Shown: one piece after another, positions 1 to 64,000 of the stretch
Layout: the number at the start of each line of letters is the position of its first letter
Numbering within the stretch: the first letter of the stretch is position 1
DNA from: Levilinea saccharolytica
Lineage (GTDB): Bacteria; Chloroflexota; Anaerolineae; Anaerolineales; Anaerolineaceae
Length of the DNA stretch: 64,000 bases
Assembly (NCBI RefSeq): GCF_001306035.1
Contig: NZ_LGCM01000002.1
Span: 62,001-126,000, forward strand
Reading direction: 5' to 3'
Position numbers and translations under genes: made by a program
Notes under the pieces: model-generated
Databases searched by the model: none
Seen by the model: only the letters and a program-made list of their open reading frames with translations
What the model was told of the DNA's origin: nothing

Positions 1-22
1 GTGGGGTTTTCAGTAACGGCGA

Positions 23-65
23 TAAAAAAGAAACGAACCGCAGACGGATGGACGCCTGCGGTTCG
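23..65 (-). terminator. Intrinsic terminator after PH/SHOCT gene
   Basis: A perfect 10-bp inverted repeat (34-43 with 56-65, CGAACCGCAG and its complement) is followed on the minus strand by TTTCTTTTTT. It lies just past the stop of the 87-728 gene. Confidence 0.85.
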
Positions 66-86
66 CGGTGGTAAGGTGGGGGTAGG

Positions 87-728
87 TTAGAGCCGCCGCA
101 GCAGATCGGCTTTTTTGGCCTGGAATTCTTCTTCTGTGACCCAACCCTTGTCGCGCATAGTACCCAGACGTTCAATGAGGGCTGGAATATCTTCGCGCGG
201 CGCGGCAGCCGCCGCGGGGCGCAGATTTTCACCGCTGTCCAACTTGCCTTTGGCGTTGAGCATGACGGTTTTAAAGCGGATGGGATCGCCTATTTTGGTA
301 AAACGGTTGACGCCCAGCTCGCTGGCGGTGAGGATTTCGACATCGCCGTAGTTGAAGATGCGCCCAAAGAAGGACTGCACCATTTTGACGTCATTGACCT
401 TTTCCAGCGAAGAATCGGTGACATTTTTATTGATCACGCCGAAAATTTGGATGACGCGGCGGTTGGTGACGATATATTGGTGGTTGTACCAGATGATCAC
501 ATCCCGCGTCAGGCTGACCAGGGGGATGATGACCAGGAAATAGCCCAGGGCGAAGAGCGGGTTGGGCAGCACGGCCAGCTGAATGCCGGTGAAGACGAGG
601 ATGATGACCAATGCCAGGACAATTTCCAAAAAGATTTCCTGGATGAGGCGGAACCAGTGTTGGTGAGTAACCAGCAGGATTTTCTCGTTTTCGCCGAGGA
701 GCTGTTTTAAGTAGGTTTCAAGGGGCAT
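87..728 (-). CDS. Membrane protein with bacterial PH domain and C-terminal SHOCT domain
   Basis: A 213-residue protein. Two hydrophobic segments at about residues 28-50 and 56-75 are followed by a bacterial PH-like core (about 80-150) containing the typical stretch TNRRVIQIFG and a downstream FFGRIFNYGDVEI, as in the DUF304/YdbS group. A low-complexity Ala linker leads to a short helical SHOCT module (about 181-213) of the usual form 'ierLgtmrdkGwvTeeEFqakKadLLrrL'. PH proteins of this type sit in the membrane with the PH face in the cytoplasm; SHOCT modules are thought to mediate oligomerisation. The exact job is not known. AAAGG precedes the ATG by about 8 bases. The gene is monocistronic, with its own promoter and terminator. 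Confidence 0.85.
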   Translation of the reverse strand: MPLETYLKQLLGENEKILLVTHQHWFRLIQEIFLEIVLALVIILVFTGIQLAVLPNPLFALGYFLVIIPLVSLTRDVIIWYNHQYIVTNRRVIQIFGVINKNVTDSSLEKVNDVKMVQSFFGRIFNYGDVEILTASELGVNRFTKIGDPIRFKTVMLNAKGKLDSGENLRPAAAAAPREDIPALIERLGTMRDKGWVTEEEFQAKKADLLRRL

Positions 729-772
729 GGCGGCTGCCTTTCACAAGCCAGGGATGTGTGAAACTACGGTCT

Positions 773-801
773 AGTATATCCAGGCGCGCAGCAAAGGGCA
801 A
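773..801 (-). promoter_or_regulatory. Promoter of the PH/SHOCT gene
   Basis: On the minus strand TTGCCC (801-796) and TATACT (778-773) are 17 bases apart, close to the housekeeping consensus. The start codon lies about 45 bases downstream. Confidence 0.6.
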
Positions 802-832
802 GACTTTGCCGCCGCAGGATTTGCAGGGCAGC

Positions 833-863
833 AAAAAGGGCCTGGCATGTGCGGCCAGACCCT
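833..863 (-). terminator. Intrinsic terminator after SlyD-like gene
   Basis: Reading the minus strand, AGGGTCTGGC pairs with GCCAGGCCCT with one mismatch, followed by TTTTT. It sits 30 bases beyond the stop of the 893-1474 gene. Confidence 0.75.
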
Positions 864-892
864 GATGTGAAATCACAAGTGAAAACGAAGGG

Positions 893-1474
893 TTACTTCT
901 GATCCTCGTCTTCTTCTTCCTCTTCTTCCCACTCGCCTTCTTCGTCGTCGAAGTAGTCTTCGTCGAGGAGTTCATCGTCAAAGTCGCTGCCGTGCACATG
1001 GCCGTGGGCCAGTTCTTCTTCGGTAGCGGCGCGCAAATCCACGACTTTCACCGAGAAATGCAGGTCTTTGCCAGCCAGGGGGTGGTTGAAGTCGAGGCGC
1101 ACCGAATCGGCGCTGACTTCCACAATGCGCGCGTCCATGATATCGCCGTCCATATCCTTGACCTGAAGCTGGATGTCCACTTCCAGGGGGATATCCGCGG
1201 GGAACTGGTCGCGGGGGATGTTGACGACGGCCTCGGGATCCACGGTGCCGTAGGCGTCTGCGGCAGCCACATCCACCTCTTTGCTGTCGCCGATGGTCAT
1301 GCCGTAGATCTGGCGTTCCAGGCCGGGGATGACGTTCTGGTGGCCGACCAGGAATTCCAAAGGCTCGCCCTCTTCCGAAGAATCCATGATCTCATTTTCC
1401 ACGGTCAAGGTATAATCCAGGCTAACGACCACATCGTCCGCCACAACAGTAGGTTTGGTTTGATTTGTGCTCAC
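893..1474 (-). CDS. FKBP-type peptidyl-prolyl cis-trans isomerase, SlyD-like
   Basis: A 193-residue protein with the SlyD arrangement. The N-terminal FKBP half begins with VVVSLDYTLTVENEIMDSS and PLEFLVGHQNVIPGLE, then comes an insert-in-flap domain (about 75-130), then the FKBP completion 'RLDFNHPLAGKDLHFSVKV'. The tail has HGHVHG and a very acidic Asp/Glu stretch (about 160-190) in place of the Cys/His-rich metal-binding tail of enterobacterial SlyD. Proteins of this family accelerate prolyl isomerisation and act as cytoplasmic chaperones, some with Ni handling. The start is GTG at 1472-1474, supported by GGAGAG three bases upstream. The acidic tail is unusual; whether it binds metal cannot be told from the sequence. 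Confidence 0.9.
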   Translation of the reverse strand: MSTNQTKPTVVADDVVVSLDYTLTVENEIMDSSEEGEPLEFLVGHQNVIPGLERQIYGMTIGDSKEVDVAAADAYGTVDPEAVVNIPRDQFPADIPLEVDIQLQVKDMDGDIMDARIVEVSADSVRLDFNHPLAGKDLHFSVKVVDLRAATEEELAHGHVHGSDFDDELLDEDYFDDEEGEWEEEEEEDEDQK

Positions 1475-1578
1475 GTTCTCTCCTTATTAATTATGGACGG
1501 ACTGCGCCGCGCCAAACAAGCGCTTGATTATAACATGGAACCCTAAAAACTGGCGGCGACATTACGCGAGGAGACCTT

Positions 1579-2295
1579 ATGCAGCTGTATTTTATTCGTC
1601 ACGCGCAATCCAACAACAACCTGCTGTTCTTGCAAACGGGCGAATCGAAGGGACGCAACGAAGACCCTGAGCTGAGCCGCCTGGGGCAAGAACAGGCGCG
1701 GCGGCTGGCGGCTTTTTACGCGGCTTTGCCGGTGGGCAGAGAACTCGGCCCCGAGGAGCGCGGTGAGCACGTGGGCTTTACCCACCTGTATTCCAGCCTG
1801 ATGGTGCGGGCCATTGAGACCGGCCTGGCGCTGTCGCGCGCCGTGGGGGTGCCGCTGGTGGGGTTAAAGGATTTGCACGAAGCAGGGGGGATCTATCTGG
1901 ATGATTTTGACACAGGGGAGCGCAACGGGCTGCCAGGGAAGAGCCCACAGGAATTGGCAGAGCGCTTTCCGGAGGTGATTTTGCCGGAGGACTTGAACCC
2001 ACAGGGCTGGTGGAACCGCCCTTTTGAGGCTCGCGAGGAGCGCTTGGGGCGTGCGCAGCGGCTGTTGGATTTGCTCCTGGAGCGGCACGGCGGCACGGAG
2101 GACCGCGTGGTGGTGGTGAGCCACGCTGGCTTTTACAATGTGTTCATGCATTTGGTGTTAGGTCTCAATGGGCAGGAGGATTTCTGGTTTGCTCTGAACA
2201 ACACCGGCGTCACCCGGCTGGATTTTTACGCGGATGAAAGGCGGGTGGCCTATATGAACCGGTTGTGCCATCTGCCGGTGGATCTGGTGAGCTGA
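1579..2295 (+). CDS. Histidine phosphatase family protein (phosphoglycerate-mutase-like)
   Basis: A 238-residue protein. The catalytic phosphohistidine motif is at the very N-terminus (FIRHAQS, His8) and the second conserved histidine is in VVSHAGFYN (about residue 180), with an acidic residue in LHEAGG between them. These mark the branch-1 histidine phosphatase fold, which removes phosphate from small molecules or proteins through a phosphohistidine. The substrate cannot be read from the sequence, and the name 'phosphoglycerate mutase' should not be assumed. GAGGAG lies 7 bases before the ATG. It ends three bases from the convergent operon end at 2299, with no obvious terminator between. Confidence 0.88.
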   Translation: MQLYFIRHAQSNNNLLFLQTGESKGRNEDPELSRLGQEQARRLAAFYAALPVGRELGPEERGEHVGFTHLYSSLMVRAIETGLALSRAVGVPLVGLKDLHEAGGIYLDDFDTGERNGLPGKSPQELAERFPEVILPEDLNPQGWWNRPFEAREERLGRAQRLLDLLLERHGGTEDRVVVVSHAGFYNVFMHLVLGLNGQEDFWFALNNTGVTRLDFYADERRVAYMNRLCHLPVDLVS

Positions 2296-2298
2296 GGT

Positions 2299-2997
2299 TC
2301 AGGGGTGAATTTTGCAGCGAGGGGATTGATCGGAGAGGTGATGCCACAACCCCAAGGCGGAGCTCAGATCCACAGAGGTGACGAAATGATCTGAGGTCAG
2401 CAAGTCCCAATCAAATGCGCGCGGGCGGTCCTGGGCCGGGATGCTGAGCATATCGCAGATGCCGTTAAGCAGGCTGCGGTCCTGGTCCAGGTGGGCGATG
2501 TCACGCGGGGATTCGGGGGTTTGGGAGGTAAAGGCGGCGTTCTCACCCAGCGCCCAGCGGTAGAGGGCCGTGCCAGACTTGTTGTCGAAGATCAGCCAGG
2601 CATCCCAGGGGATTTCATTCTCCTGCAGCGCGTTTAAAAAGCCGAGCCTCGGCTGATGGTCGGCGTTGAGGCTGAAATTCTTCTGCAAATCGCGGGCCAA
2701 GCTAAGATCTTTTTGGCTGGGGAAGAGGGGTTTGAAGGTGAGGGAGGGCTGTTTTTTCAGCAGGATGATGCTGTACCACACGGAGACCAGACGAGGAGAG
2801 GAATCGCGCAGGTCGTTCACCTGAATGATCACCAGGTTGGTGCGCTCCTGAACGCTGGCAGAGGAAGTGGCTTTGGGGGGCAGGGGGGTAGTGGCCGCGG
2901 CGGAAGGGCCGCCGAGGCGCAAGGCCAGAAGACCGCCCAACGAGGCGCACACGAAACAGAAGACGAGCAGGACAAAAATGCGAATTTTTGAACTCAT
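2299..2997 (-). CDS. Membrane-anchored protein of unknown function
   Basis: A 232-residue protein with one N-terminal transmembrane segment (about residues 6-28) and a Ser/Thr/Pro/Ala-rich stalk, then an extracytoplasmic domain I do not recognise. The start of that domain (NLVIIQVNDLRDSSPRLVSV) resembles the opening strands of LytR-CpsA-Psr proteins, but the conserved Arg/Asp pyrophosphate-binding residues are not evident, so I do not claim that family. The ATG overlaps the stop of the preceding gene (ATGA), so it is translationally coupled as the last gene of the ftsZ operon. Confidence 0.7.
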   Translation of the reverse strand: MSSKIRIFVLLVFCFVCASLGGLLALRLGGPSAAATTPLPPKATSSASVQERTNLVIIQVNDLRDSSPRLVSVWYSIILLKKQPSLTFKPLFPSQKDLSLARDLQKNFSLNADHQPRLGFLNALQENEIPWDAWLIFDNKSGTALYRWALGENAAFTSQTPESPRDIAHLDQDRSLLNGICDMLSIPAQDRPRAFDWDLLTSDHFVTSVDLSSALGLWHHLSDQSPRCKIHP

Positions 2998-4097
2998 GGA
3001 TCTCGCGGTTGTTTCTCAATGACCCCTTTTTTAATGCGGCCGTGTCGGGCGGCGGCCGCTTCGGGTGCATTGAGGGCAACCCATGAGCGCAGATCCTGGT
3101 AAAACGGATGGTATTCGTGCGCGCTGGATAACAACGCCAGGTCTTGGGGAGCATTTGGATCGGCAGTCAGGCTGTGAAAGATGATGACATCCATATAGAC
3201 CTGAGCATGCGCGAGAACAATGGCTTCCTTCAGCCAGGCGGCCTGGGCACTTTGCCCCTCTCCTGCACCTTCGGACGATTCTATTCTACCAGAAGGTGGG
3301 GAAATGCGGGTGATCCACAAGCGTCCATTTTTGTGTTCGTATTGGATCATGATGCGGCGTACATCTTCATAATGACGCAGTTGGAAGGGCTCTTCGTCTT
3401 GGGGAATGTCATCCGGGCGGCCTTGCAGATGGGGGTAACGCAGGCTGATGACGGGGAACTGGCGGCCCAAACCCGTGTCGTACATGGCGGAGAGGAAGGT
3501 TAGATCGGAGAGATTCTGATTTTGATCGCTGGCAGCCACGGGAACCAAGCCGCCCGCCACCAGCATGGGGGCAGGATCGAGCGATTGGAGCACCGGTTTG
3601 AGGACGGCCAGCAGTTCCACATAGGCCTGGGGGTTGGGCGCAGCACCCCAGCCCGCGGCGGTGTTGGCGGCGGGGAAGATTTCGTAGGCGCGAATTTCCT
3701 CTGGGTAGCGCTGTACGAGAGCTTCAACCAGCGAACGCACGGCCTGCGCGTCGGGGCCTTTGTCGGTGCGTGCCCAGTCGGGGGCGTTGGTGAGGGACAG
3801 CAGCAGGTAAAAATGACCCTGGCGCGCCGCGTTCGCGGCTCGGTCGAGGGCGGCCCAATCGGGCGGTTCATTGGCCGCGGGCATGAAGGCGGCCCAATCC
3901 AATTCCACTGCCACCCAATCCAGGCCCAGATCGCCCGCCACCCAGGCGGCAGCTTCCAGATCAGAGCTGTTGAGATGCGCGAACCCCCCCAGACGACCCC
4001 CTTTTTGTTCGCCTTCGGCGGAAGCCCGCAGGGTAAGCCCTGTGAGCGCCGCGACCGCCAGGCAAAACAGAACGAGAATTTTCCAGTGGAAACGCAT
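2994..4097 (-). CDS. Secreted TIM-barrel glycosidase-like protein, probably not catalytic
   Basis: A 367-residue protein with a signal peptide (about residues 1-26, ending ASA). The body looks like a clan GH-A TIM barrel: DWVAVELDWAAFMP in the first strands, FYLLLSLTNAPDWAR, then RAYEIFPAANTAAGWG where active enzymes have YEIWNEPN. The Asn-Glu acid/base pair is missing there, which suggests a binding or structural role. The frame stays open upstream to 4565, but that part is out-of-frame copy of neighbouring genes. The start at 4097 is chosen because GGAGG lies six bases before it and the signal peptide begins there. The stop overlaps the next start (ATGA). Confidence 0.75.
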   Translation of the reverse strand: MRFHWKILVLFCLAVAALTGLTLRASAEGEQKGGRLGGFAHLNSSDLEAAAWVAGDLGLDWVAVELDWAAFMPAANEPPDWAALDRAANAARQGHFYLLLSLTNAPDWARTDKGPDAQAVRSLVEALVQRYPEEIRAYEIFPAANTAAGWGAAPNPQAYVELLAVLKPVLQSLDPAPMLVAGGLVPVAASDQNQNLSDLTFLSAMYDTGLGRQFPVISLRYPHLQGRPDDIPQDEEPFQLRHYEDVRRIMIQYEHKNGRLWITRISPPSGRIESSEGAGEGQSAQAAWLKEAIVLAHAQVYMDVIIFHSLTADPNAPQDLALLSSAHEYHPFYQDLRSWVALNAPEAAAARHGRIKKGVIEKQPRDP

Positions 4098-4132
4098 ACC
4101 AAACCTCCGATCTACAGTCATAAGTGAGATGT

Positions 4133-4348
4133 CTATTTCGGCCAGAATACCAATATGAGCACAAAGCCGCTTAAAAAGCTGGCTAACCCCGCGAAGGTGA
4201 ACAGCACGGCGGTGCCAAAAACGCGGCCGTCTTTCCAGGCGCGGTAGAACTTGGGCAGCCATTGACGCACCTGCCGGTTGTTGGATAGGGTGAGAATGAT
4301 CCAGTTCCAAAAGGCGAGATTGAAGGTTTTCCAGGTTTGACTGAGCAT
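4133..4348 (-). CDS. Small membrane protein, unknown
   Basis: A 71-residue protein: a basic, aromatic N-terminal half (WKTFNLAFWNWI to KFYRAWKDGRV) and one strong hydrophobic segment (about residues 45-68) ending WPK. No family recognised. It sits in line with ftsZ downstream, between a 73-residue cytoplasmic protein and the secreted barrel protein, with gaps of 35 and 21 bases, so it is most likely co-transcribed with ftsZ. Confidence 0.65.
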   Translation of the reverse strand: MLSQTWKTFNLAFWNWIILTLSNNRQVRQWLPKFYRAWKDGRVFGTAVLFTFAGLASFLSGFVLILVFWPK

Positions 4349-4369
4349 GGCTTGACACTCCTGAGGGAA

Positions 4370-4591
4370 CTAGCTGCGAGAGGTGGTTGTTTTGGTGATT
4401 TTTCCGGCGGCGTCCACGATGACCCGCACGGTGTGCGACAGGCTGCGGCCGTCCGGCAGGCTGGCTTTGGCTCGAAAGGTCAGCGAGGACTGCTGATTGG
4501 GGTAGGGGCTGACCTTGGGCCGTGCCCCTTTGACTTCGGGGAACTGGCGGTAGACCTGGGCGCAAATGCGGTCGAGCAGGGCAGAATCCAT
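4370..4591 (-). CDS. Small cytoplasmic protein, unknown
   Basis: A 73-residue protein without membrane segments. It begins MDSALLDRICAQVYRQFPEVKG and has an alternating strand pattern after that (SLTFRAKASL, HTVRVIVDAAGKITKTTTS), reminiscent of a small alpha plus beta fold. I do not recognise a family. The frame is open further upstream into ftsZ, but the start at 4591 follows the end of ftsZ by 22 bases and has a weak AGAGGT before it. It is the gene directly after ftsZ in the operon. Confidence 0.6.
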   Translation of the reverse strand: MDSALLDRICAQVYRQFPEVKGARPKVSPYPNQQSSLTFRAKASLPDGRSLSHTVRVIVDAAGKITKTTTSRS

Positions 4592-4613
4592 AGGGTGACC
4601 TCTGGGCAGCGGC

Positions 4614-5852
4614 TTAGCGGCGGCGGCGCATGAAGGCGGGCAGATCGAGATTGGCCGCGGAGGCCGGCAGCGGAACGGGGGAGACATCCTCTGGCTCGGG
4701 GGTGAAAGGGATCACCGTGCGGCGGGGCAGGGGCTGGGCTTCGGCTGGGTGCACTGCTGGTGCAGAGACGGCTGCTGTTTCGCGTGCGGCGGGCTGGGCG
4801 GCGGCTTTGGGGCGCAGCATGGCAGGGTCTACCGGTGTGGCGCCCAGACCGGTGATGATGAGGATCACCTGGGTGCGGTCGCCCATGTTCTCGTCCAGGA
4901 TCACCCCGGGGATGAGATCACAGTGATTTCCGGTTTCAGCCTGCAGATAGGAAAGGGCTTCGGCAATTTCCTGAAAGGACAGCCCGCGCCCGGCGGTGAA
5001 ATTGGCGATCATGCCGGTGGCGTGGCCGATGTAGGCGGACTCGAGCAGGGGGTGATTGAGGGCGTTCTGCACGGCTTTGAGGGCTTTGGAGGGGCCTTCG
5101 CCGATGCCGATGGAGAGCATGGAGCCGCCGCCCATCTGCATCATCTGGCGCACATGGGCAAAATCAATGTTGATCAGGCCGGTCTGGGTGATGAGCTCGG
5201 TGATGCCCTGAATGCCCTGGCGCAGGATGTCATCTGCCAGGCGGAAGGCCAGATCAAGGGACAGGTTCCCGGCGATGGTGAGCAGACGGTCGTTGGGGAC
5301 AGTGATGAGGGTGTGGGTGTGGGGGCGCAGGCGGGCCAGCCCATCGCGGGCATTGACCTGGCGCCGGCCGATTTCAAAAGAGAAGGGGGTGGAGACCACG
5401 CCCACGGTGACGATGCCCATCTCTTTTGCAATTTGGGCCGCCACGGGGATGGAGCCGGTTCCGGTTCCGCCGCCCATGCCGGCGGTGAGGAAGACCATAT
5501 CCGCGCCTTCGAGGGCTTTTTTGATCTCGCGGGCGCTTTCTTCGGCGGCAGCGTGGCCGACCTCGGGGTTGCCGCCTGCACCCAAGCCGCGGGTGTAAGC
5601 CGGGCCGAGCTGCAGGCGGGTGGGGGCCAGCGAGTTGCGCAGCGCCTGGGCATCGGTGTTGGCTGCGATGAAATCAATGCCGGTCAGGCCAAGTTCGATC
5701 ATCCGGTTAACGGCGTTGGAACCAGCGCCGCCCAACCCCATGACTTTAATGATGGGCTGGTGAGGGGCTTGCAGGGCGGGAGCGGGCGCAGGGGCGGCGG
5801 TAGGATTGGCATGAAACGGGGGTTTGAAAGCGGAAGATTGGGTAGGATACAT
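4614..5852 (-). CDS. ftsZ: Cell division GTPase FtsZ with altered T7 loop
   Basis: A 412-residue tubulin-like GTPase that would polymerise into the division ring. A Pro/Ala-rich N-terminal extension (about 1-32) precedes the nucleotide domain: IKVMGLGGAGSNAVNRM, the tubulin signature GGGTGTG at 127-133, STPFSFE and TLITVPNDRLL. The C-terminal tail NLDLPAFMRRRR matches the conserved FtsA/ZipA-type binding peptide. Odd point: the T7 synergy loop reads LINIDFAHV (residues 226-234). Asn228 and Asp230 match E. coli Asn207 and Asp209, but the position of catalytic Asp212 is His233. The neighbours are not the usual dcw genes; no ftsA or ftsQ is present. GAGAGGTG precedes the ATG. It may be a second, specialised FtsZ. 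Confidence 0.95.
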   Translation of the reverse strand: MYPTQSSAFKPPFHANPTAAPAPAPALQAPHQPIIKVMGLGGAGSNAVNRMIELGLTGIDFIAANTDAQALRNSLAPTRLQLGPAYTRGLGAGGNPEVGHAAAEESAREIKKALEGADMVFLTAGMGGGTGTGSIPVAAQIAKEMGIVTVGVVSTPFSFEIGRRQVNARDGLARLRPHTHTLITVPNDRLLTIAGNLSLDLAFRLADDILRQGIQGITELITQTGLINIDFAHVRQMMQMGGGSMLSIGIGEGPSKALKAVQNALNHPLLESAYIGHATGMIANFTAGRGLSFQEIAEALSYLQAETGNHCDLIPGVILDENMGDRTQVILIITGLGATPVDPAMLRPKAAAQPAARETAAVSAPAVHPAEAQPLPRRTVIPFTPEPEDVSPVPLPASAANLDLPAFMRRRR

Positions 5853-5855
5853 GGG

Positions 5856-7226
5856 TCACCTCTCTGCCAAGAAGGTTGCAATACTCGTGCCATCAGGCGC
5901 GATTCGATCCACCCGGCTGCCGGTTTGGCGCAAACGATCCAGAGCTTCTTCGGGGATGCTTTGCGGGTCGCTGAGCACGGTGACGCGGGCGGCCAGGGCG
6001 GCTTCGGCCAGGGAAAAGCCCACGGTGGGACGGAATTTCTTGATGAGCGGCTGAAGGGCGTTGAGCTGCCAATCGGCCACCCCCCATTCGTAGGTGGGCA
6101 GCAGCAGGTAATGTTGGATGGGGTGCTGCATGGGCGGAGGAGCTTCACCTTCGGGCAGGTCTTTGCGCTGGGATTGGCTGCGCGGAGCGGGGGCCGGGGC
6201 TGGCTGGCGGCGCGACTGCCAGGTTTGCAGAGCGGCGGCGGCAGGCAGGGCAGGCCGGTTTTGGGGGAACCAGGCGTAGGCATCCAGGGGAGAGGCGGCA
6301 TCGGCCGACAGAAGCCAGAAACAGCAGGCCGCCACCTCATCCGGCAAGGGTTCCAGCGGCGTCTGCGAGTCGCCGGGTTCGGTGGGGGTTTCGCGGGCGG
6401 CCAGGCGTGCCAGAGCCAGGTGGATGCGGGTGTGTTGGGCGGCGGCAGGCTCGCCATCCGTGGGGGCGGCGGAGAGACCGGCTTGCAGCAGGAAGATGGG
6501 GGCGGCTTTTTCGGTGACGGCCTGGTGGACAGCCAGATACCAATCGAAGATGCGGAAGCCGCGCTGGTCGGGGGTTTTGCTGCTGGCGTAAGCATGCGCC
6601 TGGGGCCAACGCTCTGGCCCGCCTGCGCCCCAGTTCAGCGGACGGTTGCCCGCCCAGGCATAGGCCGAAAGGGCCAGGGCCGAAAGCAGGGCTTTGCGCT
6701 GGCGGCGCTGGAGGGACTCGAGGGACAGACGCAGGAAGGCCAGATCCCAGTAATCGCCGCCGGGGGTGAGCGGGGGGAAGACGGGAGTCAGGCCGCAGGA
6801 TTGAGCCTGTTCGGCCAGAGGGATGAAACGGTCGAGAAAAGTTTCCACCAGATCCCCTTGGGCCCAGGCAGCGGCTGGCCAGGAAGCGCGCGTGTTGGGC
6901 CGGTCGTAGAAGATCACGGTGCGCACGCCCCAACGGGCATAGGCCGTCAGCAGAGGGGACAGATCGGTTGGGTCGGTTTTTTCGTGTAGGGATAAAGGGA
7001 AATGGACGATGGGCTCGATTCCGGCGGCGGTCAGGGCGGTGATGAAGGCTTCGGGGATGGCGTGAGACCCCTGGGATTGCAGCACTATCCACCCGGCCCC
7101 CAGGGACTGCAGGCGGGGCAGCCAGGTGTGCAGGTCGGATTCGCGGTAGTGGAGCGTATCGGGGAAATAATGGAAGCCGATGCGGTTGGAACGTTTGGGG
7201 GGGAGAGGGGGGAGAGTATTCGTCAT
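5856..7226 (-). CDS. TIM-barrel-like protein of unknown function upstream of ftsZ
   Basis: About 456 residues, no signal peptide. The N-terminal two thirds show a barrel rhythm: RIGFHYFPDTLHY, LQSLGAGWIVLQS, AAGIEPIVHFPL, ARWGVRTVIFYDRPN, GLTPVFPPLTPGGDYWDLAFLR. This is the pattern of glycosidase-like TIM barrels (compare the secreted protein at 2994-4097). A Pro/Gln/Arg-rich linker (about residues 335-370) leads to a C-terminal Rossmann-like piece with HYLLLPTYEWGVADW and VGFSLAEAALAARVTVLSDP. No catalytic pair is evident. The start is uncertain: Met codons at 7247 and 7283 are possible, but 7226 is nearest to the conserved part. Its stop lies 3 bases before ftsZ, so it is the first gene of that operon. 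Confidence 0.7.
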   Translation of the reverse strand: MTNTLPPLPPKRSNRIGFHYFPDTLHYRESDLHTWLPRLQSLGAGWIVLQSQGSHAIPEAFITALTAAGIEPIVHFPLSLHEKTDPTDLSPLLTAYARWGVRTVIFYDRPNTRASWPAAAWAQGDLVETFLDRFIPLAEQAQSCGLTPVFPPLTPGGDYWDLAFLRLSLESLQRRQRKALLSALALSAYAWAGNRPLNWGAGGPERWPQAHAYASSKTPDQRGFRIFDWYLAVHQAVTEKAAPIFLLQAGLSAAPTDGEPAAAQHTRIHLALARLAARETPTEPGDSQTPLEPLPDEVAACCFWLLSADAASPLDAYAWFPQNRPALPAAAALQTWQSRRQPAPAPAPRSQSQRKDLPEGEAPPPMQHPIQHYLLLPTYEWGVADWQLNALQPLIKKFRPTVGFSLAEAALAARVTVLSDPQSIPEEALDRLRQTGSRVDRIAPDGTSIATFLAER

Positions 7227-7309
7227 ATCGCCGGGTCCATTCCACATTTTGTAAGGGTTTTGCAAGATAGGAGCAAGACTCATGCCAGCCTACAGCGGGC
7301 TTCCTCTGC

Positions 7310-7322
7310 TATAATCAACCCC
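7310..7322 (+). promoter_or_regulatory. Promoter giving a probably leaderless mRNA for the SDR gene
   Basis: A perfect TATAAT (7310-7315) lies only seven bases before the ATG at 7323. With usual spacing the first transcribed base is at or within one base of the A of the start codon. No ribosome-binding sequence lies between them. Confidence 0.55.
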
Positions 7323-8237
7323 ATGATTTTGGTCACCGGTGGAACGGGCTTTGTGGGACGCGCTTTGGTGCGGCAATTGGTGAATATGGGCCATTCGGTT
7401 CGCCTGCTGCTGCGCCCCTCGGCGCAGTCTCCCAGTTTGCCTCGGGGGGTGCCGGTGGAGGTGGCCATGAGCAGTCTGCGCGATGAGCGTGGATTGCGGG
7501 CAGCCATGAAGGGGGTGCGGGTGGTGTACCACCTGGCGGGGGCTGAGCGCCTGGGGCTGCGCGCGGATCTGGAGGGGGTGGATGTGGAAGGGGCGCAGAA
7601 TGTGGCGGCCACCGCGGCCCAGGCAGGGGTGGAGCGTATTTTTTATCTGAGCCATTTGGGGGCGGATCGGGCTTCGGCCTACCCGGTGCTGAAGGCCAAG
7701 GCGCTGGCTGAAGGCTTGATCCAGGCTTCGGGTGTGCCTTACACCATTTTTCGGTCGGCGCATATCTACGGCCCTGGGGATCAATTTACCACTTCGCTGG
7801 CTGGGCTGCTGCGGCTGTCCCCCCTGGTATTCTTCATGCCGGGGGACGGGAGCAGCCTGCTGCAGCCGATTTGGATTGAAGATTTGATCACCTGCCTGAC
7901 CCTGTCTTTGAGCCTGCCGGAAACGACCAACCATTCGTACGAAATTGGGGGGGCGGAGTACTTCAGCTTTCGGCAGGTGGTGGAAAAGGTGATGGCGGTG
8001 ACGGGGCTGCGGCGCTATATCCTGGATGTGACCCCGGCTTACCTGCGCTCTGTGGCGGTTTTTTTGGAACAAAGTTTGCCCAGCTTCCCCATTTCGCTGT
8101 ATTGGTTCGACACTCTGGCGTCGGACCGCATCTGCGGGTTGGATACATTGCCTCGTCAGTTTGGACTGATGCCTTCGCGCATGGGGCAAAATTTAGATTA
8201 TTTGGTTTCGGGCGGGAAAAAACGCAGAAAAGGATGA
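7323..8237 (+). CDS. NAD(P)-dependent SDR-family protein, atypical (NDUFA9/NmrA-like)
   Basis: A 304-residue protein with an extended SDR (Rossmann) fold. The nucleotide-binding motif MILVTGGTGFVGRALVRQL is at the N-terminus, VVYHLAGAE around residue 70, the YxxxK pair in SAYPVLKAKAL, and then FRSAHIYGPGD and a substrate-binding C-terminal part. This is the arrangement of atypical SDR a5 proteins (complex I NDUFA9-like, NmrA-like), used as reductases, epimerases or NADP sensors. The substrate is unknown. The start is fixed because it begins exactly with the Rossmann strand; the upstream extension of the frame has no homology-like features. The GH57 gene follows after 7 bases in the same operon. 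Confidence 0.85.
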   Translation: MILVTGGTGFVGRALVRQLVNMGHSVRLLLRPSAQSPSLPRGVPVEVAMSSLRDERGLRAAMKGVRVVYHLAGAERLGLRADLEGVDVEGAQNVAATAAQAGVERIFYLSHLGADRASAYPVLKAKALAEGLIQASGVPYTIFRSAHIYGPGDQFTTSLAGLLRLSPLVFFMPGDGSSLLQPIWIEDLITCLTLSLSLPETTNHSYEIGGAEYFSFRQVVEKVMAVTGLRRYILDVTPAYLRSVAVFLEQSLPSFPISLYWFDTLASDRICGLDTLPRQFGLMPSRMGQNLDYLVSGGKKRRKG

Positions 8238-8244
8238 TGCAAAC

Positions 8245-9654
8245 ATGACGGATCTGGCAGTGTGCGTGCACGGACATTTTTATCAACCCCCGCGGGAAGA
8301 TCCGCTGACGGGTGAAATTCCGCTGGAACCCGGCGCCGCGCCGTACCGCAACTGGAATGAGCGTATTCACGCCCAGTGTTACCGCCCCAACGCGGAACTG
8401 GGCAATTTTGAACGGATCAGCTTTAACCTGGGACCGACCCTGGCGCAGTGGATGGCAGAGGAAGACCCGCAGACCCTGGCGCTGATTGTGCAGCAGGAAC
8501 GCAGCAATTTTCTGCGCTACGGCGTAGGCAACGGTATGGCGCAGTCGTACCACCACACGATTTTGCCGCTGGCCCAACGGCGGGATAAGGTGACGCAGGT
8601 GCGCTGGGGGGTGGAGGATTTTAAATACCGCTTTGGGCATGTGCCCCTGGGGCTGTGGATGCCGGAGGCCGGGGTGGATATGGAAACGCTGGAAGTGCTG
8701 GCCGAGTGCGGCGTGCAATTCACCATTCTGGCCCCCTGGCAGGCGCGTCAGGTCGTGGATAACCGCTGGCCGTACCGCGTGGCGCTGCCGGGCGGGCAGC
8801 ACATGGCGGTGTTCTTTTATGATCAGGAATTGAGCATGCGGGTCAGCTTTGACCCGGGGGCCACAGTGAACGGGGACAGCTTTTTGCTCAGCCGCCTGCT
8901 GCCGCGCTTTGACCCCAATTTGGAGCGGGACCAGATATTGACCATCGCTTCGGATGGGGAGCTTTACGGCCATCACCAGCCGTTTCGCGACAAATTTCTG
9001 CAATATTTACTGACCGGTGCGATGGAACGCACCGCGGTGCAGGCTGTGTACCCGGCCCTGTGGCTCAAAAAATTCCCGCCGCAGACCGAAGTGGAAATTG
9101 TGGACGGCACCTCGTGGAGCTGCCACCACGGCATTCTGCGCTGGAGCGGGGACTGCGCCTGCACTCCGCACGCGGATTGGAAAGCGCCGCTGCGCCAGGG
9201 GCTAGACCGCCTGGCGGCGATGATTGACGAGCAGTACGAATCGGCTCTGCGGCCGTGGGGGGTGGACCCCTGGGAATTGCGCCACCGCTACATTCATGTG
9301 CTGCTGGGGCAAACGACGGTACGCGATCTGGCGGGGGAGATGGCGCGGCGCACGCTGACTGAGGAAGAGGCGCACAAGGTGGAGCTGCTGCTGCAAGCCC
9401 AGAATGAACGCCAGCGCATGTTCGCCTCCTGCGGGTGGTTTTTTGACGATTTTGACCGGATTGAGCCGCGCAACAACGTTTCTTACGCGGCCCAGGCGGT
9501 ATGGATTACCTATCTGGCGACGGGAGTGGATTTGAGCCGTCCGGCGGCAGATCTTTTGGCGCCGGTGCGCAGTTGGCGTTCGGGACTGCGGGCGGATACG
9601 GTCTTTCAGCATACACTGGAACGCCACCGCATCAGCCAATGGGCAGCGGATTAA
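8245..9654 (+). CDS. Glycoside hydrolase family 57 protein (DUF3536-type)
   Basis: A 469-residue cytoplasmic protein. It opens with VCVHGHFYQPPREDP, the family-57 hallmark HxHxxQPPR-type strand, then LGLWMPEAGVDMETLEVLAECGV, where the glutamate of the WxPE motif is the usual nucleophile, and ASDGELYGHHQPF, which carries the conserved catalytic Asp. GH57 enzymes act on alpha-glucans (amylase, 4-alpha-glucanotransferase, branching enzyme). Which activity this one has cannot be decided. It is followed by a convergent giant GH13-like gene across a shared terminator, so both ends suggest alpha-glucan (glycogen) metabolism. No signal peptide. Confidence 0.88.
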   Translation: MTDLAVCVHGHFYQPPREDPLTGEIPLEPGAAPYRNWNERIHAQCYRPNAELGNFERISFNLGPTLAQWMAEEDPQTLALIVQQERSNFLRYGVGNGMAQSYHHTILPLAQRRDKVTQVRWGVEDFKYRFGHVPLGLWMPEAGVDMETLEVLAECGVQFTILAPWQARQVVDNRWPYRVALPGGQHMAVFFYDQELSMRVSFDPGATVNGDSFLLSRLLPRFDPNLERDQILTIASDGELYGHHQPFRDKFLQYLLTGAMERTAVQAVYPALWLKKFPPQTEVEIVDGTSWSCHHGILRWSGDCACTPHADWKAPLRQGLDRLAAMIDEQYESALRPWGVDPWELRHRYIHVLLGQTTVRDLAGEMARRTLTEEEAHKVELLLQAQNERQRMFASCGWFFDDFDRIEPRNNVSYAAQAVWITYLATGVDLSRPAADLLAPVRSWRSGLRADTVFQHTLERHRISQWAAD

Positions 9655-9661
9655 AATGAAA

Positions 9662-9688
9662 ACGGGCGCGGCACACTGCCGCGCCCGT
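9662..9688. terminator. Bidirectional terminator between GH57 and GH13 genes
   Basis: A perfect 12-bp inverted repeat, ACGGGCGCGGCA (9662-9673) with its complement (9677-9688), and a 3-base loop. The two genes converge on it with 7 and 16 bases to spare. Confidence 0.8.
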
Positions 9689-9704
9689 CTGTGTTGGTTG
9701 GGGG

Positions 9705-12700
9705 TTACTTTTGAACCGCGGACAGTAGGGCTGCCACCTGGTAACCGGAAGTTTCTTCGGCGGCTTCCAATTGGTGCAGGATGTCGTGCACGCTGAGAAT
9801 GCGCTCGACAAATTGGCTGGCGGTGGCCTGCGGATCGGCGCTGGCATCCAGCACGGCCAATAAGCCCATCCATTGGATGAATTCCACAAACGATTCATGG
9901 TTGAACCACAAGACATCCTGATAGCGGTTGACGCCCAGGAAGGACTGCACATTGGGGTCCGACAGCCAGGATTCCAGGATCTGCGCCAGGGGCTGATGAC
10001 CGGTGCGTTCGAACCAACCTTGCTGATGGGTGAGCAGGGAGAGGGCCAGCACCAGGCGGTTGGCCCGCTCGGGGGCCACGCCCAGTTCTTTGTAGGTTTC
10101 TGAGAGGATGCGACCCAACTGCCATTCTTCGAACCAGCTCAAGCTTTGGGAGATGCTGTCGGGGCCGGGGATCATCTGCCCCAGGCCGCGTACGAAGACC
10201 CAGGAGAACAAGCCTAGCCAACCGGTGGGCTCTTCGATGAGGCCGCTTTGCAGAGCCTGAACCGCGGCGGTGTAGCGGCGCGAACCGGGCAGGGGGTAGC
10301 GGGTGGTGAGGATGGGCAGGTGCAGCAGGGTGTCCAACTGGGCGCGCAGCTCTTGCTGAATGGCGGCGCGGCCGGCATCCTGACCGGTGAGATGGGCGAT
10401 GCCGTCCAGGAGGTGATCCATCTTCTGCGCTGCCACGGCGAACAGATCCTGGGGCAGCTGGGCGTCTTTAACCGTCAGGCGCTGCTGGTACAGGTAGTCC
10501 AGATAAGCAGGGTGGGCGATCTGACGGAAGGGGGTCTGCACCGGCTGGAGCAGCAAGGTTTCCAGGGCTTCTTCGATGCTGGGCACGCCGCGGCCTTGAA
10601 GGGCTGCGCACAGGTGCTGATAAGAGTGGTGGGCGTTGTCCTGCACCTCGCGGAAATCCATGAAGACGTGCGCCTGGTAGGCGTGCAGGTCCAGATAAAG
10701 GCCCTGGGTTTGCACCTCGCGGCTGGGGCGGATGAACTCCAGGTTGGTGACCGAGTCGCGGAAGAGGACGTAGCTGTTGGCGCCGCCGCGCAGGTTCAGG
10801 CCTTCGTACAGGCTGCGCTGCACCACGCGGCGTTCGCTGCCCTGCTTTTCAGCGGTGGCGGCGGACATGCGGATCCAGCCCTGGGTGGAGGCGAAGCGGT
10901 TGTGATACACCACTAGAGCGCGTTCGCCGCCCAGGCCGTTGGAATAGGCGTAGACGTCTTCGTTGACGCCGCCGGAGGTGAAGAAATCGTAGAGCAGGAA
11001 GTGGTCGATGCCCGCGAACAGGGCGCGGCGGTGGAGCAGGGGGAAGATTTCGCGCTCGTGGCGAGCCACCAGGTGGGGGTCTACGGCCTCTTCCCAGTAA
11101 GCCCGGCGGAATTCCATGCCGTATTTTTCCGAAAAGCCTTCCACCTGGCCGTGGCCGAACATGGGCAGGCCGGGGAGGGTGGCGAGCATGATGCAGGTTC
11201 CGAAGTATTTATCACCTTTGCCAAACTGATCTACCGCGGTGCGCTCATCGGGGTTGTTCATGAAGTTGACGAAGCGCTTGAGGATTTCCGGCTCAAATTC
11301 GAGGGTGTTCTTCATGATGGTGCGGTACTTGGCGTTGTCTTCGTTGCGCAGCAGGTTCATGAAGGCGCTGTTGTAGACGCGGTGCATGCCCAGGGTGCGC
11401 ACGAAATAGCCTTCCATCAGCCAGAACGCCTCTGCCAGCAGCAGGGTGTCGGGGGCTTCCACGGCGGCGCGATCCACCACCTCGCGCCAGAATTCGATCG
11501 GCATGAGGGCATCAAACTGCGCGCGGGTGAGGCCGTGTTCGGCGCGGGAGGGGATATCGCCGCCGGAGCCGGGTTCGGGGAACCACAGGCGCTGATAATG
11601 CTTCTTGGCCAGGGTCATGGCAGCGTCGAAGCGGATGATGGGGAACTTGCGGGCCACATCCAGAATGGTCTGGATGATGGCTTCACGCACTTCGGGGTTG
11701 AGGTAGTTCAACTGGGCGGTGTCGTTCCAGGGCATGCTGGTTCCATCGTTGCCGTGGTACATGAAGCGGGTCTGGCCGCTGGAACGATCGTGCCATTTAA
11801 AGACCACCGAGGCGTCTGTACGGTCAAAATAATGATCCTCCAGCTGAATTTCGATGCGCGGATCGGGCGACAGGTCGGGGCCGTTGAAGGAGTAGGAGGG
11901 GAAGGGGGAATAATCCAGCGAGACGAAGCGGTCGGGGTGGTAGAGCACCCAGTTGGAGTCGATACCCATGTGGTTGGGGACCATGTCGCTGGCCAGGCGG
12001 ATACCGCGCTGCCAGGCGCGGTCGCGCAGGCTGCGGTAGGCGTCCTCACCGCCCAGATCGGCGGCGATGGAATAAGAAGATAAGGAATAGGCCGAGGCGA
12101 TGGCTTCAGGGTTGCCGCACAACTGCTTAATGCGCGCGGAAGCCTGACTGCGTTCCCACAGGCCGATGAGCCACAGGCCGGTGAACCCATAGCGGGCCAG
12201 ACGGTCGAGTTCTTCATCGGGGATTTGATCGAGGGTGTGGATGGGACGCTTGTAGGTTTTGGAGAGCTGGTCGAGCCACACGTAAGAATTTTTGGCCAGG
12301 AGCACCAGGCGGGGCATCCATTCGCGGTCGGGGCTGAAGCGCTCGGCCTCCAGTTCCGCGGCGGAGCGGTCGTAGAGGGGGATGGGGATGGGGCCGGGGC
12401 CGAAACCGGCGAAAGACAGCTTTTCTTCTTCTTTCACCAGGTCGAGGCTGGAAAGCAGGCGGTAAAGATAGCGCCCCAAAAGCTCACCCCAGCGGGTGCG
12501 GATGAACTCCAACTGGCCGGTGAGGGAATGGGGCACGGCCACGGCGGGGGCGCGCAGCATGTCGATCAGATTCTGCTGGTCGGGGCCGAAGGGAGGCTGG
12601 GCATCAAAGAAGGCATGCAGCTCCTGCAGGATGGGCAGGTAGGCGCTTTCGCCTTGCAGGTTCTGGTCGTTGAACAGCTCTTCGTACTCGCTCATGGCGG

Positions 12701-13166
12701 GATTCTTGTTGGCCACCCACAGCATGAGCATCTCTTCGAGGGCCAGGACTGCATTGGGCTGGCCTTCGCTTTCGCCCTGCAAGTCCTCTTCGGCGCTGAC
12801 TTCGCGGCGGTACACCGCCACCGGGGGAAATTCCTGGTTGAACTTCAGCAGGGTTTGGTGCACCGTCTGCGCGCCGAAACGTGCGTTGAGATGTTCGAGG
12901 GCCTGGCGCATCACCGTGGGGTTGACCTGGCGGCGGTAGAGGGCCATGACGTGGTGCAGGATTTCGTCAATGAGGCCCATAGCGTTGATCTGCCCGGCGA
13001 GCACGGCGCGTTCGGGGAAGTGGATCAGGTCGCGGCGCTGGTTCATCTTCTGCGCAAACAGGCGGGCGGCATGAAAATTAGCAAAGAGAACGCTGCCTCT
13101 CAACGAAAACAGCGATTGATCCAGTTGATAGCGGTCGCGTGCTTGTCGGGAAATATGGAATTCCAT
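9705..13166 (-). CDS. Very large GH13-like alpha-amylase family protein
   Basis: A 1153-residue cytoplasmic protein. An all-helical N-terminal region (about 1-300) has no family I recognise. A GH13 TIM barrel spans about 305-760: SDMVPNHMG (394-402, region I), IIRFDAAMT with nucleophile Asp514 (region II), LLLAEAFW with acid/base Glu579 (region III) and FMNNPDE with Asp640 (region IV, usually NHD). All three catalytic residues are present. A further long helical C-terminal region (about 850-1153) follows. Typical bacterial GH13 enzymes are 450-700 residues, so both flanking helical regions are unusual and may recruit partners. GGAGGG lies 5 bases before the ATG; an extended -10 promoter is upstream. 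The pairing with a GH57 gene suggests intracellular alpha-glucan turnover. Confidence 0.88.
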   Translation of the reverse strand: MEFHISRQARDRYQLDQSLFSLRGSVLFANFHAARLFAQKMNQRRDLIHFPERAVLAGQINAMGLIDEILHHVMALYRRQVNPTVMRQALEHLNARFGAQTVHQTLLKFNQEFPPVAVYRREVSAEEDLQGESEGQPNAVLALEEMLMLWVANKNPAMSEYEELFNDQNLQGESAYLPILQELHAFFDAQPPFGPDQQNLIDMLRAPAVAVPHSLTGQLEFIRTRWGELLGRYLYRLLSSLDLVKEEEKLSFAGFGPGPIPIPLYDRSAAELEAERFSPDREWMPRLVLLAKNSYVWLDQLSKTYKRPIHTLDQIPDEELDRLARYGFTGLWLIGLWERSQASARIKQLCGNPEAIASAYSLSSYSIAADLGGEDAYRSLRDRAWQRGIRLASDMVPNHMGIDSNWVLYHPDRFVSLDYSPFPSYSFNGPDLSPDPRIEIQLEDHYFDRTDASVVFKWHDRSSGQTRFMYHGNDGTSMPWNDTAQLNYLNPEVREAIIQTILDVARKFPIIRFDAAMTLAKKHYQRLWFPEPGSGGDIPSRAEHGLTRAQFDALMPIEFWREVVDRAAVEAPDTLLLAEAFWLMEGYFVRTLGMHRVYNSAFMNLLRNEDNAKYRTIMKNTLEFEPEILKRFVNFMNNPDERTAVDQFGKGDKYFGTCIMLATLPGLPMFGHGQVEGFSEKYGMEFRRAYWEEAVDPHLVARHEREIFPLLHRRALFAGIDHFLLYDFFTSGGVNEDVYAYSNGLGGERALVVYHNRFASTQGWIRMSAATAEKQGSERRVVQRSLYEGLNLRGGANSYVLFRDSVTNLEFIRPSREVQTQGLYLDLHAYQAHVFMDFREVQDNAHHSYQHLCAALQGRGVPSIEEALETLLLQPVQTPFRQIAHPAYLDYLYQQRLTVKDAQLPQDLFAVAAQKMDHLLDGIAHLTGQDAGRAAIQQELRAQLDTLLHLPILTTRYPLPGSRRYTAAVQALQSGLIEEPTGWLGLFSWVFVRGLGQMIPGPDSISQSLSWFEEWQLGRILSETYKELGVAPERANRLVLALSLLTHQQGWFERTGHQPLAQILESWLSDPNVQSFLGVNRYQDVLWFNHESFVEFIQWMGLLAVLDASADPQATASQFVERILSVHDILHQLEAAEETSGYQVAALLSAVQK

Positions 13167-13221
13167 GCCGTCCCTCCGGGAAATTGGTTTGGCTTAACCA
13201 GCATGAGCCCTGCCTGATTTG

Positions 13222-13230
13222 ATTATATCA
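13222..13230 (-). promoter_or_regulatory. Extended -10 promoter of the GH13-like gene
   Basis: On the minus strand TGATATAAT (13230-13222) is a TGn-TATAAT extended -10 box. The start codon lies about 55 bases downstream. No good -35 box is visible. Confidence 0.55.
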
Positions 13231-13272
13231 GAGGGCTTTGACACTGCACGCAGAAAACGGCGGGCTTTTTCC

Positions 13273-14025
13273 TTAGCGGATGACTTCGATCCCCAGGGCC
13301 TGATAGGGGGCAACGACCTCATCGGGCACATCCGCGTCGGTGAGGATGGCGGCCAGGTCTTGAATGGGGGCCACTAGGAAATGCGTGACCGTGCCCAACT
13401 TTTCAGCGGAGGCCAGGGCCACCACCTCGGCGGCATTGGCGATCATCACACGCTGCACATAGGATTCTTCCAGGTTGTTATTGGTGACGCCGTTTTCGGG
13501 ATGGAGGCTGCACACGCCCAACATGCACAGATCGGCGCGCATGCGCTGGAGGGTTTCCACCGTGTCGGCGCCGATCGTCACCAGGGAGTATTTATCCAGG
13601 CGTCCGCCGACCAGGATGACCTCGACGCCGGGGTGATCGGCCAGGGCAGCCGCGGCGGCGGGGTTGTGGGTGATGATGGTGGCCTGCAGGGTGGGAGGCA
13701 GGGCCGCGGCCAGCTGGGTGTTGGTGGTGCCGCCGCCCAGGAAGACGACCATGCCGGGTTGGATGAGGGCGGCGGCCTTATGGGCGATGGCCACTTTGGC
13801 AGGCGAGAGGGACCGCTGGCGGTTGGCGTAACTGGTTTCGGCGGGGGAGCGGGGCAGGGCGCCGCCGTGCACGCGCTGCAGCAGCCCTTCGGCGGCCAGC
13901 TCGCGCAGATCGCGGCGGATGGTATCTTCGGAAGTGTTCAACTCCTCGCTGAGCGATTTGGCCAGGACGCGGCCGTCGCGCTTGAGCTGGTTGAGAATAT
14001 ACGTGCGGCGTTCCGCGGTTAGCAT
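13273..14025 (-). CDS. DeoR-family transcriptional repressor
   Basis: A 250-residue regulator. An N-terminal DeoR winged helix-turn-helix (residues 1-57) has the signature RRTYILNQLKRDGRV, SEDTIRRDLRELAAEGLLQRVHGGA. The C-terminal DeoR sensor domain (about 75-235, ribose-5-phosphate-isomerase-like fold) contains VVFLGGGTTNTQLAAALP, VILVGGRL and the phosphosugar-type loop 'VCSLHPENGVTNNNLEE'. Family members bind a phosphorylated sugar or sugar acid and release DNA. It is transcribed away from the MFS / HAD / pyruvate-kinase-like operon, with an array of evenly spaced CAYGA boxes in the 126-base gap, which it very probably binds. Confidence 0.92.
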   Translation of the reverse strand: MLTAERRTYILNQLKRDGRVLAKSLSEELNTSEDTIRRDLRELAAEGLLQRVHGGALPRSPAETSYANRQRSLSPAKVAIAHKAAALIQPGMVVFLGGGTTNTQLAAALPPTLQATIITHNPAAAAALADHPGVEVILVGGRLDKYSLVTIGADTVETLQRMRADLCMLGVCSLHPENGVTNNNLEESYVQRVMIANAAEVVALASAEKLGTVTHFLVAPIQDLAAILTDADVPDEVVAPYQALGIEVIR

Positions 14026-14057
14026 GAGGACACCTCGCTGGGTAGGGCTGCGGTTAA

Positions 14058-14145
14058 TTGCATGAAATCCCTTGACAATGCACGATAATCAACATAAACT
14101 CATGATATATACGTATTTTACACGAAATTGCACGAATGACAAGGA
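14058..14145 (+). promoter_or_regulatory. Promoter with five phased CAYGA operator boxes
   Basis: TTGACA (14072-14077), 17 bases, TAAACT (14095-14100) form a strong sigma-70-type promoter. Direct repeats of CAYGAWAW start at 14061 (CATGAAAT), 14081 (CACGATAA), 14101 (CATGATAT), 14121 (CACGAAAT) and 14131 (CACGAATG). The steps are exactly 20, 20, 20 and 10 bp, so every copy faces the same side of the helix. Copies lie upstream of the -35, in the spacer, just after the -10 and in the leader, a layout suited to repression. AAGGA at 14141-14145 is the ribosome-binding site, six bases before the ATG. Confidence 0.8.
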
Positions 14146-14151
14146 TTTTTT

Positions 14152-15345
14152 ATGGGCCAACGTTTTGTGCGGGACTCAATCACCTGGTTATGCTATCTGC
14201 TGTTGGGCTATTATGCCTATTTGATGGACATTTTGGGGCCGGTGACGCCCTATTTACGGGATGAACTGCATGCCAGCTACACCCTGGCCAGCCTGCATTT
14301 CAGCGCCTTCGCGGTGGGGATGTTGGGGGCGGGGCTGGCGGCGGAGCGGGTGCTGCGCCGCCTGGGCCCGCTGGCGACCATCTGGCTGGGGGCGGCCGGC
14401 ATGGGCACGGCGGCTTTGGGCCTGGCGCTGGGGCGGAGTCCCTGGGTGACGATTGGGGCGGCGCTGGTGATGGGTTTTTTGGGGTCGCTGACCCTCACCA
14501 CCATCCCGGGGCTGCTTTCGGCGCGCTACGGCGAACAGCGGGCCATCGCGCTGACCGAGCTGAACGTGGCCGGCAGCCTGGCGGGGATGGCGGCGCCTTT
14601 TGCTGTGGGGTTATTGGCGCGAACCGCCTGGGGCTGGCGGGCGGCTGTGCTGGCGGCACCGGTGCTGCTGCTGGGGCTCTGGCTGGGGCTGCGCGGCAAA
14701 ACCCAGGGGGCTGCGCCGCTTCCGGCCAAGGGCGCAGCTGTGCGCCGCAGTTTGCCGGGGGCATTTTGGCTGGCGTGGGTGCTGATTTTTCTGGTGGTTT
14801 CGGTGGAGTTCTGCATGGTGTATTGGGGGGCGAACTTTATGGAACAGGTGGTGGGGCTGAATCGCGCGGACGCGGCCCTGACCGGCACGCTGTATTTGGG
14901 CGCCATGCTGCTGGGGCGCTGGCTGGGCAGCCGCATGCTGCGCTGGGCGGCTCCACGCTGGATGTTTTTGGGATCGCTGGCCGCGGCGGCGGCGGGCTTT
15001 GGACTGTTCATCGGCGGGGGGACGGCACCTGCCCTGGCGGGTTTCTTCCTGACCGGGCTGGGCGTGGCCAACCTGTACCCACTGGCCTTGTCCTCGGCCC
15101 TGGCGGCGGCCGGTGAGGCGGCAGATCAGGGCAGCGCGCGGGCCGCGCTGGCCTCCGGCACGGCCATTTTGGGGCTGCCGCTGCTCTTGGGGGCACTGGC
15201 CGACGCGCTGGACCTGCGCACGGCTTTCTGGCTGGTACCGCTGCTGCTTTGCACAGCCCTGGGCCTGTTTGTTTATATTCAACGGCAAAACTACCCCCGG
15301 CCTTCTCTGGAAGGTGTAAAATTGGGGGCTGGCAGCAGTAAATGA
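14152..15345 (+). CDS. MFS transporter
   Basis: A 397-residue inner-membrane protein with about 12 hydrophobic segments. It has glycine-rich helices in each half (ALVMGFLGSLTLTTIPGLLSARYGEQ and LGAMLLGRWLGSRMLRW), the latter like the loop 2-3 signature of major facilitator proteins, and a central cytoplasmic linker around residue 185-200. Transport substrate is unknown; the adjacent phosphatase, pyruvate-kinase-like gene and DeoR repressor point to a sugar or sugar acid. It is the first gene of the operon, behind the phased operator, and ends 14 bases before the HAD gene. Confidence 0.85.
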   Translation: MGQRFVRDSITWLCYLLLGYYAYLMDILGPVTPYLRDELHASYTLASLHFSAFAVGMLGAGLAAERVLRRLGPLATIWLGAAGMGTAALGLALGRSPWVTIGAALVMGFLGSLTLTTIPGLLSARYGEQRAIALTELNVAGSLAGMAAPFAVGLLARTAWGWRAAVLAAPVLLLGLWLGLRGKTQGAAPLPAKGAAVRRSLPGAFWLAWVLIFLVVSVEFCMVYWGANFMEQVVGLNRADAALTGTLYLGAMLLGRWLGSRMLRWAAPRWMFLGSLAAAAAGFGLFIGGGTAPALAGFFLTGLGVANLYPLALSSALAAAGEAADQGSARAALASGTAILGLPLLLGALADALDLRTAFWLVPLLLCTALGLFVYIQRQNYPRPSLEGVKLGAGSSK

Positions 15346-15359
15346 GACGAGAGGTGAAT

Positions 15360-16022
15360 ATGAAGGTACGCGGTGTTTTATTTGATATTGACGGGACGTT
15401 GGTGGATTCGTTGGAGCTGTGTTTGCGCGCGTTTCAGGTGGCTTTGCAGGAACTGACCGGCGAATGGCTGCCCGCGCCGCAGATTACGCGGTATTTTGGG
15501 GTGAGCGAAGAAGGTATTTTGGACCGTATGGTGCCGCATTTTCCCCAGGCGGAAACGGTGTATTTTCGCGTGTTTGAGGATTTGCACCAGGATCTGCGCG
15601 AGGTCTTTCCGGGGATGCGGGAACTATTGACCCGCTTACAGCAGGCGGGCGTCCCGATGGGGGTGGTGACTGGCAAGGGCGCGCGCGGGGCAGAAATTGC
15701 CCTGAAGGCGCTGGGCTTGCAGGACTTTTTCCCGGTGGTTGAGGCCGGCAGCCGCCTGCAGGCGGATAAGCCCACCTCCATGCACCTGGCTCTGGCGCGG
15801 CTGGGGCTGCGCGCGGAGGAGTGCGCTTATATCGGCGACACGGTGTACGACATGCAGTCGGCAGCGGCGGTGGGCATGCTTCCGGTGGGGGCGGCCTGGG
15901 CCAAAACTACCAATTTGCGCGCTGAAGAGCCTGGCGAAGCGCGGGTGATCTTCACGCGGCTGGCGGATTTTTACGCCTGGGCGGAGGAGACCCTGTGTCC
16001 TGAAGCGGTGGCGGGAGATTAG
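15360..16022 (+). CDS. HAD-superfamily phosphatase (phosphoglycolate-phosphatase-like)
   Basis: A 220-residue cytoplasmic HAD hydrolase. The nucleophile motif is LFDIDGTLVDS (Asp9, Asp11), a helical cap follows (about 18-85), then TGKGARG (motif II Thr), DKPTSMHLALA (motif III Lys) and YIGDTVYDMQSA (motif IV). This is the subclass I cap type of small-molecule phosphatases such as phosphoglycolate phosphatase or beta-phosphoglucomutase. The start at 15360 has GAGAGGTG just upstream; an in-frame ATG six codons earlier lies in the previous stop region and has none. It overlaps neither neighbour and is spaced 2 bases from the next gene. Probably dephosphorylates a metabolite of the imported compound. 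Confidence 0.88.
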   Translation: MKVRGVLFDIDGTLVDSLELCLRAFQVALQELTGEWLPAPQITRYFGVSEEGILDRMVPHFPQAETVYFRVFEDLHQDLREVFPGMRELLTRLQQAGVPMGVVTGKGARGAEIALKALGLQDFFPVVEAGSRLQADKPTSMHLALARLGLRAEECAYIGDTVYDMQSAAAVGMLPVGAAWAKTTNLRAEEPGEARVIFTRLADFYAWAEETLCPEAVAGD

Positions 16023-16024
16023 GC

Positions 16025-17011
16025 ATGAATTACGAGATTATCGCGTCCCTGGGCCCGGCCAGCGCCGCGCCCGAAACCTGGCGGGCGATGACCGCCGCGG
16101 GGGCCAGCAGCTTCCGGCTGAACACTTCCCATCTGGAAGCGGCCCAACTGGACGGCTGGCTGGGAGGGCTGGAAGCCTTCTGCACGCGCGAACAGCCGCA
16201 CATGCGGGTGATCCTGGACCTGCAGGGCAGCAAGTGGCGTTTGGGGGCGTTTACCCCCTTCACCTTGCAGCCGGGGCAGGAGGTGATGCTGTCGCGCGGG
16301 GATGAATGCGCAGAAGGCGGCTGCCTGCCGGTTCCGCACGCGGATTTCTTTGCCGCGGCGGCGCAGTGCGACGGGCGGGTGGCGCTGAACGACGCCCGTA
16401 TCGTGCTGGAAGTGCTGTCGGCGGAAGCGGAATGCGTGCGTGCGCGGGTGCTGGTGGGCGGCGAGATTGTGCCGCGCAAGGGGATCACCCTGGGCGGCGC
16501 CAGCCAGCGGGTGGAACAGCTGGGAGACCGCGACCGGGCGGTGGTGGAACGCACGCGGCACCTGCCCTGGGTGGGGTATGCTGTTTCTTATGTGAAAGAT
16601 GCAGCGGAAATGCGCCGTTACCGGCAGATTTTCGAACCGCAGGCGCAATTAATTGCCAAGCTGGAGCGGCGCTCCGCGGTGGAGGGGGCAACCGAAATTG
16701 CGGGTGCAGCGGACGGGCTGTGGCTGTGCCGCGGCGATTTGGGGGCCGAACTGGGGCTGCGCGGCATGGCCGAGGCCGCCTGGGAATTTGCCCAGGAGGT
16801 GCGCATTTTGCCGGTTCCGGCGGCGCTGGCTGGGCAGGTGTTGGAGCACATGACCGCGCACGCCGAGCCGACCCGCTCTGAAATCACCACCATCTACGCG
16901 GCGCTGGCTCAGGGCTACCGCGGGCTGGTGCTTTCGGATGAGACCGCCGTGGGGGCGCACCCGGTGGAAAGTGTGCGCACAGCAGCTTTGTTCCGGCGGG
17001 AAGCCGAATGA
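16025..17011 (+). CDS. Short pyruvate-kinase-like protein lacking the C-terminal domain
   Basis: A 328-residue protein that keeps the pyruvate kinase A-domain order: ASLGPAS, RLNTSH (31-36), DLQGSKWRLG (65-74), AKLERR with Lys212 and Glu214, CRGDLGAELG with Asp238, PTRSE and SDETAVGAHPVESV (304-317). The K/E/D set that binds phosphoenolpyruvate and Mg is present. It ends right after the ETAVG helix, so the ~120-residue C-terminal allosteric domain of ordinary enzymes (about 470 residues) is missing, and the ATQMLESM strand is replaced by PAALAGQVLEHM. Located in a DeoR-controlled catabolic operon, it may use phosphoenolpyruvate or a related enol compound; true pyruvate kinase activity is uncertain. 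Confidence 0.8.
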   Translation: MNYEIIASLGPASAAPETWRAMTAAGASSFRLNTSHLEAAQLDGWLGGLEAFCTREQPHMRVILDLQGSKWRLGAFTPFTLQPGQEVMLSRGDECAEGGCLPVPHADFFAAAAQCDGRVALNDARIVLEVLSAEAECVRARVLVGGEIVPRKGITLGGASQRVEQLGDRDRAVVERTRHLPWVGYAVSYVKDAAEMRRYRQIFEPQAQLIAKLERRSAVEGATEIAGAADGLWLCRGDLGAELGLRGMAEAAWEFAQEVRILPVPAALAGQVLEHMTAHAEPTRSEITTIYAALAQGYRGLVLSDETAVGAHPVESVRTAALFRREAE

Positions 17012-17021
17012 GACTTAAACC

Positions 17022-17046
17022 AAAAACTGGCGGATCGCCAGTTTTT
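17022..17046. terminator. Bidirectional terminator
   Basis: AAAAACTGGCG (17022-17032), loop GAT, and its exact complement ending TTTTT (17036-17046). It serves the pyruvate-kinase-like operon on the plus strand and the tmRNA gene on the minus strand. Confidence 0.9.
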
Positions 17047-17052
17047 GGGCAG

Positions 17053-17445
17053 TGGAGATGGCGGGAATCGAACCCGCGTCCGAAAGAATCGACCCTCGAA
17101 TATACTACGAGCGTAGTCACTCCGTTAATCTCGCATGCGGCAGGTGGGGTAACAGTCCCCGCCGGTAGCCAGCCACTCGGGCCCGAAAGCCCTGCTTATG
17201 CGCGGATTGCGGCATTCCGCGCGGCACTCTGGCATTGTTTCGCCTGCTCCGCGCCGGTCAGAGCGCGGCAGCGGGCAGACGTGGCCCATCGAGGGGCCAT
17301 GCGCTAGCTCATCGCCTAGGCGGCGAGGGGCATAGCAGCGTAGGAAGTGCGGTTGGCACTTAATGTTTTGTGCTGATTTTACGAGGTCGGCACCTCTCGG
17401 CTCGCAATCCGGGGCCAGCCTCTCCCGTCGAAGCCTGTCATCCCC
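17053..17445 (-). ncRNA. ssrA: Transfer-messenger RNA (tmRNA)
   Basis: About 393 bases before CCA addition. The 5' end GGGGATGACAGGCTTCGAC and the 3' end with the T-arm GGTTCGATTCC and CATCTCCA are the conserved tRNA-like ends; GGGGATG pairs with CATCTCC with one G-U. The CCA is not encoded. In the messenger part the resume codon is GCC at 17357-17355, preceded by TTAAGT, and the tag reads ANRTSYAAMPLAA before TAG at 17318-17316. The hydrophobic LAA end is the expected protease signal. It rescues stalled ribosomes together with SmpB, whose gene is not in this window. Confidence 0.96.
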
Positions 17446-17456
17446 GAGCTACTTGA

Positions 17457-17489
17457 ATTATACCTGATTTTCGGGGGTGAGGGTACAAT
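17457..17489. promoter_or_regulatory. Back-to-back -10 boxes for ssrA and corA
   Basis: On the minus strand TATAAT (17462-17457) lies 12 bases before the tmRNA 5' end. On the plus strand TACAAT (17484-17489) lies about 50 bases before the corA start. Neither has a clear -35 box. Confidence 0.5.
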
Positions 17490-17540
17490 TAGACTTGCGC
17501 GCTTAGGCGGCACATTTTTCAACACTGGGAGGATGTCGGG

Positions 17541-18473
17541 ATGATCACCTTCTTGAAAAGCGCGGAAAATCGCCTGGAAGTGATTGGTGAAGCGATTCAA
17601 AACTGTTGGATTCACGCAGTGGATCCCACGACAGATGAAATTGAGCGGCTGACCGCCCTGGGGGTTCCTCAAGATTTCATCACCTACCCGTTGGACCTGG
17701 ACGAACGCTCCCGTACGGAGCGTGAGGACGATGGAACCACCTTGATCTTGATCCGCATCCCCTTCTACGAAAGCGAAAAAGCGGATGTGCCCTTTGGGAC
17801 GATTCCCTTGGGGATTATTTTGACTGATCAGTTTATCTTGACTGTTTGCCGGCGGCCAAACGATATTTTGCAGGAGTTTACCAGCGGGCGCATCCGCGGC
17901 CTTTCGACGGCCAAGCGCTACCGGTTTGTGCTGCGGCTGCTGCTGCATACGGCCAGTAAGTATTTGCTGGATCTGCGCGAGATCAATAAGACTGTCGATA
18001 TTTTGGAAGACCGTCTGCAGGCTTCCATGCGCAACAAAGAGGTGCTGGATCTGCTCAAGTATCAGAAGAGCCTGGTGTACTTCACCACCGCGCTGCGCGG
18101 CAACCAACTGGTGTTGGAACGCTTGCAGCGCGGGCAGATGTTCCGCATGTACCCGGAAGATGAGGATTTGCTGGAGGACGTCATCACCGAAAACCAGCAG
18201 GCGATCGAAATGGTCAACATCTCCAGCAATATTTTGAGCTCGATGATGGACGCTTTCGCTTCGATTATTTCCAATAATCTGAACGTGGTGATGAAATTCC
18301 TGGCGTCGGTGACGATTGTGCTCAGCATTCCGAACATCATCACCAGTTTTTACGGTATGAACGTGAGTCTGCCGGGGGAGGAATGGCGCTGGATGTATCT
18401 GGCCATTTTGGCGGCCATGGCGGTGACCTCTCTGGTGGTGGTGGCCATTTTTGCCAAGCGCGACTGGTTCTAA
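17541..18473 (+). CDS. corA: CorA-family magnesium/divalent cation channel
   Basis: A 310-residue protein with the CorA plan: a cytoplasmic alpha/beta domain, long helices (about 130-260), and two C-terminal transmembrane helices. The YGMN pore signature occurs in TSFYGMNVSLPGEEW at the end of TM1 and a short basic tail AKRDWF follows TM2. CorA forms pentameric Mg2+ (Co2+, Ni2+) channels in the inner membrane. The N-terminal PTTDEIERLTALGVPQDFI is typical of the shorter CorA-like group. It is a single-gene unit with a terminator at 18501. GGAGG precedes the ATG by about 9 bases. Confidence 0.92.
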   Translation: MITFLKSAENRLEVIGEAIQNCWIHAVDPTTDEIERLTALGVPQDFITYPLDLDERSRTEREDDGTTLILIRIPFYESEKADVPFGTIPLGIILTDQFILTVCRRPNDILQEFTSGRIRGLSTAKRYRFVLRLLLHTASKYLLDLREINKTVDILEDRLQASMRNKEVLDLLKYQKSLVYFTTALRGNQLVLERLQRGQMFRMYPEDEDLLEDVITENQQAIEMVNISSNILSSMMDAFASIISNNLNVVMKFLASVTIVLSIPNIITSFYGMNVSLPGEEWRWMYLAILAAMAVTSLVVVAIFAKRDWF

Positions 18474-18500
18474 GATGTCTTATATGCTCTGTGAATGCAG

Positions 18501-18533
18501 CAGCCTGGTGAATGCTCGCCGGGCTGTTGTTAT
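18501..18533 (+). terminator. Intrinsic terminator after corA
   Basis: CAGCCTGG (18501-18508) pairs with CCGGGCTG (18519-18526) with one G-U, followed by TTGTTATTA. Confidence 0.65.
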
Positions 18534-18544
18534 TATACAAAGAT

Positions 18545-18573
18545 TTTACGCGGGGCTTCCAGGGGGGTACAAT
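18545..18573 (+). promoter_or_regulatory. Promoter of the ABC/FtsX/AttH operon
   Basis: TTTACG (18545-18550) and TACAAT (18568-18573) with 17-base spacing; the ATG lies 33 bases further on. Confidence 0.6.
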
Positions 18574-18605
18574 TGGACAAAAGTACTGCGAATTGGGAGC
18601 GCCGG

Positions 18606-19282
<677 letters not shown>

Positions 19283-19286
<4 letters not shown>

Positions 19287-21853
19287 GGCCGAAGGTGTGG
19301 ATGCCGGCGGGCTTGTGGCTGGTGGGCTGGCGCTATCTGGCGCGGCACCGCTGGCAGAGCCTTTTGATGGTGCTGGGGATCGCCTTGGGCGTGGCGGTGA
19401 TGGTGGCGATTGACCTGGCCAACGCCAGTGCCAGCCGTGCGTTTGAACTGAGCACGGAGGCCGTGGTGGGGCGGGCCACGCACCAGATCCGCGGTGGGCC
19501 GGAGGGGATGGACGAGGAGATTTATGTGCGGCTGCGGCGGGCCGGGCTGGGCATTCCTCTGGCGCCGGTGGTATCCGAGACGGTGTTTTCAGAGACGCTG
19601 GGGAACCGGCCTTTGCAGCTTTTAGGGGTGGATGCCTTCGCTGAAGCCCCCTTCCGCAGCTATGTCAGCGCGGGCGGGGCGCTGCCTGTGGAGTCCTTGA
19701 GCACCTTTTTCCTTCAGCCGCGCACGGTGCTGCTGCTGGGCGAAACCGCGGAACGCTACGGCCTGGGGGTGGGCGACCGCTTCCGTGTGGAAGTGGCTGG
19801 GCGGCAAACCGAGATGGTCATCGCGGGGCTGCTGGACCCGCCGGATGCACTGACACGCCGGGCGCTGGACGGCGTGCTGCTGGCGGATATCGCCACGGCG
19901 CAGGAGGTGACTGGGCGCCTGGGACGCCTGGACAGCATTGATCTGATCGTGACGGAGGGGCAGACAGCGGTGCTGATGCAGGCGGCGGGCATGCTCCCTG
20001 CCGGGACGCGCCTGGGGCCGGTGGCTGAGCGCAGTCAGGCAGTGGAGCAGATGACGGCGGCGTTTCAGCTGAACCTTTCGGCTTTGAGCCTGCTGGCGTT
20101 GGTGGTGGGTCTGTTCCTGATCTACAATACGATGACGTTTTCGGTGGTGCAGCGCCGTGAGCTGTTCGGCACGCTGCGCTGTTTGGGCACCACGCGGCGC
20201 GAGGTGTTCTGGATGGTGCTCTCGGAGGGGGTGACGGTGGGCGTGCTGGGGGCCGCGCTGGGCATGCTGCTGGGGGTGTGGATGGGGCGGCAGACGGTGG
20301 GGATGGTGACGCAGACCATCAACGACCTGTATTTTGCCACCACCGTGCGCGAGGTGGGGGTTCCCGCGGCCAGCCTGGTGAAAGGCGGGGTGGTGGGGGT
20401 TTTGGCCACCACGGCGGCGGCGCTTTTGCCCGCCTGGGAGGCGGCCAGCGTGGCCCCGCGGCTGGCGCTGTCGCGCTCCGGATTGGAATCCAAGGCGCGC
20501 CGGGCGGTGGTGTGGACGGCGCTGGCCGGGATCGGGGCCATGCTTTTGGGGGTGGCGGCCTTTCAACTGCCGGGGAACGGCATTCTGACCGGTTTCGGCG
20601 GGCTGACGGCTGTGCTGGTGGGGTTTGCCCTGCTGGCGGCCATCAGCCTGGTGGGGCTGATGCGCGGCGCGGCCCCGCTTTTGGGGCGGCTTTCCGGCTT
20701 TTTGGGGCAGATGGCCCCGCGCAACCTGGTGAACGCCCTCAGCCGTACTTCGGTGGCGGTGGCTGCTTTGATGGTGGCGGTGGCGGTGACGATTGGCATG
20801 ACCCTGATGATCGATTCCTTCCGCCACACGGTGCAGGTCTGGCTGGCCAGCACCCTGATGGGGGATGTGTATGTGTCGGTTCCCAGCACCACCGGCACCA
20901 CGCCGATGACGGCGCTGGACCCGCAGGTGGTGGAGACGGCGCGGAGCTGGCCGGGGGTGGAACGCATGTATGTGACCCGCTCGACGATTTTGGATGGGGA
21001 ACAGGGGAATGTGCACGTTTCGGCGATGGACAATCCCGGCATTGAAAACGAGCGCTACTATCAGGCGCTGTTTGTGCCGCGCGGGCAGCTTTGGTCGGCC
21101 ATGCAGGCCGGGTCGGTGGCCGTTTCGGAGCCGCTGGCGCGCCGCCTGGGCCTGATGGAAGCGGGCGCGGTGCTGCGCCTAAACACCCGCCAGGGCTGGG
21201 CGGCGTTTCCGGTGGCGGCGGTGTTTTATGACTACGCTAGCAGCGAGGGCAGCCTGCTCATGTCGCGGGGGGTGTATCAACGTTACTGGGCGGATGAGAG
21301 CGTGACGGCTCTGGATTTGCGCCTGGGGGCGGGGGTGGAGGCCGACGGATGGGCGCGCGAGCTGCAAAGCGCGCTGGGCGGCCAGCAGCGCCTGTTGGTG
21401 CGCTCCAACCAGACCCTGCGCGCGGATGTGCTGGCGGTGTTTGACCGCACCTTTGCCATCACCCTGGCGCTGCGGCTCTTGGCCACGGTGGTGGCCTTTA
21501 TCGGCGTGCTCAACACCCTGCTGCTGCTGCAATTTGAAAAACAGCGCGAGGTAGGCATTTTGCGGGCCTTGGGGCTGAGCGGCGGCCAGCTGTGGAAGCT
21601 GGTGATGCTGGAAACGGGGCTGATGGGCATGACTGCCGGTCTGCTGGCCATGCCCACGGGCTATGCGCTGGCCCTGGTGCTGGTGTATGTGATCAACCAA
21701 CGTTCCTTTGGCTGGACGCTGCAATTGGATATTCGCCCGGAGGCGTTTTTAACGGCTTTCGGCTGGGCGCTGTTGGCCGCGCTGCTGGCGGGGATTCTTC
21801 CGGCGTACCGCCTGGGGCGCATGCCTGCGGCTGAGGTGATCCGCTATGAATGA
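19283..21853 (+). CDS. FtsX/MacB-like ABC permease
   Basis: An 856-residue inner-membrane protein with the duplicated FtsX layout. An N-terminal transmembrane helix (about 22-45) is followed by a large periplasmic domain (about 50-250), three helices with FSVVQRRELFGTLRCLGTTRREVF (about 255-400), a central pair of helices, a second periplasmic domain, and the last three helices with the coupling-type sequence FEKQREVGILRALGLSGGQLWKL. The end, PAYRLGRMPAAEVIRYE, is the family's usual C-terminus. These proteins move lipoproteins or hydrophobic substrates to the outside or act as mechanical switches. The partner ATPase is the preceding overlapping gene; the next gene encodes a secreted lipocalin-like protein. 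Confidence 0.92.
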
Positions 21854-21862
21854 GGTCAGACG

Positions 21863-23011
21863 ATGAGACGATGGTGGCTGCTGGTGATGATTGTGGCGGT
21901 GTTGGGGGTGTGGCTGGGGCTGCGGCCGCGGACTGTGCAGACGGCGCAGGGCGGGCTGGTGGGGCTGCCCGCCAACCCGGCGGGCTTTGCGCAGGCGGAG
22001 CCGGGGCGCACCTTCACCTTTCCTCGTGATCACGGCCCGCACCCGGAGTTCCAGACGGAGTGGTGGTATTACACCGGCAATCTGAAAACCGAGGACGGGC
22101 GCGAATTTGGCTACCAATTGACCTTCTTCCGGCGCGGGCTGGCAGCCCTGACAGAGATTCCGGAGCGTGCCTCGGCCTGGGCGGACGGGCAGGTGTACAT
22201 GGCCCATCTGGCGCTGAGCGACGTGGGCGCGGGCGGCTTTTCGGCTTTTGAGCGCTTTTCGCGCGGGGGGGCGGGGTTAGCGGGGGCGCAAGGTGAGCCG
22301 GGTTTCGCCGTGTGGCTGGAGGATTGGCGCGTGGAACAGGTGGGCGAGGGGCGCTACAACATGAACGCGCGGGCGGGTGAGGTGAGCCTGGCACTGACGC
22401 TGGAGGACAGCCAGGGGCCGGTTTTGCAGGGGGAGGAGGGCTTTTCCCGCAAGGGGCACGGCCAGGGCAACGCCTCGTATTACATCAGCCAGACGCGCCT
22501 GCGCACCGCGGGCACGGTGGGTGTGGGCGGGGAGACTTTTGCGGTGATGGGGGAAAGCTGGATGGATCACGAGTTTTCCACCAGCGCGCTGGGTGAAGGG
22601 CAGGTGGGTTGGGACTGGTTCGCCCTTCAGCTTTCGGACGGGAGCGAATTGATGCTCTTCAGCCTGCGGCACGCCGACGACCCGCAGAAGACAGTCTACA
22701 GCGGCACGCTGATCCGCCCGGACGGCAGTACGCGGGTTTTGGGGCGGGAAGATTTTTCGTTGGAGGCAACGGACACCTGGCGCAGCCCGCACAGCGGGGC
22801 GGAATACCCATCGGGGTGGGTGGTGCGGCTGCCGGAGGAGGGCGTTGAGCTGCGCATTGAACCGAAGATAGCGGATCAGGAGCTGCGCCTGTCCTTTGTG
22901 TATTGGGAAGGGGCGGTGCGGGTGAGCGGCAGCCGATACGGTCAGCCGCTGAGCGGGCAGGGGTATGTGGAATTGACCGGCTACGCCAGCAGCATGCAGG
23001 GGCAGTTTTAG
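21863..23011 (+). CDS. Exported lipocalin-like AttH/CrtC-family protein
   Basis: A 382-residue protein with an N-terminal membrane anchor or signal (about 4-20). The conserved family opening is 'FPRDHGPHPEFQTEWWYYTGNL', followed by GYQLTFFRRG; later come ASYYISQTRLRTAGTV and ESWMDHEFSTSAL, where the HEF segment is a conserved family block. These are features of AttH / carotenoid 1,2-hydratase-like proteins, which have a double lipocalin fold. AttH genes usually lie with a MacB-like ATPase and FtsX permease, as here, so the three probably form one export or envelope-lipid machine. A carotenoid hydratase role is possible but no carotenoid genes are near. Confidence 0.85.
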   Translation: MRRWWLLVMIVAVLGVWLGLRPRTVQTAQGGLVGLPANPAGFAQAEPGRTFTFPRDHGPHPEFQTEWWYYTGNLKTEDGREFGYQLTFFRRGLAALTEIPERASAWADGQVYMAHLALSDVGAGGFSAFERFSRGGAGLAGAQGEPGFAVWLEDWRVEQVGEGRYNMNARAGEVSLALTLEDSQGPVLQGEEGFSRKGHGQGNASYYISQTRLRTAGTVGVGGETFAVMGESWMDHEFSTSALGEGQVGWDWFALQLSDGSELMLFSLRHADDPQKTVYSGTLIRPDGSTRVLGREDFSLEATDTWRSPHSGAEYPSGWVVRLPEEGVELRIEPKIADQELRLSFVYWEGAVRVSGSRYGQPLSGQGYVELTGYASSMQGQF

Positions 23012-23075
23012 ACCGGAGGGATGCCCTCTGGACTCATTTTTGGGCCGTGAGTATGGGGATTTTGAGGTAATTCTG

Positions 23076-23195
23076 TATACTGATGCGTAAGGCGACTCGG
23101 TCTTATCCCGAACAGCACTAAGGGCAATATGAACCTATGGGTTCGACGCAACATCACGATGTTCGCTAAGTGCAAGTGTTTACAAGGAGACTAAA
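23076..23195 (+). promoter_or_regulatory. Promoter and structured leader of the DUF1801 gene
   Basis: TATACT (23076-23081) is a possible -10 without a clear -35. The leader of about 105 bases contains two perfect inverted repeats, GAACCTATGGGTTC (23131-23144) and AACATCACGATGTT (23150-23163), before AAGGAG and the ATG. No known riboswitch is recognised. Confidence 0.4.
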
Positions 23196-23615
23196 ATGGC
23201 TGAGAACAAGACCAAACCGACTTCGGCATCTGTGGACGATTTCATCGCCAATATTGAGAACTCCCGCCGTCGTACCGATGCGTTGGCTGCGCTGAAGATC
23301 TATCAAGAGATCACTGGGCTACCTCCCGTTATGTGGGGACCTTCCATTATCGGTTTTGGATCGCTTCACTATGTGTATGAGACCGGGCGCGAGGGAGATA
23401 TGCCGGCAGCCGCTTTTTCGCCGCGCATAGCTTCCCTGACTTTCTATGTCGGCGACCAATTCGAAGGTGCCGAGAAGCTCTACGCTTTACTCGGCAAATT
23501 TAAGAAATCTGTTGCCTGTCTATATATCAATAAATTAGAGGATGTAAATCTTAATGTCCTGACTGAAATCATCGCCAGGGATTACCGCGCGAATTCACCA
23601 CAGAAATCGGATTAA
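23196..23615 (+). CDS. DUF1801 family protein (YdhG-like)
   Basis: A 139-residue protein. The stretch MWGPSIIGFGSLHYVYETGREGDMPAAAFSPR followed by SLTFYV is the hallmark of DUF1801, here in a form whose usual position is after a helical 'RRRTDALALLKIYQEITG' segment, as in this protein. The family has a small alpha plus beta fold of unknown function. Preceded by AAGGAG six bases before ATG. Codon use is more AT-rich than in the neighbours (for example CTATATATCAATAAATTAGAG), and the gene stands alone between a structured leader and a tRNA gene, which would fit recent acquisition; this is only suggestive. Confidence 0.85.
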   Translation: MAENKTKPTSASVDDFIANIENSRRRTDALAALKIYQEITGLPPVMWGPSIIGFGSLHYVYETGREGDMPAAAFSPRIASLTFYVGDQFEGAEKLYALLGKFKKSVACLYINKLEDVNLNVLTEIIARDYRANSPQKSD

Positions 23616-23757
23616 TGGATAACCGTCAAGAGATAAAGTTAGCGCCAGCATATCCAACAGCTCTTTAGAGCGCATGCGAATAATCCCTCCTCATGGGGAG
23701 CCTTTGGCCGCCCTGCTGCATGGCTGGTAATTTGGAGTGGTTTTAGAAGTGGGGGTG

Positions 23758-23831
23758 TGGGCGGAACAGGACTCGAACCTGCGACCCCATCCTTGTAAGG
23801 GATGTGCTCTAACCAACTGAGCTATCCGCCC
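23758..23831 (-). tRNA. tRNA-Val (anticodon UAC)
   Basis: A 74-base cloverleaf on the minus strand. Acceptor GGGCGGA pairs with TCCGCCC, D-arm TAGCTCAGTTGGTTAGAGCA, anticodon stem CATCC/GGATG around CTTACAA (anticodon TAC), T-arm GGTTCGAGTCC. Discriminator A; CCA is not encoded. TATAAT at 23847-23842 lies just upstream. Confidence 0.96.
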
Positions 23832-23841
23832 AACGGGGCTT

Positions 23842-23875
23842 ATTATACCCCGGAAAACGGCAAACATGCTACACT
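23842..23875. promoter_or_regulatory. Divergent -10 boxes for tRNA-Val and the FAH gene
   Basis: Minus strand TATAAT (23847-23842) for the tRNA; plus strand TACACT (23870-23875) for the gene starting at 23922. The -35 boxes are not clear. Confidence 0.45.
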
Positions 23876-23921
23876 AAATCCGGGAAAGATCAAGCCACAT
23901 CTCAGGTTGGGGAGGACGATC

Positions 23922-24695
23922 ATGCGTTTTATCCGTTATCAGCGCGGCGGTGAAGCCCCGCGTTTTGGCTGGGCCTTTGAGGATCATGTCGGCCCCATCG
24001 AGGGGTCGCCGTTGGGCGATTACCGCCGCCTGGAAGCCGATATCCCCATCGAAACGGTGAAGCTGCTGGCGCCGGTGCAGCCGGGGAAAATTCTGGCGGT
24101 GGGGCGCAACTATGTGGAACACGCCCGCGAACACGGGGCCGAGGTTCCGGAACTGCCCCTGATTTTCCTCAAGCCGCCCTCCAGCCTGTTGGACCCGGGC
24201 GGGACGATTGAACTGCCCCCGCAGAGCAAGCAGGTGGAGCATGAGGCTGAGCTGGCGGTGGTGATTGGGCGGCGCGGGCGCTGGATTTCGGCGGAGGATT
24301 CCGCGGCCTATATTCTGGGGTACACCATCGCCAATGACGTGACCGCCCGCGATTTGCAGCGCAAAGATGGGCAGTGGACGCGCGCCAAAGGTTTTGACAC
24401 CTTTTGCCCGCTGGGACCGTGGATTGAGACGGAGGTGGACATCGCCGATGTGCTGATCACCTGCCGGGTGAACGGCGAGATGCGGCAGATGGCCTCTTCA
24501 CGCGAGATGGTTTTCTCGGTGCCGCAATTGATTGCCTTTGCCTCATCGGTGATGACCCTGGAACCCGGAGATATTCTGCTGACTGGCACACCAGCGGGGG
24601 TGGGGCCGCTGGCGGACGGTGACCGGGTGGAGGTGGAAATTGAGGGCATCGGCATCCTGGTTAACGGGGTGCGCAGCGCGCTGCCGCGTTTTTAG
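23922..24695 (+). CDS. Fumarylacetoacetate hydrolase (FAH) family protein
   Basis: A 257-residue enzyme of the FAH C-terminal-domain type. The conserved opening KILAVGRNYVEHAREHG is followed by PLIFLKPPSSLL, EHEAELAVVIG with the metal-binding Glu pair, YTIANDVTARDLQ with a metal-binding Asp, KGFDTFCPLGPW and GDILLTGTPAGVGPL. Family members hydrolyse or decarboxylate 2-keto acids (acylpyruvases, oxaloacetate decarboxylases, 2-hydroxyhepta-2,4-diene-1,7-dioate isomerases), using Mg or Mn. The precise substrate is open. The start at 23922 has GGGAGG eight bases upstream. It is a single-gene unit. Confidence 0.9.
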   Translation: MRFIRYQRGGEAPRFGWAFEDHVGPIEGSPLGDYRRLEADIPIETVKLLAPVQPGKILAVGRNYVEHAREHGAEVPELPLIFLKPPSSLLDPGGTIELPPQSKQVEHEAELAVVIGRRGRWISAEDSAAYILGYTIANDVTARDLQRKDGQWTRAKGFDTFCPLGPWIETEVDIADVLITCRVNGEMRQMASSREMVFSVPQLIAFASSVMTLEPGDILLTGTPAGVGPLADGDRVEVEIEGIGILVNGVRSALPRF

Positions 24696-24802
24696 CGAGA
24701 TCAAAGGGCTGCGATTACAAGATAGTTAGTATTTGGTGTTAAACCGCTCGAAACATGAATAGTTATTAGACAATTCTTGCCTTTAAAACAAGTGGACGGC
24801 TC

Positions 24803-24831
24803 TTGACAAGGCGGTTGAATTTCTCTATACT
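24803..24831 (+). promoter_or_regulatory. Strong consensus promoter with no coding gene behind it
   Basis: A perfect TTGACA (24803-24808), 17 bases, then TATACT (24826-24831), one of the best promoters in the window. The first open frame of any length starts 280 bases downstream, past a terminator. Confidence 0.8.
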
Positions 24832-24837
24832 GAATAC

Positions 24838-24969
24838 AGTACTTTGATAAGGATAAACGACAGGAAGCGTTGAACTTTGCATCTGAATTGGTCGCTTGGC
24901 GCGGTGGATGCGTCGGGTGCAAAGGGAGCTGAATAGCGAAACCGGCCTTTGTGTGTGGTCGGTTTTTTT
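24838..24969 (+). ncRNA. Candidate small RNA or terminating leader, about 130 nt, not recognised
   Basis: Bounded by the consensus promoter at 24803-24831 and an intrinsic terminator (AAACCGGCC 24939-24947 with GGTCGGTTT, then a T-run to 24969). The central part can form a 12-bp helix: CTTTGCATCTGA (24875-24886) with TCGGGTGCAAAG (24913-24924), including two G-U pairs, closing a 26-base loop. Short hairpins AACG/CGTT (around 24855-24872) and AGCT-GAAT-AGC (around 24927) flank it. There is no open frame with a start and ribosome site. I do not recognise a known riboswitch, 6S or SRP RNA. The response-regulator gene lies 140 bases after the terminator, so it could be an independent sRNA or a leader that attenuates that gene. 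The other bases of the 24696-25108 gap show only a possible weak promoter, TTGAGT/TATAAA near 25003-25029. Confidence 0.6.
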
Positions 24970-25108
24970 ATTGATAGCGCAAGGAGCTTCAGGGTAGGGG
25001 GTTGAGTGGAAGGGTTCTAACATATAAACGCAGGCTGAGCATTTGCTTTTGGTTTGATGCAGGTTAGACCTTCTTTTTACTCCAGCATGATGATGCGAGG
25101 AGGTATGG

Positions 25109-25876
25109 ATGGATAAGAGCTTTTTAGATCTGCAATTTCGCGACCCTTCCAAAGCCGAGGGGGTTGATTTGGACGCGGTGGACGAAAGCCGCCAGCGGAT
25201 TCTGGTGGTGGAAGATGAGCCGGATACCGTTTTTCTGCTGAAGCAGATTCTGCGTATCGCAGGCTTCAACGTGCTGAGCGCCCCCAACGGGCACGAAGCC
25301 CTGAAGAAGCTGGCGGAATACCAGCCGGATCTGGTGCTGCTGGATATCATGATGCCGGAGATGGACGGGTGGGAAGCGCTGAATCACATGCGCAAGATGA
25401 GCAATATTCCGGTGATCGTGATTTCAGCCCTGGGCAGTAAGGAAGATGTGATCCAGGGTTTCTCCGAAGGGGTGGATGATTACCTCGCCAAGCCGTTTTA
25501 CAACGCCGAGGTGGTGGCGCGGGTGAAGGCAGTGCTGCGGCGGGCCGGCCGACCCCAGGAAGTGAGCCGCCTGGTCTTCCCGCAGGTGGATCTGGAAGTG
25601 GATTTGCTGACCCAGGAGGTGCTCTTTCACCGGCAGAGCATCCGCCTGACGCCCAAAGAATTTTCGGTGTTATCGGTGCTGGCCAAGCACTCCCCGGCGA
25701 TTGTGAGCTATTCGACCATCTCGCAGTCGGTGTGGGGGGAGGACAGCCAGGATACGCGCAAGCGCACCAAGTATCTGGTGTATTTGCTGCGGCGGAAATT
25801 TGAAAAGGTGCAGCCGCGGTTTGAGCTGATTTTGAATGTGGACCGACTGGGGTATAAGCTGCAAAGCGAACCGTAG
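25109..25876 (+). CDS. Orphan OmpR/PhoB-family response regulator
   Basis: A 255-residue regulator. A 28-residue N-terminal extension precedes the receiver: ILVVEDEPDT (acidic pocket Glu35, Asp36), LVLLDIMMPEMDG with phospho-acceptor Asp79, VISALG and YLAKPF. The C-terminal winged helix (about 155-252) has RLTPKEFSVLSVLAKH and DTRKRTKYLVYLLRRKFE, ending GYKL. No histidine kinase gene is next to it, so its partner is elsewhere. The following gene encodes a sortase-like protein, and the upstream region of the second sortase-like gene has 11-bp-phased half-sites of the sort this family binds, making these two its possible targets. Confidence 0.92.
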   Translation: MDKSFLDLQFRDPSKAEGVDLDAVDESRQRILVVEDEPDTVFLLKQILRIAGFNVLSAPNGHEALKKLAEYQPDLVLLDIMMPEMDGWEALNHMRKMSNIPVIVISALGSKEDVIQGFSEGVDDYLAKPFYNAEVVARVKAVLRRAGRPQEVSRLVFPQVDLEVDLLTQEVLFHRQSIRLTPKEFSVLSVLAKHSPAIVSYSTISQSVWGEDSQDTRKRTKYLVYLLRRKFEKVQPRFELILNVDRLGYKLQSEP

Positions 25877-25907
25877 GGGTTTCGGAGGGCGGTTTCTTAA
25901 TAATTGA

Positions 25908-25938
25908 GGTGCGTCCGCCGCAGGGCGCACCCTTTCTT
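25908..25938 (+). terminator. Intrinsic terminator after the response regulator
   Basis: GGTGCGTCC (25908-25916), loop GCCGCA, GGGCGCACC (25923-25931), then CTTTCTTT. It ends a few bases before the sortase gene. Confidence 0.75.
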
Positions 25939-25944
25939 TAACGG

Positions 25945-26712
25945 ATGGTTGAGCAGCGTATGAAAGCATGGGTGAGCCGGTACAGCGCATATGGAATGTT
26001 AGGTGTGGGGTTGGTGCTGCTGGTGATGGGGGCGGCGGGGCTGGCTCGGTTGATCTGGCCGGTTGATGCACCTTCCGCGGCGGCCGATCTGAGCGGGGGA
26101 GACGGCTTTGTGCCTATGGAAGTGCCGGTGAGCAGCCTGGAAAATGCCCCGGGCCTGGTAACGCCCACGGCATCCCCCGCGGCGGCAGGGGCTGCACCGC
26201 AGGAGGATGCGGCCGAGGCACGCGCTCTGGCTGCCACACAGCGCGCACGAATCCCCGAAGCGCCGGTTCACCTGCGCATTCCCTCGGTGGGGCTGGATGC
26301 GCCGGTGAAGCCCGCCTCGGCGCGCAAGGTGTGGATGGCAGCGCAGCAGTACGAGCAGTGGACCGCGCCGGATGAATTCGCGGCGGGCTGGCACGCAGAT
26401 TCGGCCCGCCTGGGTGAAATGGGCAATACGGTCTTGAACGGGCACCACAACGTGAGCGGCAAGGTGTTTGAGCACCTGGTGGACGTGAACGTGGGCGAGC
26501 AAATCGTGGTCGTGGGGGAAAAGGGCGGGGAATTCACTTTTGTGGTGGTGAACAAGATGATTCTGCCGGAGAAAGCGGCTAGCCCCGAAGAACGCCTGGA
26601 AAATGCACGCTGGATCATGACCTCGACGGATGAACGCCTGACCCTGGTGACCTGCTGGCCGGCGGATTCCAACACACACCGCCTGATTCTGGTGGCCAGC
26701 CCGCTGAATTGA
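25945..26712 (+). CDS. Membrane-anchored sortase-family transpeptidase
   Basis: A 255-residue protein. One N-terminal transmembrane helix (about 17-38), an Ala/Pro-rich stalk (about 40-105), then a sortase domain from 108: VHLRIPSVGLDAPV, NTVLNGHHN with catalytic His167 or His168, LTLVTCWP with nucleophile Cys237 and THRLILVA with Arg246. All three catalytic residues are present in the right order. Sortases join surface proteins bearing a C-terminal motif to the wall or to each other; no substrate with such a tail is seen nearby. ATG at 25960 is an alternative start. Chloroflexi often lack a classical Gram-positive wall, so the target is unclear. Confidence 0.88.
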   Translation: MVEQRMKAWVSRYSAYGMLGVGLVLLVMGAAGLARLIWPVDAPSAAADLSGGDGFVPMEVPVSSLENAPGLVTPTASPAAAGAAPQEDAAEARALAATQRARIPEAPVHLRIPSVGLDAPVKPASARKVWMAAQQYEQWTAPDEFAAGWHADSARLGEMGNTVLNGHHNVSGKVFEHLVDVNVGEQIVVVGEKGGEFTFVVVNKMILPEKAASPEERLENARWIMTSTDERLTLVTCWPADSNTHRLILVASPLN

Positions 26713-26745
26713 CCCGCTGTTGGAGACCGTGGGGGGAAAACCAAA

Positions 26746-26767
26746 ACGCTGCCGGTGGGGGCAGCGT
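26746..26767 (-). terminator. Terminator of the second sortase-like gene
   Basis: ACGCTGCC (26746-26753) and GGCAGCGT (26760-26767) form an 8-bp stem; on the minus strand the stem is followed by TTTGGTTTTCC. Confidence 0.7.
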
Positions 26768-26778
26768 CTGGCGCGGGA

Positions 26779-26818
26779 ACCGATAAAAACACCGATAACG
26801 ACCGATAAAAACCGATAA
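26779..26818. repeat. Four tandem ACCGATAA repeats
   Basis: ACCGATAA occurs at 26779, 26791, 26801 and 26811, with steps of 12, 10 and 10 bp, in the gap between two convergent sortase-like genes. The regular helical phase suggests a protein-binding array; function unknown. Confidence 0.75.
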
Positions 26819-26832
26819 GTCAACTGCCGAAA

Positions 26833-27534
26833 TTACTGGGTAAGCACGATGTAATCGGCAAGATTGAAACGATCCCAGGCCATGTCCACGGTATCGGCTG
26901 GAGCCGGAAGGGGGGAGGCCAGCAGGAATAACCGTCCCCAGGAAGGTTCGCTGCCCTGGGCGATGCAGGTTTGCAGCACCAGGCCGCCGCCCGCGCCGTA
27001 GGTTTGGTGGAAGAGCTGGCTGCTGGTGAGCAGGCTGCCGCCGTTGAGGGAGCGGAAGTCGGATTGAGGGCTTGTGGGGGTGAGGGCCTGATAACGCTGA
27101 ACGGCGTTGATCTGGTAATACTGCTGCTGACCGCCGCTGAGGATGACCACCAGAACGTCGCCGACAGTCAGCTGCTCAAAGACAGCACCAGCCAGGTGAT
27201 TGTGAGCCAGGATGCCGCGCCCGCCAAACTGGCGCGCCAGGGCAAATTCAGTCAGGGTGTCGGGTTGGGAGGAAACGAAGCCAGCATCCCCGGCGGGCTG
27301 CTGCACCACGGGGTAGGCCAGTTTGTTTTCCACATACAGACCGGTGATTTGCCCGTCCTGGGCGGGTTCCAAAGCAGCCGAGAACTCATCCAGGGTAGGC
27401 AGGGGAGCAACTTCCTCATGCAGCGCAGCGGCCAGCGGTGTCCCTGTGACCGGGATGCGCGCGGCAGGCTGGGTCACCATCAGGTTCACCAGGAGGGGCC
27501 ACAAGCAGAGGAAGGAGAGTTTTTTCAGGTTCAT
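26833..27534 (-). CDS. Secreted divergent sortase-like protein
   Basis: A 233-residue protein with a signal peptide (about 1-25). From about residue 60 it follows the sortase pattern: GLYVENKLAYPVVQ, GRGILAHNHLAGAVFEQLTVGDVLVV with His111 or His113, LVLQTCIAQ with Cys190 and WGRLFLLASP with Arg201. The triad is conserved but the surrounding sequence is far from LPXTG sortases, and there is no membrane anchor after cleavage. It could be a secreted sortase or a relative with another role. It is convergent with the anchored sortase at 25945-26712 and has its own AT-rich upstream region. Confidence 0.75.
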   Translation of the reverse strand: MNLKKLSFLCLWPLLVNLMVTQPAARIPVTGTPLAAALHEEVAPLPTLDEFSAALEPAQDGQITGLYVENKLAYPVVQQPAGDAGFVSSQPDTLTEFALARQFGGRGILAHNHLAGAVFEQLTVGDVLVVILSGGQQQYYQINAVQRYQALTPTSPQSDFRSLNGGSLLTSSQLFHQTYGAGGGLVLQTCIAQGSEPSWGRLFLLASPLPAPADTVDMAWDRFNLADYIVLTQ

Positions 27535-27546
27535 TCAAATCACTTG

Positions 27547-27635
27547 GTTATAAACTGATCATTGGTTTGGTTAGGATTTAGTTATATGATAATTTATATA
27601 CGGTTACTATGCAATAGTTAAGGGCGCAAGCTTGC
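27547..27635 (-). promoter_or_regulatory. AT-rich upstream region with phased TAAC half-sites
   Basis: On the minus strand TAAC occurs with its outer base at 27620, 27606, 27584, 27573 and 27550 (steps 14, 22, 11, 23). Most are close to multiples of 11 bp, as for PhoB/PhoP-type direct repeats; the clearest pair is TAACTAAATCC-TAACCAAAC. TATAAA- and TATAAC-like -10 candidates lie among them. A perfect palindrome GCAAGCTTGC is at 27626-27635. It precedes the gene at 26833-27534. Confidence 0.5.
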
Positions 27636-27715
27636 AAAAATGTAAATTCACTGCCGGGGTGAGGAGAAAATTAGAGAAAAGAGCGAGCCAGAGGGTTTTA
27701 AGATAGGCGGGCTTA

Positions 27716-27724
27716 TGGTATAAT
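27716..27724 (+). promoter_or_regulatory. Extended -10 promoter of the yebC-ruvCA operon
   Basis: TGGTATAAT (27716-27724), a TGn-TATAAT box, 50 bases before the yebC start. The -35 region is poor, as is usual for extended -10 promoters. Confidence 0.65.
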
Positions 27725-27773
27725 CATCCGGTAATTCGCAACCTATCCCGGTGAACGTGCTAGGAGAAACAGT

Positions 27774-28529
27774 ATGTCTGGACATTCAAAATGGGCAACC
27801 ATTAAGCGCAAAAAAGGCGCTACGGATGCAAAACGCGGGGCCGTTTTTACCCGTCTGACTCGAGAAATTGTCATGGCTGCGCGTGAAGGCGGGGGAGACG
27901 CCGAATCGAACTTCCGGCTGCGGCTGGCTGTGGACCGGGCGCGTTCGCAGAATATGCCGAAAGAAAACATTGAGCGGGCGATTAAACGGGGTACCGGCGA
28001 AAGCAAGGAAGGCAACACGTTTGAAGAGGTGTTTTACGAAGGCTATGCCCCTCATGCTGTGGCGCTGATGATCCAATGCCTGACGGAAAACCGCAATCGG
28101 ACGGTAGCGGATGTGCGCCACATTTTGTCGCGCTCCGGCGGCAATTTGGGCGAAGGCGGCTCGGTGGCGTGGCAGTTCAAGCGAATTGCTTATTTCTCCC
28201 TTCCGGCGGCTGGCTTGGATTTTGATAAGATCTTCGAACTGGCGGTGGAAGGCGGCGCGGACGACGTGACCAGCGACGACGAATCCATCGAAATTTTTGC
28301 GCCAGTCGAAAGCTTCAAAACTATCAGCGATGTGCTGCACAAAGCCAAAATCCAACCCGAAGAAGCCGAGCTGCGCATGATCCCCACTCAGGAGATGGAG
28401 CTGGATGTTGAGAAAACGCTTCAGGTGCTGCGCACGGTGGAAGCGCTGGAAGAGTTGGACGATGTGACCAACGTGTACTCTTCGCTGCGCATTTCCGAGG
28501 AGGCCATGGCGGCTTTGGAGTCGGAATAG
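27774..28529 (+). CDS. yebC: YebC/PmpR-family protein (TACO1-like)
   Basis: A 251-residue protein with the invariant start [32 protein letters not shown], then [21 protein letters not shown]-type sequence, [29 protein letters not shown] and GGSVAWQF. Length and order match the family. It was named as a DNA-binding regulator; more recent work in several bacteria links it to translation of proline-rich stretches. AGGAG lies about 8 bases before ATG. Its position ahead of ruvC is a common arrangement in many bacteria. Confidence 0.97.
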
Positions 28530-28533
28530 GGCT

Positions 28534-29025
28534 ATGTTGGTGGTTGGGATTGATCCCGGCACCGCCCGCACCGGCTATGGTTTTGTGGCCGAAAACGCCC
28601 AAGGAGACCTGGAGGCCGTGGCTTATGGGGTCATCGAGACTCCGGCCGGCATGGAACCCGAAAAGCGTTTGCAGATCTTGTATCGCGAATTAAATCAATT
28701 ACTGCTTCTCCACCGCCCGCAGTCCGCAGGGGTGGAGAAGTTGTTTTTTGACCGCAACGTGACCACGGCGCTGGCGGTGGGGCAGGCGCGGGGGGTGGCG
28801 CTGCTGGCGTTGGTGGAAAACCAGGTGGCGGTGTCAGAATATACGCCCGTAGCGGTGAAGCAGGCGGTGGTGGGCTACGGCGGCGCGGATAAAAACCAGG
28901 TGCAGCAGATGGTGACGGCGCTTTTGGGGCTGGAAAAAATCCCCAAGCCAGATGACGCCGCAGACGCGCTGGCGGTGGCGATTTGCCACCTGCATTCCAG
29001 CCGTTTTGCACGCATGGCAGAATAA
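28534..29025 (+). CDS. ruvC: Holliday junction resolvase RuvC
   Basis: A 163-residue endonuclease. [14 protein letters not shown] holds the first catalytic Asp (Asp7), [23 protein letters not shown] the catalytic Glu, and [17 protein letters not shown] the last acidic residues. It cuts four-way junctions as a dimer after branch migration by RuvAB. It starts four bases after yebC. ruvA is two genes downstream, but ruvB is not in this window. Confidence 0.97.
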
Positions 29026-29037
29026 GGGCAGGGGCAA

Positions 29038-29853
29038 ATGCAGATCACCAGCAGCGCGAACCCGAAGATCAAAGAAATCCGCAAACTGCGCGAGCGCAAG
29101 GCCCGCCAGGAAAGCGGCTTATTTTATGTAGAAGGCCTGCGGCATGTGATGGAAGCCAGCCAGCAGCAGGCTGGCATTGAGACTCTGGTGGTGGCGCCGG
29201 AACTGCTGACCAGCGCGGTGGGGCGTGAATTCGCAGCGGCGCAGGCGCGCCAGGGCGTGCCCGTGCTGGAGGTCAGCGCGGAGGTGTTCGCCGGACTGGC
29301 CTTAAAAGAAGGCCCGGTGGGGCTGGCGGCGGTGGTGCGGCAGCGCTGGTGGGGGGCCGAGGCGGTGCAGGGAGGCCTGTGGGCGGCGCTGGACGCGGTG
29401 GCTGACCCGGGCAATTTGGGCACCATTTTGCGCACGCTGGACGCGGTGGGCGGCGAGGGGGTGATTTTGCTGGATCACAGCACCGATCCCTACGACCCCA
29501 CGGCGGTGCGGGCCAGCATGGGGGCGGTGTTCACCCAAAAGCTGGTGAAAATGAGCTTTGATGCTTTTGCCGCCTGGAAGCAAGCCGGGGGGCTGCCGGT
29601 GGTGGGCACCTCTGACCGCGGGCCGCAGGATTATCATTACCACACCTACCCTGAGGCGATGGTGCTGCTGATGGGCAGCGAACGCCAGGGTTTGCAGCCG
29701 CAGCATCTGGCCCTATGCGATGCGTTGGTGCGGATTCCCATGCAGGGGCAGTGCGACTCTTTGAATCTGGCTGTGGCGACCGCGGTGGTGCTGTATGAAA
29801 TTTACAATCACCGGCGCGATCCACAGGCCGGGCAGTTGGGAGGCGAGCGATGA
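29038..29853 (+). CDS. TrmH/SpoU-family RNA 2'-O-methyltransferase
   Basis: A 271-residue enzyme. The N-terminal substrate-binding domain starts ITSSANPKIKEIRKLRERKARQESGLFYVEGLRHV, the usual form of RlmB/TrmH-like 'NPxIKxixkL' proteins. The knotted SPOUT domain has motif 1 ADPGNLGTILRTLDAVG, motif 2 VLLMGSERQGL and motif 3 IPMQGQCDSLNLAVATAVVLYE. It uses S-adenosylmethionine to methylate a ribose in rRNA or tRNA; the target cannot be inferred. It sits between ruvC and ruvA and its stop overlaps the ruvA start (ATGA). Confidence 0.92.
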   Translation: MQITSSANPKIKEIRKLRERKARQESGLFYVEGLRHVMEASQQQAGIETLVVAPELLTSAVGREFAAAQARQGVPVLEVSAEVFAGLALKEGPVGLAAVVRQRWWGAEAVQGGLWAALDAVADPGNLGTILRTLDAVGGEGVILLDHSTDPYDPTAVRASMGAVFTQKLVKMSFDAFAAWKQAGGLPVVGTSDRGPQDYHYHTYPEAMVLLMGSERQGLQPQHLALCDALVRIPMQGQCDSLNLAVATAVVLYEIYNHRRDPQAGQLGGER

Positions 29854-30425
29854 TCGCGAGCGTGAGCGGGGATGTGCAGGCAGTTCTGGAAGACAGTCTG
29901 ATCGTGGGCGTGGGTGGGGTGGGGCTGCGCGTGTTTGTGACCGCGGCGGTGCGCGCCCAGGTGCATGTGGGCGACGGGGTGTTCTTGTTCACCACCCTGA
30001 TCGTGCGCGAGGACCTTTTGGCACTGTACGGCTTTGAGACCCAGGAAGAGGAGCGCTTTTTTAACCTGCTGTTGGGGGCCGACGGCGTGGGGCCAAAGCT
30101 GGCGCTGGCGGTGCTGTCTACATTAAATGTGGAAGCCATTCGGCGGGCGGTTCTGGCGGAGCAGGCAGATATTTTCAGCCGCGTGTCGGGGGTGGGCAAG
30201 AAGACGGCTCAGAAGATCCTGCTGCATTTGCAGGGCAAGGTGGGGGCTGGCAGCGGGCTGGAGGTGATGGCGCTGGGGGATGCGGATGGGGATGTGTTGG
30301 ACGCGCTGACCGCCCTGGGCTACAGCGTGGTGGAAGCGCAGACCGCCATCCAGGCCATCCCGCGGGACGCGCCGCCGGACATGGAGACGCGCCTGCGGCT
30401 GGCGCTGCAATATTTCTCGCGCTGA
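29850..30425 (+). CDS. ruvA: Holliday junction branch migration protein RuvA
   Basis: A 191-residue protein. The OB-fold domain opens MIASVSGDVQAVLEDSLIVGVGGVGLRVFV and contains REDLLALYGF; two helix-hairpin-helix motifs follow (GADGVGPKLALAVLS and VSGVGKKTAQKILLHL); the C-terminal domain III (about 145-191) has LDALTALGYSVVEAQTAI and would contact RuvB. Slightly longer spacing than E. coli but complete. Last gene of the operon, followed by a strong terminator. ruvB must lie elsewhere. Confidence 0.96.
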   Translation: MIASVSGDVQAVLEDSLIVGVGGVGLRVFVTAAVRAQVHVGDGVFLFTTLIVREDLLALYGFETQEEERFFNLLLGADGVGPKLALAVLSTLNVEAIRRAVLAEQADIFSRVSGVGKKTAQKILLHLQGKVGAGSGLEVMALGDADGDVLDALTALGYSVVEAQTAIQAIPRDAPPDMETRLRLALQYFSR

Positions 30426-30449
30426 GACCGAACTTTACACCGACAAACG

Positions 30450-30488
30450 ACAGGTCAGCCCGTACACAAACGGTTGGCCTGTTTTTTT
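30450..30488 (+). terminator. Intrinsic terminator after ruvA
   Basis: ACAGGTCAGCC (30450-30460) pairs with GGTTGGCCTGT (30472-30482) with two G-U pairs, followed by seven T. It marks the left border of the block with shared promoters. Confidence 0.9.
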
Positions 30489-30572
30489 CGTCCCTACAGG
30501 GGGGAGGCGCGCTGGCCATCTATGGGGAATGTGGATTTAGAACTGCTCCTGACCAACTGGCCAGCCAAAATC

Positions 30573-30639
30573 TTAGCCAGGCGACCAAGCCCAGCCTCCA
30601 CCGGCGTGGGGGGATGATGGGGGGTAAGGGGGGTATCAT
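30573..30639 (+). promoter_or_regulatory. Shared-type promoter, copy 1
   Basis: GACCAA at 30583, C-rich half CCTCCACC (30595-30602), TGGGGGG (30607-30613), then -10 TATCAT at 30634-30639, exactly 51 bp after the first G of GACCAA. The position of a -35 hexamer (30611-30616) reads GGGATG. It serves the lipoprotein gene at 30662. Confidence 0.6.
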
Positions 30640-30661
30640 GGGTCGTGAAAGGAACTCAGCC

Positions 30662-31585
30662 ATGAAGAAAACCATTTTACCCCTCACCCTGCTTGCCCTG
30701 ACGGCCCTGGCCTGCAACATGACCGTTTCGTTTGCGCCCACCAGTCAGCCGGAGCCTGAACCCACCCGGGTGTCGCCCACTTTAACCTTGCCCGCCGCGC
30801 CGACGCAGGCCGTTCCCACGCAGCCGCAGCCGACGAGCGAAGTTCCCAATTTGCCGGAACCCACCGTTCCGCCGCAGCCGCTGAGCGGCTCGACCATCAC
30901 GTTTCACCGGCTGACGGTCACCCTGCCGCAAACGGTGGCGAATGGGGCCAGCGGCAGTGAAATTCCCCGCAATGACAGCCCCGAGGCGGCTCAATGGCAG
31001 AAAACCCCCGGGCATTTGCAGGTCAGCCTGGACGGCTATTACGCACTGCAAGGCAAGACAAACCAGCCAGCGATCTACGTTTTTCCGGCTTTGGAATACG
31101 CTGAACTGGCGCCCGCTGCCTTTGAGAGCATCCACCGCCTGCGGAACTATCTCTATGATCCTAACAACGTTCCGGCTCTGGATCAGATGCCTGGTGTGCC
31201 GTTTATGAACGCCAAGATCTTGTTCGCTGCGCAGATCCTGCCGCTGTCTTTCCAGAACGGCACAGGCGTGCGCTACATCACCGAATACGCCCAAGGCCCG
31301 GTGCAGGCCAATAACACCGACCTGTTCTACAACTACATCGGCGTGACGGATGACGGAAACGACTATGTCGTGGTCATCCTGCCCATCACCAGCCCGGTGC
31401 TGGCCGAAAGCGGCGATCTGAACGCGCCCGTCCCCAGCGGCGGCGTACCCTACCCGGACAACGGGCGGGCGGATCCCTATTTCATCGCCATCAGCGACCT
31501 GCTCAACGTGCAGCCGGGCGGCAGTTTTTCGCCCAGCCTGGACATGCTGGACAGCCTCATCCAATCAATCTCGATTGCTCCATAG
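30662..31585 (+). CDS. Lipoprotein of unknown function
   Basis: A 307-residue protein with a lipoprotein signal (LLALTALAC, cleavage before Cys19 or so), a Pro/Thr/Gln-rich stalk to about residue 75, then an extracellular domain of about 230 residues: ITFHRLTVTLPQTVANGASGSEIP, GHLQVSLDGYYAL, QPAIYVFPALEYAEL, FQNGTGVRYITEYAQGP and NYIGVTDDGNDYVVVILPI. This pattern is seen in surface lipoproteins of Anaerolineae but I cannot give it a function. The start at 30662 has AAGGA nine bases before it and begins the signal peptide. Promoter copy 1 precedes it. Confidence 0.85.
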   Translation: MKKTILPLTLLALTALACNMTVSFAPTSQPEPEPTRVSPTLTLPAAPTQAVPTQPQPTSEVPNLPEPTVPPQPLSGSTITFHRLTVTLPQTVANGASGSEIPRNDSPEAAQWQKTPGHLQVSLDGYYALQGKTNQPAIYVFPALEYAELAPAAFESIHRLRNYLYDPNNVPALDQMPGVPFMNAKILFAAQILPLSFQNGTGVRYITEYAQGPVQANNTDLFYNYIGVTDDGNDYVVVILPITSPVLAESGDLNAPVPSGGVPYPDNGRADPYFIAISDLLNVQPGGSFSPSLDMLDSLIQSISIAP

Positions 31586-31611
31586 TCCGCAGCCGGAGCG
31601 AACCTCCCCCA

Positions 31612-31637
31612 GCCAGGGGTGCAAGCGCACCCCTGGC
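31612..31637 (+). other. Strong intergenic hairpin before the GNAT gene
   Basis: A perfect 11-bp stem, GCCAGGGGTGC with its complement, and a 4-base loop. No T-run follows; AGAAAGG comes directly after it. It could stabilise or regulate the mRNA between the lipoprotein and GNAT genes rather than terminate. Confidence 0.6.
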
Positions 31638-31650
31638 AGAAAGGCTACGA

Positions 31651-32589
31651 ATGAAAACAACCCACCGCGATTATTCGGAAGAGAACGGCGATTTCCACCG
31701 TCTGGTGCGCTATTTTACAGCCGGCCCGCTTCCCCGGCGGACGCACAGCACCTGGTGCCTGGGCAGGCTGGTGGATTGGAAATACGCCTTGTATGAACGA
31801 AAGCGCGCCTACGCCTCGTTTTGCAACGAAAATGCGCACCTGTGGTTTGACGCTTTTGGCGAATTGGCGGGTTTTGCCGTTTTGGAGGGGGGAACGAGCG
31901 AATTTCAGATCCTGACCCTGCCGGGTTACCGCCTATTGTATCCAGAGATGCTGGAATGGGTTCTAGAAGCCGGGCGGGAACCACCCGCCCAATACGGCTG
32001 TGGTTTTTCAACCGAGGTGACGGAATTTCAGCAGTGGGAAATCGGGGCGTTGGAGCGGTGTGGGTTTCAGCGTGAGGATGAATTCTTCACGCGGCGTTTT
32101 GACCTGACGGGCGAATTGGCCCCGCGCATTCCGCTGCTGCCGGGATTTGAGATGGTGGACCTGCACACCTGCCCGGATTACCGCGCTCAGGCTCGCCTGC
32201 GCGCCAACGCTTTCCAAAAAAAGGCTGATCTCAGCGAAGCCGAGATGGAAGAACGCCTGCGGTTCTATAACCGCAATCAGAACAGCCCCATTTACCATGC
32301 GCCGACTGACCTGTGCGTGCGGGCGGCGGATGGGCGCTTTGCATCGGGCTGTGAGGCTTTGATCAACGCGCCCGGCATGGAGGCAGATATCGAACGGGTG
32401 TGCACCCACAGCGATTTCCGTCAGCGCGGCCTGGCTCGGGCGGTGATTTTGGAGTGTCTGCACCGGCTGAAAGACCTGGGCCTGGCGAACGCCTACATCA
32501 CCGGCTACAGCCCAGCGGCTGTGGGACTGTACGGCTCGCTGGGCGCGGCGGACGAAGTGAGAGCCTATTGCTATGAAATGAAGAACTGA
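31651..32589 (+). CDS. GNAT-family N-acetyltransferase with extra N-terminal domain
   Basis: A 312-residue protein, twice the length of a single GNAT domain. The C-terminal half (about 165-310) has the acetyl-CoA loop as VCTHSDFRQRGLARAVILECLHRL and the final strand NAYITGYSPAAVGLYGSLGA. The N-terminal half (WKYALYERKRAY, LWFDAFGELAGFAVLEGG, LTLPGYRLLYPEMLEWVL) looks like a second, degenerate GNAT fold. Acceptor unknown. A comparable two-part GNAT protein lies at 40194. It probably belongs to the same unit as the lipoprotein gene, 65 bases upstream. Confidence 0.83.
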   Translation: MKTTHRDYSEENGDFHRLVRYFTAGPLPRRTHSTWCLGRLVDWKYALYERKRAYASFCNENAHLWFDAFGELAGFAVLEGGTSEFQILTLPGYRLLYPEMLEWVLEAGREPPAQYGCGFSTEVTEFQQWEIGALERCGFQREDEFFTRRFDLTGELAPRIPLLPGFEMVDLHTCPDYRAQARLRANAFQKKADLSEAEMEERLRFYNRNQNSPIYHAPTDLCVRAADGRFASGCEALINAPGMEADIERVCTHSDFRQRGLARAVILECLHRLKDLGLANAYITGYSPAAVGLYGSLGAADEVRAYCYEMKN

Positions 32590-32591
32590 AA

Positions 32592-32658
32592 CTGTCCACC
32601 TGACCAGTCCCGAACTCTCCCAAAATGGGGGAGGACGGGGCGGCCAGACCGGTATGAT
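32592..32658 (+). promoter_or_regulatory. Shared-type promoter, copy 2
   Basis: CTGTCCACCT (32592-32601), GACCAG (32602-32607), AACTCTCCC (32613-32621), TGGGGGAGGA (32626-32635), then -10 TATGAT at 32653-32658, 51 bp after the first G of GACCAG. It serves the acyl-CoA ligase-like / nitrilase / amidase operon. Confidence 0.7.
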
Positions 32659-32694
32659 GACTATACCAAAATTCTTTTGACACCGGAGAACCCT

Positions 32695-34071
32695 ATGACC
32701 TCATTCAACTTTTTGTCGATTGCCCAGGACGCCCGCCGGGTTACCCGCGGCACGCCGGAGATGCTGGCGGCACGCCAGATGGAACGGCTGAATGAACTGG
32801 TGGCCTTTGCGCGCGCTTTTTCTCCCTTCTACGCGGAAAAATACCGCGGCCTGCCCGATATCCTCAGCGACCCCCGCCAGCTGCCGCCGGTGACCAAACC
32901 GGAGCTGATGGAGCATTTTGATAAGGTCATCACGGATCCGGCCGTGCGCAAGGCGGATGTTCAAAAATATGTCGCGGATTTAGATAACCTGGGCAAACCT
33001 TTCCAGGGGAAATACATGGTGTGGACGACCTCCGGCACCACGGGGATGCCGGGTATTTTTCTAGAAGACAAGAATTGGGACACGGTGATCACTGCGGTGA
33101 ACGTGCTGCGCATTGGCGGCGAATGGTACAACTGGGGTGTGATCAAGGGCATGATGGCAGCGGGCGGCAAGAGTGCCTCCGTTTTCGCCGGAAACGGCCA
33201 CTTCTTCGGCGTGACCATGCTGGAACGGCAGCGCCGCAGCAACCGTTCGCGCGCCCAACGCATTCAGCTCATCCCCGTGACTCTGCCCATCGCTGAGATT
33301 GTGCAGCGCCTGAACGACCTGCAGCCGGCCATGTTCGCCGGATACGCCAGCGCCCTGGGTCTGCTGGCGCAGGAGCAATTGGAAGGGCGGCTGAGGATTC
33401 ACCCGGCCATCGTGATCAGCTCCGCGGAACCGCTTTCGGTGGAAAACCGCGCGTTGATCCAGCAGGCTTTTGGCGTGCCGCCGCGCAACAACTACGGCTG
33501 TTCGGAAGGCGGGGTGATGGGGTACGAGTGCCGCCAGGGGCGGATGCACCTGAACGCGGATTGGGTGCTTTTTGAGCCGGTGGACGCCGCGTACCAGCCG
33601 GTGCCCGCCGGGCAGCTTTCGGACCGTACACTGATCACCAACCTGGCGAACCGCGTCATGCCCATCATCCGCTACGAATTGGGCGACCGCGTGAGCCTGG
33701 CGGAGGAGCCGTGCGCTTGCGGGATCACCCTGCCGGTGGTGAACGTAGAGGGACGCACCGATGAGATCCTGCGGTTTGCTGCACCGGAGGGAAAGACCAT
33801 CCCCATCCTGCCGTTGGCGCTCTGGTCGGTGATCAAAGAAACGCCCGGCGTGCTGCGGTTCCAGGCCATTCAGACCGCGCCGGAACAGATCGAAATTCGC
33901 CTGGAAGCCAAAAACGCCGCGGAGGACGAACCCACCTGGGAACGGGTGTTCGCCAATACCCGCGCCTTTTTTGCCAGCCAGGGACTGAGCCAGGTGACCA
34001 TCACGCGGGCGGCGGAAGCGCCCATGCGCGACCCCAAGAGCGGTAAATTTCGCAATATTTGGAAGAAATGA
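32695..34071 (+). CDS. Phenylacetate-CoA ligase-like adenylate-forming protein
   Basis: A 458-residue protein of the PaaK/CapK group. The opening ARQMERLNELVAFARAFSPFYAEKYRGLP is typical, then the ATP motif TTSGTTGMPGIF (about 111-122), YGCSEGG (about 266-272), and the hinge region YELGDRVSL; the C-terminal subdomain ends DPKSGKFRNI, which supplies the usual catalytic Lys. It should activate a carboxylic acid as acyl-AMP and pass it to CoA or another acceptor. Substrate unknown. CGGAG precedes ATG. First gene of a unit with two amide-bond hydrolases, which would release an acid for it to activate. Confidence 0.87.
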   Translation: MTSFNFLSIAQDARRVTRGTPEMLAARQMERLNELVAFARAFSPFYAEKYRGLPDILSDPRQLPPVTKPELMEHFDKVITDPAVRKADVQKYVADLDNLGKPFQGKYMVWTTSGTTGMPGIFLEDKNWDTVITAVNVLRIGGEWYNWGVIKGMMAAGGKSASVFAGNGHFFGVTMLERQRRSNRSRAQRIQLIPVTLPIAEIVQRLNDLQPAMFAGYASALGLLAQEQLEGRLRIHPAIVISSAEPLSVENRALIQQAFGVPPRNNYGCSEGGVMGYECRQGRMHLNADWVLFEPVDAAYQPVPAGQLSDRTLITNLANRVMPIIRYELGDRVSLAEEPCACGITLPVVNVEGRTDEILRFAAPEGKTIPILPLALWSVIKETPGVLRFQAIQTAPEQIEIRLEAKNAAEDEPTWERVFANTRAFFASQGLSQVTITRAAEAPMRDPKSGKFRNIWKK

Positions 34072-34082
34072 AGGAGGCCAAC

Positions 34083-35048
34083 ATGAAAACCGTAACCCTC
34101 GCGGCGGCTCAGATGATCAGCCAGGACGGCTGCATCTTGGATAATTTGGCGCGCGCTTCGCACATGGCTGCACTGGCCAAAACTCAGGGCGCAGCGTGCG
34201 TGCTGTTTCCGGAATTCATGCCCCAGGGCTACCGGCTGACCCCGGAATTGTGGGACGCGGCAGAATGCTTCGACGGCCCCACCGTGCACTGGCTGGGAGA
34301 AACCGCGAGGAATCTGGGTGTTTATGTGGGGACCAGCTTTCTGGAAGCCAAAAACGGACATTTCTTCAACACCTTTGTTCTGGCGGAACCTTCGGGCAAA
34401 ATCGCCGGCGCGGTGCGCAAACGAAGCCCTTCGATGTGGGAAGCTTACTTCTTCAAAGGGGAACGGGGAAACCCCTATGTGGATACCGATCTGGGGCGGA
34501 TCGGGGTGGGCATCTGTTTTGACAACCACACCTACGAGGTGGCCAGCGCCATCCAGCAAAGCGGGATTGACCTGATGCTGATGCCGCACTCTTACTGCAC
34601 CCCCACCCAGACGACCAAAATGACCTCTCAGGCGGACATTGATCAGCTCAACGGCCGCCCTGGTTTGGTGGCGCGCCTGTATAACCAATGGTTTGGCGTG
34701 CCGGTGCTGATGTGCAACAAGAGCGGACCTTGGAACTCCCCTGTGCCTGACACCACCCTGGGCGTGCCGCAGGGCTTCCGTTTTTCGGGGCGTTCCACGC
34801 TGCTGGACGCGGATGGAACCCTGGCCGCTCAGCTTGGTGACGAAGAAGCCGTCCTGGTGGGAAGTGTGACCCTCGACCCGGCGCTGAAAAAGCAGACCCG
34901 CCCGGCCAAGTACAGCCGGTATATCTACCCTGGCTCACCGGGGCGCGAAATTATCCGCCTGATGGAGTGGCGCGGCAGCTTATCCTACCATTTTAGCTCG
35001 CTGCGGAAACAGAAAGCCTCAACGGTTCGCATGGAGAATTTTGGATGA
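34083..35048 (+). CDS. Carbon-nitrogen hydrolase (nitrilase superfamily)
   Basis: A 321-residue cytoplasmic enzyme with the Glu-Lys-Cys triad: VLFPEFMPQG (Glu44), GAVRKRSPSMWEA (Lys113) and GVGICFDNHT (Cys145). The spacing fits the superfamily, and members cleave nitriles, amides or carbamoyl groups. The substrate branch is not clear; the stretch MPHSYCTPTQTTKMTSQADIDQLNGRP is not one I know from a named branch. AAGGAGG lies six bases before the ATG at 34083, which decides the start. The stop overlaps the next start (ATGA), so the amidase that follows is coupled to it. Confidence 0.9.
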   Translation: MKTVTLAAAQMISQDGCILDNLARASHMAALAKTQGAACVLFPEFMPQGYRLTPELWDAAECFDGPTVHWLGETARNLGVYVGTSFLEAKNGHFFNTFVLAEPSGKIAGAVRKRSPSMWEAYFFKGERGNPYVDTDLGRIGVGICFDNHTYEVASAIQQSGIDLMLMPHSYCTPTQTTKMTSQADIDQLNGRPGLVARLYNQWFGVPVLMCNKSGPWNSPVPDTTLGVPQGFRFSGRSTLLDADGTLAAQLGDEEAVLVGSVTLDPALKKQTRPAKYSRYIYPGSPGREIIRLMEWRGSLSYHFSSLRKQKASTVRMENFG

Positions 35049-37117
35049 CACCCCACGACCCCAAGAAAAAGGAAAGTTACTTTGATGGAATCAAACAGGC
35101 CGCGCGCTTCATGGCGTTTGCCAACCGCAACGGGCAGGCGCTGAAAGCGCGGGGTCTGGTGGAAACGGCACGCACCACGCTGGCCCTGGCGAACATGGAA
35201 CTGGCCAAAATGGACTGCCGCCATCATCTGCAGACCCGCCGCATCTGGGAGTTTGATCAGGTGATGGTGTCTTTGACCCAGGGTAAGTGGTTTGCAGCCC
35301 GCGCCATGCAGTCGGGCGATAAGGCGGATTGGTCGGATGCGCTGGTGCAGCTCCGGCAGACCAACGCTGAGGCTAAGAGCCTGCACCATGCACTTCTTTC
35401 GGGCAGTGAGGAACCTCTGCCGATTTCGGAACGCCCCTTGGCGCAGCGAAACAGCGAAATTCTCTTCGCCGGAGACGTGCCGATTGTACCGCCGGTCAAC
35501 CCGATCATCCTGCTGCAAGGGTCTGATTTTGAGATGGGCCGCCAATATGCGCGCCAGGTGGTTGAGATTTTTGGAAAATGGGTGTTCGCCCGGCAGGCTG
35601 GACGGCCCTTCAGCGAGGCGGAAAAGCTGGAATTGAGCCGGTGGGAAGCGCAAATGCAGCAGCACGCGCCGGAAATGATCGGCTTCTGCCAGGGGTGGGC
35701 GGCTGGAGCGGTGGAAGCCGGTGTGCCGATGAGCTATGAAGATGTACTCAATATCTGGACCGGATGCCGGCCCCCGGCGCGGGACTATTTCGGCCTGGAC
35801 GGCGGTTTACCCGATGATCTTTATCCGCCCGCCTGTTCTGGGCATGCCGCCTGGGGACGCGCTACGCGCGATGGGCGCCTGGTGTGCGGCTCTTCCGGCG
35901 ACCATGATTGCGGCTATATGGCCACCCTTGTGATTTACCCCGAAAGCGGCTATCCATTTATCTACACCCCCTTTTCCGTCACCGGCGATTTGCCCAAGAT
36001 TGGGCCGGTGTACATGATGGGACATCCGGGGATGAACAATCAGGGATTGGCGTATGTCCATCACGGCGGGGCGCCCAAGATGATCGAAGCCCCTCAAAGC
36101 TGGGGGTACGGCATTCGCCTGGGCACAGCGGTGTTCCACATCCTGCGCTTCGCCCGCTCGGCGGAGGAGGCCCGCCAGATGGAAGCCTCATTCCCGATCG
36201 GCGACGTCGGGGATTTCTCCGGCGTGGGGTATCCTGGGGGATTTTGGGCAGATGAGCAGGGTGGGTTTGTCACCGAGAGCCGGCAGGAGCCGGAAATTAT
36301 CCGCACGGCGGGGCAGATGGGCGAAACCGATTTTCTGCTGGCCAACAACAGCGCCCTCAGCCGCGCGGCAGAAGCGGCGGCATGGCTAAAAGCCCAGCGT
36401 CATAATTGGGATTGGGATGAACACGCCGGATGGTACCCCAAGACGCTTTCGTTTGGAACTGGGCTGAGCGCCGTCGGTCAGGAGGCGCAAACCCAAAGCC
36501 TGTTTGCTTATATTTACCTGAACAGTTTTGGGCGAAACCGCTACGCATTTGAACAGCTGAACGCCGGACTGGGGCAGATTGACGCGGATTTCATGCGGCG
36601 GCTGTACCGCACGGCTGGCAGCCTTCCGGAAGGGGATTGGAAGCACGTCACGCAGCAGTGGCGCAAGACCGGCGCATGGGGCGAATATGCCAGCGGGCAC
36701 GCCTCGAACGCTCTGGTGGCAGTGATGCAGCCTGAGCGCGGTGAGGGGGGACGCTACGCGCTGTGCGTGGGCACGGCCAAGCGCGGCCTCCCGCCGCATT
36801 CACCCACCGGTGCAACGCCGATTTACGGCGAAACCAACGCGTTTTGGGAAGTGCGCCTGGCTTCCAGCCCGTCCGCGTTGACTGCGGCTGCCCGCCAGAC
36901 CGCGGAGCAGGACGCAGCCGCTGCCCGCGCTCGGTTGGAGAAATTGAATCCGCAGGATGCGGCTGGCGCCCGCCTGCAGGCTCTGCTCGATGCGGCTGAA
37001 GCAGATCTTGCTCGGCCTATGCCTGTGGATGGGGAGGCGGCGGATTATGCCAGGGCGGTGCGCGCCTATACCCGCGCGCAGGTACGCGCCCGGCAGATTG
37101 TGGATGCATTGGAATAA
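35045..37117 (+). CDS. C45-like (acyl-CoA:6-APA acyltransferase-type) Ntn hydrolase, large
   Basis: A 690-residue protein. The N-terminal 150 residues form a helical domain I do not recognise. From about residue 155 it follows C45 peptidase/acyltransferases: ILLQGSDFEMGRQYARQV, FCQGWAAGAVEAGVPMSYEDVL, then the proposed nucleophile Cys264 in PPACSGHAAWGRATRDGRLVCGSSGDHD, MGHPGMNNQGLAYVHHGG and DFLLANN. In this family the chain is cut before the cysteine, which becomes the active N-terminus and hydrolyses amide bonds of small molecules (beta-lactams, N-acyl amino acids). It is longer than usual (350-450). It lies between a nitrilase and an ABM-like gene. Confidence 0.8.
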   Translation: MTPHDPKKKESYFDGIKQAARFMAFANRNGQALKARGLVETARTTLALANMELAKMDCRHHLQTRRIWEFDQVMVSLTQGKWFAARAMQSGDKADWSDALVQLRQTNAEAKSLHHALLSGSEEPLPISERPLAQRNSEILFAGDVPIVPPVNPIILLQGSDFEMGRQYARQVVEIFGKWVFARQAGRPFSEAEKLELSRWEAQMQQHAPEMIGFCQGWAAGAVEAGVPMSYEDVLNIWTGCRPPARDYFGLDGGLPDDLYPPACSGHAAWGRATRDGRLVCGSSGDHDCGYMATLVIYPESGYPFIYTPFSVTGDLPKIGPVYMMGHPGMNNQGLAYVHHGGAPKMIEAPQSWGYGIRLGTAVFHILRFARSAEEARQMEASFPIGDVGDFSGVGYPGGFWADEQGGFVTESRQEPEIIRTAGQMGETDFLLANNSALSRAAEAAAWLKAQRHNWDWDEHAGWYPKTLSFGTGLSAVGQEAQTQSLFAYIYLNSFGRNRYAFEQLNAGLGQIDADFMRRLYRTAGSLPEGDWKHVTQQWRKTGAWGEYASGHASNALVAVMQPERGEGGRYALCVGTAKRGLPPHSPTGATPIYGETNAFWEVRLASSPSALTAAARQTAEQDAAAARARLEKLNPQDAAGARLQALLDAAEADLARPMPVDGEAADYARAVRAYTRAQVRARQIVDALE

Positions 37118-37144
37118 AAAACAAATCTAAACCAGGAGAATCTC

Positions 37145-37447
37145 ATGATCACCGAAATCATCCAATACAAGCTGAAGGAAGGCGCGGATGAGGCGCAGTT
37201 CCTGTTGGAAGCGGAAAAATACTACGCCTACTTCAAGGCCACGTTCAAGGGTTTCATTGACCTGGAGTTTAACAAAGGGGAAAACGGGTGGGTGAACATC
37301 ATGCACTGGGAGAGCATGGAGGCGGTGCGCGCCTGCGGCGAGGTGCTGCGCAGTGGGCCGCAGGAGATCGCCGGTTATGCTGCGCTGGCCGACCGGGCAT
37401 CGACCCAATTAACTTTTCTGGAACAGGTCCGTAATTTTCAGGGCTGA
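37145..37447 (+). CDS. Small dimeric alpha/beta-barrel (ABM-like) protein
   Basis: A 100-residue protein: MITEIIQYKLKEGADEAQFLLEAEKYYAYF, then FIDLEFNKGENGWVNIMHWESMEAVRACGEVL. This is the beta-alpha-beta-beta-alpha-beta pattern of the antibiotic-biosynthesis-monooxygenase / dimeric ferredoxin-like group. No catalytic residues are assigned; such proteins can be cofactor-free oxygenases or binding proteins. AGGAG precedes the ATG by 7 bases. Last gene of the unit, before a bidirectional terminator. Confidence 0.75.
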   Translation: MITEIIQYKLKEGADEAQFLLEAEKYYAYFKATFKGFIDLEFNKGENGWVNIMHWESMEAVRACGEVLRSGPQEIAGYAALADRASTQLTFLEQVRNFQG

Positions 37448-37481
37448 TCTTGCGCGAGCTACGATCTGACCCTGGGAATCA

Positions 37482-37515
37482 AAAACCGCCGTGTGGAATT
37501 CCACGCGGCGGTTTT
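37482..37515. terminator. Bidirectional terminator
   Basis: A nearly perfect palindrome of 34 bases (AAAACCGCCG at one end, CGGCGGTTTT at the other, one wobble) centred at 37498/37499. T-runs follow on both strands. Confidence 0.9.
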
Positions 37516-37521
37516 GTGTTT

Positions 37522-38463
37522 TCAGGAAGCGGTGTGCTTTTGGACAAAAGCGCGGATTTCACGCATGGCGTACTTGGCCTCTGGAATGAAATCCGGCATT
37601 AAGGGGTAGCAATGGGTCTGTCCCTCGCCCACGATCAGGCGTACTTCCACGCCCGCGGCTTTGGCTTTTTCAGCAAAGCGCAGGCCGTCATCCAGCAGGC
37701 CTTCATCCGTGCCCACCGTGATGAACAGCGGGGGCAAACCCTGCAAGCTGCCGTACAAGGGTGAGATGTAGGGGTGGGTGGGGTCGCCGCTGCCCACGTA
37801 ATACTTGCAGCACCAGGCATTCATATTCTCTGGCTCGACGGAGCCTTTGATCCCGTTAGGCTTGCCGGTCATGGCCAGATCGGTGAGGGGGGAAATGGCT
37901 ACCCCCGCCGCGGGCAGCCGGAGCCCTTCGCCCTGGGCGGCCAGGTCTTTCAGGGCCAGCAAAGCGGCCAGACACAGACCGCCGCCCGCCGATTCCCCGG
38001 CGATGAGGATTTTTGTAGAAGGCTGGATCTGGGTCAGCATCCAGCGGTAGGACGTGAGGGTATCCTCCAATGCCGCTGGGTAGGGGTACTCTGGGGCCAG
38101 GCGGTATTCGAACAAGAGCAGTTTCAGCCCGGTGCTGAGGGCCAGTTTGGCGACCAGCGCGCGGTGATCAGAACAGGAACCGGAGATATAGCCTCCGCCG
38201 TGGGTGTAGAAAATGACGGCTTCTTCTCGCGGCGCGGCGGGCTGAAGCCACTCGGCGGAGAGATGCGCCGGAAGCCCGGGGATTTTGACAGGCACCACCT
38301 CCAGCCCTTTGGGCATGGGGGCTTTGGCTGCACCGGCTTCACAGTAATCTCGCCAGACCGGCACGGAGGTGTTTTCGTCCCAAACGCGAATATTCAATGC
38401 ATCCAGGGTGCGCAGGTTTCGGCGCATCAACCTTTTGATGAATCGACTTTGTAAACTTTCCAT
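37522..38463 (-). CDS. Alpha/beta hydrolase of the HSL type (esterase/lipase)
   Basis: A 313-residue esterase. The HSL-family oxyanion motif HGGGYISGS (about 88-96), the nucleophile elbow GESAGGGL, the acid in VGTDEGLLDD and the base in EGQTHCYPL complete the triad. A short N-terminal cap region precedes the fold. No signal peptide, so it acts in the cytoplasm on short-chain esters or similar. It follows the DUF2087 gene by 3 bases on the same strand and ends in the shared terminator at 37482. Confidence 0.92.
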   Translation of the reverse strand: MESLQSRFIKRLMRRNLRTLDALNIRVWDENTSVPVWRDYCEAGAAKAPMPKGLEVVPVKIPGLPAHLSAEWLQPAAPREEAVIFYTHGGGYISGSCSDHRALVAKLALSTGLKLLLFEYRLAPEYPYPAALEDTLTSYRWMLTQIQPSTKILIAGESAGGGLCLAALLALKDLAAQGEGLRLPAAGVAISPLTDLAMTGKPNGIKGSVEPENMNAWCCKYYVGSGDPTHPYISPLYGSLQGLPPLFITVGTDEGLLDDGLRFAEKAKAAGVEVRLIVGEGQTHCYPLMPDFIPEAKYAMREIRAFVQKHTAS

Positions 38464-38466
38464 GAT

Positions 38467-38898
38467 TTACGTCCCTTTGGCCTTCTGTAAATAGGCCTGT
38501 TTTCTGCGCTCCACTTCTTCGCGCGCCGATTGCAGGATTTCGGCGGTGCTGAACTGGTCAATGGCCGGGTCAAATTCCGCCAGGTTGACGCCGCACGGGC
38601 GCACTTCATAACGGCTGCCCACCGCATCGCGGCTGAGGTAGCCCATGTCTACCATCCAGCGGCGCAGCGAAACCCGGTCAATTTCGGCGGCCGCGTTCAC
38701 CATGTCCAGCCAGGCTTGCAGCGGGTCGTTAAGCTCTTTTTCGGTCAGCGGCCCGGCCGTGCCGATGGACAGGGCGGCGCTTTTGAGTAGAATATGTTGA
38801 TCGGTCAGGTCTTTGGGAATATTCAGCAGGCCGCGCAGGCAGAGGTGAACCAGACGCTTGGTGAATTGTTCCGCGGTGATATGGATTGTTTCTGACAT
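38467..38898 (-). CDS. DUF2087-like protein
   Basis: A 143-residue protein. The segment IDRVSLRRWMVDMGYLSRDAVGSRYEVRP matches the core of DUF2087 proteins, a small winged-helix-like module. The rest is helical, ending in EEVERRKQAYLQKAK. The role is unknown; relatives are found fused to or near regulators and acetyltransferases. AAGGA lies upstream of the ATG. First gene of a two-gene unit with the esterase, driven by shared-type promoter copy 3. Confidence 0.7.
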   Translation of the reverse strand: MSETIHITAEQFTKRLVHLCLRGLLNIPKDLTDQHILLKSAALSIGTAGPLTEKELNDPLQAWLDMVNAAAEIDRVSLRRWMVDMGYLSRDAVGSRYEVRPCGVNLAEFDPAIDQFSTAEILQSAREEVERRKQAYLQKAKGT

Positions 38899-38945
38899 TG
38901 GAGCATCCTTATTCTTGTATGGGTCAGTACGGCAGTATTTCCTTT

Positions 38946-39012
38946 ATTCTAATGCCGTTCCGATTTATCCTCCCCCGCCGTTGGTTTCATCTCTTCCAGG
39001 CCATTTGACCCA
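38946..39012 (-). promoter_or_regulatory. Shared-type promoter, copy 3 (minus strand)
   Basis: On the minus strand GGCCTG begins at 39002, GGGGGAGGA follows at 38976-38968, and TAGAAT lies at 38951-38946, again 51 bases from the first G. The C-rich half of the inverted repeat is weak here. It serves the DUF2087/esterase unit. Confidence 0.55.
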
Positions 39013-39104
39013 ACCTGAACCTGGCCGATCAGTCAGAATCCCGCAGCGCAGCTCCGGCGGGCTGCTTGTGGGAGGATGTGCGGCGGAGGGCGAGGCGCGC
39101 AAAC

Positions 39105-39171
39105 CTGTCCATGTGGCCAGGGGCAGACTCCCACTGGGGTGGGGGAGCGCGGCGGGAAGCCGGAATAAAAT
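39105..39171 (+). promoter_or_regulatory. Shared-type promoter, copy 4
   Basis: CTGTCCATGT (39105-39114), GGCCAG (39115-39120), GACTCCCAC (39126-39134), TGGGGGAG (39140-39147), -10 TAAAAT at 39166-39171; 51 bp from GGCCAG to the -10. Promoters 3 and 4 diverge within the 332-base gap 38899-39230, which holds nothing else I can identify. Confidence 0.7.
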
Positions 39172-39230
39172 GAGAACATGGTGGAGATGACCCACGCCGC
39201 CGACCATTTTCATCTTAAAGGATTGTAACC

Positions 39231-40085
39231 ATGAAGCCCAACAAACTGAAACGAACCCTGACGCTGATCGGTACGGCCTTATTTGTCTTGATCTTGGGGT
39301 ACACCGCTCTGCGGCCTTTCCATTTGCGGTGGGGGGCCAACGCAGAGGATCTGGCGCGCAGCATGCCCGGCGACCTGAGCGGGGCGCGCTGGACGCGCGC
39401 GGTGAGCATCGCGGCGGCGCCGGAAGTCATTTGGCCGTGGCTTTTGCAGTTTGGGCAGGGGCGGGGCGGGTGGTACAGCTATGACTGGCTGGAAAACCTG
39501 TTGGGGTTTGACATTCACACGGCTGATCAGATTGTGCCCGAATTCCAGAACCCGCACGTGGGCACGCCCATTTGCATGTCGGGCAGTGTGTGCCCCAGCG
39601 CGGTGCATGTGATCGAGCCGTACCAGTGGTTTGGATGGCAGGCTGCTGGCGAGGACGGCCGGCCGGTGTGGACCTTCGTGTTTGGGCTGTTTCCTGAAGA
39701 TGAAACGCTTACCCGCCTGGTGGTGCGGGAAAGTTTTGACCCCACCTTCATGCCCGCGGCGGCAGTGGTCGCCATGGAAATCCCGGATACGGTCATGGAG
39801 CTAAAAATGTTGGATACGCTCAAGGCCCGCGCGGAAGGCCGCGCTCCCTCTGCGGCGGTGACGCTCTTGGAAATCCTCAGTTGGTTGACGGCTCTGGGGA
39901 TTTTCGGGACGGCGGGGGTGCTGTATACCCGGCGCGCCCAGGGGCTGCCCTTCCTGGCGGTGAGCCTGGCCGCGGTGGTTGTGCTGGTGCTGATCAGCTT
40001 TCTGTTCCTGCCGCTCTGGCTGCGCGGCCTGCTGGACCTGGGCCTGCTGGCGGGGCTGGTGGTGAGCCTGCGCCGGGCGGCCTGA
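39231..40085 (+). CDS. Membrane protein with SRPBCC (START-like) domain
   Basis: A 284-residue protein. A transmembrane helix (about 9-28) is followed by a polyketide-cyclase/SRPBCC-type domain (about 35-205): RWGANAEDLARSMPGDL, TRAVSIAAAPEVIWPWLLQFGQGRGGWYSYDWLENLLG and VIEPYQWFGWQAAG. Three hydrophobic segments follow (about 215-283). SRPBCC folds bind hydrophobic ligands in a deep cavity; here the domain would be fixed to the membrane. Relatives occur widely in actinobacteria and Chloroflexi without known function. A single-gene unit behind promoter copy 4. Confidence 0.82.
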   Translation: MKPNKLKRTLTLIGTALFVLILGYTALRPFHLRWGANAEDLARSMPGDLSGARWTRAVSIAAAPEVIWPWLLQFGQGRGGWYSYDWLENLLGFDIHTADQIVPEFQNPHVGTPICMSGSVCPSAVHVIEPYQWFGWQAAGEDGRPVWTFVFGLFPEDETLTRLVVRESFDPTFMPAAAVVAMEIPDTVMELKMLDTLKARAEGRAPSAAVTLLEILSWLTALGIFGTAGVLYTRRAQGLPFLAVSLAAVVVLVLISFLFLPLWLRGLLDLGLLAGLVVSLRRAA

Positions 40086-40120
40086 ACGCCCCGCAAAGAC
40101 GCGGCGCTGCCGCAGAATCC

Positions 40121-40187
40121 CTGGCCGGTTGACCAGGGGCGGACTCCCCCCAGGGTGAGGGAGGATTCGAAAAGACGAAGGTAAGAT
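40121..40187 (+). promoter_or_regulatory. Shared-type promoter, copy 5, probably leaderless
   Basis: CTGGCCGGTT (40121-40130), GACCAG (40131-40136), GACTCCCCCC (40142-40151), GTGAGGGAGGA (40155-40165), -10 TAAGAT at 40182-40187, again 51 bp. The ATG at 40194 is where transcription should start, so the GNAT/VOC/kinase/regulator mRNA would be leaderless. Confidence 0.7.
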
Positions 40188-40193
40188 GAAACT

Positions 40194-41123
40194 ATGAAAC
40201 TCACACTGCGTAAATATCAACAAGATGAGGATCACTGGAAGATTCGCGCTTTCCTGCGCGATGTGTTCCTGGCCAACCAGCGCCGCGAGATGAGCTGGCC
40301 GCTGTACCGTTGGGATTACTGGCGCTGGCATGTCAACGAGAACATCTTCCGATTCGACCTCTCGGCCGCGATTTTTATGTGGGAAACCAACGAAGGCCGG
40401 TTGGCGGCGGTGCTCAACCCGGATGGGCCTGGCGAGGCTTTCTTGCAGGTGCATCCTGAATTTCGCAGTTCTGAGCTGGAAGTGGAGATGATTTCCGCGG
40501 CGGAAATCCAATTTGCCACCACGCAGTCTGACGGACGTCAGCGGCTGATCGTGTGGGCACATGAAAACGACCCGGAGCGGCAGGCGCTGCTGCAGCGGCG
40601 CGGGTACACGCGCGGCACGTGGCTGCCCGAACATCAGCGCCGCCGCGATCTGCGCGACCCCATTCCTGATTTCCAACCAGCGGAGGGATTCACGATCCGC
40701 GCGTTGGGGGATGTGAACGAACACCCGGCGCGCAGTTGGGTATCCTGGAAGGCTTTCCACCCGGATGAACCGGATGAAAAATATCAGGGGCATGATTGGT
40801 ACGCCAATGTGCAGCGCGCCCCGCTGTACCGGCGAGACCTGGATCTGGTGGCGGCGGCTCCCAATGGTGAATTTGCGGCGTTTTGTACCCTGTGGTTTGA
40901 CGATGTGACTCGCACGGCTGCTTTTGAGCCGGTAGGCACCCACCCTGATTACCAGCGCAAGGGCCTGGGCAAAGCCCTGATGGCCGAGGGCCTGCGCCGC
41001 GTGCGCGGCCTGGGTGCAACGCTCTGCACGGTGGGGTCGTATTCCGAAGCCGCCGGGGCGCTCTATGCGTCTCTGGGATTTACTGCCTATGATTTGTGCG
41101 AAGCCTGGGTCAAAGAATGGTAA
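40194..41123 (+). CDS. GNAT-family N-acetyltransferase, two-part
   Basis: A 309-residue protein. The N-terminal half (MKLTLRKYQQDEDHWKIRAFLRDVFL, then AAVLNPDGPGEAFLQVHPEF) is GNAT-like but lacks a clear acetyl-CoA loop. The C-terminal half has it: PVGTHPDYQRKGLGKALMAEGLRRV, then TVGSYSEAAGALYASLGF. Acceptor unknown. No ribosome-binding sequence precedes the ATG, in line with a leaderless transcript. First gene of the unit that ends with the histidine kinase and its regulator. Confidence 0.87.
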   Translation: MKLTLRKYQQDEDHWKIRAFLRDVFLANQRREMSWPLYRWDYWRWHVNENIFRFDLSAAIFMWETNEGRLAAVLNPDGPGEAFLQVHPEFRSSELEVEMISAAEIQFATTQSDGRQRLIVWAHENDPERQALLQRRGYTRGTWLPEHQRRRDLRDPIPDFQPAEGFTIRALGDVNEHPARSWVSWKAFHPDEPDEKYQGHDWYANVQRAPLYRRDLDLVAAAPNGEFAAFCTLWFDDVTRTAAFEPVGTHPDYQRKGLGKALMAEGLRRVRGLGATLCTVGSYSEAAGALYASLGFTAYDLCEAWVKEW

Positions 41124-41144
41124 GATTCCTGCATTGAGGCTCGC

Positions 41145-41528
41145 ATGCGTATTGAACACATCGCCTTCTGGACGAACCAACTGGAAACCCTGGTCTCTTT
41201 TTACGAATCCTATTTTAACGCCACCGCTCAACCCAAATACACCAATCCAAAAACCCACTTTGAATCTGTTTTTTTGACATTTGAAAGCGGGGCGCGGATC
41301 GAGCTCATGCGTAAACCTGGGCTGGGCGCCCGCCCAACCGAAGCACAGCCGCCAGGGTATGCTCACCTGGCCTTTTCTGTGGGGTCTCGCGAAGGGGTGG
41401 AGCGCCTGACTCAGCGGCTGGCTGCCGACGGCCATGCGGTGATTGGGCAGCCGCGCGTGACCGGGGACGGCTACTACGAGAGCCTGATCCTGGATCCGGA
41501 CGGCAATCGGATTGAAATCACCGTGTAA
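41145..41528 (+). CDS. VOC-family (glyoxalase/dioxygenase fold) protein
   Basis: A 127-residue protein with paired beta-alpha-beta-beta-beta modules. Likely metal ligands are His5 in RIEHIAF, Glu in ARIELMR, His in YAHLAFSV and Glu in NRIEITV, the usual glyoxalase I set. Members isomerise or cleave small molecules or give resistance by binding them. Substrate unknown. It lies between the GNAT and kinase genes with 21- and 12-base gaps. Confidence 0.88.
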   Translation: MRIEHIAFWTNQLETLVSFYESYFNATAQPKYTNPKTHFESVFLTFESGARIELMRKPGLGARPTEAQPPGYAHLAFSVGSREGVERLTQRLAADGHAVIGQPRVTGDGYYESLILDPDGNRIEITV

Positions 41529-41540
41529 CCGGGGAGATTT

Positions 41541-44500
41541 ATGCGCCGCTTCATCTTCTTTCTGCCCATTCTGATGATCCTGGCTGTCCTTCAGCCGGTT
41601 TCCGCCCAAAGCGGCGGCACTACCTTTGCCCCTGGCGCGCATGTGCGCTTTGAACACCTCACCATTGACGACGGCCTTTCACAAAACGCTGGTCTGGCCT
41701 TGCTGCAAGACCATCAGGGGTATCTGTGGATTGGCACGCAGGACGGATTGAACCGCTACGACGGTTACACTCTGACCCAATTTAAATATGACCCAGAGGA
41801 ACCGACCAGCCTCAGCCACAACAGCATCATCGCCTTGTATGAGGACGCGGACGGGTTTTTGTGGGTTGGCACCTGGGGCGGCGGCCTGAACCGTTTTGAC
41901 CCCGCCTCACAGACCTTCACGCGCTACACCCCAGACCCCGCCAAACCCAACGCGATCAGCAGCGACATTGTGACGGATATCCTCCGCGATGCGCAGGGCG
42001 TTTATTGGGCGGCCACTTTTGGCGGGCTGAACCGCTTTGACCCGGCCAGCGGGACGTTCACCCCGTACCGTCACGACCCCAACGACCCCGCCAGCCTGGC
42101 GAGCGACACCCTCTCGGTGCTGCTGCCTGGGCCGGACGGCAAGATTTGGGTGGGCAGCGGGGCTTTCAGCACGCCTGGGGCGGGTTTGAGCCTGTTTGAC
42201 CCGGCCGCGGGCACGGCTCAACGCCTGGAAAAAACGGGCAGCTGCCTGGCTTCACCCAACGTTGCGGATCTTTTGGCCGACCCGGACGGAAGCCTCTGGA
42301 TCGCGTACGGCGGCTATGGGGTGGCGGGCGGTGGATTAGACCATTACAACCCGCAGACCGGGGCCTGCAAACATTATGACATTACCCCTGCTCCGGGCGG
42401 TCAGATCACGGATAACAACCTCACCGATCTGGCCTTTGACCGCGACGGCGCGCTGTGGGCGGCCAGTTGGTCGGGCGGGCTGTGGCGCTTGTCAGCGGAT
42501 GGGCACCTGACCAGCATCCGTCACAACCCCGCCGATCTGGAAAGCCTGTCCAGCGATAACACTTTCACGGTGCTGCCCGACCGCTCCGGGGTGATCTGGG
42601 TGGGCACGCTGAGCGCGGGCATTAATAAGCTCAACCTGGATACTCTGCAATTCCGCACTTACCGCCACGACCCATCCAACCCCAACAGCCTGCCCAGCAA
42701 CCACACCAGCGCTTTCGCCGAAACCAGCGACGGCATCCTGTGGCTGGGGAGCATTGAAAGCGGCCTGGTGCGCTTTGACCCGGCCAGCGGTGAATTCAGC
42801 GCCTTCCGTTCTGACCCGGAGGATCCACAGAGCATCTCCGGGGATATGATCCTCAGCCTGTGGGCGGATGCAGACGACACCCTGTGGGTGGGCACCCTGG
42901 GCAGCGGCCTGAACCACTTTAACCCTCGCACGGGTATTTTTACCCATTATCAAAATGACCCTGCCGACCCCCACAGCCTGCTGGAAAACCAGGTGACGCA
43001 TATCATCCGCGACCGGGCGGGACGGCTGTGGGCGGCGAATTTTTCCGGCCTCTCCCGGTTTGATCCTGCTGCCGGGGGCTTTGTGAACTACCCCTTGCCT
43101 GCGCCGCCGGTGTGCCTGGGCCTAGTGGGAGATGAATTGTGGGCAGGCACCTGGGGCGGCGGTCTGTACCGGCTGAACCTTGCGGACCCGGCCAGCCTGG
43201 ACCCGGCGGCAGCGGTGTTTACCAGCCTGAAACACGACCCGACCAACGCCAACTCGCTCAGCAATGACGGCGTGTGGACCATTCTGCAAACCCCAGACGG
43301 CATGGTTTGGCTGGGAACTCAAGCAGGCTTCAACCGCTACGATCCGCAGACAGGGCAGTTTAAGATCTACATGGAGAAGGACGGCCTGCCCAACCCCTCA
43401 ATCCTGGGCATATTGCGCGATTCGCAGGGCTTTTTGTGGCTGACCACCAATCACGGCGTGGCGCGCTTTGACCCGCAGGCAGAGACCTTTCAGTTGTATG
43501 AAAAAAGTGACGGCCTGCAAGGCAACGAATTCAATTCCAACGCCTATTTTCAGAGCCGCAGCGGCGATTTCTACGTGGGAGGCGTTGACGGCTTCAGCGC
43601 GTTCGACCCGCTGCGGCTGCAGCGCGACAGCCTGCCACCGCCGGTGGTCATCACCCAGTTCTCGGTCTTCAACACCCCTCAGACGTTTAACCCGCGGGAA
43701 AGCATTCGCCTGAACTACGACCAGAATTTCATCTCGTTTGAATTCGCCGCTCTCGACTTCCAGGCTCCGCACAAGAATCAGTATGCCTATAAATTAGAGG
43801 GCTTCGATAAGGATTGGGTGCAGGCCGGGACACGCAACTACGCCAGTTACACCAACCTGCCGGGCGGAAATTATTCTTTTCGCGTGCGCGCTGCTAACAG
43901 CGACGGTGTGTGGAATGAGACTGGGGTTTCGCTGCCGCTGACGGTCACGCCGCCTTTCTGGCAGACCTGGTTTTTCCGCGTGGGGTTGGCGGTGGGCCTC
44001 CTGGCGCTGGTGGCGGCGGGATTTCAATGGCGGGTGCGGGCGGTGCGCGCGCAGAACGCCCAACTGCAAGCAGTGGTGGATGAGCAAAAGCTGGTAGAGG
44101 CGAAATTGAGGGAGTCTGAGGCGCGTTTTCGGGCCATGTACGAAAACGCCGCCATCGGCATCAGCCTGATCGCCCCCGATGGGCGCGTGCTGAGCGTGAA
44201 CCCCGTGCTGGAAAAGTTGGCCGGCCGCAGCGAAGAGGAATTGATGCGATTGGGCGGTCAGGGGATCACCTATCCGGACGACCGCGATATCGGCCGGGTG
44301 GAGCTGGGTGAAATCTTGGCCGGGAAGCGCGATTCGTTTCAGGCGGAAAAGCGTTACGTGCATAAGGACGGCCGGGTGCAGTGGATGCGCCAGAGCATCT
44401 CGGCTGTGCGGCAGGCGGACGGAAAGCTGTTGTATCTGGTGGTAATCGCCGAGGATATTGACGAGCGAAAACGCGCCGTGGAAGAGCTGCGCCAATCGGA

Positions 44501-45575
44501 AGCGCGCTTTAAGGCCATCTTTGAAAACTCCGCCGTGGGGATGGGGCTGATGTCGCTGGACCGCATTGTGTTAGATTCCAACCCGGCGATGACGGCGATG
44601 GTGGGGTACACGCGGGAAGAATTGGTCGGCAGCAGCCCAGCGATGGTGACGTACCCAGAGGATTTCCCTTCGTCCACCGAAAGTTTTCAAAAGCTGCTGT
44701 CCGGTGAGATGACCCATTACGTGGCTGAGCGGCGGTATGTGCGCAAGAACGGCGAGGTATTCTGGACACAGATTTCAATGAGCCTGGTGCGCGATCCGCA
44801 GGGCAAGCCGCTGTATCTGGTGGGGCTGCTCAACGATATTGACGCCCAAAAACGGGCGGCTGAGAGGCTGGCCGCGCAGGAAGCCGAACACCGCCGCACC
44901 CTGGAACAGCGCATCGCGGAGCGCACGGAGGAACTGAACCTGGCCAATGAACGCCTGCGGGAAAAGGCCGCGCAAGATGCGGTCATTGCCGAGCGCACCC
45001 GCCTGGCGCGCGATTTGCACGACGCGGTGACGCAGACCCTGTTCTCCACCACCCTGATCGCCGATGTGCTGCCTGAGATTTGGGCGATGAACCCGGATGA
45101 AGGCCGCCGGCGGTTGGAGGAAATTCGCCAGCTGACGCGCGGCGCGCTGGCAGAAATGCGCACGCTGCTGGTGGAACTGCGCCCTAACGCCCTGGTGGAG
45201 GTGCCGCTGCCGACGCTGCTGCGGCAGCTGACCGAGGCCCTGTCGGGCCGCTCGCGGATCAACATTCAGCTCAGTGCTATGGGGGAACGCAAGCTGCCTG
45301 CGGATGTGCAGGTGGGGCTGTACCGCCTGGCGCAGGAGGCGCTGAACAATGTGGTCAAGCATGCCAAGGCCAGCGAGGCGGTGGTGACTCTGCGGTGCAG
45401 CGAGGAAACTGTGCGGCTGATGGTGGCGGATAACGGCGTGGGCTTTGACCCGTCCACGGTGACGGCTGACCACCTGGGCTTGAAGATTATGCGGGAACGC
45501 GCCGAGGCGATCGGTGCAAAATTGACCATTTACAGCGAACCCGGTGAGGGGACGCAAATCACCGTTGTGTGGTGA
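41541..45575 (+). CDS. Propeller-type sensor histidine kinase with two PAS domains
   Basis: A 1344-residue inner-membrane sensor. A signal peptide (1-22) is followed by a periplasmic two-component-regulator propeller (about 35-690) made of repeats such as GYLWIGTQDGLNRYD and GFLWVGTWGGGLNRFDP, then a Y_Y_Y domain (YAYKLEGFDKDWVQAGTRNYASYTNLPGGNYSFRV split over about 740-790) and a transmembrane helix (about 811-830). In the cytoplasm come PAS domains at about 858-975 and 986-1105, a coiled coil, a HisKA_3 dimerisation domain with His1160 (ARDLHDAV) and a HATPase (EALNNVVKHA, NGVGFDP). HisKA_3 kinases partner NarL-type regulators, and one follows directly. The propeller presumably senses an oligosaccharide or other extracellular ligand. 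Confidence 0.94.
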   Translation: MRRFIFFLPILMILAVLQPVSAQSGGTTFAPGAHVRFEHLTIDDGLSQNAGLALLQDHQGYLWIGTQDGLNRYDGYTLTQFKYDPEEPTSLSHNSIIALYEDADGFLWVGTWGGGLNRFDPASQTFTRYTPDPAKPNAISSDIVTDILRDAQGVYWAATFGGLNRFDPASGTFTPYRHDPNDPASLASDTLSVLLPGPDGKIWVGSGAFSTPGAGLSLFDPAAGTAQRLEKTGSCLASPNVADLLADPDGSLWIAYGGYGVAGGGLDHYNPQTGACKHYDITPAPGGQITDNNLTDLAFDRDGALWAASWSGGLWRLSADGHLTSIRHNPADLESLSSDNTFTVLPDRSGVIWVGTLSAGINKLNLDTLQFRTYRHDPSNPNSLPSNHTSAFAETSDGILWLGSIESGLVRFDPASGEFSAFRSDPEDPQSISGDMILSLWADADDTLWVGTLGSGLNHFNPRTGIFTHYQNDPADPHSLLENQVTHIIRDRAGRLWAANFSGLSRFDPAAGGFVNYPLPAPPVCLGLVGDELWAGTWGGGLYRLNLADPASLDPAAAVFTSLKHDPTNANSLSNDGVWTILQTPDGMVWLGTQAGFNRYDPQTGQFKIYMEKDGLPNPSILGILRDSQGFLWLTTNHGVARFDPQAETFQLYEKSDGLQGNEFNSNAYFQSRSGDFYVGGVDGFSAFDPLRLQRDSLPPPVVITQFSVFNTPQTFNPRESIRLNYDQNFISFEFAALDFQAPHKNQYAYKLEGFDKDWVQAGTRNYASYTNLPGGNYSFRVRAANSDGVWNETGVSLPLTVTPPFWQTWFFRVGLAVGLLALVAAGFQWRVRAVRAQNAQLQAVVDEQKLVEAKLRESEARFRAMYENAAIGISLIAPDGRVLSVNPVLEKLAGRSEEELMRLGGQGITYPDDRDIGRVELGEILAGKRDSFQAEKRYVHKDGRVQWMRQSISAVRQADGKLLYLVVIAEDIDERKRAVEELRQSEARFKAIFENSAVGMGLMSLDRIVLDSNPAMTAMVGYTREELVGSSPAMVTYPEDFPSSTESFQKLLSGEMTHYVAERRYVRKNGEVFWTQISMSLVRDPQGKPLYLVGLLNDIDAQKRAAERLAAQEAEHRRTLEQRIAERTEELNLANERLREKAAQDAVIAERTRLARDLHDAVTQTLFSTTLIADVLPEIWAMNPDEGRRRLEEIRQLTRGALAEMRTLLVELRPNALVEVPLPTLLRQLTEALSGRSRINIQLSAMGERKLPADVQVGLYRLAQEALNNVVKHAKASEAVVTLRCSEETVRLMVADNGVGFDPSTVTADHLGLKIMRERAEAIGAKLTIYSEPGEGTQITVVW

Positions 45576-45635
45576 TGGATCGACGGGAAACTGAGAACCA
45601 ATTGAAAAACGACTGCCAAAGGGAAAGGGCTGCTT

Positions 45636-46265
45636 ATGTCTGACATCATCCGCATTATGCTTGTAGACGACCACGCGGTGGTGCGCTCCGGGTTGAGCGC
45701 ATTTCTGAGTGTGAACCCCGATTTGGAACTGGTGGGGGAGGCTGAAAACGGCGAACAGGCCGTTGTACGCGCGGGGCTGCTGAAACCAGATGTGATCCTG
45801 ATGGATTTGATGATGCCGGTGATGGATGGGGTGGCGGCGACGGCAGCCATCAAGAAGCAGTATCCCCACATTCAGGTCATCGCCCTGACCAGTTTTCAGG
45901 AAGATGAACTGGTGCAGAACGCGCTGCGGGTGGGGGCGATTGGTTATTTGATGAAGAATGTCAGCGCCCGCGAGCTGGCTGCTGCCATCCGCGCGGCCAA
46001 AGAAGGCAAGGTGACGCTTTCACCCGAAGCCACCCAGGCCCTGGTTCACTTTAGCCAGCAGCCTCAGGAGGCTGAAATCCTCACCGAGCGCGAGCGCGAA
46101 GTGCTCAAGCTGATGGTGGAAGGCCTCAACAACGCTGAAATTGCGGAGCGGTTGGTGGTCAGCCTCTCGACGATCAAATACCACATCAGCAATATCCTGA
46201 TGAAATTAGGCGTCGATAACCGTGTGGCAGCTGTGACCACGGCGATGAATAAGAAACTGGTGTGA
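45636..46265 (+). CDS. NarL/LuxR-family response regulator, partner of the kinase
   Basis: A 209-residue regulator. The receiver has IMLVDDHAVVRSGL, LMDLMMPVMDG with phospho-acceptor Asp57, and Lys in LMKNVSA. The C-terminal LuxR helix-turn-helix (about 143-205) has LTEREREVLKLMVEGLNNAEIAERLVVSLSTIKYHISNILMKLGV. It should be phosphorylated by the preceding HisKA_3 kinase and bind inverted repeats. The shared promoters in this block carry a G-tract/C-tract inverted repeat centred near -41, the place where such activators work; this link is an inference. Last gene of its unit. Confidence 0.95.
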   Translation: MSDIIRIMLVDDHAVVRSGLSAFLSVNPDLELVGEAENGEQAVVRAGLLKPDVILMDLMMPVMDGVAATAAIKKQYPHIQVIALTSFQEDELVQNALRVGAIGYLMKNVSARELAAAIRAAKEGKVTLSPEATQALVHFSQQPQEAEILTEREREVLKLMVEGLNNAEIAERLVVSLSTIKYHISNILMKLGVDNRVAAVTTAMNKKLV

Positions 46266-46287
46266 TATCAGACGGCTTTGGATGCAA

Positions 46288-46322
46288 GCAACGGGTTCCT
46301 CTGCCGCGAGGGACCCGTTATT
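46288..46322 (+). terminator. Intrinsic terminator after the response regulator
   Basis: AACGGGTTCCTC (46288-46299), loop TGCCGC, GAGGGACCCGTT (46306-46317), then ATTTTG. Confidence 0.8.
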
Positions 46323-46340
46323 TTGCGGGACAGGGCAGAA

Positions 46341-46407
46341 CTACCCATCCGGCCAAGGCCGTACCCAACTCTCGGAGGGGGCAGGAAAAAGGCCAGGGGC
46401 CTACACT
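46341..46407 (+). promoter_or_regulatory. Shared-type promoter, copy 6
   Basis: CTACCCATCC (46341-46350), GGCCAA (46351-46356), ACCCAACT (46363-46370), GGAGGGGGCAGGA (46374-46386), -10 TACACT at 46402-46407; 51 bp again. It serves the degenerate receiver / ABC exporter unit. Confidence 0.65.
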
Positions 46408-46430
46408 TAAAGCAGAAAGAGAGATGCGAT

Positions 46431-46826
46431 ATGAACCGAATTCTGCTGGCTCACCCACTTCCTACCTTCCGTTCGGCCCTGGCGCTGCTGCTGGAGACCC
46501 GCCTGGATGTGCAAATTATCGAGCAGGTGAACAGTATGGAGGGCTTATTGTGCGAAGCTGCGGCTGTTCAGCCCGACTTTGTGATCCTGAGCCAGGAATT
46601 GCTGGGTGGGCCGGTGTGCGCGCGGTTGACGGCGCTGCGCCAGCAGGCCCCGTATGTGAAAATATTGGTCGTGTGCGCCCGCCCAGATGCGGACCTGCCG
46701 GTGGATTGCACCGACGCCGTTTTTTGCCATACCGACCTGCCTGAAACCATCGTTGCCAGCATGCAGGCGTTGATCCAGTTTTCCAGGTCAAAGGGAATCT
46801 GCCAGGGCAGCAGCTCGATCCCGTGA
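46431..46826 (+). CDS. Stand-alone degenerate receiver (pseudo-response-regulator)
   Basis: A 131-residue protein with the receiver rhythm but without its chemistry. Where the regulator at 45636 has MLVDDHAVVRSGL it has LLAHPLPTFRSAL, and where the phospho-acceptor Asp should be (VILMDLMMP) it has VILSQELLG with Ser54. The conserved Lys near the end is replaced by CHTDLPETI. There is no DNA-binding domain. It may bind the kinase, the regulator or the following ABC ATPase without phosphorylation. The frame is open upstream, but 46431 begins exactly with the first strand and lies 24 bases after the -10 box. Confidence 0.72.
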   Translation: MNRILLAHPLPTFRSALALLLETRLDVQIIEQVNSMEGLLCEAAAVQPDFVILSQELLGGPVCARLTALRQQAPYVKILVVCARPDADLPVDCTDAVFCHTDLPETIVASMQALIQFSRSKGICQGSSSIP

Positions 46827-46928
46827 ACCCGCGACAGGGGAATGCCGCCGCAGGGTTAAGGACCGCGCCCGCTGGATCAACCGCTTCATGAATCAAAAAA
46901 CAAAAAACATGACGAAACGGAAAAAACA

Positions 46929-47807
46929 ATGAAACTCACCATCACGAATCTATCCAAACAATACCGCCGCGACTTTTTTGGGCTGAAGGATTTCAGCCTG
47001 GAATTGACCCCCGGCATCACGGGTTTGCTCGGCCCCAATGGAGCCGGGAAATCCACCCTGATGCGCATTCTGGCAACAATCAACCAGCCCACCTCGGGCA
47101 CGGTCTTGTGGAACGATGTGGATATCGTAAAGTCGCCGGATACGCTGCGCGCGGTGCTGGGTTACCTGCCGCAGGATTTTGGGATTTACCCCAATCTGAA
47201 TGCAGTCGAGTTCCTGGAATATATGGCCGCGATTAAAGGCCTGGACAGCAAAGCCGCCCGGCGCCGCATTGAAGAACTGCTGCAGGTGGTCAACCTGGTG
47301 GAAGCGGCCAAACGACCCTTGGGCGGCTATTCGGGCGGGATGAAACAGCGTGTGGGCATCGCCCAGGCCCTGCTCAACGATCCGCAGCTGCTGATTGTGG
47401 ATGAACCGACCGTCGGCCTGGACCCGGAGGAACGGGTGCGCTTCCGCAACCTGCTCACGGATCTGTCTGGGGACCGCATCATTATCCTGTCCACGCACAT
47501 CGTCTCGGATGTGGAGGCGGCTGCCTCTGAAATTGTGATGATTAACCGGGGGCGTAAACTTCAGCACGCTGCACCGGAGCAACTTTTGACCCTATTGGAC
47601 GGCAAAGTCTGGCAGTGGGTGATCTCAGCGGATAAGCTGCCTGAACTCAAACGTGAATATCTTGTCAGCGGGGTGCTGCGCCGTGAAAACGGGATGCAAG
47701 TGCGGGTGGTGAGCGAAACTGCGCCCGCGCCTCAGGCAGAATGCGTGGCACCCAGCCTGGAAGATGTGTATCTGCGCGAGGTCAGCCAGGAGGGGGCATC
47801 CAAATGA
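46929..47807 (+). CDS. ABC-2 type transporter ATP-binding protein
   Basis: A 292-residue ATPase: Walker A GLLGPNGAGKSTLMRIL (about 34-50), Q-loop YLPQDFGIYPNL, signature YSGGMKQRVGIAQALL, Walker B LLIVDEPTVGLDPEER and switch LSTHIV. The C-terminal 70 residues are the extra domain of drug/antibiotic or surface-polymer exporters of the ABC-2 group. The stop overlaps the first permease start (ATGA). Together with the two following permeases it would form an export complex. Confidence 0.93.
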   Translation: MKLTITNLSKQYRRDFFGLKDFSLELTPGITGLLGPNGAGKSTLMRILATINQPTSGTVLWNDVDIVKSPDTLRAVLGYLPQDFGIYPNLNAVEFLEYMAAIKGLDSKAARRRIEELLQVVNLVEAAKRPLGGYSGGMKQRVGIAQALLNDPQLLIVDEPTVGLDPEERVRFRNLLTDLSGDRIIILSTHIVSDVEAAASEIVMINRGRKLQHAAPEQLLTLLDGKVWQWVISADKLPELKREYLVSGVLRRENGMQVRVVSETAPAPQAECVAPSLEDVYLREVSQEGASK

Positions 47808-49369
47808 GAAACTTGCACAGCGTGTATCACCTGGCCCGGGCCGATTTTTTGGAACGGACGCGCCGCACCAGTTTCCTGGTGATGGTGGGGCTGGTGCTGT
47901 ACCTCGGTTATCTGGTCAACATAGGTCAAGTGACCCTGCGGCTGGAAACCTACCGCGGTGTGTTTAACTCGGCCTGGGTGGGCAGCATGATGACCCTGGT
48001 GGTCAACTTCCTGCTCGGCTGGTTTGGCTTTTATCTGGTGAAGGGGGCCATCGCCCGCGACTACCAGACCGGGGTGGGTCAGATCATGGCGGCCACCCCG
48101 CTCTCACGCCCGCTGTACCTGCTGGGCAAATGGCTGAGCAATATGGCCGTGCTGGATTTGATGGTGTTTGCGCTGATGATCGCCGCTCTGGTGATGCAGC
48201 TGATTCAACGCGAGGACGCCGTCATCCACGTGTGGGCGCTGATATCCCCGTTTTTGCTGGTGGCGCTGCCTTTCATGGCCCTGGTGGCGGCGATTGCGGT
48301 GCTGTTTGAGTGCATTTCCTGGCTGCGCGGCAGTTTTGGCAACCTGGTGTACTTTTTTGGCTTCATCATGGGCATCGCGCTGGTTGCCATTATGTTTGGC
48401 GAAGCCGTGCCGGTGTTGGATTGGCTGGGCTTTGGGGTGTTTAAAACCAGTATGGCGCAGGCGGCCAAAGCCGCCTACCCTGATTACAGCGGCGGCCTGG
48501 CTCTGAGCCTGGTTCCAGCCAGCGGCAATATCCAACCGTTTCACTGGGCGGGGGTGACCTGGACGCTGCCGCTGCTTCTGCCGCGCCTGGGGATTTGGGC
48601 CCTGGCGCTGGGGCTGACCCTGGCCAGCTCTGTGGTTTTTGACCGATTTTCTCAAGCCGGTATGCCCCGGCGGAAAAAATCCGCATCCCCAGCGGCCGAG
48701 GTGCCTGCGACGGCGGCAGCCCCCGCGGCTGCACAAAAAAGCATCAGCCTGACCCGGCTGCCAGCTGCCTCTGCCCGGTTTTCGCTTGGGCGTTTGTTCC
48801 TGGCCGAATGGCGCTTGACGGTGCGCGGGATGCCCTGGTGGTGGTATCTGGCCGCGCTGGGGCTGATCGGCGGGTCGCTGGTTCTGCCGCTGGAAAACCT
48901 GCGGAGCTGGGTGCTGCCCGCTGCGTTGATCTGGCCGCTGCTGGTGTGGAGCGGGCTGGGCTGCCGTGAGGCGCGTTATGCCACCGGGCAATTCGTTTTT
49001 TCTGGGCCGCGGCCGCTGCGGAGCCAACTGCCGGCAGCCTGGTTGGCCGGGATGAGCCTGTCGCTGCTGATGGGCGGCGGCGCGCTGCTGCGCTTTGCTC
49101 TGGCCGGGGACTGGACGAGTTTCACCGCTCTGGCGGCCGGGCTGCTGTTCATCCCCTCGCTGGCGCTGGCGCTGGGCGTTTGGACGGGCAGCAGCAAGGC
49201 CTTTGAGGTGGTGTACGCTGTCTTTTGGTATCTGGGCGTGCTGAACGATGTGCTGGAGCTGGATTTCACCGGCCTGCACGCTTCGGGCCACTGGCCGATC
49301 TACCTTTTCTTGAGTCTGGCCTTGTTCGCCCTTGCCTTTTGGGGGCGAAAGCGGCAGCTTCAACACTGA
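47804..49369 (+). CDS. ABC-2 type permease, first of a paralogous pair
   Basis: A 521-residue inner-membrane protein with about 12 hydrophobic segments in two halves joined by a Pro/Ala-rich linker (about 285-325). It starts ARADFLERTRRTSFLVMVGLVLYLGYL and has GWFGFYLVKGAIARDYQTGVGQIMAATPLSRPLYLLGKWLSN, matched nearly residue for residue by the next gene. AGGAGG lies 8 bases before the ATG, which overlaps the ATPase stop. Half-size ABC-2 permeases have six helices; here two sets appear fused in one chain. Confidence 0.88.
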   Translation: MRNLHSVYHLARADFLERTRRTSFLVMVGLVLYLGYLVNIGQVTLRLETYRGVFNSAWVGSMMTLVVNFLLGWFGFYLVKGAIARDYQTGVGQIMAATPLSRPLYLLGKWLSNMAVLDLMVFALMIAALVMQLIQREDAVIHVWALISPFLLVALPFMALVAAIAVLFECISWLRGSFGNLVYFFGFIMGIALVAIMFGEAVPVLDWLGFGVFKTSMAQAAKAAYPDYSGGLALSLVPASGNIQPFHWAGVTWTLPLLLPRLGIWALALGLTLASSVVFDRFSQAGMPRRKKSASPAAEVPATAAAPAAAQKSISLTRLPAASARFSLGRLFLAEWRLTVRGMPWWWYLAALGLIGGSLVLPLENLRSWVLPAALIWPLLVWSGLGCREARYATGQFVFSGPRPLRSQLPAAWLAGMSLSLLMGGGALLRFALAGDWTSFTALAAGLLFIPSLALALGVWTGSSKAFEVVYAVFWYLGVLNDVLELDFTGLHASGHWPIYLFLSLALFALAFWGRKRQLQH

Positions 49370-49377
49370 GTGACCGC

Positions 49378-50916
49378 ATGAACATCCTCTATGCCATTGT
49401 CCGCGCTGATTTTCTGGAGCGAGTTCGCCGCTACAGTTTCCTGATGATGCTGGGGCTGGTGGTCTGGCTGGGATACGCCAGCGCCAGCCAGCAGATCATC
49501 CTGCGGGTGCCGCCCGATTACGTAGGGGAGATCAACTCCCATTGGGTTGGCGCGCTGATGGCCATGACCGCCACGCTCTTTTTGGGCTGGTTTGGGTTTT
49601 ACCTGGTCAAAGGCTCGGTGGCGCGCGATTACGAGACCGGCGTGGGGCAGATCATGGCGGCCACACCGCTGACTCGTCCGCTGTACGCCCTGGGTAAGTG
49701 GCTGAGCAACCTTGCGGTTCTGGGGGTGATGCTGCTGATTCTGCTGGCTGCCGGGGTCGTCATGAATCTGGCGATGGGCGCGCCCCTGGACCTGTGGGCC
49801 ATATCTGCCCCGATTTTGCTCATCGCGCTGCCTTGCCTGGCGCTGGTCGCCGCCCTGGCTGTGCTGTTCGATACCATCCCCTGGCTGCGCGGCGGGCTGG
49901 GGAATTTGGTTTACTTTTTCGCTTTTATCCTGAGCCTGATCCCCAGCATTGAAGGCGAAACCTACCAGCCTCTGCTGGATTTTACCGGCTTTCGGCTGAT
50001 CGGCGACCAGATTGCACTGGCTGCGCTGCGCGCCTACCCCGAAAGCCAGGGCGGGTTTGCCTTTTCGTTCACCAGCGGTCTGGTCCCTCGCTATTTCCCG
50101 TATCACGGCATCCCCTGGACGGGCGAGATGGTGCTGTGCCGCTTGTTCTTTGTTTTTGCGGCGCTGATGCTCACCCTGCTGGCGGCGGTTTTCTTTGACC
50201 GCTTCAGCCCATCTCGCCTCAAACCGCCCAAAAAGCGCAATGCCCCCCAGGTGGAGCCGGAGGCAGCTGTGGAGCGCGCCGCGCGCCCCAACCCCCGCCT
50301 GACCCCGCTGAGCGGCGCGCGGGCCGGTTTCCGGTTTGATGCGCTTTTCACCGCCGAGTTGAAATTGTTCTTGAAAGGTCAGCCCTGGTGGTGGTATGCC
50401 GCCGCAGGCGGCTTGATCCTGGCTCAGCTGCTGAGCGACCTGGATTCCACCCGGATGCTGCTGGCCGCGGCCTGGGTGTGGCCGATCCTGCGCCTAAGCC
50501 AAATGGGCTGCCGGGAGGCGCGCTGCGATATGCGCCAACTCTTGTTCTCGGCCCCGCGGCCGCTGCTCAACCAGCTGCCTGCGTTGTGGCTGGCGGCTAT
50601 TGCCGTGCTGGCGCTGCTGGGCTCCGGCGCGTTCATCCGCTTTTTGGCTGCGGGTGCATGGGCCAGTCTGCTGCCCTGGCTGGCGGGCGCCATGTTCGTC
50701 CCTTCGCTGGCGTTGGCCCTGGGCGTGCTGACCGGTTCCGGGAAACCCTTTGAAGTGATCTATGTGCTGTGGATGTACGGGGTGATGCAGCGGGTGCCCG
50801 CCTTTGATTTTGTCGGTACCAGCCCGCAAAGCCCCTGGTATTTTTATGCCCCATTGGCGTTGGGTCTGACGGCTGCGGCCTTCCTCATCCGGCAAATGCA
50901 GATGAAAAGCCGCTGA
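49378..50916 (+). CDS. ABC-2 type permease, second of a paralogous pair
   Basis: A 512-residue paralogue of the preceding gene. VRADFLERVRRYSFLMMLGLVVWLGYA, WFGFYLVKGSVARDYETGVGQIMAATPLTRPLYALGKWLSNLAV and PWWWYAAAGGLI with MGCREARCDMRQLLFSAPRPLLNQLPALWLA all have counterparts there. The pair arose by tandem duplication and probably forms a heterodimer with the ATPase at 46929. The start at 49378 is eight bases after the previous stop. A hairpin with a T-run follows the stop by about 40 bases. Confidence 0.88.
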   Translation: MNILYAIVRADFLERVRRYSFLMMLGLVVWLGYASASQQIILRVPPDYVGEINSHWVGALMAMTATLFLGWFGFYLVKGSVARDYETGVGQIMAATPLTRPLYALGKWLSNLAVLGVMLLILLAAGVVMNLAMGAPLDLWAISAPILLIALPCLALVAALAVLFDTIPWLRGGLGNLVYFFAFILSLIPSIEGETYQPLLDFTGFRLIGDQIALAALRAYPESQGGFAFSFTSGLVPRYFPYHGIPWTGEMVLCRLFFVFAALMLTLLAAVFFDRFSPSRLKPPKKRNAPQVEPEAAVERAARPNPRLTPLSGARAGFRFDALFTAELKLFLKGQPWWWYAAAGGLILAQLLSDLDSTRMLLAAAWVWPILRLSQMGCREARCDMRQLLFSAPRPLLNQLPALWLAAIAVLALLGSGAFIRFLAAGAWASLLPWLAGAMFVPSLALALGVLTGSGKPFEVIYVLWMYGVMQRVPAFDFVGTSPQSPWYFYAPLALGLTAAAFLIRQMQMKSR

Positions 50917-50934
50917 GGCAGACCAGGGATAGAC

Positions 50935-51001
50935 CTATCCACCCGGCCAGTGCTCAACTCCCCCCGCGATGGGGGAGTTTTTTATGGCATTCGGATATAA
51001 C
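50935..51001 (+). promoter_or_regulatory. Shared-type promoter, copy 7
   Basis: CTATCCACCC (50935-50944), GGCCAG (50945-50950), AACTCCCCC (50956-50964), GGGGGAGTT (50971-50979), -10 TATAAC at 50996-51001; 51 bp from GGCCAG to -10. The inverted repeat is perfect here. It serves the small lipoprotein at 51038. Confidence 0.65.
50956..50983 (+). terminator. Terminator of the ABC exporter unit, inside promoter copy 7
   Basis: AACTCCCCC, 6-base loop, GGGGGAGTT and six T in a row (50978-50983) make a good intrinsic terminator. The same bases are the inverted repeat of the next promoter. Confidence 0.75.
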
Positions 51002-51037
51002 TGAGGCAGATCAATTGCCACGGATAAGGAAATAATC

Positions 51038-51448
51038 ATGAGAAAGACCGCCAAGTTTACTTTCCTTCTGATGATACTGCTGCTCCTGGCCGGCTGTACG
51101 GGACCGAAAAATGTTTCGATGTCACCCGCCGAACCGCAGGGCTGGCTGACTCAGGGTTGGCGCAGCGCCGCGCTGGCGCCGCAGAATTTGGGTTCCACCG
51201 CGTTGGCGCAAAGTCTGGAGTCCCTTCTGGCAAAACCCATTCACCTGCATGGCGTGGTGGTGACTCCCAAAGGGGTGTTCGCGGTGGACGCCGATTACCC
51301 GCAAGGTTTTCGCTCCAATCGTGCTGGAAAACACGAGAAATCTGCTTTTCAGGTTTCGTATCAGGGCGGCGAGGTGGGGATCACGCTGCGAAGCCTGGAC
51401 TCCGGCGGGGTTGCGCTGATTTACTCTGGAATTCAATGGCCTTTTTGA
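51038..51448 (+). CDS. Small lipoprotein, unknown
   Basis: A 136-residue protein with a lipoprotein signal (FLLMILLLLAGC) followed by about 115 extracytoplasmic residues: AQSLESLLAKPIHLHGVVVTPKGVFAVDADYPQGFRS is the most regular stretch, and VGITLRSLDSGGVALIYSG the end. No family recognised. AAGGA lies ten bases before the ATG. It is the last unit with the shared promoter. Confidence 0.75.
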   Translation: MRKTAKFTFLLMILLLLAGCTGPKNVSMSPAEPQGWLTQGWRSAALAPQNLGSTALAQSLESLLAKPIHLHGVVVTPKGVFAVDADYPQGFRSNRAGKHEKSAFQVSYQGGEVGITLRSLDSGGVALIYSGIQWPF

Positions 51449-51490
51449 AGTAGGCGATGAAAGGGCAAGGAGCTGTTTGAGCGGAAAATA

Positions 51491-51525
51491 CGACAGAGCA
51501 GCCCGAATTTTTGGCTGCCCTGTCG
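51491..51525. terminator. Bidirectional terminator
   Basis: CGACAGAGCAGCC (51491-51503) pairs with GGCTGCCCTGTCG (51513-51525) with one mismatch. The minus-strand tail is TATTTTCC, for the MFS gene; it also closes the lipoprotein unit. Confidence 0.75.
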
Positions 51526-51546
51526 TGGTGATCCAAAAAGGTGAGA

Positions 51547-52869
51547 TCAGGCGGCTTCAGCGATCATGCGCTGTTCATCTTCCTCCGCCACGCGGATGCC
51601 GCGTTCAATATTCACCCGGCTGAGCAGGAAAATGCCCACGGCAAAGAAAACCACCAGCGAGGCGATGCTCAGGCGGCTTTCGCCCATCAGGGTGGAGACC
51701 ACGCCGAAGAGGAAAGGCCCGGCAATGTTGGCGAACTTTTCAAAAACGCTGAAGAAGCTGAAAAATTCGGCAGATTTGCTCTTGGGCATCAAGCGCGACA
51801 TGAGCGAGCGGCTGAGGGCCTGGCTGCCGCCCTGCACGGTGGCGACGGCTGCACCCAGCGTCCAGAACTGCCATTCGTAGCGCAGGAAGTAACCCGCGAT
51901 GGCAATGACGGTGTAGATGCCGAGGGAGAGGTAGATGGAAGGGCGCACCCCCAGCTTTTTGGAGAGCCATCCAAACAGAATGGCAAAGGGGGCTGCCAGG
52001 AACTGTACCATCAGCAGGGTGCCGATGAGGGTGTTTTGAGTGATACCGATCTCGGCCCCATAGGCGGTGGCCATGGTGATGATGGTGCCGATGCCGTTGG
52101 CATACACCCAGAAGGCCAGCAGGAAGAAGGACAGGTCGCGGTAGCGGCGGATCTCTTTGAAGGTGTTTCCCAGGCGGCTGAAGGCGGCCTGGATGGGGCT
52201 AAAGCCCTCTTCTCCGCGGATGATGCGCCGCTCCGGCTCGGAGACGCGGCGCAGCAGCGGGAAGGTGAACACCAACCACCACACGGCGACGGTGACAAAG
52301 GACAGGCGCGTCATCAGCTGGGTGATTTCGCCCTCTTGCTCGGCGGGGAAGAAGCTGGGGACGAAGAGGATCATGGCCAGGTTGATCGCCAAGAGGATGC
52401 CGCCGCCGATGTAACCCATGGCGTAGCCGCGGGAGGAGACTTTGTCAATCTCATCGGGTCTGGCCACATGCGGCAGGAGGGCATCGTAATACACCAGGCT
52501 GCCGGCGAAGCCGATGTTGCCGAACAGGAAGAAGAGGGAAGCCAGCAGCCAATCGCCGGTGCGTACGAAGTAGAGCAGGGCGGTGCTGGTGACACCGATG
52601 AGCATGAAGATGGTCAGGAAACGCTTTTTTGAACCGCGGAAGTCGGCCATGGCCCCCAGGACGGGGCTGATGAGGGCGGCGATCAGAGCTGAGATGGAGG
52701 TGGTGAAGCCCCAATAGGCGGTGGCCATGTGGGGTGGGAGGTTTCCGGCGGCCACTGTGGCGTAGTAAACGGGCAGAACCGCCGCCATGATGGTGGTGGC
52801 AAAGGCTGAATTGGCCCAGTCGTACATCACCCAGGCCTGAATAGCGCGCTTATGCAATTGTTCTTCCAT
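51547..52869 (-). CDS. UMF1/ATG22-like MFS transporter
   Basis: A 440-residue membrane protein with about 12 helices. The opening IQAWVMYDWANSAFATTIMAAVLPVYY is the hallmark of the UMF1 (unknown major facilitator 1, ATG22-like) family, followed by SPVLGAMADFRGSKKRFLTIFMLIG, the loop 2-3 signature. Later helices have GWLSKKLGVRPSIYLSLGIY and SQALSRSLMSRLMPKSKSAEFFSFFSVFEKFANI. Some relatives export amino acids, but the substrate is not known. The start at 52869 has GGAG ten bases upstream; an in-frame Met five codons earlier (52884) is an alternative, while the longer frame to 53034 crosses the promoter. Confidence 0.9.
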   Translation of the reverse strand: MEEQLHKRAIQAWVMYDWANSAFATTIMAAVLPVYYATVAAGNLPPHMATAYWGFTTSISALIAALISPVLGAMADFRGSKKRFLTIFMLIGVTSTALLYFVRTGDWLLASLFFLFGNIGFAGSLVYYDALLPHVARPDEIDKVSSRGYAMGYIGGGILLAINLAMILFVPSFFPAEQEGEITQLMTRLSFVTVAVWWLVFTFPLLRRVSEPERRIIRGEEGFSPIQAAFSRLGNTFKEIRRYRDLSFFLLAFWVYANGIGTIITMATAYGAEIGITQNTLIGTLLMVQFLAAPFAILFGWLSKKLGVRPSIYLSLGIYTVIAIAGYFLRYEWQFWTLGAAVATVQGGSQALSRSLMSRLMPKSKSAEFFSFFSVFEKFANIAGPFLFGVVSTLMGESRLSIASLVVFFAVGIFLLSRVNIERGIRVAEEDEQRMIAEAA

Positions 52870-52911
52870 ACCGATCTGCTCCATAAAACCAGGATAAATG
52901 ACTCTGTGTTG

Positions 52912-52917
52912 ATTATA
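52912..52917 (-). promoter_or_regulatory. -10 box of the MFS gene
   Basis: TATAAT on the minus strand (52917-52912), about 43 bases before the start at 52869. No clear -35 box. Confidence 0.5.
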
Positions 52918-53002
52918 CAGGCAGGGTTGAAAAACAAGTTGAAAACGGCGCGGGGTTTTGCCCGGCAGGGTTTGACGCCGCTCTGAGGCGGCGCGGGCGG
53001 AG

Positions 53003-53087
53003 TGGTATAATAACCGTTTGCGTCGTGTCGGCATTGCATGATTGGATGGGACAGCAGAGTCCCATTATAAAACATTTGTGCTATAAT
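53003..53087 (+). promoter_or_regulatory. uvrA promoter region with inverted-repeat operator
   Basis: Two extended -10 boxes, TGGTATAAT (53003-53011) and TGCTATAAT (53079-53087), precede uvrA. Between them TGGGAC-N6-GTCCCA (53047-53064) is a perfect inverted repeat whose right half occupies the -35 position of the second promoter. It would suit a repressor, possibly of the DNA-damage response; the motif is not a LexA box I know. Confidence 0.55.
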
Positions 53088-53115
53088 CGTTTTACCTTAA
53101 TGAACGAGGTTCCCC

Positions 53116-56016
53116 ATGTCTCAAAATGTGATTCGCGTGGTTGGCGCGCGCCAACATAATTTGAAGAATATCACCGTCGAGATCCCTCGCGATAAGCTGG
53201 TGGTGATCACGGGTCTTTCGGGTTCCGGCAAATCTTCTCTGGCGTTCGATACGATTTTCGCAGAAGGGCAGCGCCGCTACGTGGAATCGCTGTCGGCGTA
53301 TGCGCGGCAGTTTTTGGGACAGATGGATAAACCCGACGTGGATTACATTGACGGGCTGTCCCCGGCGGTATCCATCGATCAGAAATCCACCAGCCACAAT
53401 CCGCGTTCCACGGTGGGCACGGTGACCGAGATTTACGATTACATGCGCCTGCTTTTCGCACGGGTGGGCATTCCGCATTGCCCTGTGTGCGGGCGTGAGG
53501 TGGCGCGGCAGAGCGCGCAGGAAATTGTGGACACCCTGGAAAACCTGCCGGAAGGCAGCCGTCTGCTGATCCTGGCGCCGATTGTGCGCGGACGCAAGGG
53601 GACGTATCAGGCGGTGTTGGATGAAATCCGCAAAGCCGGTTTTGTGCGCGTGCGGGTGGATGGGCAGGTGTTCAGCCTGGATGATGAAATTAAGTTAGAC
53701 CGCTACAAGCAGCACACCATTGAGGCGGTGGTGGATCGCCTGGTGCTGACCAAGGCCGATGAGGAAGAGGAAGCCCGTTCCATGCGCTCGCGCCTGACCG
53801 ACTCGGTGGAAACCGCCCTGAAGGTGGGTGAGGGCTATTTGACGGTGGAAAACCTCTCGGCTGAACCCAGCCAGGATTTACTGTTTTCGGAGTTCCTGGC
53901 CTGCCCGGAACACGGCATCAGTCTGCCGGAGATTGAGCCGCGCACGTTTTCGTTTAACACGCCCCACGGCGCGTGCCCGGAGTGTCAGGGGCTGGGCAGC
54001 AAGCTGGAAATCAACCCCGACCTGCTGATTCCGGATACAGACCGTTCCCTGAACGACGGCGCGATTGTGGCGATGGAGTGGAGCAACGCGCGCGACAATT
54101 CGACCTATTACTGGCAGATGCTGGAGGCTGTGTCGGAGTCGTTTCAGATTGATCTGGACCGGCCGGTGCGGGAGCTTTCACCAGAACAGCTGGATTTGGT
54201 GCTGTACGGGACCAAAGGGCGCGAAGTGACGGTGCATTATCAGCGCAACGACCGGCAGGCCACCTTCCAAACCGCTTTTGAGGGTGTGATCCCCAACCTG
54301 GAGCGGCGCTACCGTGAAACCCAGTCGGAATTCATCCGCAGCAAGATTACAGAGTTTATGAGCGACCGGCCCTGCCCCTCGTGCCAGGGGAAACGGCTGC
54401 GCCCTGAGGCGCTGGCGGTGACGGTGGACGGGCAGAACATCATTGATGTAACCGATTGGCCGGTGAACCGTACCCTGGCATGGACGAAGCGTCTGATCCA
54501 CGAAGGGGTGCTTTCGAACCGCGATCAGATGATCGCCGAACGCATTCTGAAAGAGATTGTAGACCGGCTGGGTTTTTTGGTGGATGTGGGCCTGGACTAT
54601 TTGACCCTGCGGCGCTCGGCCAGCTCGCTTTCGGGCGGAGAGGCGCAGCGCATCCGGCTGGCGACGCAGATTGGGTCGCGGCTGATGGGGGTGCTGTATG
54701 TGCTGGATGAGCCGTCTATCGGCCTGCACCCGCGCGATAATGACCGCCTGCTGGCCACCCTCAAGCACCTGCGCGATTTGGGCAACACCGTGCTGGTGGT
54801 GGAGCACGATGAAGAGACCATCCGCACCGCGGATTGGATTGTGGATCTGGGGCCGGGGGCGGGCGTTCACGGGGGGTGGGTGATCGCCGAGGGGCAGTTG
54901 GAGGATATTCTTAAATCGGAAAAGTCGCTGACCGGGGCCTATCTTTCACAGCGGGTGAGCGTACCGCTGCCCGCGGAGCGGCGCACCGGCAACGGCAAGC
55001 ACCTGCGCATTGTGGGCGCTTCGGCCAACAATCTTAAAAACATCAGCGTGGATATCCCCCTGGGGAAACTGGTGTGCATCACGGGGGTATCGGGTTCGGG
55101 CAAGTCCACTTTGATGGTGGACATCCTTTACGCCATCCTGGCGCGGGATTTGAACCGGGCGCACACCCAGCCGGGGGCGTATGAGCGCATTGAGGGGCTG
55201 GAACACCTGGACAAGGTGATCAACATTGACCAGTCGCCCATCGGGCGCACACCGCGCTCGAACCCCGGCACTTACACGGGGCTGTTCGATGAGGTGCGCC
55301 AATTGTTCGCGGAGATGCCCGAAAGCAAGATGCGCGGGTATAAACCGGGGAGATTCTCGTTCAACGTGCACGGCGGGCGCTGTGAGGCCTGTCAGGGGCA
55401 GGGACAGCTGCGCATTGAGATGCAGTTCCTGCCGGATGTGTATGTGCCTTGCGATGTGTGCCACGGGGCGCGCTTTAACCGTGAGACCCTGCAGGTGCGT
55501 TTTAAGGATCACTCCATTGCAGATGTGATGGATTTGACGGTGGAAGCAGGGATGGAGCTGTTTGCTGCCTTCCCGTCCATCTTGAATAAGCTGCGCCTGC
55601 TGTATGAAGTTGGGCTGGGCTATGTGCGCATCGGACAGCCGGGGACCACGCTTTCGGGCGGCGAGGCGCAGCGTGTGAAGCTGGCCAAAGAGCTTTCGCG
55701 GCGCGCCACAGGCCGCACACTATATGTGCTGGATGAGCCTTCGGTGGGCCTGCACGCGGCGGATGTGCATAAGCTGATTGAGGTGCTTCAGCGCCTGGTG
55801 GATGCGGGAAATTCGGTGTTGATTATTGAACACAATCTGGATATTATCAAGGTAGCCGATCATGTGATTGACCTGGGGCCGGAAGGCGGAGACCGCGGCG
55901 GGCGGGTGATCGCAGAAGGGACACCGGAAGAGATTGCGCAGACGGCTGAATCCTACACAGGGCAGTTCCTGGCGAATTACTTTAGCAGCAGTCGTTCTGA
56001 TGCGAGACTCGCGTAA
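53116..56016 (+). CDS. uvrA: Excinuclease ABC subunit A
   Basis: A 966-residue DNA-damage sensor with two ABC ATPase modules. First half: Walker [38 protein letters not shown], signature [18 protein letters not shown] and Walker [16 protein letters not shown]. Second half: [13 protein letters not shown], signature [19 protein letters not shown] and [15 protein letters not shown]. Zinc-binding cysteine pairs are visible in CPVCG, CPECQG / CPSCQG and in CEACQGQGQ with CDVCHG. Length and order match UvrA1. It binds DNA as a dimer and loads UvrB in nucleotide excision repair; uvrB and uvrC are not in this window. Confidence 0.98.
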
Positions 56017-56126
56017 TCGGAAAAACTCAGGTAAAATCAAACCTGTTGTCCTATTCTCAACCTCAAGTATGCGTCAGGGCTCTGGTGACCTGGCAACGAT
56101 TTGAGGCATAGCAAACAGGAAACCCT

Positions 56127-56897
56127 ATGAGTGGAAAAAATTCTCCCCAAAGCGTGATTGACGCTTACCACCGCCGCCAGCAGATGATGCCGTTCTTAAT
56201 TGGCGGCCTGGCGGTGCTTTTGGTTGCAGTGGGGATCATTGTTCTGGTGGTGTGGCTGACGGGCGGGAACGGCCCGAGCATTTCCCTTTTTGCCAGCGAT
56301 ACCCCAACCCCCACGAACACAGCGACAGTTACGCCCATTACCCCCACCGTCACCCCGACCGCAACGGCGACTGAAACCATGACGCCGACGGTGACGGAAA
56401 CTGTGACCCCCTCGGGACCGGTTGAGTACACGGTCAAAGAGAATGATACGTGCTGGGACATTGCGGTCAATAACAAAGTGGACCTGCTGGTGTTGTTGGC
56501 GATCAACAACTTCGGCTCGGGCTGCCCGATTAAACCCGGAGACAAGATTTTGATCCCAGCGCCCGGTCAGGAGCTGCCCACAGAAACCCCAGTCCCCTTG
56601 GACCTGCCGCGCGGCACCAAGGTGGAGTATACGATCAAACTGGGAGAAACGTTGGATCAAGTGGCTTCGCGCTTCAACAGCACGGTGGAAGAGATTATCA
56701 AAGCCACCAACGACTACAATCGCAAGAACAACCTCGATTTGCTCGAGGACCAAAACAAAATTTTTGCGGGCCAACTGGTGATTGTGCCAGTAAACATCGC
56801 AACGCCGACCGCGACACGGGCAGCCACCAGCACCCCGGCGACCACCGGCACGCCCGCCCCGCCGACTGCGACACTCACGGCGACGAAACAACCGTAA
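56127..56897 (+). CDS. Membrane-anchored protein with two LysM domains
   Basis: A 256-residue protein. One transmembrane helix (about 22-44), a Thr/Pro-rich stalk (about 55-95), LysM 1 (about 98-145: EYTVKENDTCWDIAVNNKVDLLVLLAINN ... IKPGDKILIP), LysM 2 (about 165-222: EYTIKLGETLDQVASRFNSTVEEIIKATN ... IFAGQLVIVPV) and a second Thr/Pro tail. The first LysM carries a Cys pair (C...C) that may form a disulphide. LysM domains bind N-acetylglucosamine polymers such as peptidoglycan. A single-gene unit after uvrA; a TAAAAT box at 56032-56037 may be its -10. Confidence 0.9.
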   Translation: MSGKNSPQSVIDAYHRRQQMMPFLIGGLAVLLVAVGIIVLVVWLTGGNGPSISLFASDTPTPTNTATVTPITPTVTPTATATETMTPTVTETVTPSGPVEYTVKENDTCWDIAVNNKVDLLVLLAINNFGSGCPIKPGDKILIPAPGQELPTETPVPLDLPRGTKVEYTIKLGETLDQVASRFNSTVEEIIKATNDYNRKNNLDLLEDQNKIFAGQLVIVPVNIATPTATRAATSTPATTGTPAPPTATLTATKQP

Positions 56898-56915
56898 ACT
56901 TGGCAACAGGGTTCC

Positions 56916-56955
56916 AAAAAGATCCCGTTTTTCAACTGGAGAACGGGATCTTTTT
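56916..56955. terminator. Intrinsic terminator after the LysM gene
   Basis: AAAAAGATCCCGTT (56916-56929), a 12-base loop and AACGGGATCTTTTT (56942-56955). A-run and T-run make it work on both strands. Confidence 0.9.
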
Positions 56956-57024
56956 CTTCAAATACGGCGGCGATGCCGACGGTGACATCCGGCGGATCGC
57001 GGCGATCCACGACAGGAGAACGGT

Positions 57025-58080
57025 TTGATTGAAGCAGGCAAAGTCCTCCGCACGAAGCTGATCCCCTGGGGGCTGTGGGCGGCGTTTGGGTTTTTGATCC
57101 TGGGGGGATTGGGCAGCCGCCTGGAAGGGTGGGGAGCTGTACTGCCGCCTGCTCTGGCCGGGGCGGTACGCACCGCTGAAAATCTGACGGCGGTATTCCT
57201 GGGCATCTTCATTGAGGCGGCCCCATTTTTGCTGCTGGGCACCTTGGCTTCTGGCCTGGTGGAGGTGTTTGTGGACCGGGCGGCGATGGCCAAGCTGCTG
57301 CCGCGCAGCGGGTGGGGGGCGGCCCTGGGGGGCAGCCTATTGGGGTTGTTCTTCCCGGTGTGCGAATGTGGGGTGGTGCCTTTGACCCGGCGTCTGTTTC
57401 AAAAAGGGCTGCCGCTGCCGATGGGGGTGGCTTTTTTGCTGGCGGCTCCGGTGATTAACCCCATTGTGATGGCCAGCACCCTGGCGGCTTTTGGCCCTGG
57501 GCTGGTTTTCTGGGGGCGGTTGGGCCTGACCTTTCTCATTGCCAGTCTGACCGGGCTGATTTTCTCACGCGCAGGGGATATGGGGGAACAGCTATTGCCC
57601 GCGGCACAGCCGATGAGTTTGAATTTGAGCCTGGAGCCGCAAGAATCATCCCCCGTGGAGCCTCTTCTGGGGGCCAAGATCCAGCGCATGCTGATCATCG
57701 CTGTGGATGAGTTCTTCGAGATGGGGCGTTATCTGGTGGTGGGGGTGTTTTTGGCGGCGGCCATGCAGACTCTGGTGCCGCGCTCGGCGCTGCTGGGCGT
57801 TTCTCAGGGGCAGTTGGTGTCGGTGGTGGTAATGGTGGCGCTGGCGGTGCTGCTTTCCATCTGTTCCACGGTGGACGCTTTCATCGCCCTGGCTTTTGCT
57901 TCTACGTTTACCTCTGGTTCGGTGCTGGCGTTTCTGGTATTTGGCCCGATGGTGGACATCAAAAGCACGCTGATGTTCCTGCGCGTCTTCCGCAAGCGCA
58001 CGGTGGCGTATCTGATCCTGCTGCCGCTGCTGATGACTCTTTTGGCTGGCACAATTTTCAACCTGTGGGCGGGCGGGTAG
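57025..58080 (+). CDS. DUF318 (ArsP/YcgR-like) permease
   Basis: A 351-residue membrane protein with two sets of four or five helices. The family marker FFPVCECGVVPLTRRLFQKGLPLPMGVAFLLAAPVINPIV is in the first half, and SICSTVDAFIALAFASTF plus FLVFGPMVDIKSTLMF in the second. Members include ArsP exporters of organoarsenicals and YcgR-type permeases of unknown substrate. The start is TTG at 57025, chosen because AGGAG lies six bases before it. The next gene, ten bases downstream, encodes its usual TIGR03943 partner, a known pairing in Firmicutes and Chloroflexi. Confidence 0.9.
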   Translation: MIEAGKVLRTKLIPWGLWAAFGFLILGGLGSRLEGWGAVLPPALAGAVRTAENLTAVFLGIFIEAAPFLLLGTLASGLVEVFVDRAAMAKLLPRSGWGAALGGSLLGLFFPVCECGVVPLTRRLFQKGLPLPMGVAFLLAAPVINPIVMASTLAAFGPGLVFWGRLGLTFLIASLTGLIFSRAGDMGEQLLPAAQPMSLNLSLEPQESSPVEPLLGAKIQRMLIIAVDEFFEMGRYLVVGVFLAAAMQTLVPRSALLGVSQGQLVSVVVMVALAVLLSICSTVDAFIALAFASTFTSGSVLAFLVFGPMVDIKSTLMFLRVFRKRTVAYLILLPLLMTLLAGTIFNLWAGG

Positions 58081-58089
58081 GAGAGACCG

Positions 58090-58887
58090 ATGAGCGATCA
58101 CCGTTACGCGATGTTTCAGGGGCTGATCACGGCAGGGCTGGGATTTTGGCTGCTGCTGCGGGTTTGGGATGGGACCATCCTGTTTTATATCAACCAGCGC
58201 TTTGTGCTCCTGGTGCTGCTGGCAGCTTTGGGATTGCTGCTGCTGGCGCAGATGGTGTTTCGCCAGCTGGCGCAGCGGCGGCAAAGCCTGTTGACAGGCG
58301 AGGTGCAGCCGCCCCATGCCCACTCGGGAGCCGAGGAGCATGATCACACGCATGACCACGATCACGACCACGGCACGCGTCAGGCCAGTCATTTGATGTG
58401 GGTTGCGCTGCCTTTGGTGCTGGGTTTGCTTTTCTCACCCAAACCGCTGGACGCCAGCGCGGTGGCCAACCGCGGGATCAGCACCAACGCGGCGGTCAGC
58501 CGCACGGCTGCGGGAGGAATGGTCTTGGGGATTCCGCCGGAAGAGCGCACGGTGTTGGATTGGCTGTATGCGGCTGAGGACAGCCCTAACCCGGCTGAGC
58601 TGGACGGCCTGCCGGCGGTGGTGACGGGGTTTGTGGTGCGCGAAGCGGGCATGCCCGCGGATCAATTTTTGATCGGGCGCTTCACCATCACCTGCTGTGT
58701 GGCCGATTCGGCGGCTCTTGGCTTGCCGGTGATTTGGCCGGAGGCTGAGAAACTGGCTGATCAAGGCTGGGTGCAGGTACGCGGTACGGTGAAGATGGTG
58801 CAGGAGGGCGGTCGATGGCAGGTGCAGATTGCGGCGGAGCAGGTGGAGGAGGCACCGCAGCCTGAACAACCGTATTTGTTCCCATGA
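58090..58887 (+). CDS. TIGR03943-family protein with His-rich loop
   Basis: A 265-residue protein. Two N-terminal transmembrane helices (about 8-25 and 35-55), a His/Asp-rich loop (about 75-100, containing EEHDHTHDHDHDHG), a third helix (about 102-118), then an extracytoplasmic OB-like domain with the conserved FLIGRFTITCCVADSAALGLPV. The His-rich loop should bind Zn or another divalent metal. In B. subtilis the equivalent ycgQ-ycgR pair is under zinc control, so the two genes may form a metal-related transporter. The stop overlaps the next start (ATGA). Confidence 0.9.
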   Translation: MSDHRYAMFQGLITAGLGFWLLLRVWDGTILFYINQRFVLLVLLAALGLLLLAQMVFRQLAQRRQSLLTGEVQPPHAHSGAEEHDHTHDHDHDHGTRQASHLMWVALPLVLGLLFSPKPLDASAVANRGISTNAAVSRTAAGGMVLGIPPEERTVLDWLYAAEDSPNPAELDGLPAVVTGFVVREAGMPADQFLIGRFTITCCVADSAALGLPVIWPEAEKLADQGWVQVRGTVKMVQEGGRWQVQIAAEQVEEAPQPEQPYLFP

Positions 58888-60239
58888 GTGCGCGCATGAA
58901 ATCGTTTGATCGGCTGGTGATCACCATCCTGGCGGGTCTGGCAGCCGCGCTGTTGGGGGTGATGCTGATCGGCAGTCTGCGGGGGGCGCGCCTGCCGGAA
59001 TTGGCCGCGGCGGAGGTGGGCAGCCGCGGGCCGCTGGAACTGATCTACGCAGGGGATACGGCTTTGACAGGGGTTGAGGCGTATGTGCGCCTGGAACCGG
59101 AGACGGCGGTGCGCACCCAATGGCAAGGATCTACCCTGCAAATCTGGCCTGAAAAGGCGTTAGCGGCGGGAGAAAATTACACGCTGATCCTGGCGGCAGG
59201 CGCCCCTGGCCCCAACGGACAGGTCACCCGCCGTGAGGGGCGCTGGGAAGTGAAGGTGCGGCCTGCGCAGGTGGTGTATCTGCATCCGGCCCAATCCCCA
59301 GATTTGTGGAGGGCCGCTTTGGACGGCAGCCCGGCGCAGCCCCTGACGCAGAGCGGCGGCAAGGTGTTTGATTTTGGCGTCAGTCCCAGCGGCCGCTGGG
59401 TGGCGGTGTCCATTCGCAACGATACCGCCGGGGTGGATTTGTGGCGGGTGAGCCGTGAGGGGGGCGAAAGTGAACTACTGGTGAACTGCGGCAAGGAGAT
59501 GTGCACCAACCCGGCCTGGTCGCCGGATGAGCGCCAGCTGGCATACAGCCGCCGGAGGGTAAGCAGCACCACCGGTCAGCCGGGCCTGCCGCGCATTGAG
59601 CTTTTGGATCTGGCCAGCGGGCAGGCTGCGCCGCTGTATGCTGACCCCGAGGTGAGCGGTTTTGAGCCGGTCTGGTCGCCGGACGGACAGCGCCTGGCCT
59701 TCTTTGACGGTGTGGCGGGAGCCATCCGCATGGTCAGCCTGAGCGGAGGCGGGGAAGATCTGCTGCTGCCCTCGGAGATGGGCATGGTGGGCAGCTGGTC
59801 GCCGGATGGGCGGCGCATGGCCTACCTGGATATGCAGCTGACCAGCGCTGCGCCGTTGGTGACGCTGTATGAAGCCAATTTGGAAAGCGGTGAGGTGCGG
59901 CCTTTCCCGCTGAAAGGTGATTTCAGCCTGACCGAATTTGCGCAACCGGAATGGTCGCCGGACGGTGAATGGCTGTTAGCAGGTCTGCGCAGCCTGGATG
60001 GGCCGGTGAGCAAGCAGCTGTGGCTGATCCGCGCGGACGGCAGCGAGGCGCGGGCTTTGACGGATGATTTCACGCAGACGCACGCAGCCTACCGCTGGTC
60101 GCCGCAGGGCGAGGCGCTGGTTTACCAACAACTTTCTTTGGGCGCATCCGCTTACCGGCCGGAAGTGTGGGTGCGGCAGGGGGACGGGCAATTCCTGCGT
60201 GTAGCTGAAGACGCAGCTTTGCCGAACTGGCTGCCTTAG
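58884..60239 (+). CDS. TolB-like WD40/PD40 beta-propeller protein
   Basis: A 451-residue protein. One N-terminal transmembrane anchor (about 12-32), an Ig-like domain (about 45-125, GVEAYVRLEPETAV... LAAGENYTLILAAGAPG), then a propeller made of PD40 repeats: NPAWSPDERQLAYSRR, EPVWSPDGQRLAFFDG, VGSWSPDGRRMAYLDM, QPEWSPDGEWLLAG and YRWSPQGEALVYQ. It sits outside the membrane and probably binds protein or carbohydrate. Translationally coupled to the TIGR03943 gene, so it may assist that transporter; this is inference. Confidence 0.85.
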   Translation: MSARMKSFDRLVITILAGLAAALLGVMLIGSLRGARLPELAAAEVGSRGPLELIYAGDTALTGVEAYVRLEPETAVRTQWQGSTLQIWPEKALAAGENYTLILAAGAPGPNGQVTRREGRWEVKVRPAQVVYLHPAQSPDLWRAALDGSPAQPLTQSGGKVFDFGVSPSGRWVAVSIRNDTAGVDLWRVSREGGESELLVNCGKEMCTNPAWSPDERQLAYSRRRVSSTTGQPGLPRIELLDLASGQAAPLYADPEVSGFEPVWSPDGQRLAFFDGVAGAIRMVSLSGGGEDLLLPSEMGMVGSWSPDGRRMAYLDMQLTSAAPLVTLYEANLESGEVRPFPLKGDFSLTEFAQPEWSPDGEWLLAGLRSLDGPVSKQLWLIRADGSEARALTDDFTQTHAAYRWSPQGEALVYQQLSLGASAYRPEVWVRQGDGQFLRVAEDAALPNWLP

Positions 60240-60874
60240 GGCGTGGGGGTTCCTGGGGTGTTCGTGGGGCGGCGGGTGGGGGTGCGCGTCTTCTCTACTA
60301 CCTTGACGTTTAAGTACACATCAAAGAAGTTGACCCCATCTGCGTTGGAAAGCACCCAAATGGTGGTGAAGTCGCCCGCGTAACCGGGGGCGATCATATC
60401 CACTACAATGCGCGCCTCTTCCCCTGGGGGGACATCTTTGGGGAGGAAATAGGCGGCGCGCTCGCCCAGGGCGGCCCCGCTGAAGTAGCGCAGGGCGTAG
60501 CGCTTATCCCAGGTGGTTTTGCCCGTGTTGCGCAGCACCCAAACCGCGTCAAATTTGCGTTTCAGCCCCACCTCGCTGCCGTCTTCGGGCGACTGCGAGA
60601 CAAATTCCGCCTTATCATCCACCTGAGGGACGGCGGTGGGCAGGTCAGGTGGGGTGGGCGAGGCTTCTGCCGGGGGTTCGGGCGTGTTGGAGGGGGCTGG
60701 CGTGGGGGTATCGGGGGCGGCATCGGCGGTCTGGCTGAGCTGCGCCTGGTAGGTCTGCACGGCGGCGGTGAGCAGGGGGCTGGGGTCGGGGGTGGCGGCA
60801 GGGGCGCAGGCGGCCAGCGCGGCCAGCAGGATCAGGGAGGTGATCGAGAGCAGAAGAGATCGAGTTTTTCTCAT
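60236..60874 (-). CDS. Lipoprotein with NBR1-type Ig-like domain (1)
   Basis: About 212 residues. Lipoprotein signal (ILLAALAACAP), Thr/Pro-rich stalk, then an NBR1-like Ig domain (about 95-195): KAEFVSQSPEDGSEVGLKRKFDAVWVLRNTGKTTWDKRYALRYFSG and FTTIWVLSNADGVNFFDVYLNVKVV. The W-x-L-x-N-x-G-x-x-x-W pattern is the hallmark. The tail is TP-rich. Bacterial NBR1-Ig proteins are surface lipoproteins of unknown function, multiplied in Anaerolineae. An upstream ATG at 60889 is possible; 60874 has AAAGG before it. The end overlaps the end of the convergent propeller gene by four bases. Confidence 0.85.
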   Translation of the reverse strand: MRKTRSLLLSITSLILLAALAACAPAATPDPSPLLTAAVQTYQAQLSQTADAAPDTPTPAPSNTPEPPAEASPTPPDLPTAVPQVDDKAEFVSQSPEDGSEVGLKRKFDAVWVLRNTGKTTWDKRYALRYFSGAALGERAAYFLPKDVPPGEEARIVVDMIAPGYAGDFTTIWVLSNADGVNFFDVYLNVKVVEKTRTPTRRPTNTPGTPTP

Positions 60875-60891
60875 GAGATTGCCTTTCATCG

Positions 60892-62031
60892 TTAAAGGGC
60901 GGCCAGGGCACCAGCGGCTTCCAGGCGCACGCTGGGGTCAGGGTCGGTTAATTGGGCATGTTCCAGGGCGGGGCGGACGCGGGGATGGTGCAGCTGCCCT
61001 AAGGCCCAGGCCGCGTGAGCGCGCACCAGGGGTTCCGGCTCGTTCTCGAGGGTGTGGATGAGGGCGGGGGCGGCGGCCGGGTCGCCCAGGTTGCCGAGGG
61101 CCACGGCGGCGTTGCGCAGAAAACCGCGGCGTTTGGTGCGCGCCAGGGGGGTGCGGCGGAAACTGCGGTTGAAATCCACAGGGGACAGGCTGAGGGCCTC
61201 CAGCAGGTCTGGGAAGGCTTCTTCCGGGGTGAAATCAAAGGCGGCGTCCACTTGTGAAGGCGCGGCATGCTGATTCCAGGGGCAGACCTGCTGGCAGATA
61301 TCGCAGCCGAAGACCCAATTGCCGAGGGACGGGCGCAATTCAACCGGGATGAGGCCTTTATTTTCAATGGTCCAATAGGACAGGCAGCGGCGGGCGTCGA
61401 GGGTGCGGTTGGGCAGGATGCAGCCGGTGGGGCAGGCGTCCAAACAGCGCGTGCAGCTTCCGCAGCGGTCGGCCTCCCAGGGGACATCGGGCTGCAATTC
61501 TACGTCCAGGAGCAGTTCACCCAACAGAAACGCCGAACCGCCGCGCGGGTGGATGAGGCAGGAATTCTTCCCAAACCAGCCCAAACCGGCCTGCTGCCCC
61601 CAGGCGCGTTCTAAAAGAGGGCCGGTGTCGGTATAGGCGCGGTGGGCCAGAGGCAGGCCCAGGCGGGTTTCCAAAAAGACGGCCAGTTGGTTCAGCCGCG
61701 GAGGGATCCGATCGTGGTAATCCTGGCCCCAGGAGTAGGCGGCGGTGCGCCCGCGCAGACGGCCGTCCGCGGGTGCGGCAGCGCGGGCGGGGTTGGGGTA
61801 GGGCAGGCCCACCGTCAGCACCGTGCGTACACCCGGCAAGGTCAGCGAAGGGTCAGCGCGGCGCAGGCGGGCGCTTTCGGCAGCCAGGTAGCCCATCTGG
61901 GCGTGGTGACCCGCCGCCAGCCAATCTTCATAGACGGCAGCGTGCTGGGCTTGGGGCTGGGCGGCAGCGAGGCCGCAAAGAGAAAAGCCGAGGTGGAATG
62001 CCTCGGCTTTTACGTCATCTTCGAAAGACAT
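60892..62031 (-). CDS. queG: Epoxyqueuosine reductase
   Basis: A 379-residue cytoplasmic enzyme that makes queuosine from epoxyqueuosine in tRNA with cobalamin and two 4Fe-4S clusters. FGFSLCG-type start, MGYLAAESARLRRADPSLTLPGVRTVLTVGLPYPN, AYSWGQDYHD, RAWGQQAGLGWFGKNSCLIHPRGGSAFLLGELLLD, then the cluster motifs CGSCTRCLDACPTGC and CDICQQVCPWNQ. The C-terminal 80 residues are HEAT-like repeats (NAAVALGNLGDPAAAPALIHTLENEPEPLVRAHAAWALGQLHH), as in many QueG proteins. It stands between NBR1-Ig lipoprotein genes on the minus strand. Confidence 0.95.
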   Translation of the reverse strand: MSFEDDVKAEAFHLGFSLCGLAAAQPQAQHAAVYEDWLAAGHHAQMGYLAAESARLRRADPSLTLPGVRTVLTVGLPYPNPARAAAPADGRLRGRTAAYSWGQDYHDRIPPRLNQLAVFLETRLGLPLAHRAYTDTGPLLERAWGQQAGLGWFGKNSCLIHPRGGSAFLLGELLLDVELQPDVPWEADRCGSCTRCLDACPTGCILPNRTLDARRCLSYWTIENKGLIPVELRPSLGNWVFGCDICQQVCPWNQHAAPSQVDAAFDFTPEEAFPDLLEALSLSPVDFNRSFRRTPLARTKRRGFLRNAAVALGNLGDPAAAPALIHTLENEPEPLVRAHAAWALGQLHHPRVRPALEHAQLTDPDPSVRLEAAGALAAL

Positions 62032-62071
62032 TGGACCTCATCCACAGCGAAGGGAAGACGCTGGGCGGGGG

Positions 62072-62724
62072 TTATTTGGGAACGTTGATGGTGATGTAGA
62101 AGCGGTAGAAGGCCACGCCGTCGTCATTGACCAGTTCCCAATAGCTGGTGTAGGCACCGGGGGTGGAAGGCGCGTTGAAATCCACGGTCATTTCTACACT
62201 GCCGTTGACGGGGACGTCCTTGGGCAGGAACACCAGATCGGTGTTGGCACCCTTCAGATTGCCGCCCGCGTGGCGGATGTAGAAGGTGGTGTCCCAGGCG
62301 CGTTTGCCCACGTTCTTGAGCACCCACACCGCGTCAAAGTCGCGTCCGGCGGGCATATTGCTGTAGTCCTGCGGGCTGGTGCTGAGGATTTTGGCCTGAT
62401 CGGTGTAGGAAGAGGTGGCCGTGGCTTTGACACTGCCGCCGCCACCGCCGCTGGTGACTGGGCGGGTGAGGGTGGGCACGGCTGTGGAAGTGGGCGCATC
62501 CACCTGCACCGCGGGGGCAGCGTGGCCGAGGGGGTCAGCGCAGCCTGGAAGGTGACGCGGGCGACCACGGTCTGAGCGGCCTCGGTGCGCACCTGATCGA
62601 GATCGGGGCTGGGCTGCTGTTCGGGCGCAGCGGCGGCAGGAGTGCCCGCCAGGCTGCAGCCAGCCAAAAGCAGTAAGCTGGTGAGAAGCACCAGGCTGAA
62701 AAGCGCTTTACGAGTTGAAAACAT
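62072..62724 (-). pseudogene. Frameshifted lipoprotein with NBR1-type Ig-like domain (2)
   Basis: The N-terminal part (from 62724: lipoprotein signal LLLLAGCSLAG, then VRTEAAQTVVARVTFQAALTPSATLPP) and the C-terminal part (ending at 62072: SYTDQAKILSTSPQDYSNMPAGRDFDAVWVLKNVGKRAWDTTFYIRHAGG) are in different frames. Inserting one base at the G5 tract 62513-62517 joins them into one protein of about 217 residues with the same plan as the genes on both sides. This is either a real inactivating shift, a programmed or phase-variable tract, or a sequencing error in a homopolymer. Confidence 0.8.
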
Positions 62725-62819
62725 GCGGTATATCCTCCATGATAGGGGCCATCTTAATCAGCCGTAGGGGCATTTTCAACTGAGATGACCGAATTGTCAA
62801 GGTTTAATCAGGACGCCGA

Positions 62820-63554
62820 TCAGGGCGTGACGGTGGGGCAGGAGCCGGGGTTATCCAGGCAGGATTGGGCCGTGGCGGTCAGGTTGGGTTTGGGGGTGTT
62901 GGTGGGGGCGGTGATGATCTTGATGGTCAGATCCAGGGGGAAGAAATTGACCCCGGTGGCATTGGTGAGCACCCAGATGGTTTTTTGTTCGCCCAGGCTG
63001 TCGGGGGCCGTCATGGGGACTTCGATGGAGACTTCTTCACCGGGCTTGACCTCTTTGGGGAGGAAGACCTGGGCAGGGCCGCCAAAATTGACCTGGATGA
63101 AGGGGCGTAAATGGTATTGGGTGGTCCAGGTGGTTTTGCCCACATTCTTGAGAGTCCACACGGTTTTAAACGCCTGCCCCGCGGGGATGGACGTGCCGTC
63201 GCTGGGGGACTGCGAAACAAACTGTGCTGCGTCATCTACCTTAATGGTGCTGGTGGGGGCAGGGGCCGGGGGTTGGGTGGGGTTGGAAGGCGGGGCCTGC
63301 GTGGGGTCCGACGGCGGAGGGGCCTGGGTGGGAACAGAAACTGTGGGGAGGGCTGCTGGGGGCTGGGTGGGGGTGGTGCGGGGGCCTTGGGCGGTCAGCG
63401 CGGCCTGCACGGTTTGAGCAGCCTGGGTGTAGACCGCCTCTGGGCTGTCTTTACCGGCCTGTGAGCTGCCAGGGAAGTTGCAGGCGGCCAAGAGGAAGAC
63501 CAGCGCCAGCAGGGCGAAGATTTTACGGGAAAAGATGGAGAGAAGGTTCATCAT
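62820..63554 (-). CDS. Lipoprotein with NBR1-type Ig-like domain (3)
   Basis: A 244-residue protein: signal with lipobox FLLAACN, a conserved helical segment VYTQAAQTVQAALTAQ shared with the other copies, a Pro/Thr/Gln-rich stalk (about 60-105), then the Ig-like domain (about 110-220) with DDAAQFVSQSPSDGTSIPAGQAFKTVWTLKNVGKTTWTTQYHLRPF and KTIWVLTNATGVNFFPLDLTIKI. The tail NTPKPNLTATAQSCLDNPGSCPTVTP has a Cys pair. Exposed on the cell surface; binding partner unknown. Confidence 0.88.
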   Translation of the reverse strand: MMNLLSIFSRKIFALLALVFLLAACNFPGSSQAGKDSPEAVYTQAAQTVQAALTAQGPRTTPTQPPAALPTVSVPTQAPPPSDPTQAPPSNPTQPPAPAPTSTIKVDDAAQFVSQSPSDGTSIPAGQAFKTVWTLKNVGKTTWTTQYHLRPFIQVNFGGPAQVFLPKEVKPGEEVSIEVPMTAPDSLGEQKTIWVLTNATGVNFFPLDLTIKIITAPTNTPKPNLTATAQSCLDNPGSCPTVTP

Positions 63555-63583
63555 GTGAAACCGTCCTTTTTCGGCTTTTCAAC

Positions 63584-63610
63584 AAAACCCGGGGCTTTGG
63601 CTGCCCCGGG
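63584..63610 (-). terminator. Intrinsic terminator after the partial NBR1 gene
   Basis: CCCGGGGC (63588-63595) and GCCCCGGG (63603-63610) with a 7-base loop; on the minus strand TTTTGTTG follows. Confidence 0.8.
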
Positions 63611-63640
63611 CTGTTGTGTAGGAGAAAAGGGGGTTGGGGA

Positions 63641-64000
63641 TTAATCCGCCGGACACTTGTCTGAATCGAAATCGTCGCAACGGGTCCCGTCGTTATCGGG
63701 ATTATCGTCGCAGCAGACTTCAAGGGCGATCTTGGTGGGATCGGGGGTTTCGGTGGGGCCGGGGTTAACCGACTTGATGGTGATATCCACCACGTAGAAA
63801 TTGACGCCCTGATCGTTGGTGAGCACCCAGATGGAATTGTATTCACCGTTCTTCGAGGGGGCCACCGCATCAATGACCAGATCGGTGCTGTCGCCGGGCT
63901 TGACGGTGGCGCGGAACTTGTAGGTGCTTTTCTCACCCAGCTTGGTTCCGGCGTAGTGGCGGATGGTGTAATTGGTGTTCCAGGTGGTCGTGCCGGTGTT
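63641..64000 (-). CDS. NBR1-type Ig-like protein (4), cut by the window edge
   Basis: Only the C-terminal 119 residues are in the window; the frame is open to the last base. They begin NTGTTTWNTNYTIRHYAGTKLGEKS, the second half of an NBR1-Ig domain, continue KNGEYNSIWVLTNDQGVNFYVVDITIK, and end in an acidic Cys/Asp-rich tail (CCDDNPDNDGTRCDDFDSDKC), which resembles a Ca-binding or disulphide-rich segment. Fourth member of the local series. Confidence 0.85.
   Translation of the reverse strand, partial: NTGTTTWNTNYTIRHYAGTKLGEKSTYKFRATVKPGDSTDLVIDAVAPSKNGEYNSIWVLTNDQGVNFYVVDITIKSVNPGPTETPDPTKIALEVCCDDNPDNDGTRCDDFDSDKCPAD

Follow-up and report, generated by a model that had tools for sequence, protein, structure and literature searches.

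Seven neighbouring transcription units in a stretch of Levilinea saccharolytica DNA share one promoter design. To judge from the sequence, these promoters are probably the targets of one local, autoregulated two-component system and would be read as housekeeping-sigma promoters without a −35 box. The stretch analysed, here called the window, comprises 64,000 nt (NZ_LGCM01000002.1, positions 62,001–126,000). The promoter motif travels with a LiaR/VraR-like response regulator in many relatives, and the genes behind it are therefore most likely those activated by this regulator.

Seven promoters of one design

The promoter module consists of three parts, box A, box B and an ordinary −10, and is 68 bp long altogether. 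Box A (CTRTCCA-NN-TGRCCAG) is a 16-bp near-palindrome centred at about −65, with C at positions 0 and 5 (98% and 99%) and G at positions 10 and 15 (98% and 97%). CTRTCCAY and GRCCAR, listed as separate elements in the earlier note, are both present, but they are the two halves of this near-palindrome. Box B (ACTCCCCC-N6-GGGGGAGT) is a 22-bp symmetric palindrome centred at about −41 in place of the −35 box; the −35 position is GGGGAG-like, not TTGACA, in most copies. The inverted repeat ACTCCCCC/GGGGGAG that had been reported for all seven copies is clear in four to five of them, but absent or broken in those at 39002 (minus strand) and 46351. The bases C23-C28-G33-G38 of box B, which repeat the 5-bp frame of box A, are only suggestive of another regulator box.

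All seven copies were found where they had been placed, and in each a −10-like hexamer begins 51 bp downstream of the first G of GRCCAR. The start of box B and the start of the −10 were 39 bp apart in 70 of 77 copies from relatives and the window, among them each of the 13 whose gap between boxes A and B is altered; this gap varies by 1 bp. The spacing described as an invariant 51 bp is therefore only nearly so, the truly rigid part being that from box B to the −10, while the GRCCAR side flexes by 1 bp. The −10 consensus in 89 copies was T-A-T-N-A-T (T88 A89 T67 N A66 T88, in percent). In these copies, which were found without using the −10, TANNNT lay at the standard offset in 75 and was displaced by one base in 8 and by two in 1; in the other 5 it was out of range.

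The promoters and associated elements are listed below; ranks are those given by the matrix trained on foreign copies, described after the list.

30549–30564, plus strand: additional palindrome, CTGACCAACTGGCCAG, lying 24 bp upstream of the box A of promoter 1 and having one mismatch to the box A pattern.
30573–30639, plus strand: promoter 1; box A 30573–30588, box B region 30595–30616 (CCTCCACC..GTGGGGGG), −10 TATCAT 30634–30639; rank 5; followed by a gene starting at ATG 30662.
32592–32658, plus strand: promoter 2; box A 32592–32607, box B region 32614–32635 (palindrome internally one base shorter), −10 TATGAT 32653–32658; rank 3; followed by acyl-CoA-ligase-like, nitrilase and C45-acyltransferase-like genes (32677–37117).
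38946–39012, minus strand: promoter 3; box A 39012–38997, box B region 38990–38969 without GC hairpin, −10 TAGAAT 38951–38946; rank 7, below 0 bits; followed by genes for a DUF2087 protein (38898–38467) and an esterase (38463–37522).
39105–39171, plus strand: promoter 4, divergent from promoter 3; box A 39105–39120, box B 39127–39148, −10 TAAAAT 39166–39171; rank 4; followed by a gene at 39231–40085.
40121–40187, plus strand: promoter 5; box A 40121–40136, box B 40143–40164, −10 TAAGAT 40182–40187; rank 2; followed by GNAT, glyoxalase, sensor kinase and response regulator genes.
46290–46325, plus strand: AACGGGT...ACCCGTT hairpin with ATTTT behind it, downstream of the regulator gene and upstream of promoter 6; on inspection by eye the putative terminator of the regulator gene, and not among the sites listed by the consensus scan for terminators.
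46341–46407, plus strand: promoter 6; box A 46341–46356, box B region 46363–46384 without good hairpin, −10 TACACT 46402–46407; rank 6; followed by a receiver-like gene (ATG 46431) and ABC exporter genes (46929–50916).
50935–51001, plus strand: promoter 7, the best copy; box A 50935–50950, box B 50957–50978 with T-tract, −10 TATAAC 50996–51001; rank 1; followed by a gene at 51038–51448, with a lipoprotein signal only at E 0.18.

A consensus promoter scan recovered none of the seven promoters, as is to be expected in the absence of a −35 box. A matrix was trained on 82 copies from other genomes, the own genome and its sister being left out; these copies had been found with a pattern derived from the window copies, and only those with TANNNT at the standard offset were admitted. 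Among all window positions on both strands, this foreign model ranked exactly the seven sites first (66.2, 36.3, 30.0, 27.3, 17.0, 6.9 and −6.1), which confirms the common promoter observed in the earlier note. The best score outside them was −14.8, and the best in 20 base-shuffled windows was −11.2. Leave-one-out analysis within the window agreed for six of the seven sites. The remaining site, 39002 on the minus strand, is the weakest copy and was outscored by nine positions, six of which were the training sites; its counterpart in the sister species (L051 16075) reached 27.3 bits when the matrix was trained on the window copies. A search of the own genome for the 33-bp core, allowing up to three mismatches, gave five matches, three being window copies (no mismatch) and two lying elsewhere (three mismatches each), and all four matches of the 43-bp form fell inside this cluster. 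The reversed 43-bp pattern had no match across 400 genomes, and a chance pattern was rejected on this result together with the foreign-trained ranking.

The copies are placed ahead of genes. At 63 of 89 copies, a frame of 60 codons or more opens 21–66 bases after the first −10 base with an ATG that has a Shine-Dalgarno-like stretch, as against 4.0% of 1780 random positions of the same loci. This stricter rule replaced a looser one (any frame this long within 260 bases; 84 of 89 copies), which is worthless as evidence because 86% of random positions pass it. A heuristic gene caller placed only 5 of 110 copies within genes. A dispersed repeat lying at random places, which the earlier note had named as the finding that would speak against a promoter, or a mobile element was rejected on this placement and on the confinement of the 43-bp matches of the own genome to the cluster.

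Box B as a possible operator and terminator

Box B in many copies is a C-run/G-run hairpin followed by a T-tract, as in an intrinsic terminator, and is poor in some. It is unlikely to be merely the terminator of the upstream gene, which would leave box A and the −10 as the whole promoter, but several observations fit such a role. The consensus scan, which listed 19 terminator-like sites against 14.4 in shuffles, called box B of promoter 7 terminator-like, and promoter 6, without a good hairpin in box B, has a separate one just upstream. Among the 81 copies with an upstream gene on the same strand, 34 start within 9 bp after its stop codon or overlap it. Hairpins of box B were better within 60 bp of an upstream stop than farther away (9.6 versus 8.1 of 11 pairs, p 0.006) and also better than in divergent copies (p 0.007). 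These insulation statistics are indicative only, because the strand calls for upstream genes are error-prone and still misassign the window copy at 50935. Pair counting in box B gave 41 double changes against 14 in shuffles, but was equivocal because a slid control likewise reached 41.

An ordinary terminator would recur at gene ends, whereas the box B sequence is nearly confined to these promoters. When box B was searched alone in 12 genomes chosen for carrying the motif, 44 of 45 places lay behind a box A, which had at most two mismatches at the expected place in 41 cases and was more diverged in 3; one place had none. Recurrence of box B at gene ends independently of the promoter was not seen in these 12 genomes. 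Box B is, moreover, more tightly locked to the −10 than box A is, the G33 in its loop, needed by no hairpin, is 94% conserved, and divergent copies with strong box B hairpins occur.

A double role of the palindrome is tentatively considered, in which box B would act as double-stranded DNA as a second activator operator replacing the −35 box and as RNA as terminator of the preceding gene. If so, each unit would be shielded from read-through and obey only its activator. The module would then be a compact terminator-operator-promoter cassette, often few bases past the previous stop codon and multiplied along Chloroflexota gene clusters, and a natural case where activator site and terminator may share one sequence.

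The linked two-component system and its distribution

The run of genes behind promoter 5 includes a kinase and the candidate regulator:

41541–45575, plus strand: sensor histidine kinase of 1344 aa with Reg_prop propeller, Y_Y_Y, PAS, HisKA_3 and HATPase_c domains.
45636–46265, plus strand: NarL-family response regulator with receiver and GerE helix-turn-helix, the proposed activator of the seven promoters.

Single-linkage clustering of 84 downstream proteins put those behind promoters 1 and 4 in the largest cluster, of 18. The GNAT protein of promoter 5 belongs to the second-largest gene family downstream of the promoter (8 of 84), and in L053, L148/L149, L152, L153, L154 and L155 this family shares its stretch, or an adjoining one, with a kinase and regulator of this type. 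The remaining units encode a putative exporter, acyl-/acetyl-transfer and hydrolytic enzymes and proteins without known family.

The scan of the genome and related Anaerolineae proposed in the earlier note showed that 26 of 400 genomes in the order carry the 43-bp motif, for the most part in clusters. The motif was present in 12 of the 14 genomes with a regulator relative at E<1e-80, as against these 26 of 400 overall (p 3e-14), and 23 of the 26 motif genomes were among the 129 with a relative at E<=1e-60 (p 1e-9); both p-values treat genomes as independent, and shared descent explains part of the co-occurrence. Three genomes (G216, G302 and G411) had the motif and no relative at E<=1e-60, that of G411 being cut at a contig end. 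In G358 and G405 a close regulator was present and the 43-bp form absent; a weaker copy was found in L188, by its coordinates apparently the G405 contig. In named contigs, the motif was present at 13 of the 17 loci whose regulator has 75% identity or more, including Candidatus Chloroploca and Oscillochloris records; of the nine contigs among these 17 that were new to the scan, five carried it. Two of the four contigs without a copy were shorter than 8 kb. Loci with a regulator below 70% identity gave 2 weak matches in 63 (L208 and L209, 13–14 bits) at the printed cut of 11 bits; the Fisher test on these distant loci used 0 of 63, with a 15-bit cut chosen after the scores had been seen.

Box A also occurs directly behind regulator genes. 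Of 55 regulator genes with an identity of 55% or more, 14 have such a box within 160 bp behind them, as against about 2% of random windows; among close regulators the figure was only 3 of 19, and among distant ones 0 of 65, where chance in those contigs is 0.2–0.3%. This count cuts off −10 boxes beyond 160 bp. The 14 sites, picked regardless of the −10 and mostly without GC palindrome, had TANNNT at +59 to +63 in 11 cases. The DNA-reading helix SLSTV/IKYH was unchanged in 22 of 23 regulator sequences above 80% identity (repeat records included). In a handful of individual cases, box A variants stood beside paralogous regulators, CTGGCCA-NN-TGGCCAG with SRSTVKFH and CTATCCA-NN-TGGCTAG with SLGTVKFH. 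The regulon suggested in the earlier note is thus well supported, as is the NarL-type regulator as its controller, by co-occurrence of the motif with close relatives of that protein and by boxes of the same type directly behind the genes of some more distant relatives.

It is rather improbable that boxes A and B are read by another DNA-binding protein encoded elsewhere, with the linked regulator a merely frequent neighbour. Such a protein would fit the 14 of 26 motif genomes without a relative at E<1e-80, i.e. above about 66% identity (11 of them have one of about 59–66%), and the differing sequences of A and B could suit different proteins. Linkage persists, however, across lineage labels (Anaerolineae MAGs, Candidatus Chloroploca, Oscillochloris), and some paralogous regulator genes have a matching variant of box A immediately downstream.

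The sigma-factor class raised in the earlier note, in which a distinct alternative sigma factor would recognise a GGGAG/−10 pair, can practically be dismissed: the unusual −35 position would suit it, but the −10 is of the ordinary housekeeping type in the 89 copies, the replacement concerns the −35 only, which is the situation of activator-dependent promoters, the substitute of the −35 is a symmetric palindrome and not an asymmetric hexamer, TANNNT is kept at 11 of the 14 box A sites that mostly lack that palindrome, and no sigma-factor gene was found among 18 cluster genes scanned, the Sigma70_r4 matches of the regulator being its GerE helix-turn-helix.

Under control by the local two-component system, the propeller-type kinase would phosphorylate the response regulator, a dimer of which would occupy box A near −65. 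Box B near −41 may be taken by a second regulator dimer or a partner protein. As box B lies in the place of the −35 box and is locked to the −10, a protein there could recruit RNA polymerase with the housekeeping sigma factor. From this geometry alone we infer activation rather than repression. Promoter 5, ahead of the kinase and regulator genes, would provide positive feedback if the run is one operon. The regulon brings a candidate regulator, a module reliably found by scan and target lists covering the 26 of 400 sampled genomes as well as the Candidatus Chloroploca and Oscillochloris contigs, and the signal sensed by the propeller kinase becomes a testable question.

Comparison with known systems

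NarL-type operators have a 7-2-7 arrangement, and box A likewise consists of two inverted heptamers 2 bp apart, the regulator being of the NarL/GerE family. The heptamer sequence differs, and E. coli NarL was a weaker PDB match (9e-36), as were ChrA (4e-36) and DevR (3e-35). The best matches were 5hev (5e-54) and 7ve6 and 4gvp (2e-49 each), the best entries being named 'Response regulator protein VraR'. Among characterised NarL-family proteins with solved structures, the regulator is thus closest to LiaR/VraR. No description of such a response-regulator regulon in Anaerolineae or relatives was found in the literature at the level of abstracts, mostly of non-subscription journals.

The nearest known system is that of the cell-envelope-stress regulators LiaR (Bacillus subtilis liaI promoter) and VraR (Staphylococcus aureus). 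The sensor differs, being a propeller/PAS kinase and not of the LiaS type, and no LiaF family match was found among the window-cluster proteins scanned. According to passages of PMC7191749, the LiaR operator motif is T(X)4C(X)4G(X)4A, the primary LiaR site lies at −76 to −52, and phosphorylated VraR uses a second, downstream site. Box A, with C(X)4C(X)4G(X)4G, has the 16-bp dyad in common with it, the inner bases (C at position 5, G at position 10) included, but its outer bases are C..G instead of the T..A of a LiaR operator; the conserved GC palindrome at a fixed −41 is without counterpart in the description in those passages. As further points of likeness, the own locus contains all four 43-bp matches of its genome, and the targets in relatives include LiaF-TM/LiaI-like membrane proteins (one above and one below the Pfam cut-off), CAAX proteases and a DrrA-like exporter.

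The seven promoters of the window

All seven copies that the earlier note had proposed between 30573 and 51001 were found in place, each with a -10-like hexamer 51 bp past the first G of GRCCAR, the base by which the copies are named. A position matrix built from the seven copies gave 48-61 bits for its own sites and 5.0 for the next position, which is circular. A fairer matrix was built from 82 copies of other genomes, with the Levilinea saccharolytica genome and its sister excluded, the search pattern behind these foreign copies being itself derived from the window copies. On both strands of the window, its ranks 1-7 were exactly the seven claimed sites.

Scores of the promoter copies with the foreign-copy matrix
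50945, rank 1, score 66.2
40131, rank 2, score 36.3
32602, rank 3, score 30.0
39115, rank 4, score 27.3
30583, rank 5, score 17.0
46351, rank 6, score 6.9
39002, minus strand, rank 7, score -6.1

The eighth position scored -14.8 and the top of 20 base-shuffled windows -11.2. From this ranking and these scores, the motif shared by the seven promoters is real, and 39002 is a degenerate member. Two ordinary RNA genes were also located in the window:

17052-17445, minus strand, tmRNA gene, tag ANRTSYAAMPLAA
23757-23831, minus strand, tRNA-Val

Promoter architecture and distribution

The order in 89 copies is a 16-bp near-palindrome, CTRTCCA-NN-TGRCCAG (box A), about 6 bp, a GC palindrome, ACTCCCCC-N6-GGGGGAGT (box B), often a T-tract, and then a -10 of the housekeeping type. 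Measured from the -10, the centres of box A and box B lie at about -65 and -41. CTRTCCAY and GRCCAR, described earlier as separate elements, are both present, but are the two arms of the single box A; among the matches listed, a number of relatives' copies have the fuller palindrome CTRTCCA-NN-TGGAYAG.

In the extracted loci, those of relatives together with the window, box A (up to 2 mismatches) stood at the expected place for 77 of 82 box B sequences. The distance between the starts of the two boxes was 22 bp in 64 of these 77, 21 in 11 and 23 in 2, while box B start to -10 start measured 39 bp in 70, including all 13 copies with an altered A-B gap. Because this spacing is kept while the A-B gap varies, the rigid unit is box B plus the -10; the invariance claimed for the 51-bp geometry is nearly right, the A-B gap flexing by 1 bp. 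Among 373 box A occurrences (up to 1 mismatch) in the extracted loci, 34% had a TANNNT no more than one base away from offset 61. At sampled non-overlapping offsets 50-106 the share was 1-6%, and at offset 62, which overlaps the offset 61 range, it was 30%. An extra box A-like palindrome was observed at 30549-30564, 24 bp upstream of promoter 1, and two promoters of genome G041 (locus L055, near 3029 and 4820) have an additional box, placed about 23 bp ahead of that adjoining box B, so that three-box promoters may exist.

When 400 genomes of the order were searched with a 43-bp form of the motif (up to 3 mismatches), 26 had it, and the reversed pattern gave zero matches in these 400. Copies were often clustered, e.g. 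seven in contig 4 of G400 and seven over two contigs of G381; the four matches of the Levilinea saccharolytica genome all lie inside the window cluster. In 12 genomes picked for carrying the motif, box B alone (up to 1 mismatch) occurred at 45 places. Box A accompanies it at 41 of them (up to 2 mismatches) and in a diverged form at three more, of which G041 has two and G377 one; a single place in G049 lacks it. The copies lie ahead of genes rather than at random places: at 63 of 89, a frame of 60 codons or more opens 21-66 bases past the first -10 base with an ATG that has a Shine-Dalgarno-like stretch, as it does at 4.0% of 1780 random positions. A looser rule (any 60-codon frame within 260 bases) was uninformative, with 84 of 89 copies but also 86% of random positions. 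Two genera (L153, G136 contig 44; L167, G111 contig 229) have two promoter copies in common that are identical over 43 bp, a sign that this part of the cluster was recently transferred or is closely related.

The window cluster encodes two GNATs, an acyl-CoA-ligase-like protein, a nitrilase-family hydrolase, a C45 acyltransferase-like protein and an esterase, as well as a weak ABM-domain protein, a DUF2087 protein, a glyoxalase-fold protein, a receiver-like protein, an ABC exporter and a small protein with a weak lipoprotein signal only. The proteins behind promoters 1 and 4, both in one cluster of related proteins, had no Pfam match at E<=1. The receiver-like gene (46431-46826; Response_reg E 0.03) directly follows promoter 6, and a similar gene lies behind one of the G400 copies (L150 11412; E 1e-4). 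In relatives, 20 downstream proteins were scanned, nine of 30 representatives being outside the scan: three CAAX-protease-like proteins, two LiaF/LiaI-like membrane proteins (one under Pfam's cut-off), an ABC exporter, an MFS transporter, a serine hydrolase, a DUF998 protein, an alpha/beta hydrolase, a flavodoxin, a SnoaL-like protein, a piece of an FAD-dependent oxidoreductase and a receiver-like protein; the other six had no match at E<=0.001.

Association with the NarL-family regulator

The gene run behind promoter 5 includes the genes of a histidine kinase with propeller and PAS domains (41541-45575) and of a response regulator of the NarL family (45636-46265), the proposed activator. Relatives of the regulator were searched in a set of 400 genomes of the order, selected under the same settings as the set of the motif search. 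At E<1e-80 they were found in 14 genomes, 12 of which carry the motif (Fisher p 3e-14, genomes treated as independent), and were not found in 14 of the 26 motif genomes. At E<=1e-60, 129 genomes had a relative, among them 23 of the 26 motif genomes (Fisher p 1e-9, genomes again treated as independent); none was found in G216, G302 and G411. A G411 locus (L173) does contain a regulator, cut at the contig end.

In public genome contigs, 17 loci have a regulator that is 75% or more identical, and 13 of them carry the motif. Eight of the 17 contigs were identified as contigs already sampled, six from their length and L188 and L198 from where the regulator lies; five of the other nine carry the motif. 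Loci with both include Candidatus Chloroploca mongolica, Candidatus Chloroploca sp. Khr17 and Candidatus Oscillochloris fontis. Where the regulator was less similar (63 loci, many from Bacillota), two loci had weak motif matches of 13-14 bits. Of 55 regulators at or above 55% identity, 14 had a site resembling box A no more than 160 bp past the stop codon, as did about 2% of random windows; none of 65 less similar ones had it (chance in their contigs 0.2-0.3%). This shows a link between regulator and box A even without box B. In this small set behind regulator genes, variant boxes seem to accompany variant recognition helices. A paralogous kinase-regulator pair (G000 contig 32, L063; G001 contig 50, L062), its regulator 64% identical, has CTGGCCA-NN-TGGCCAG (20919-20934 in G000 contig 32) directly behind the regulator gene and TATGAT at the same offset, with no GC palindrome, and may represent a sister regulon of altered specificity.

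Possible occupants of box B and comparison with LiaR and VraR

Box B takes the place of the -35 element, so an activator bound to it should be needed for the promoter to work. The first choice as occupant would be a second regulator dimer, because VraR and LiaR, when phosphorylated, also use a secondary site, which in VraR lies downstream of the primary one (PMC7191749), and because copies without a GC hairpin often show ACY..ACC..YGG at this place when read by eye. Box B also resembles an intrinsic terminator and is more hairpin-like where a same-strand gene ends within 60 bp, and promoter 6, whose box B is poor, has a separate hairpin with a T-tail just upstream. However, its exact sequence is nearly confined to these promoters, its loop G is conserved and its distance to the -10 is fixed, which argues against a mere terminator; box B may possibly be both terminator and activator site. 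At L208 2856 and L209 10655 and 12567, box A-like sites precede long C-run/G-run hairpins whose loop is different, with TANNNT one base off the standard offset and two of the three directly behind more distant regulators; they are possibly an intermediate form of box A plus terminator.

No description of this promoter element was found in the searched literature, most subscription journals not being covered. VraR-named entries are nearest to the regulator among solved structures, and box A has the same 16-bp frame as the LiaR motif. The outer bases of that motif differ, however, as does the sensor type, and the system was therefore not filed as a LiaR/VraR regulon. The regulon plausibly works like that of LiaR/VraR, and by analogy with LiaR an envelope-stress or antimicrobial response would be our guess.
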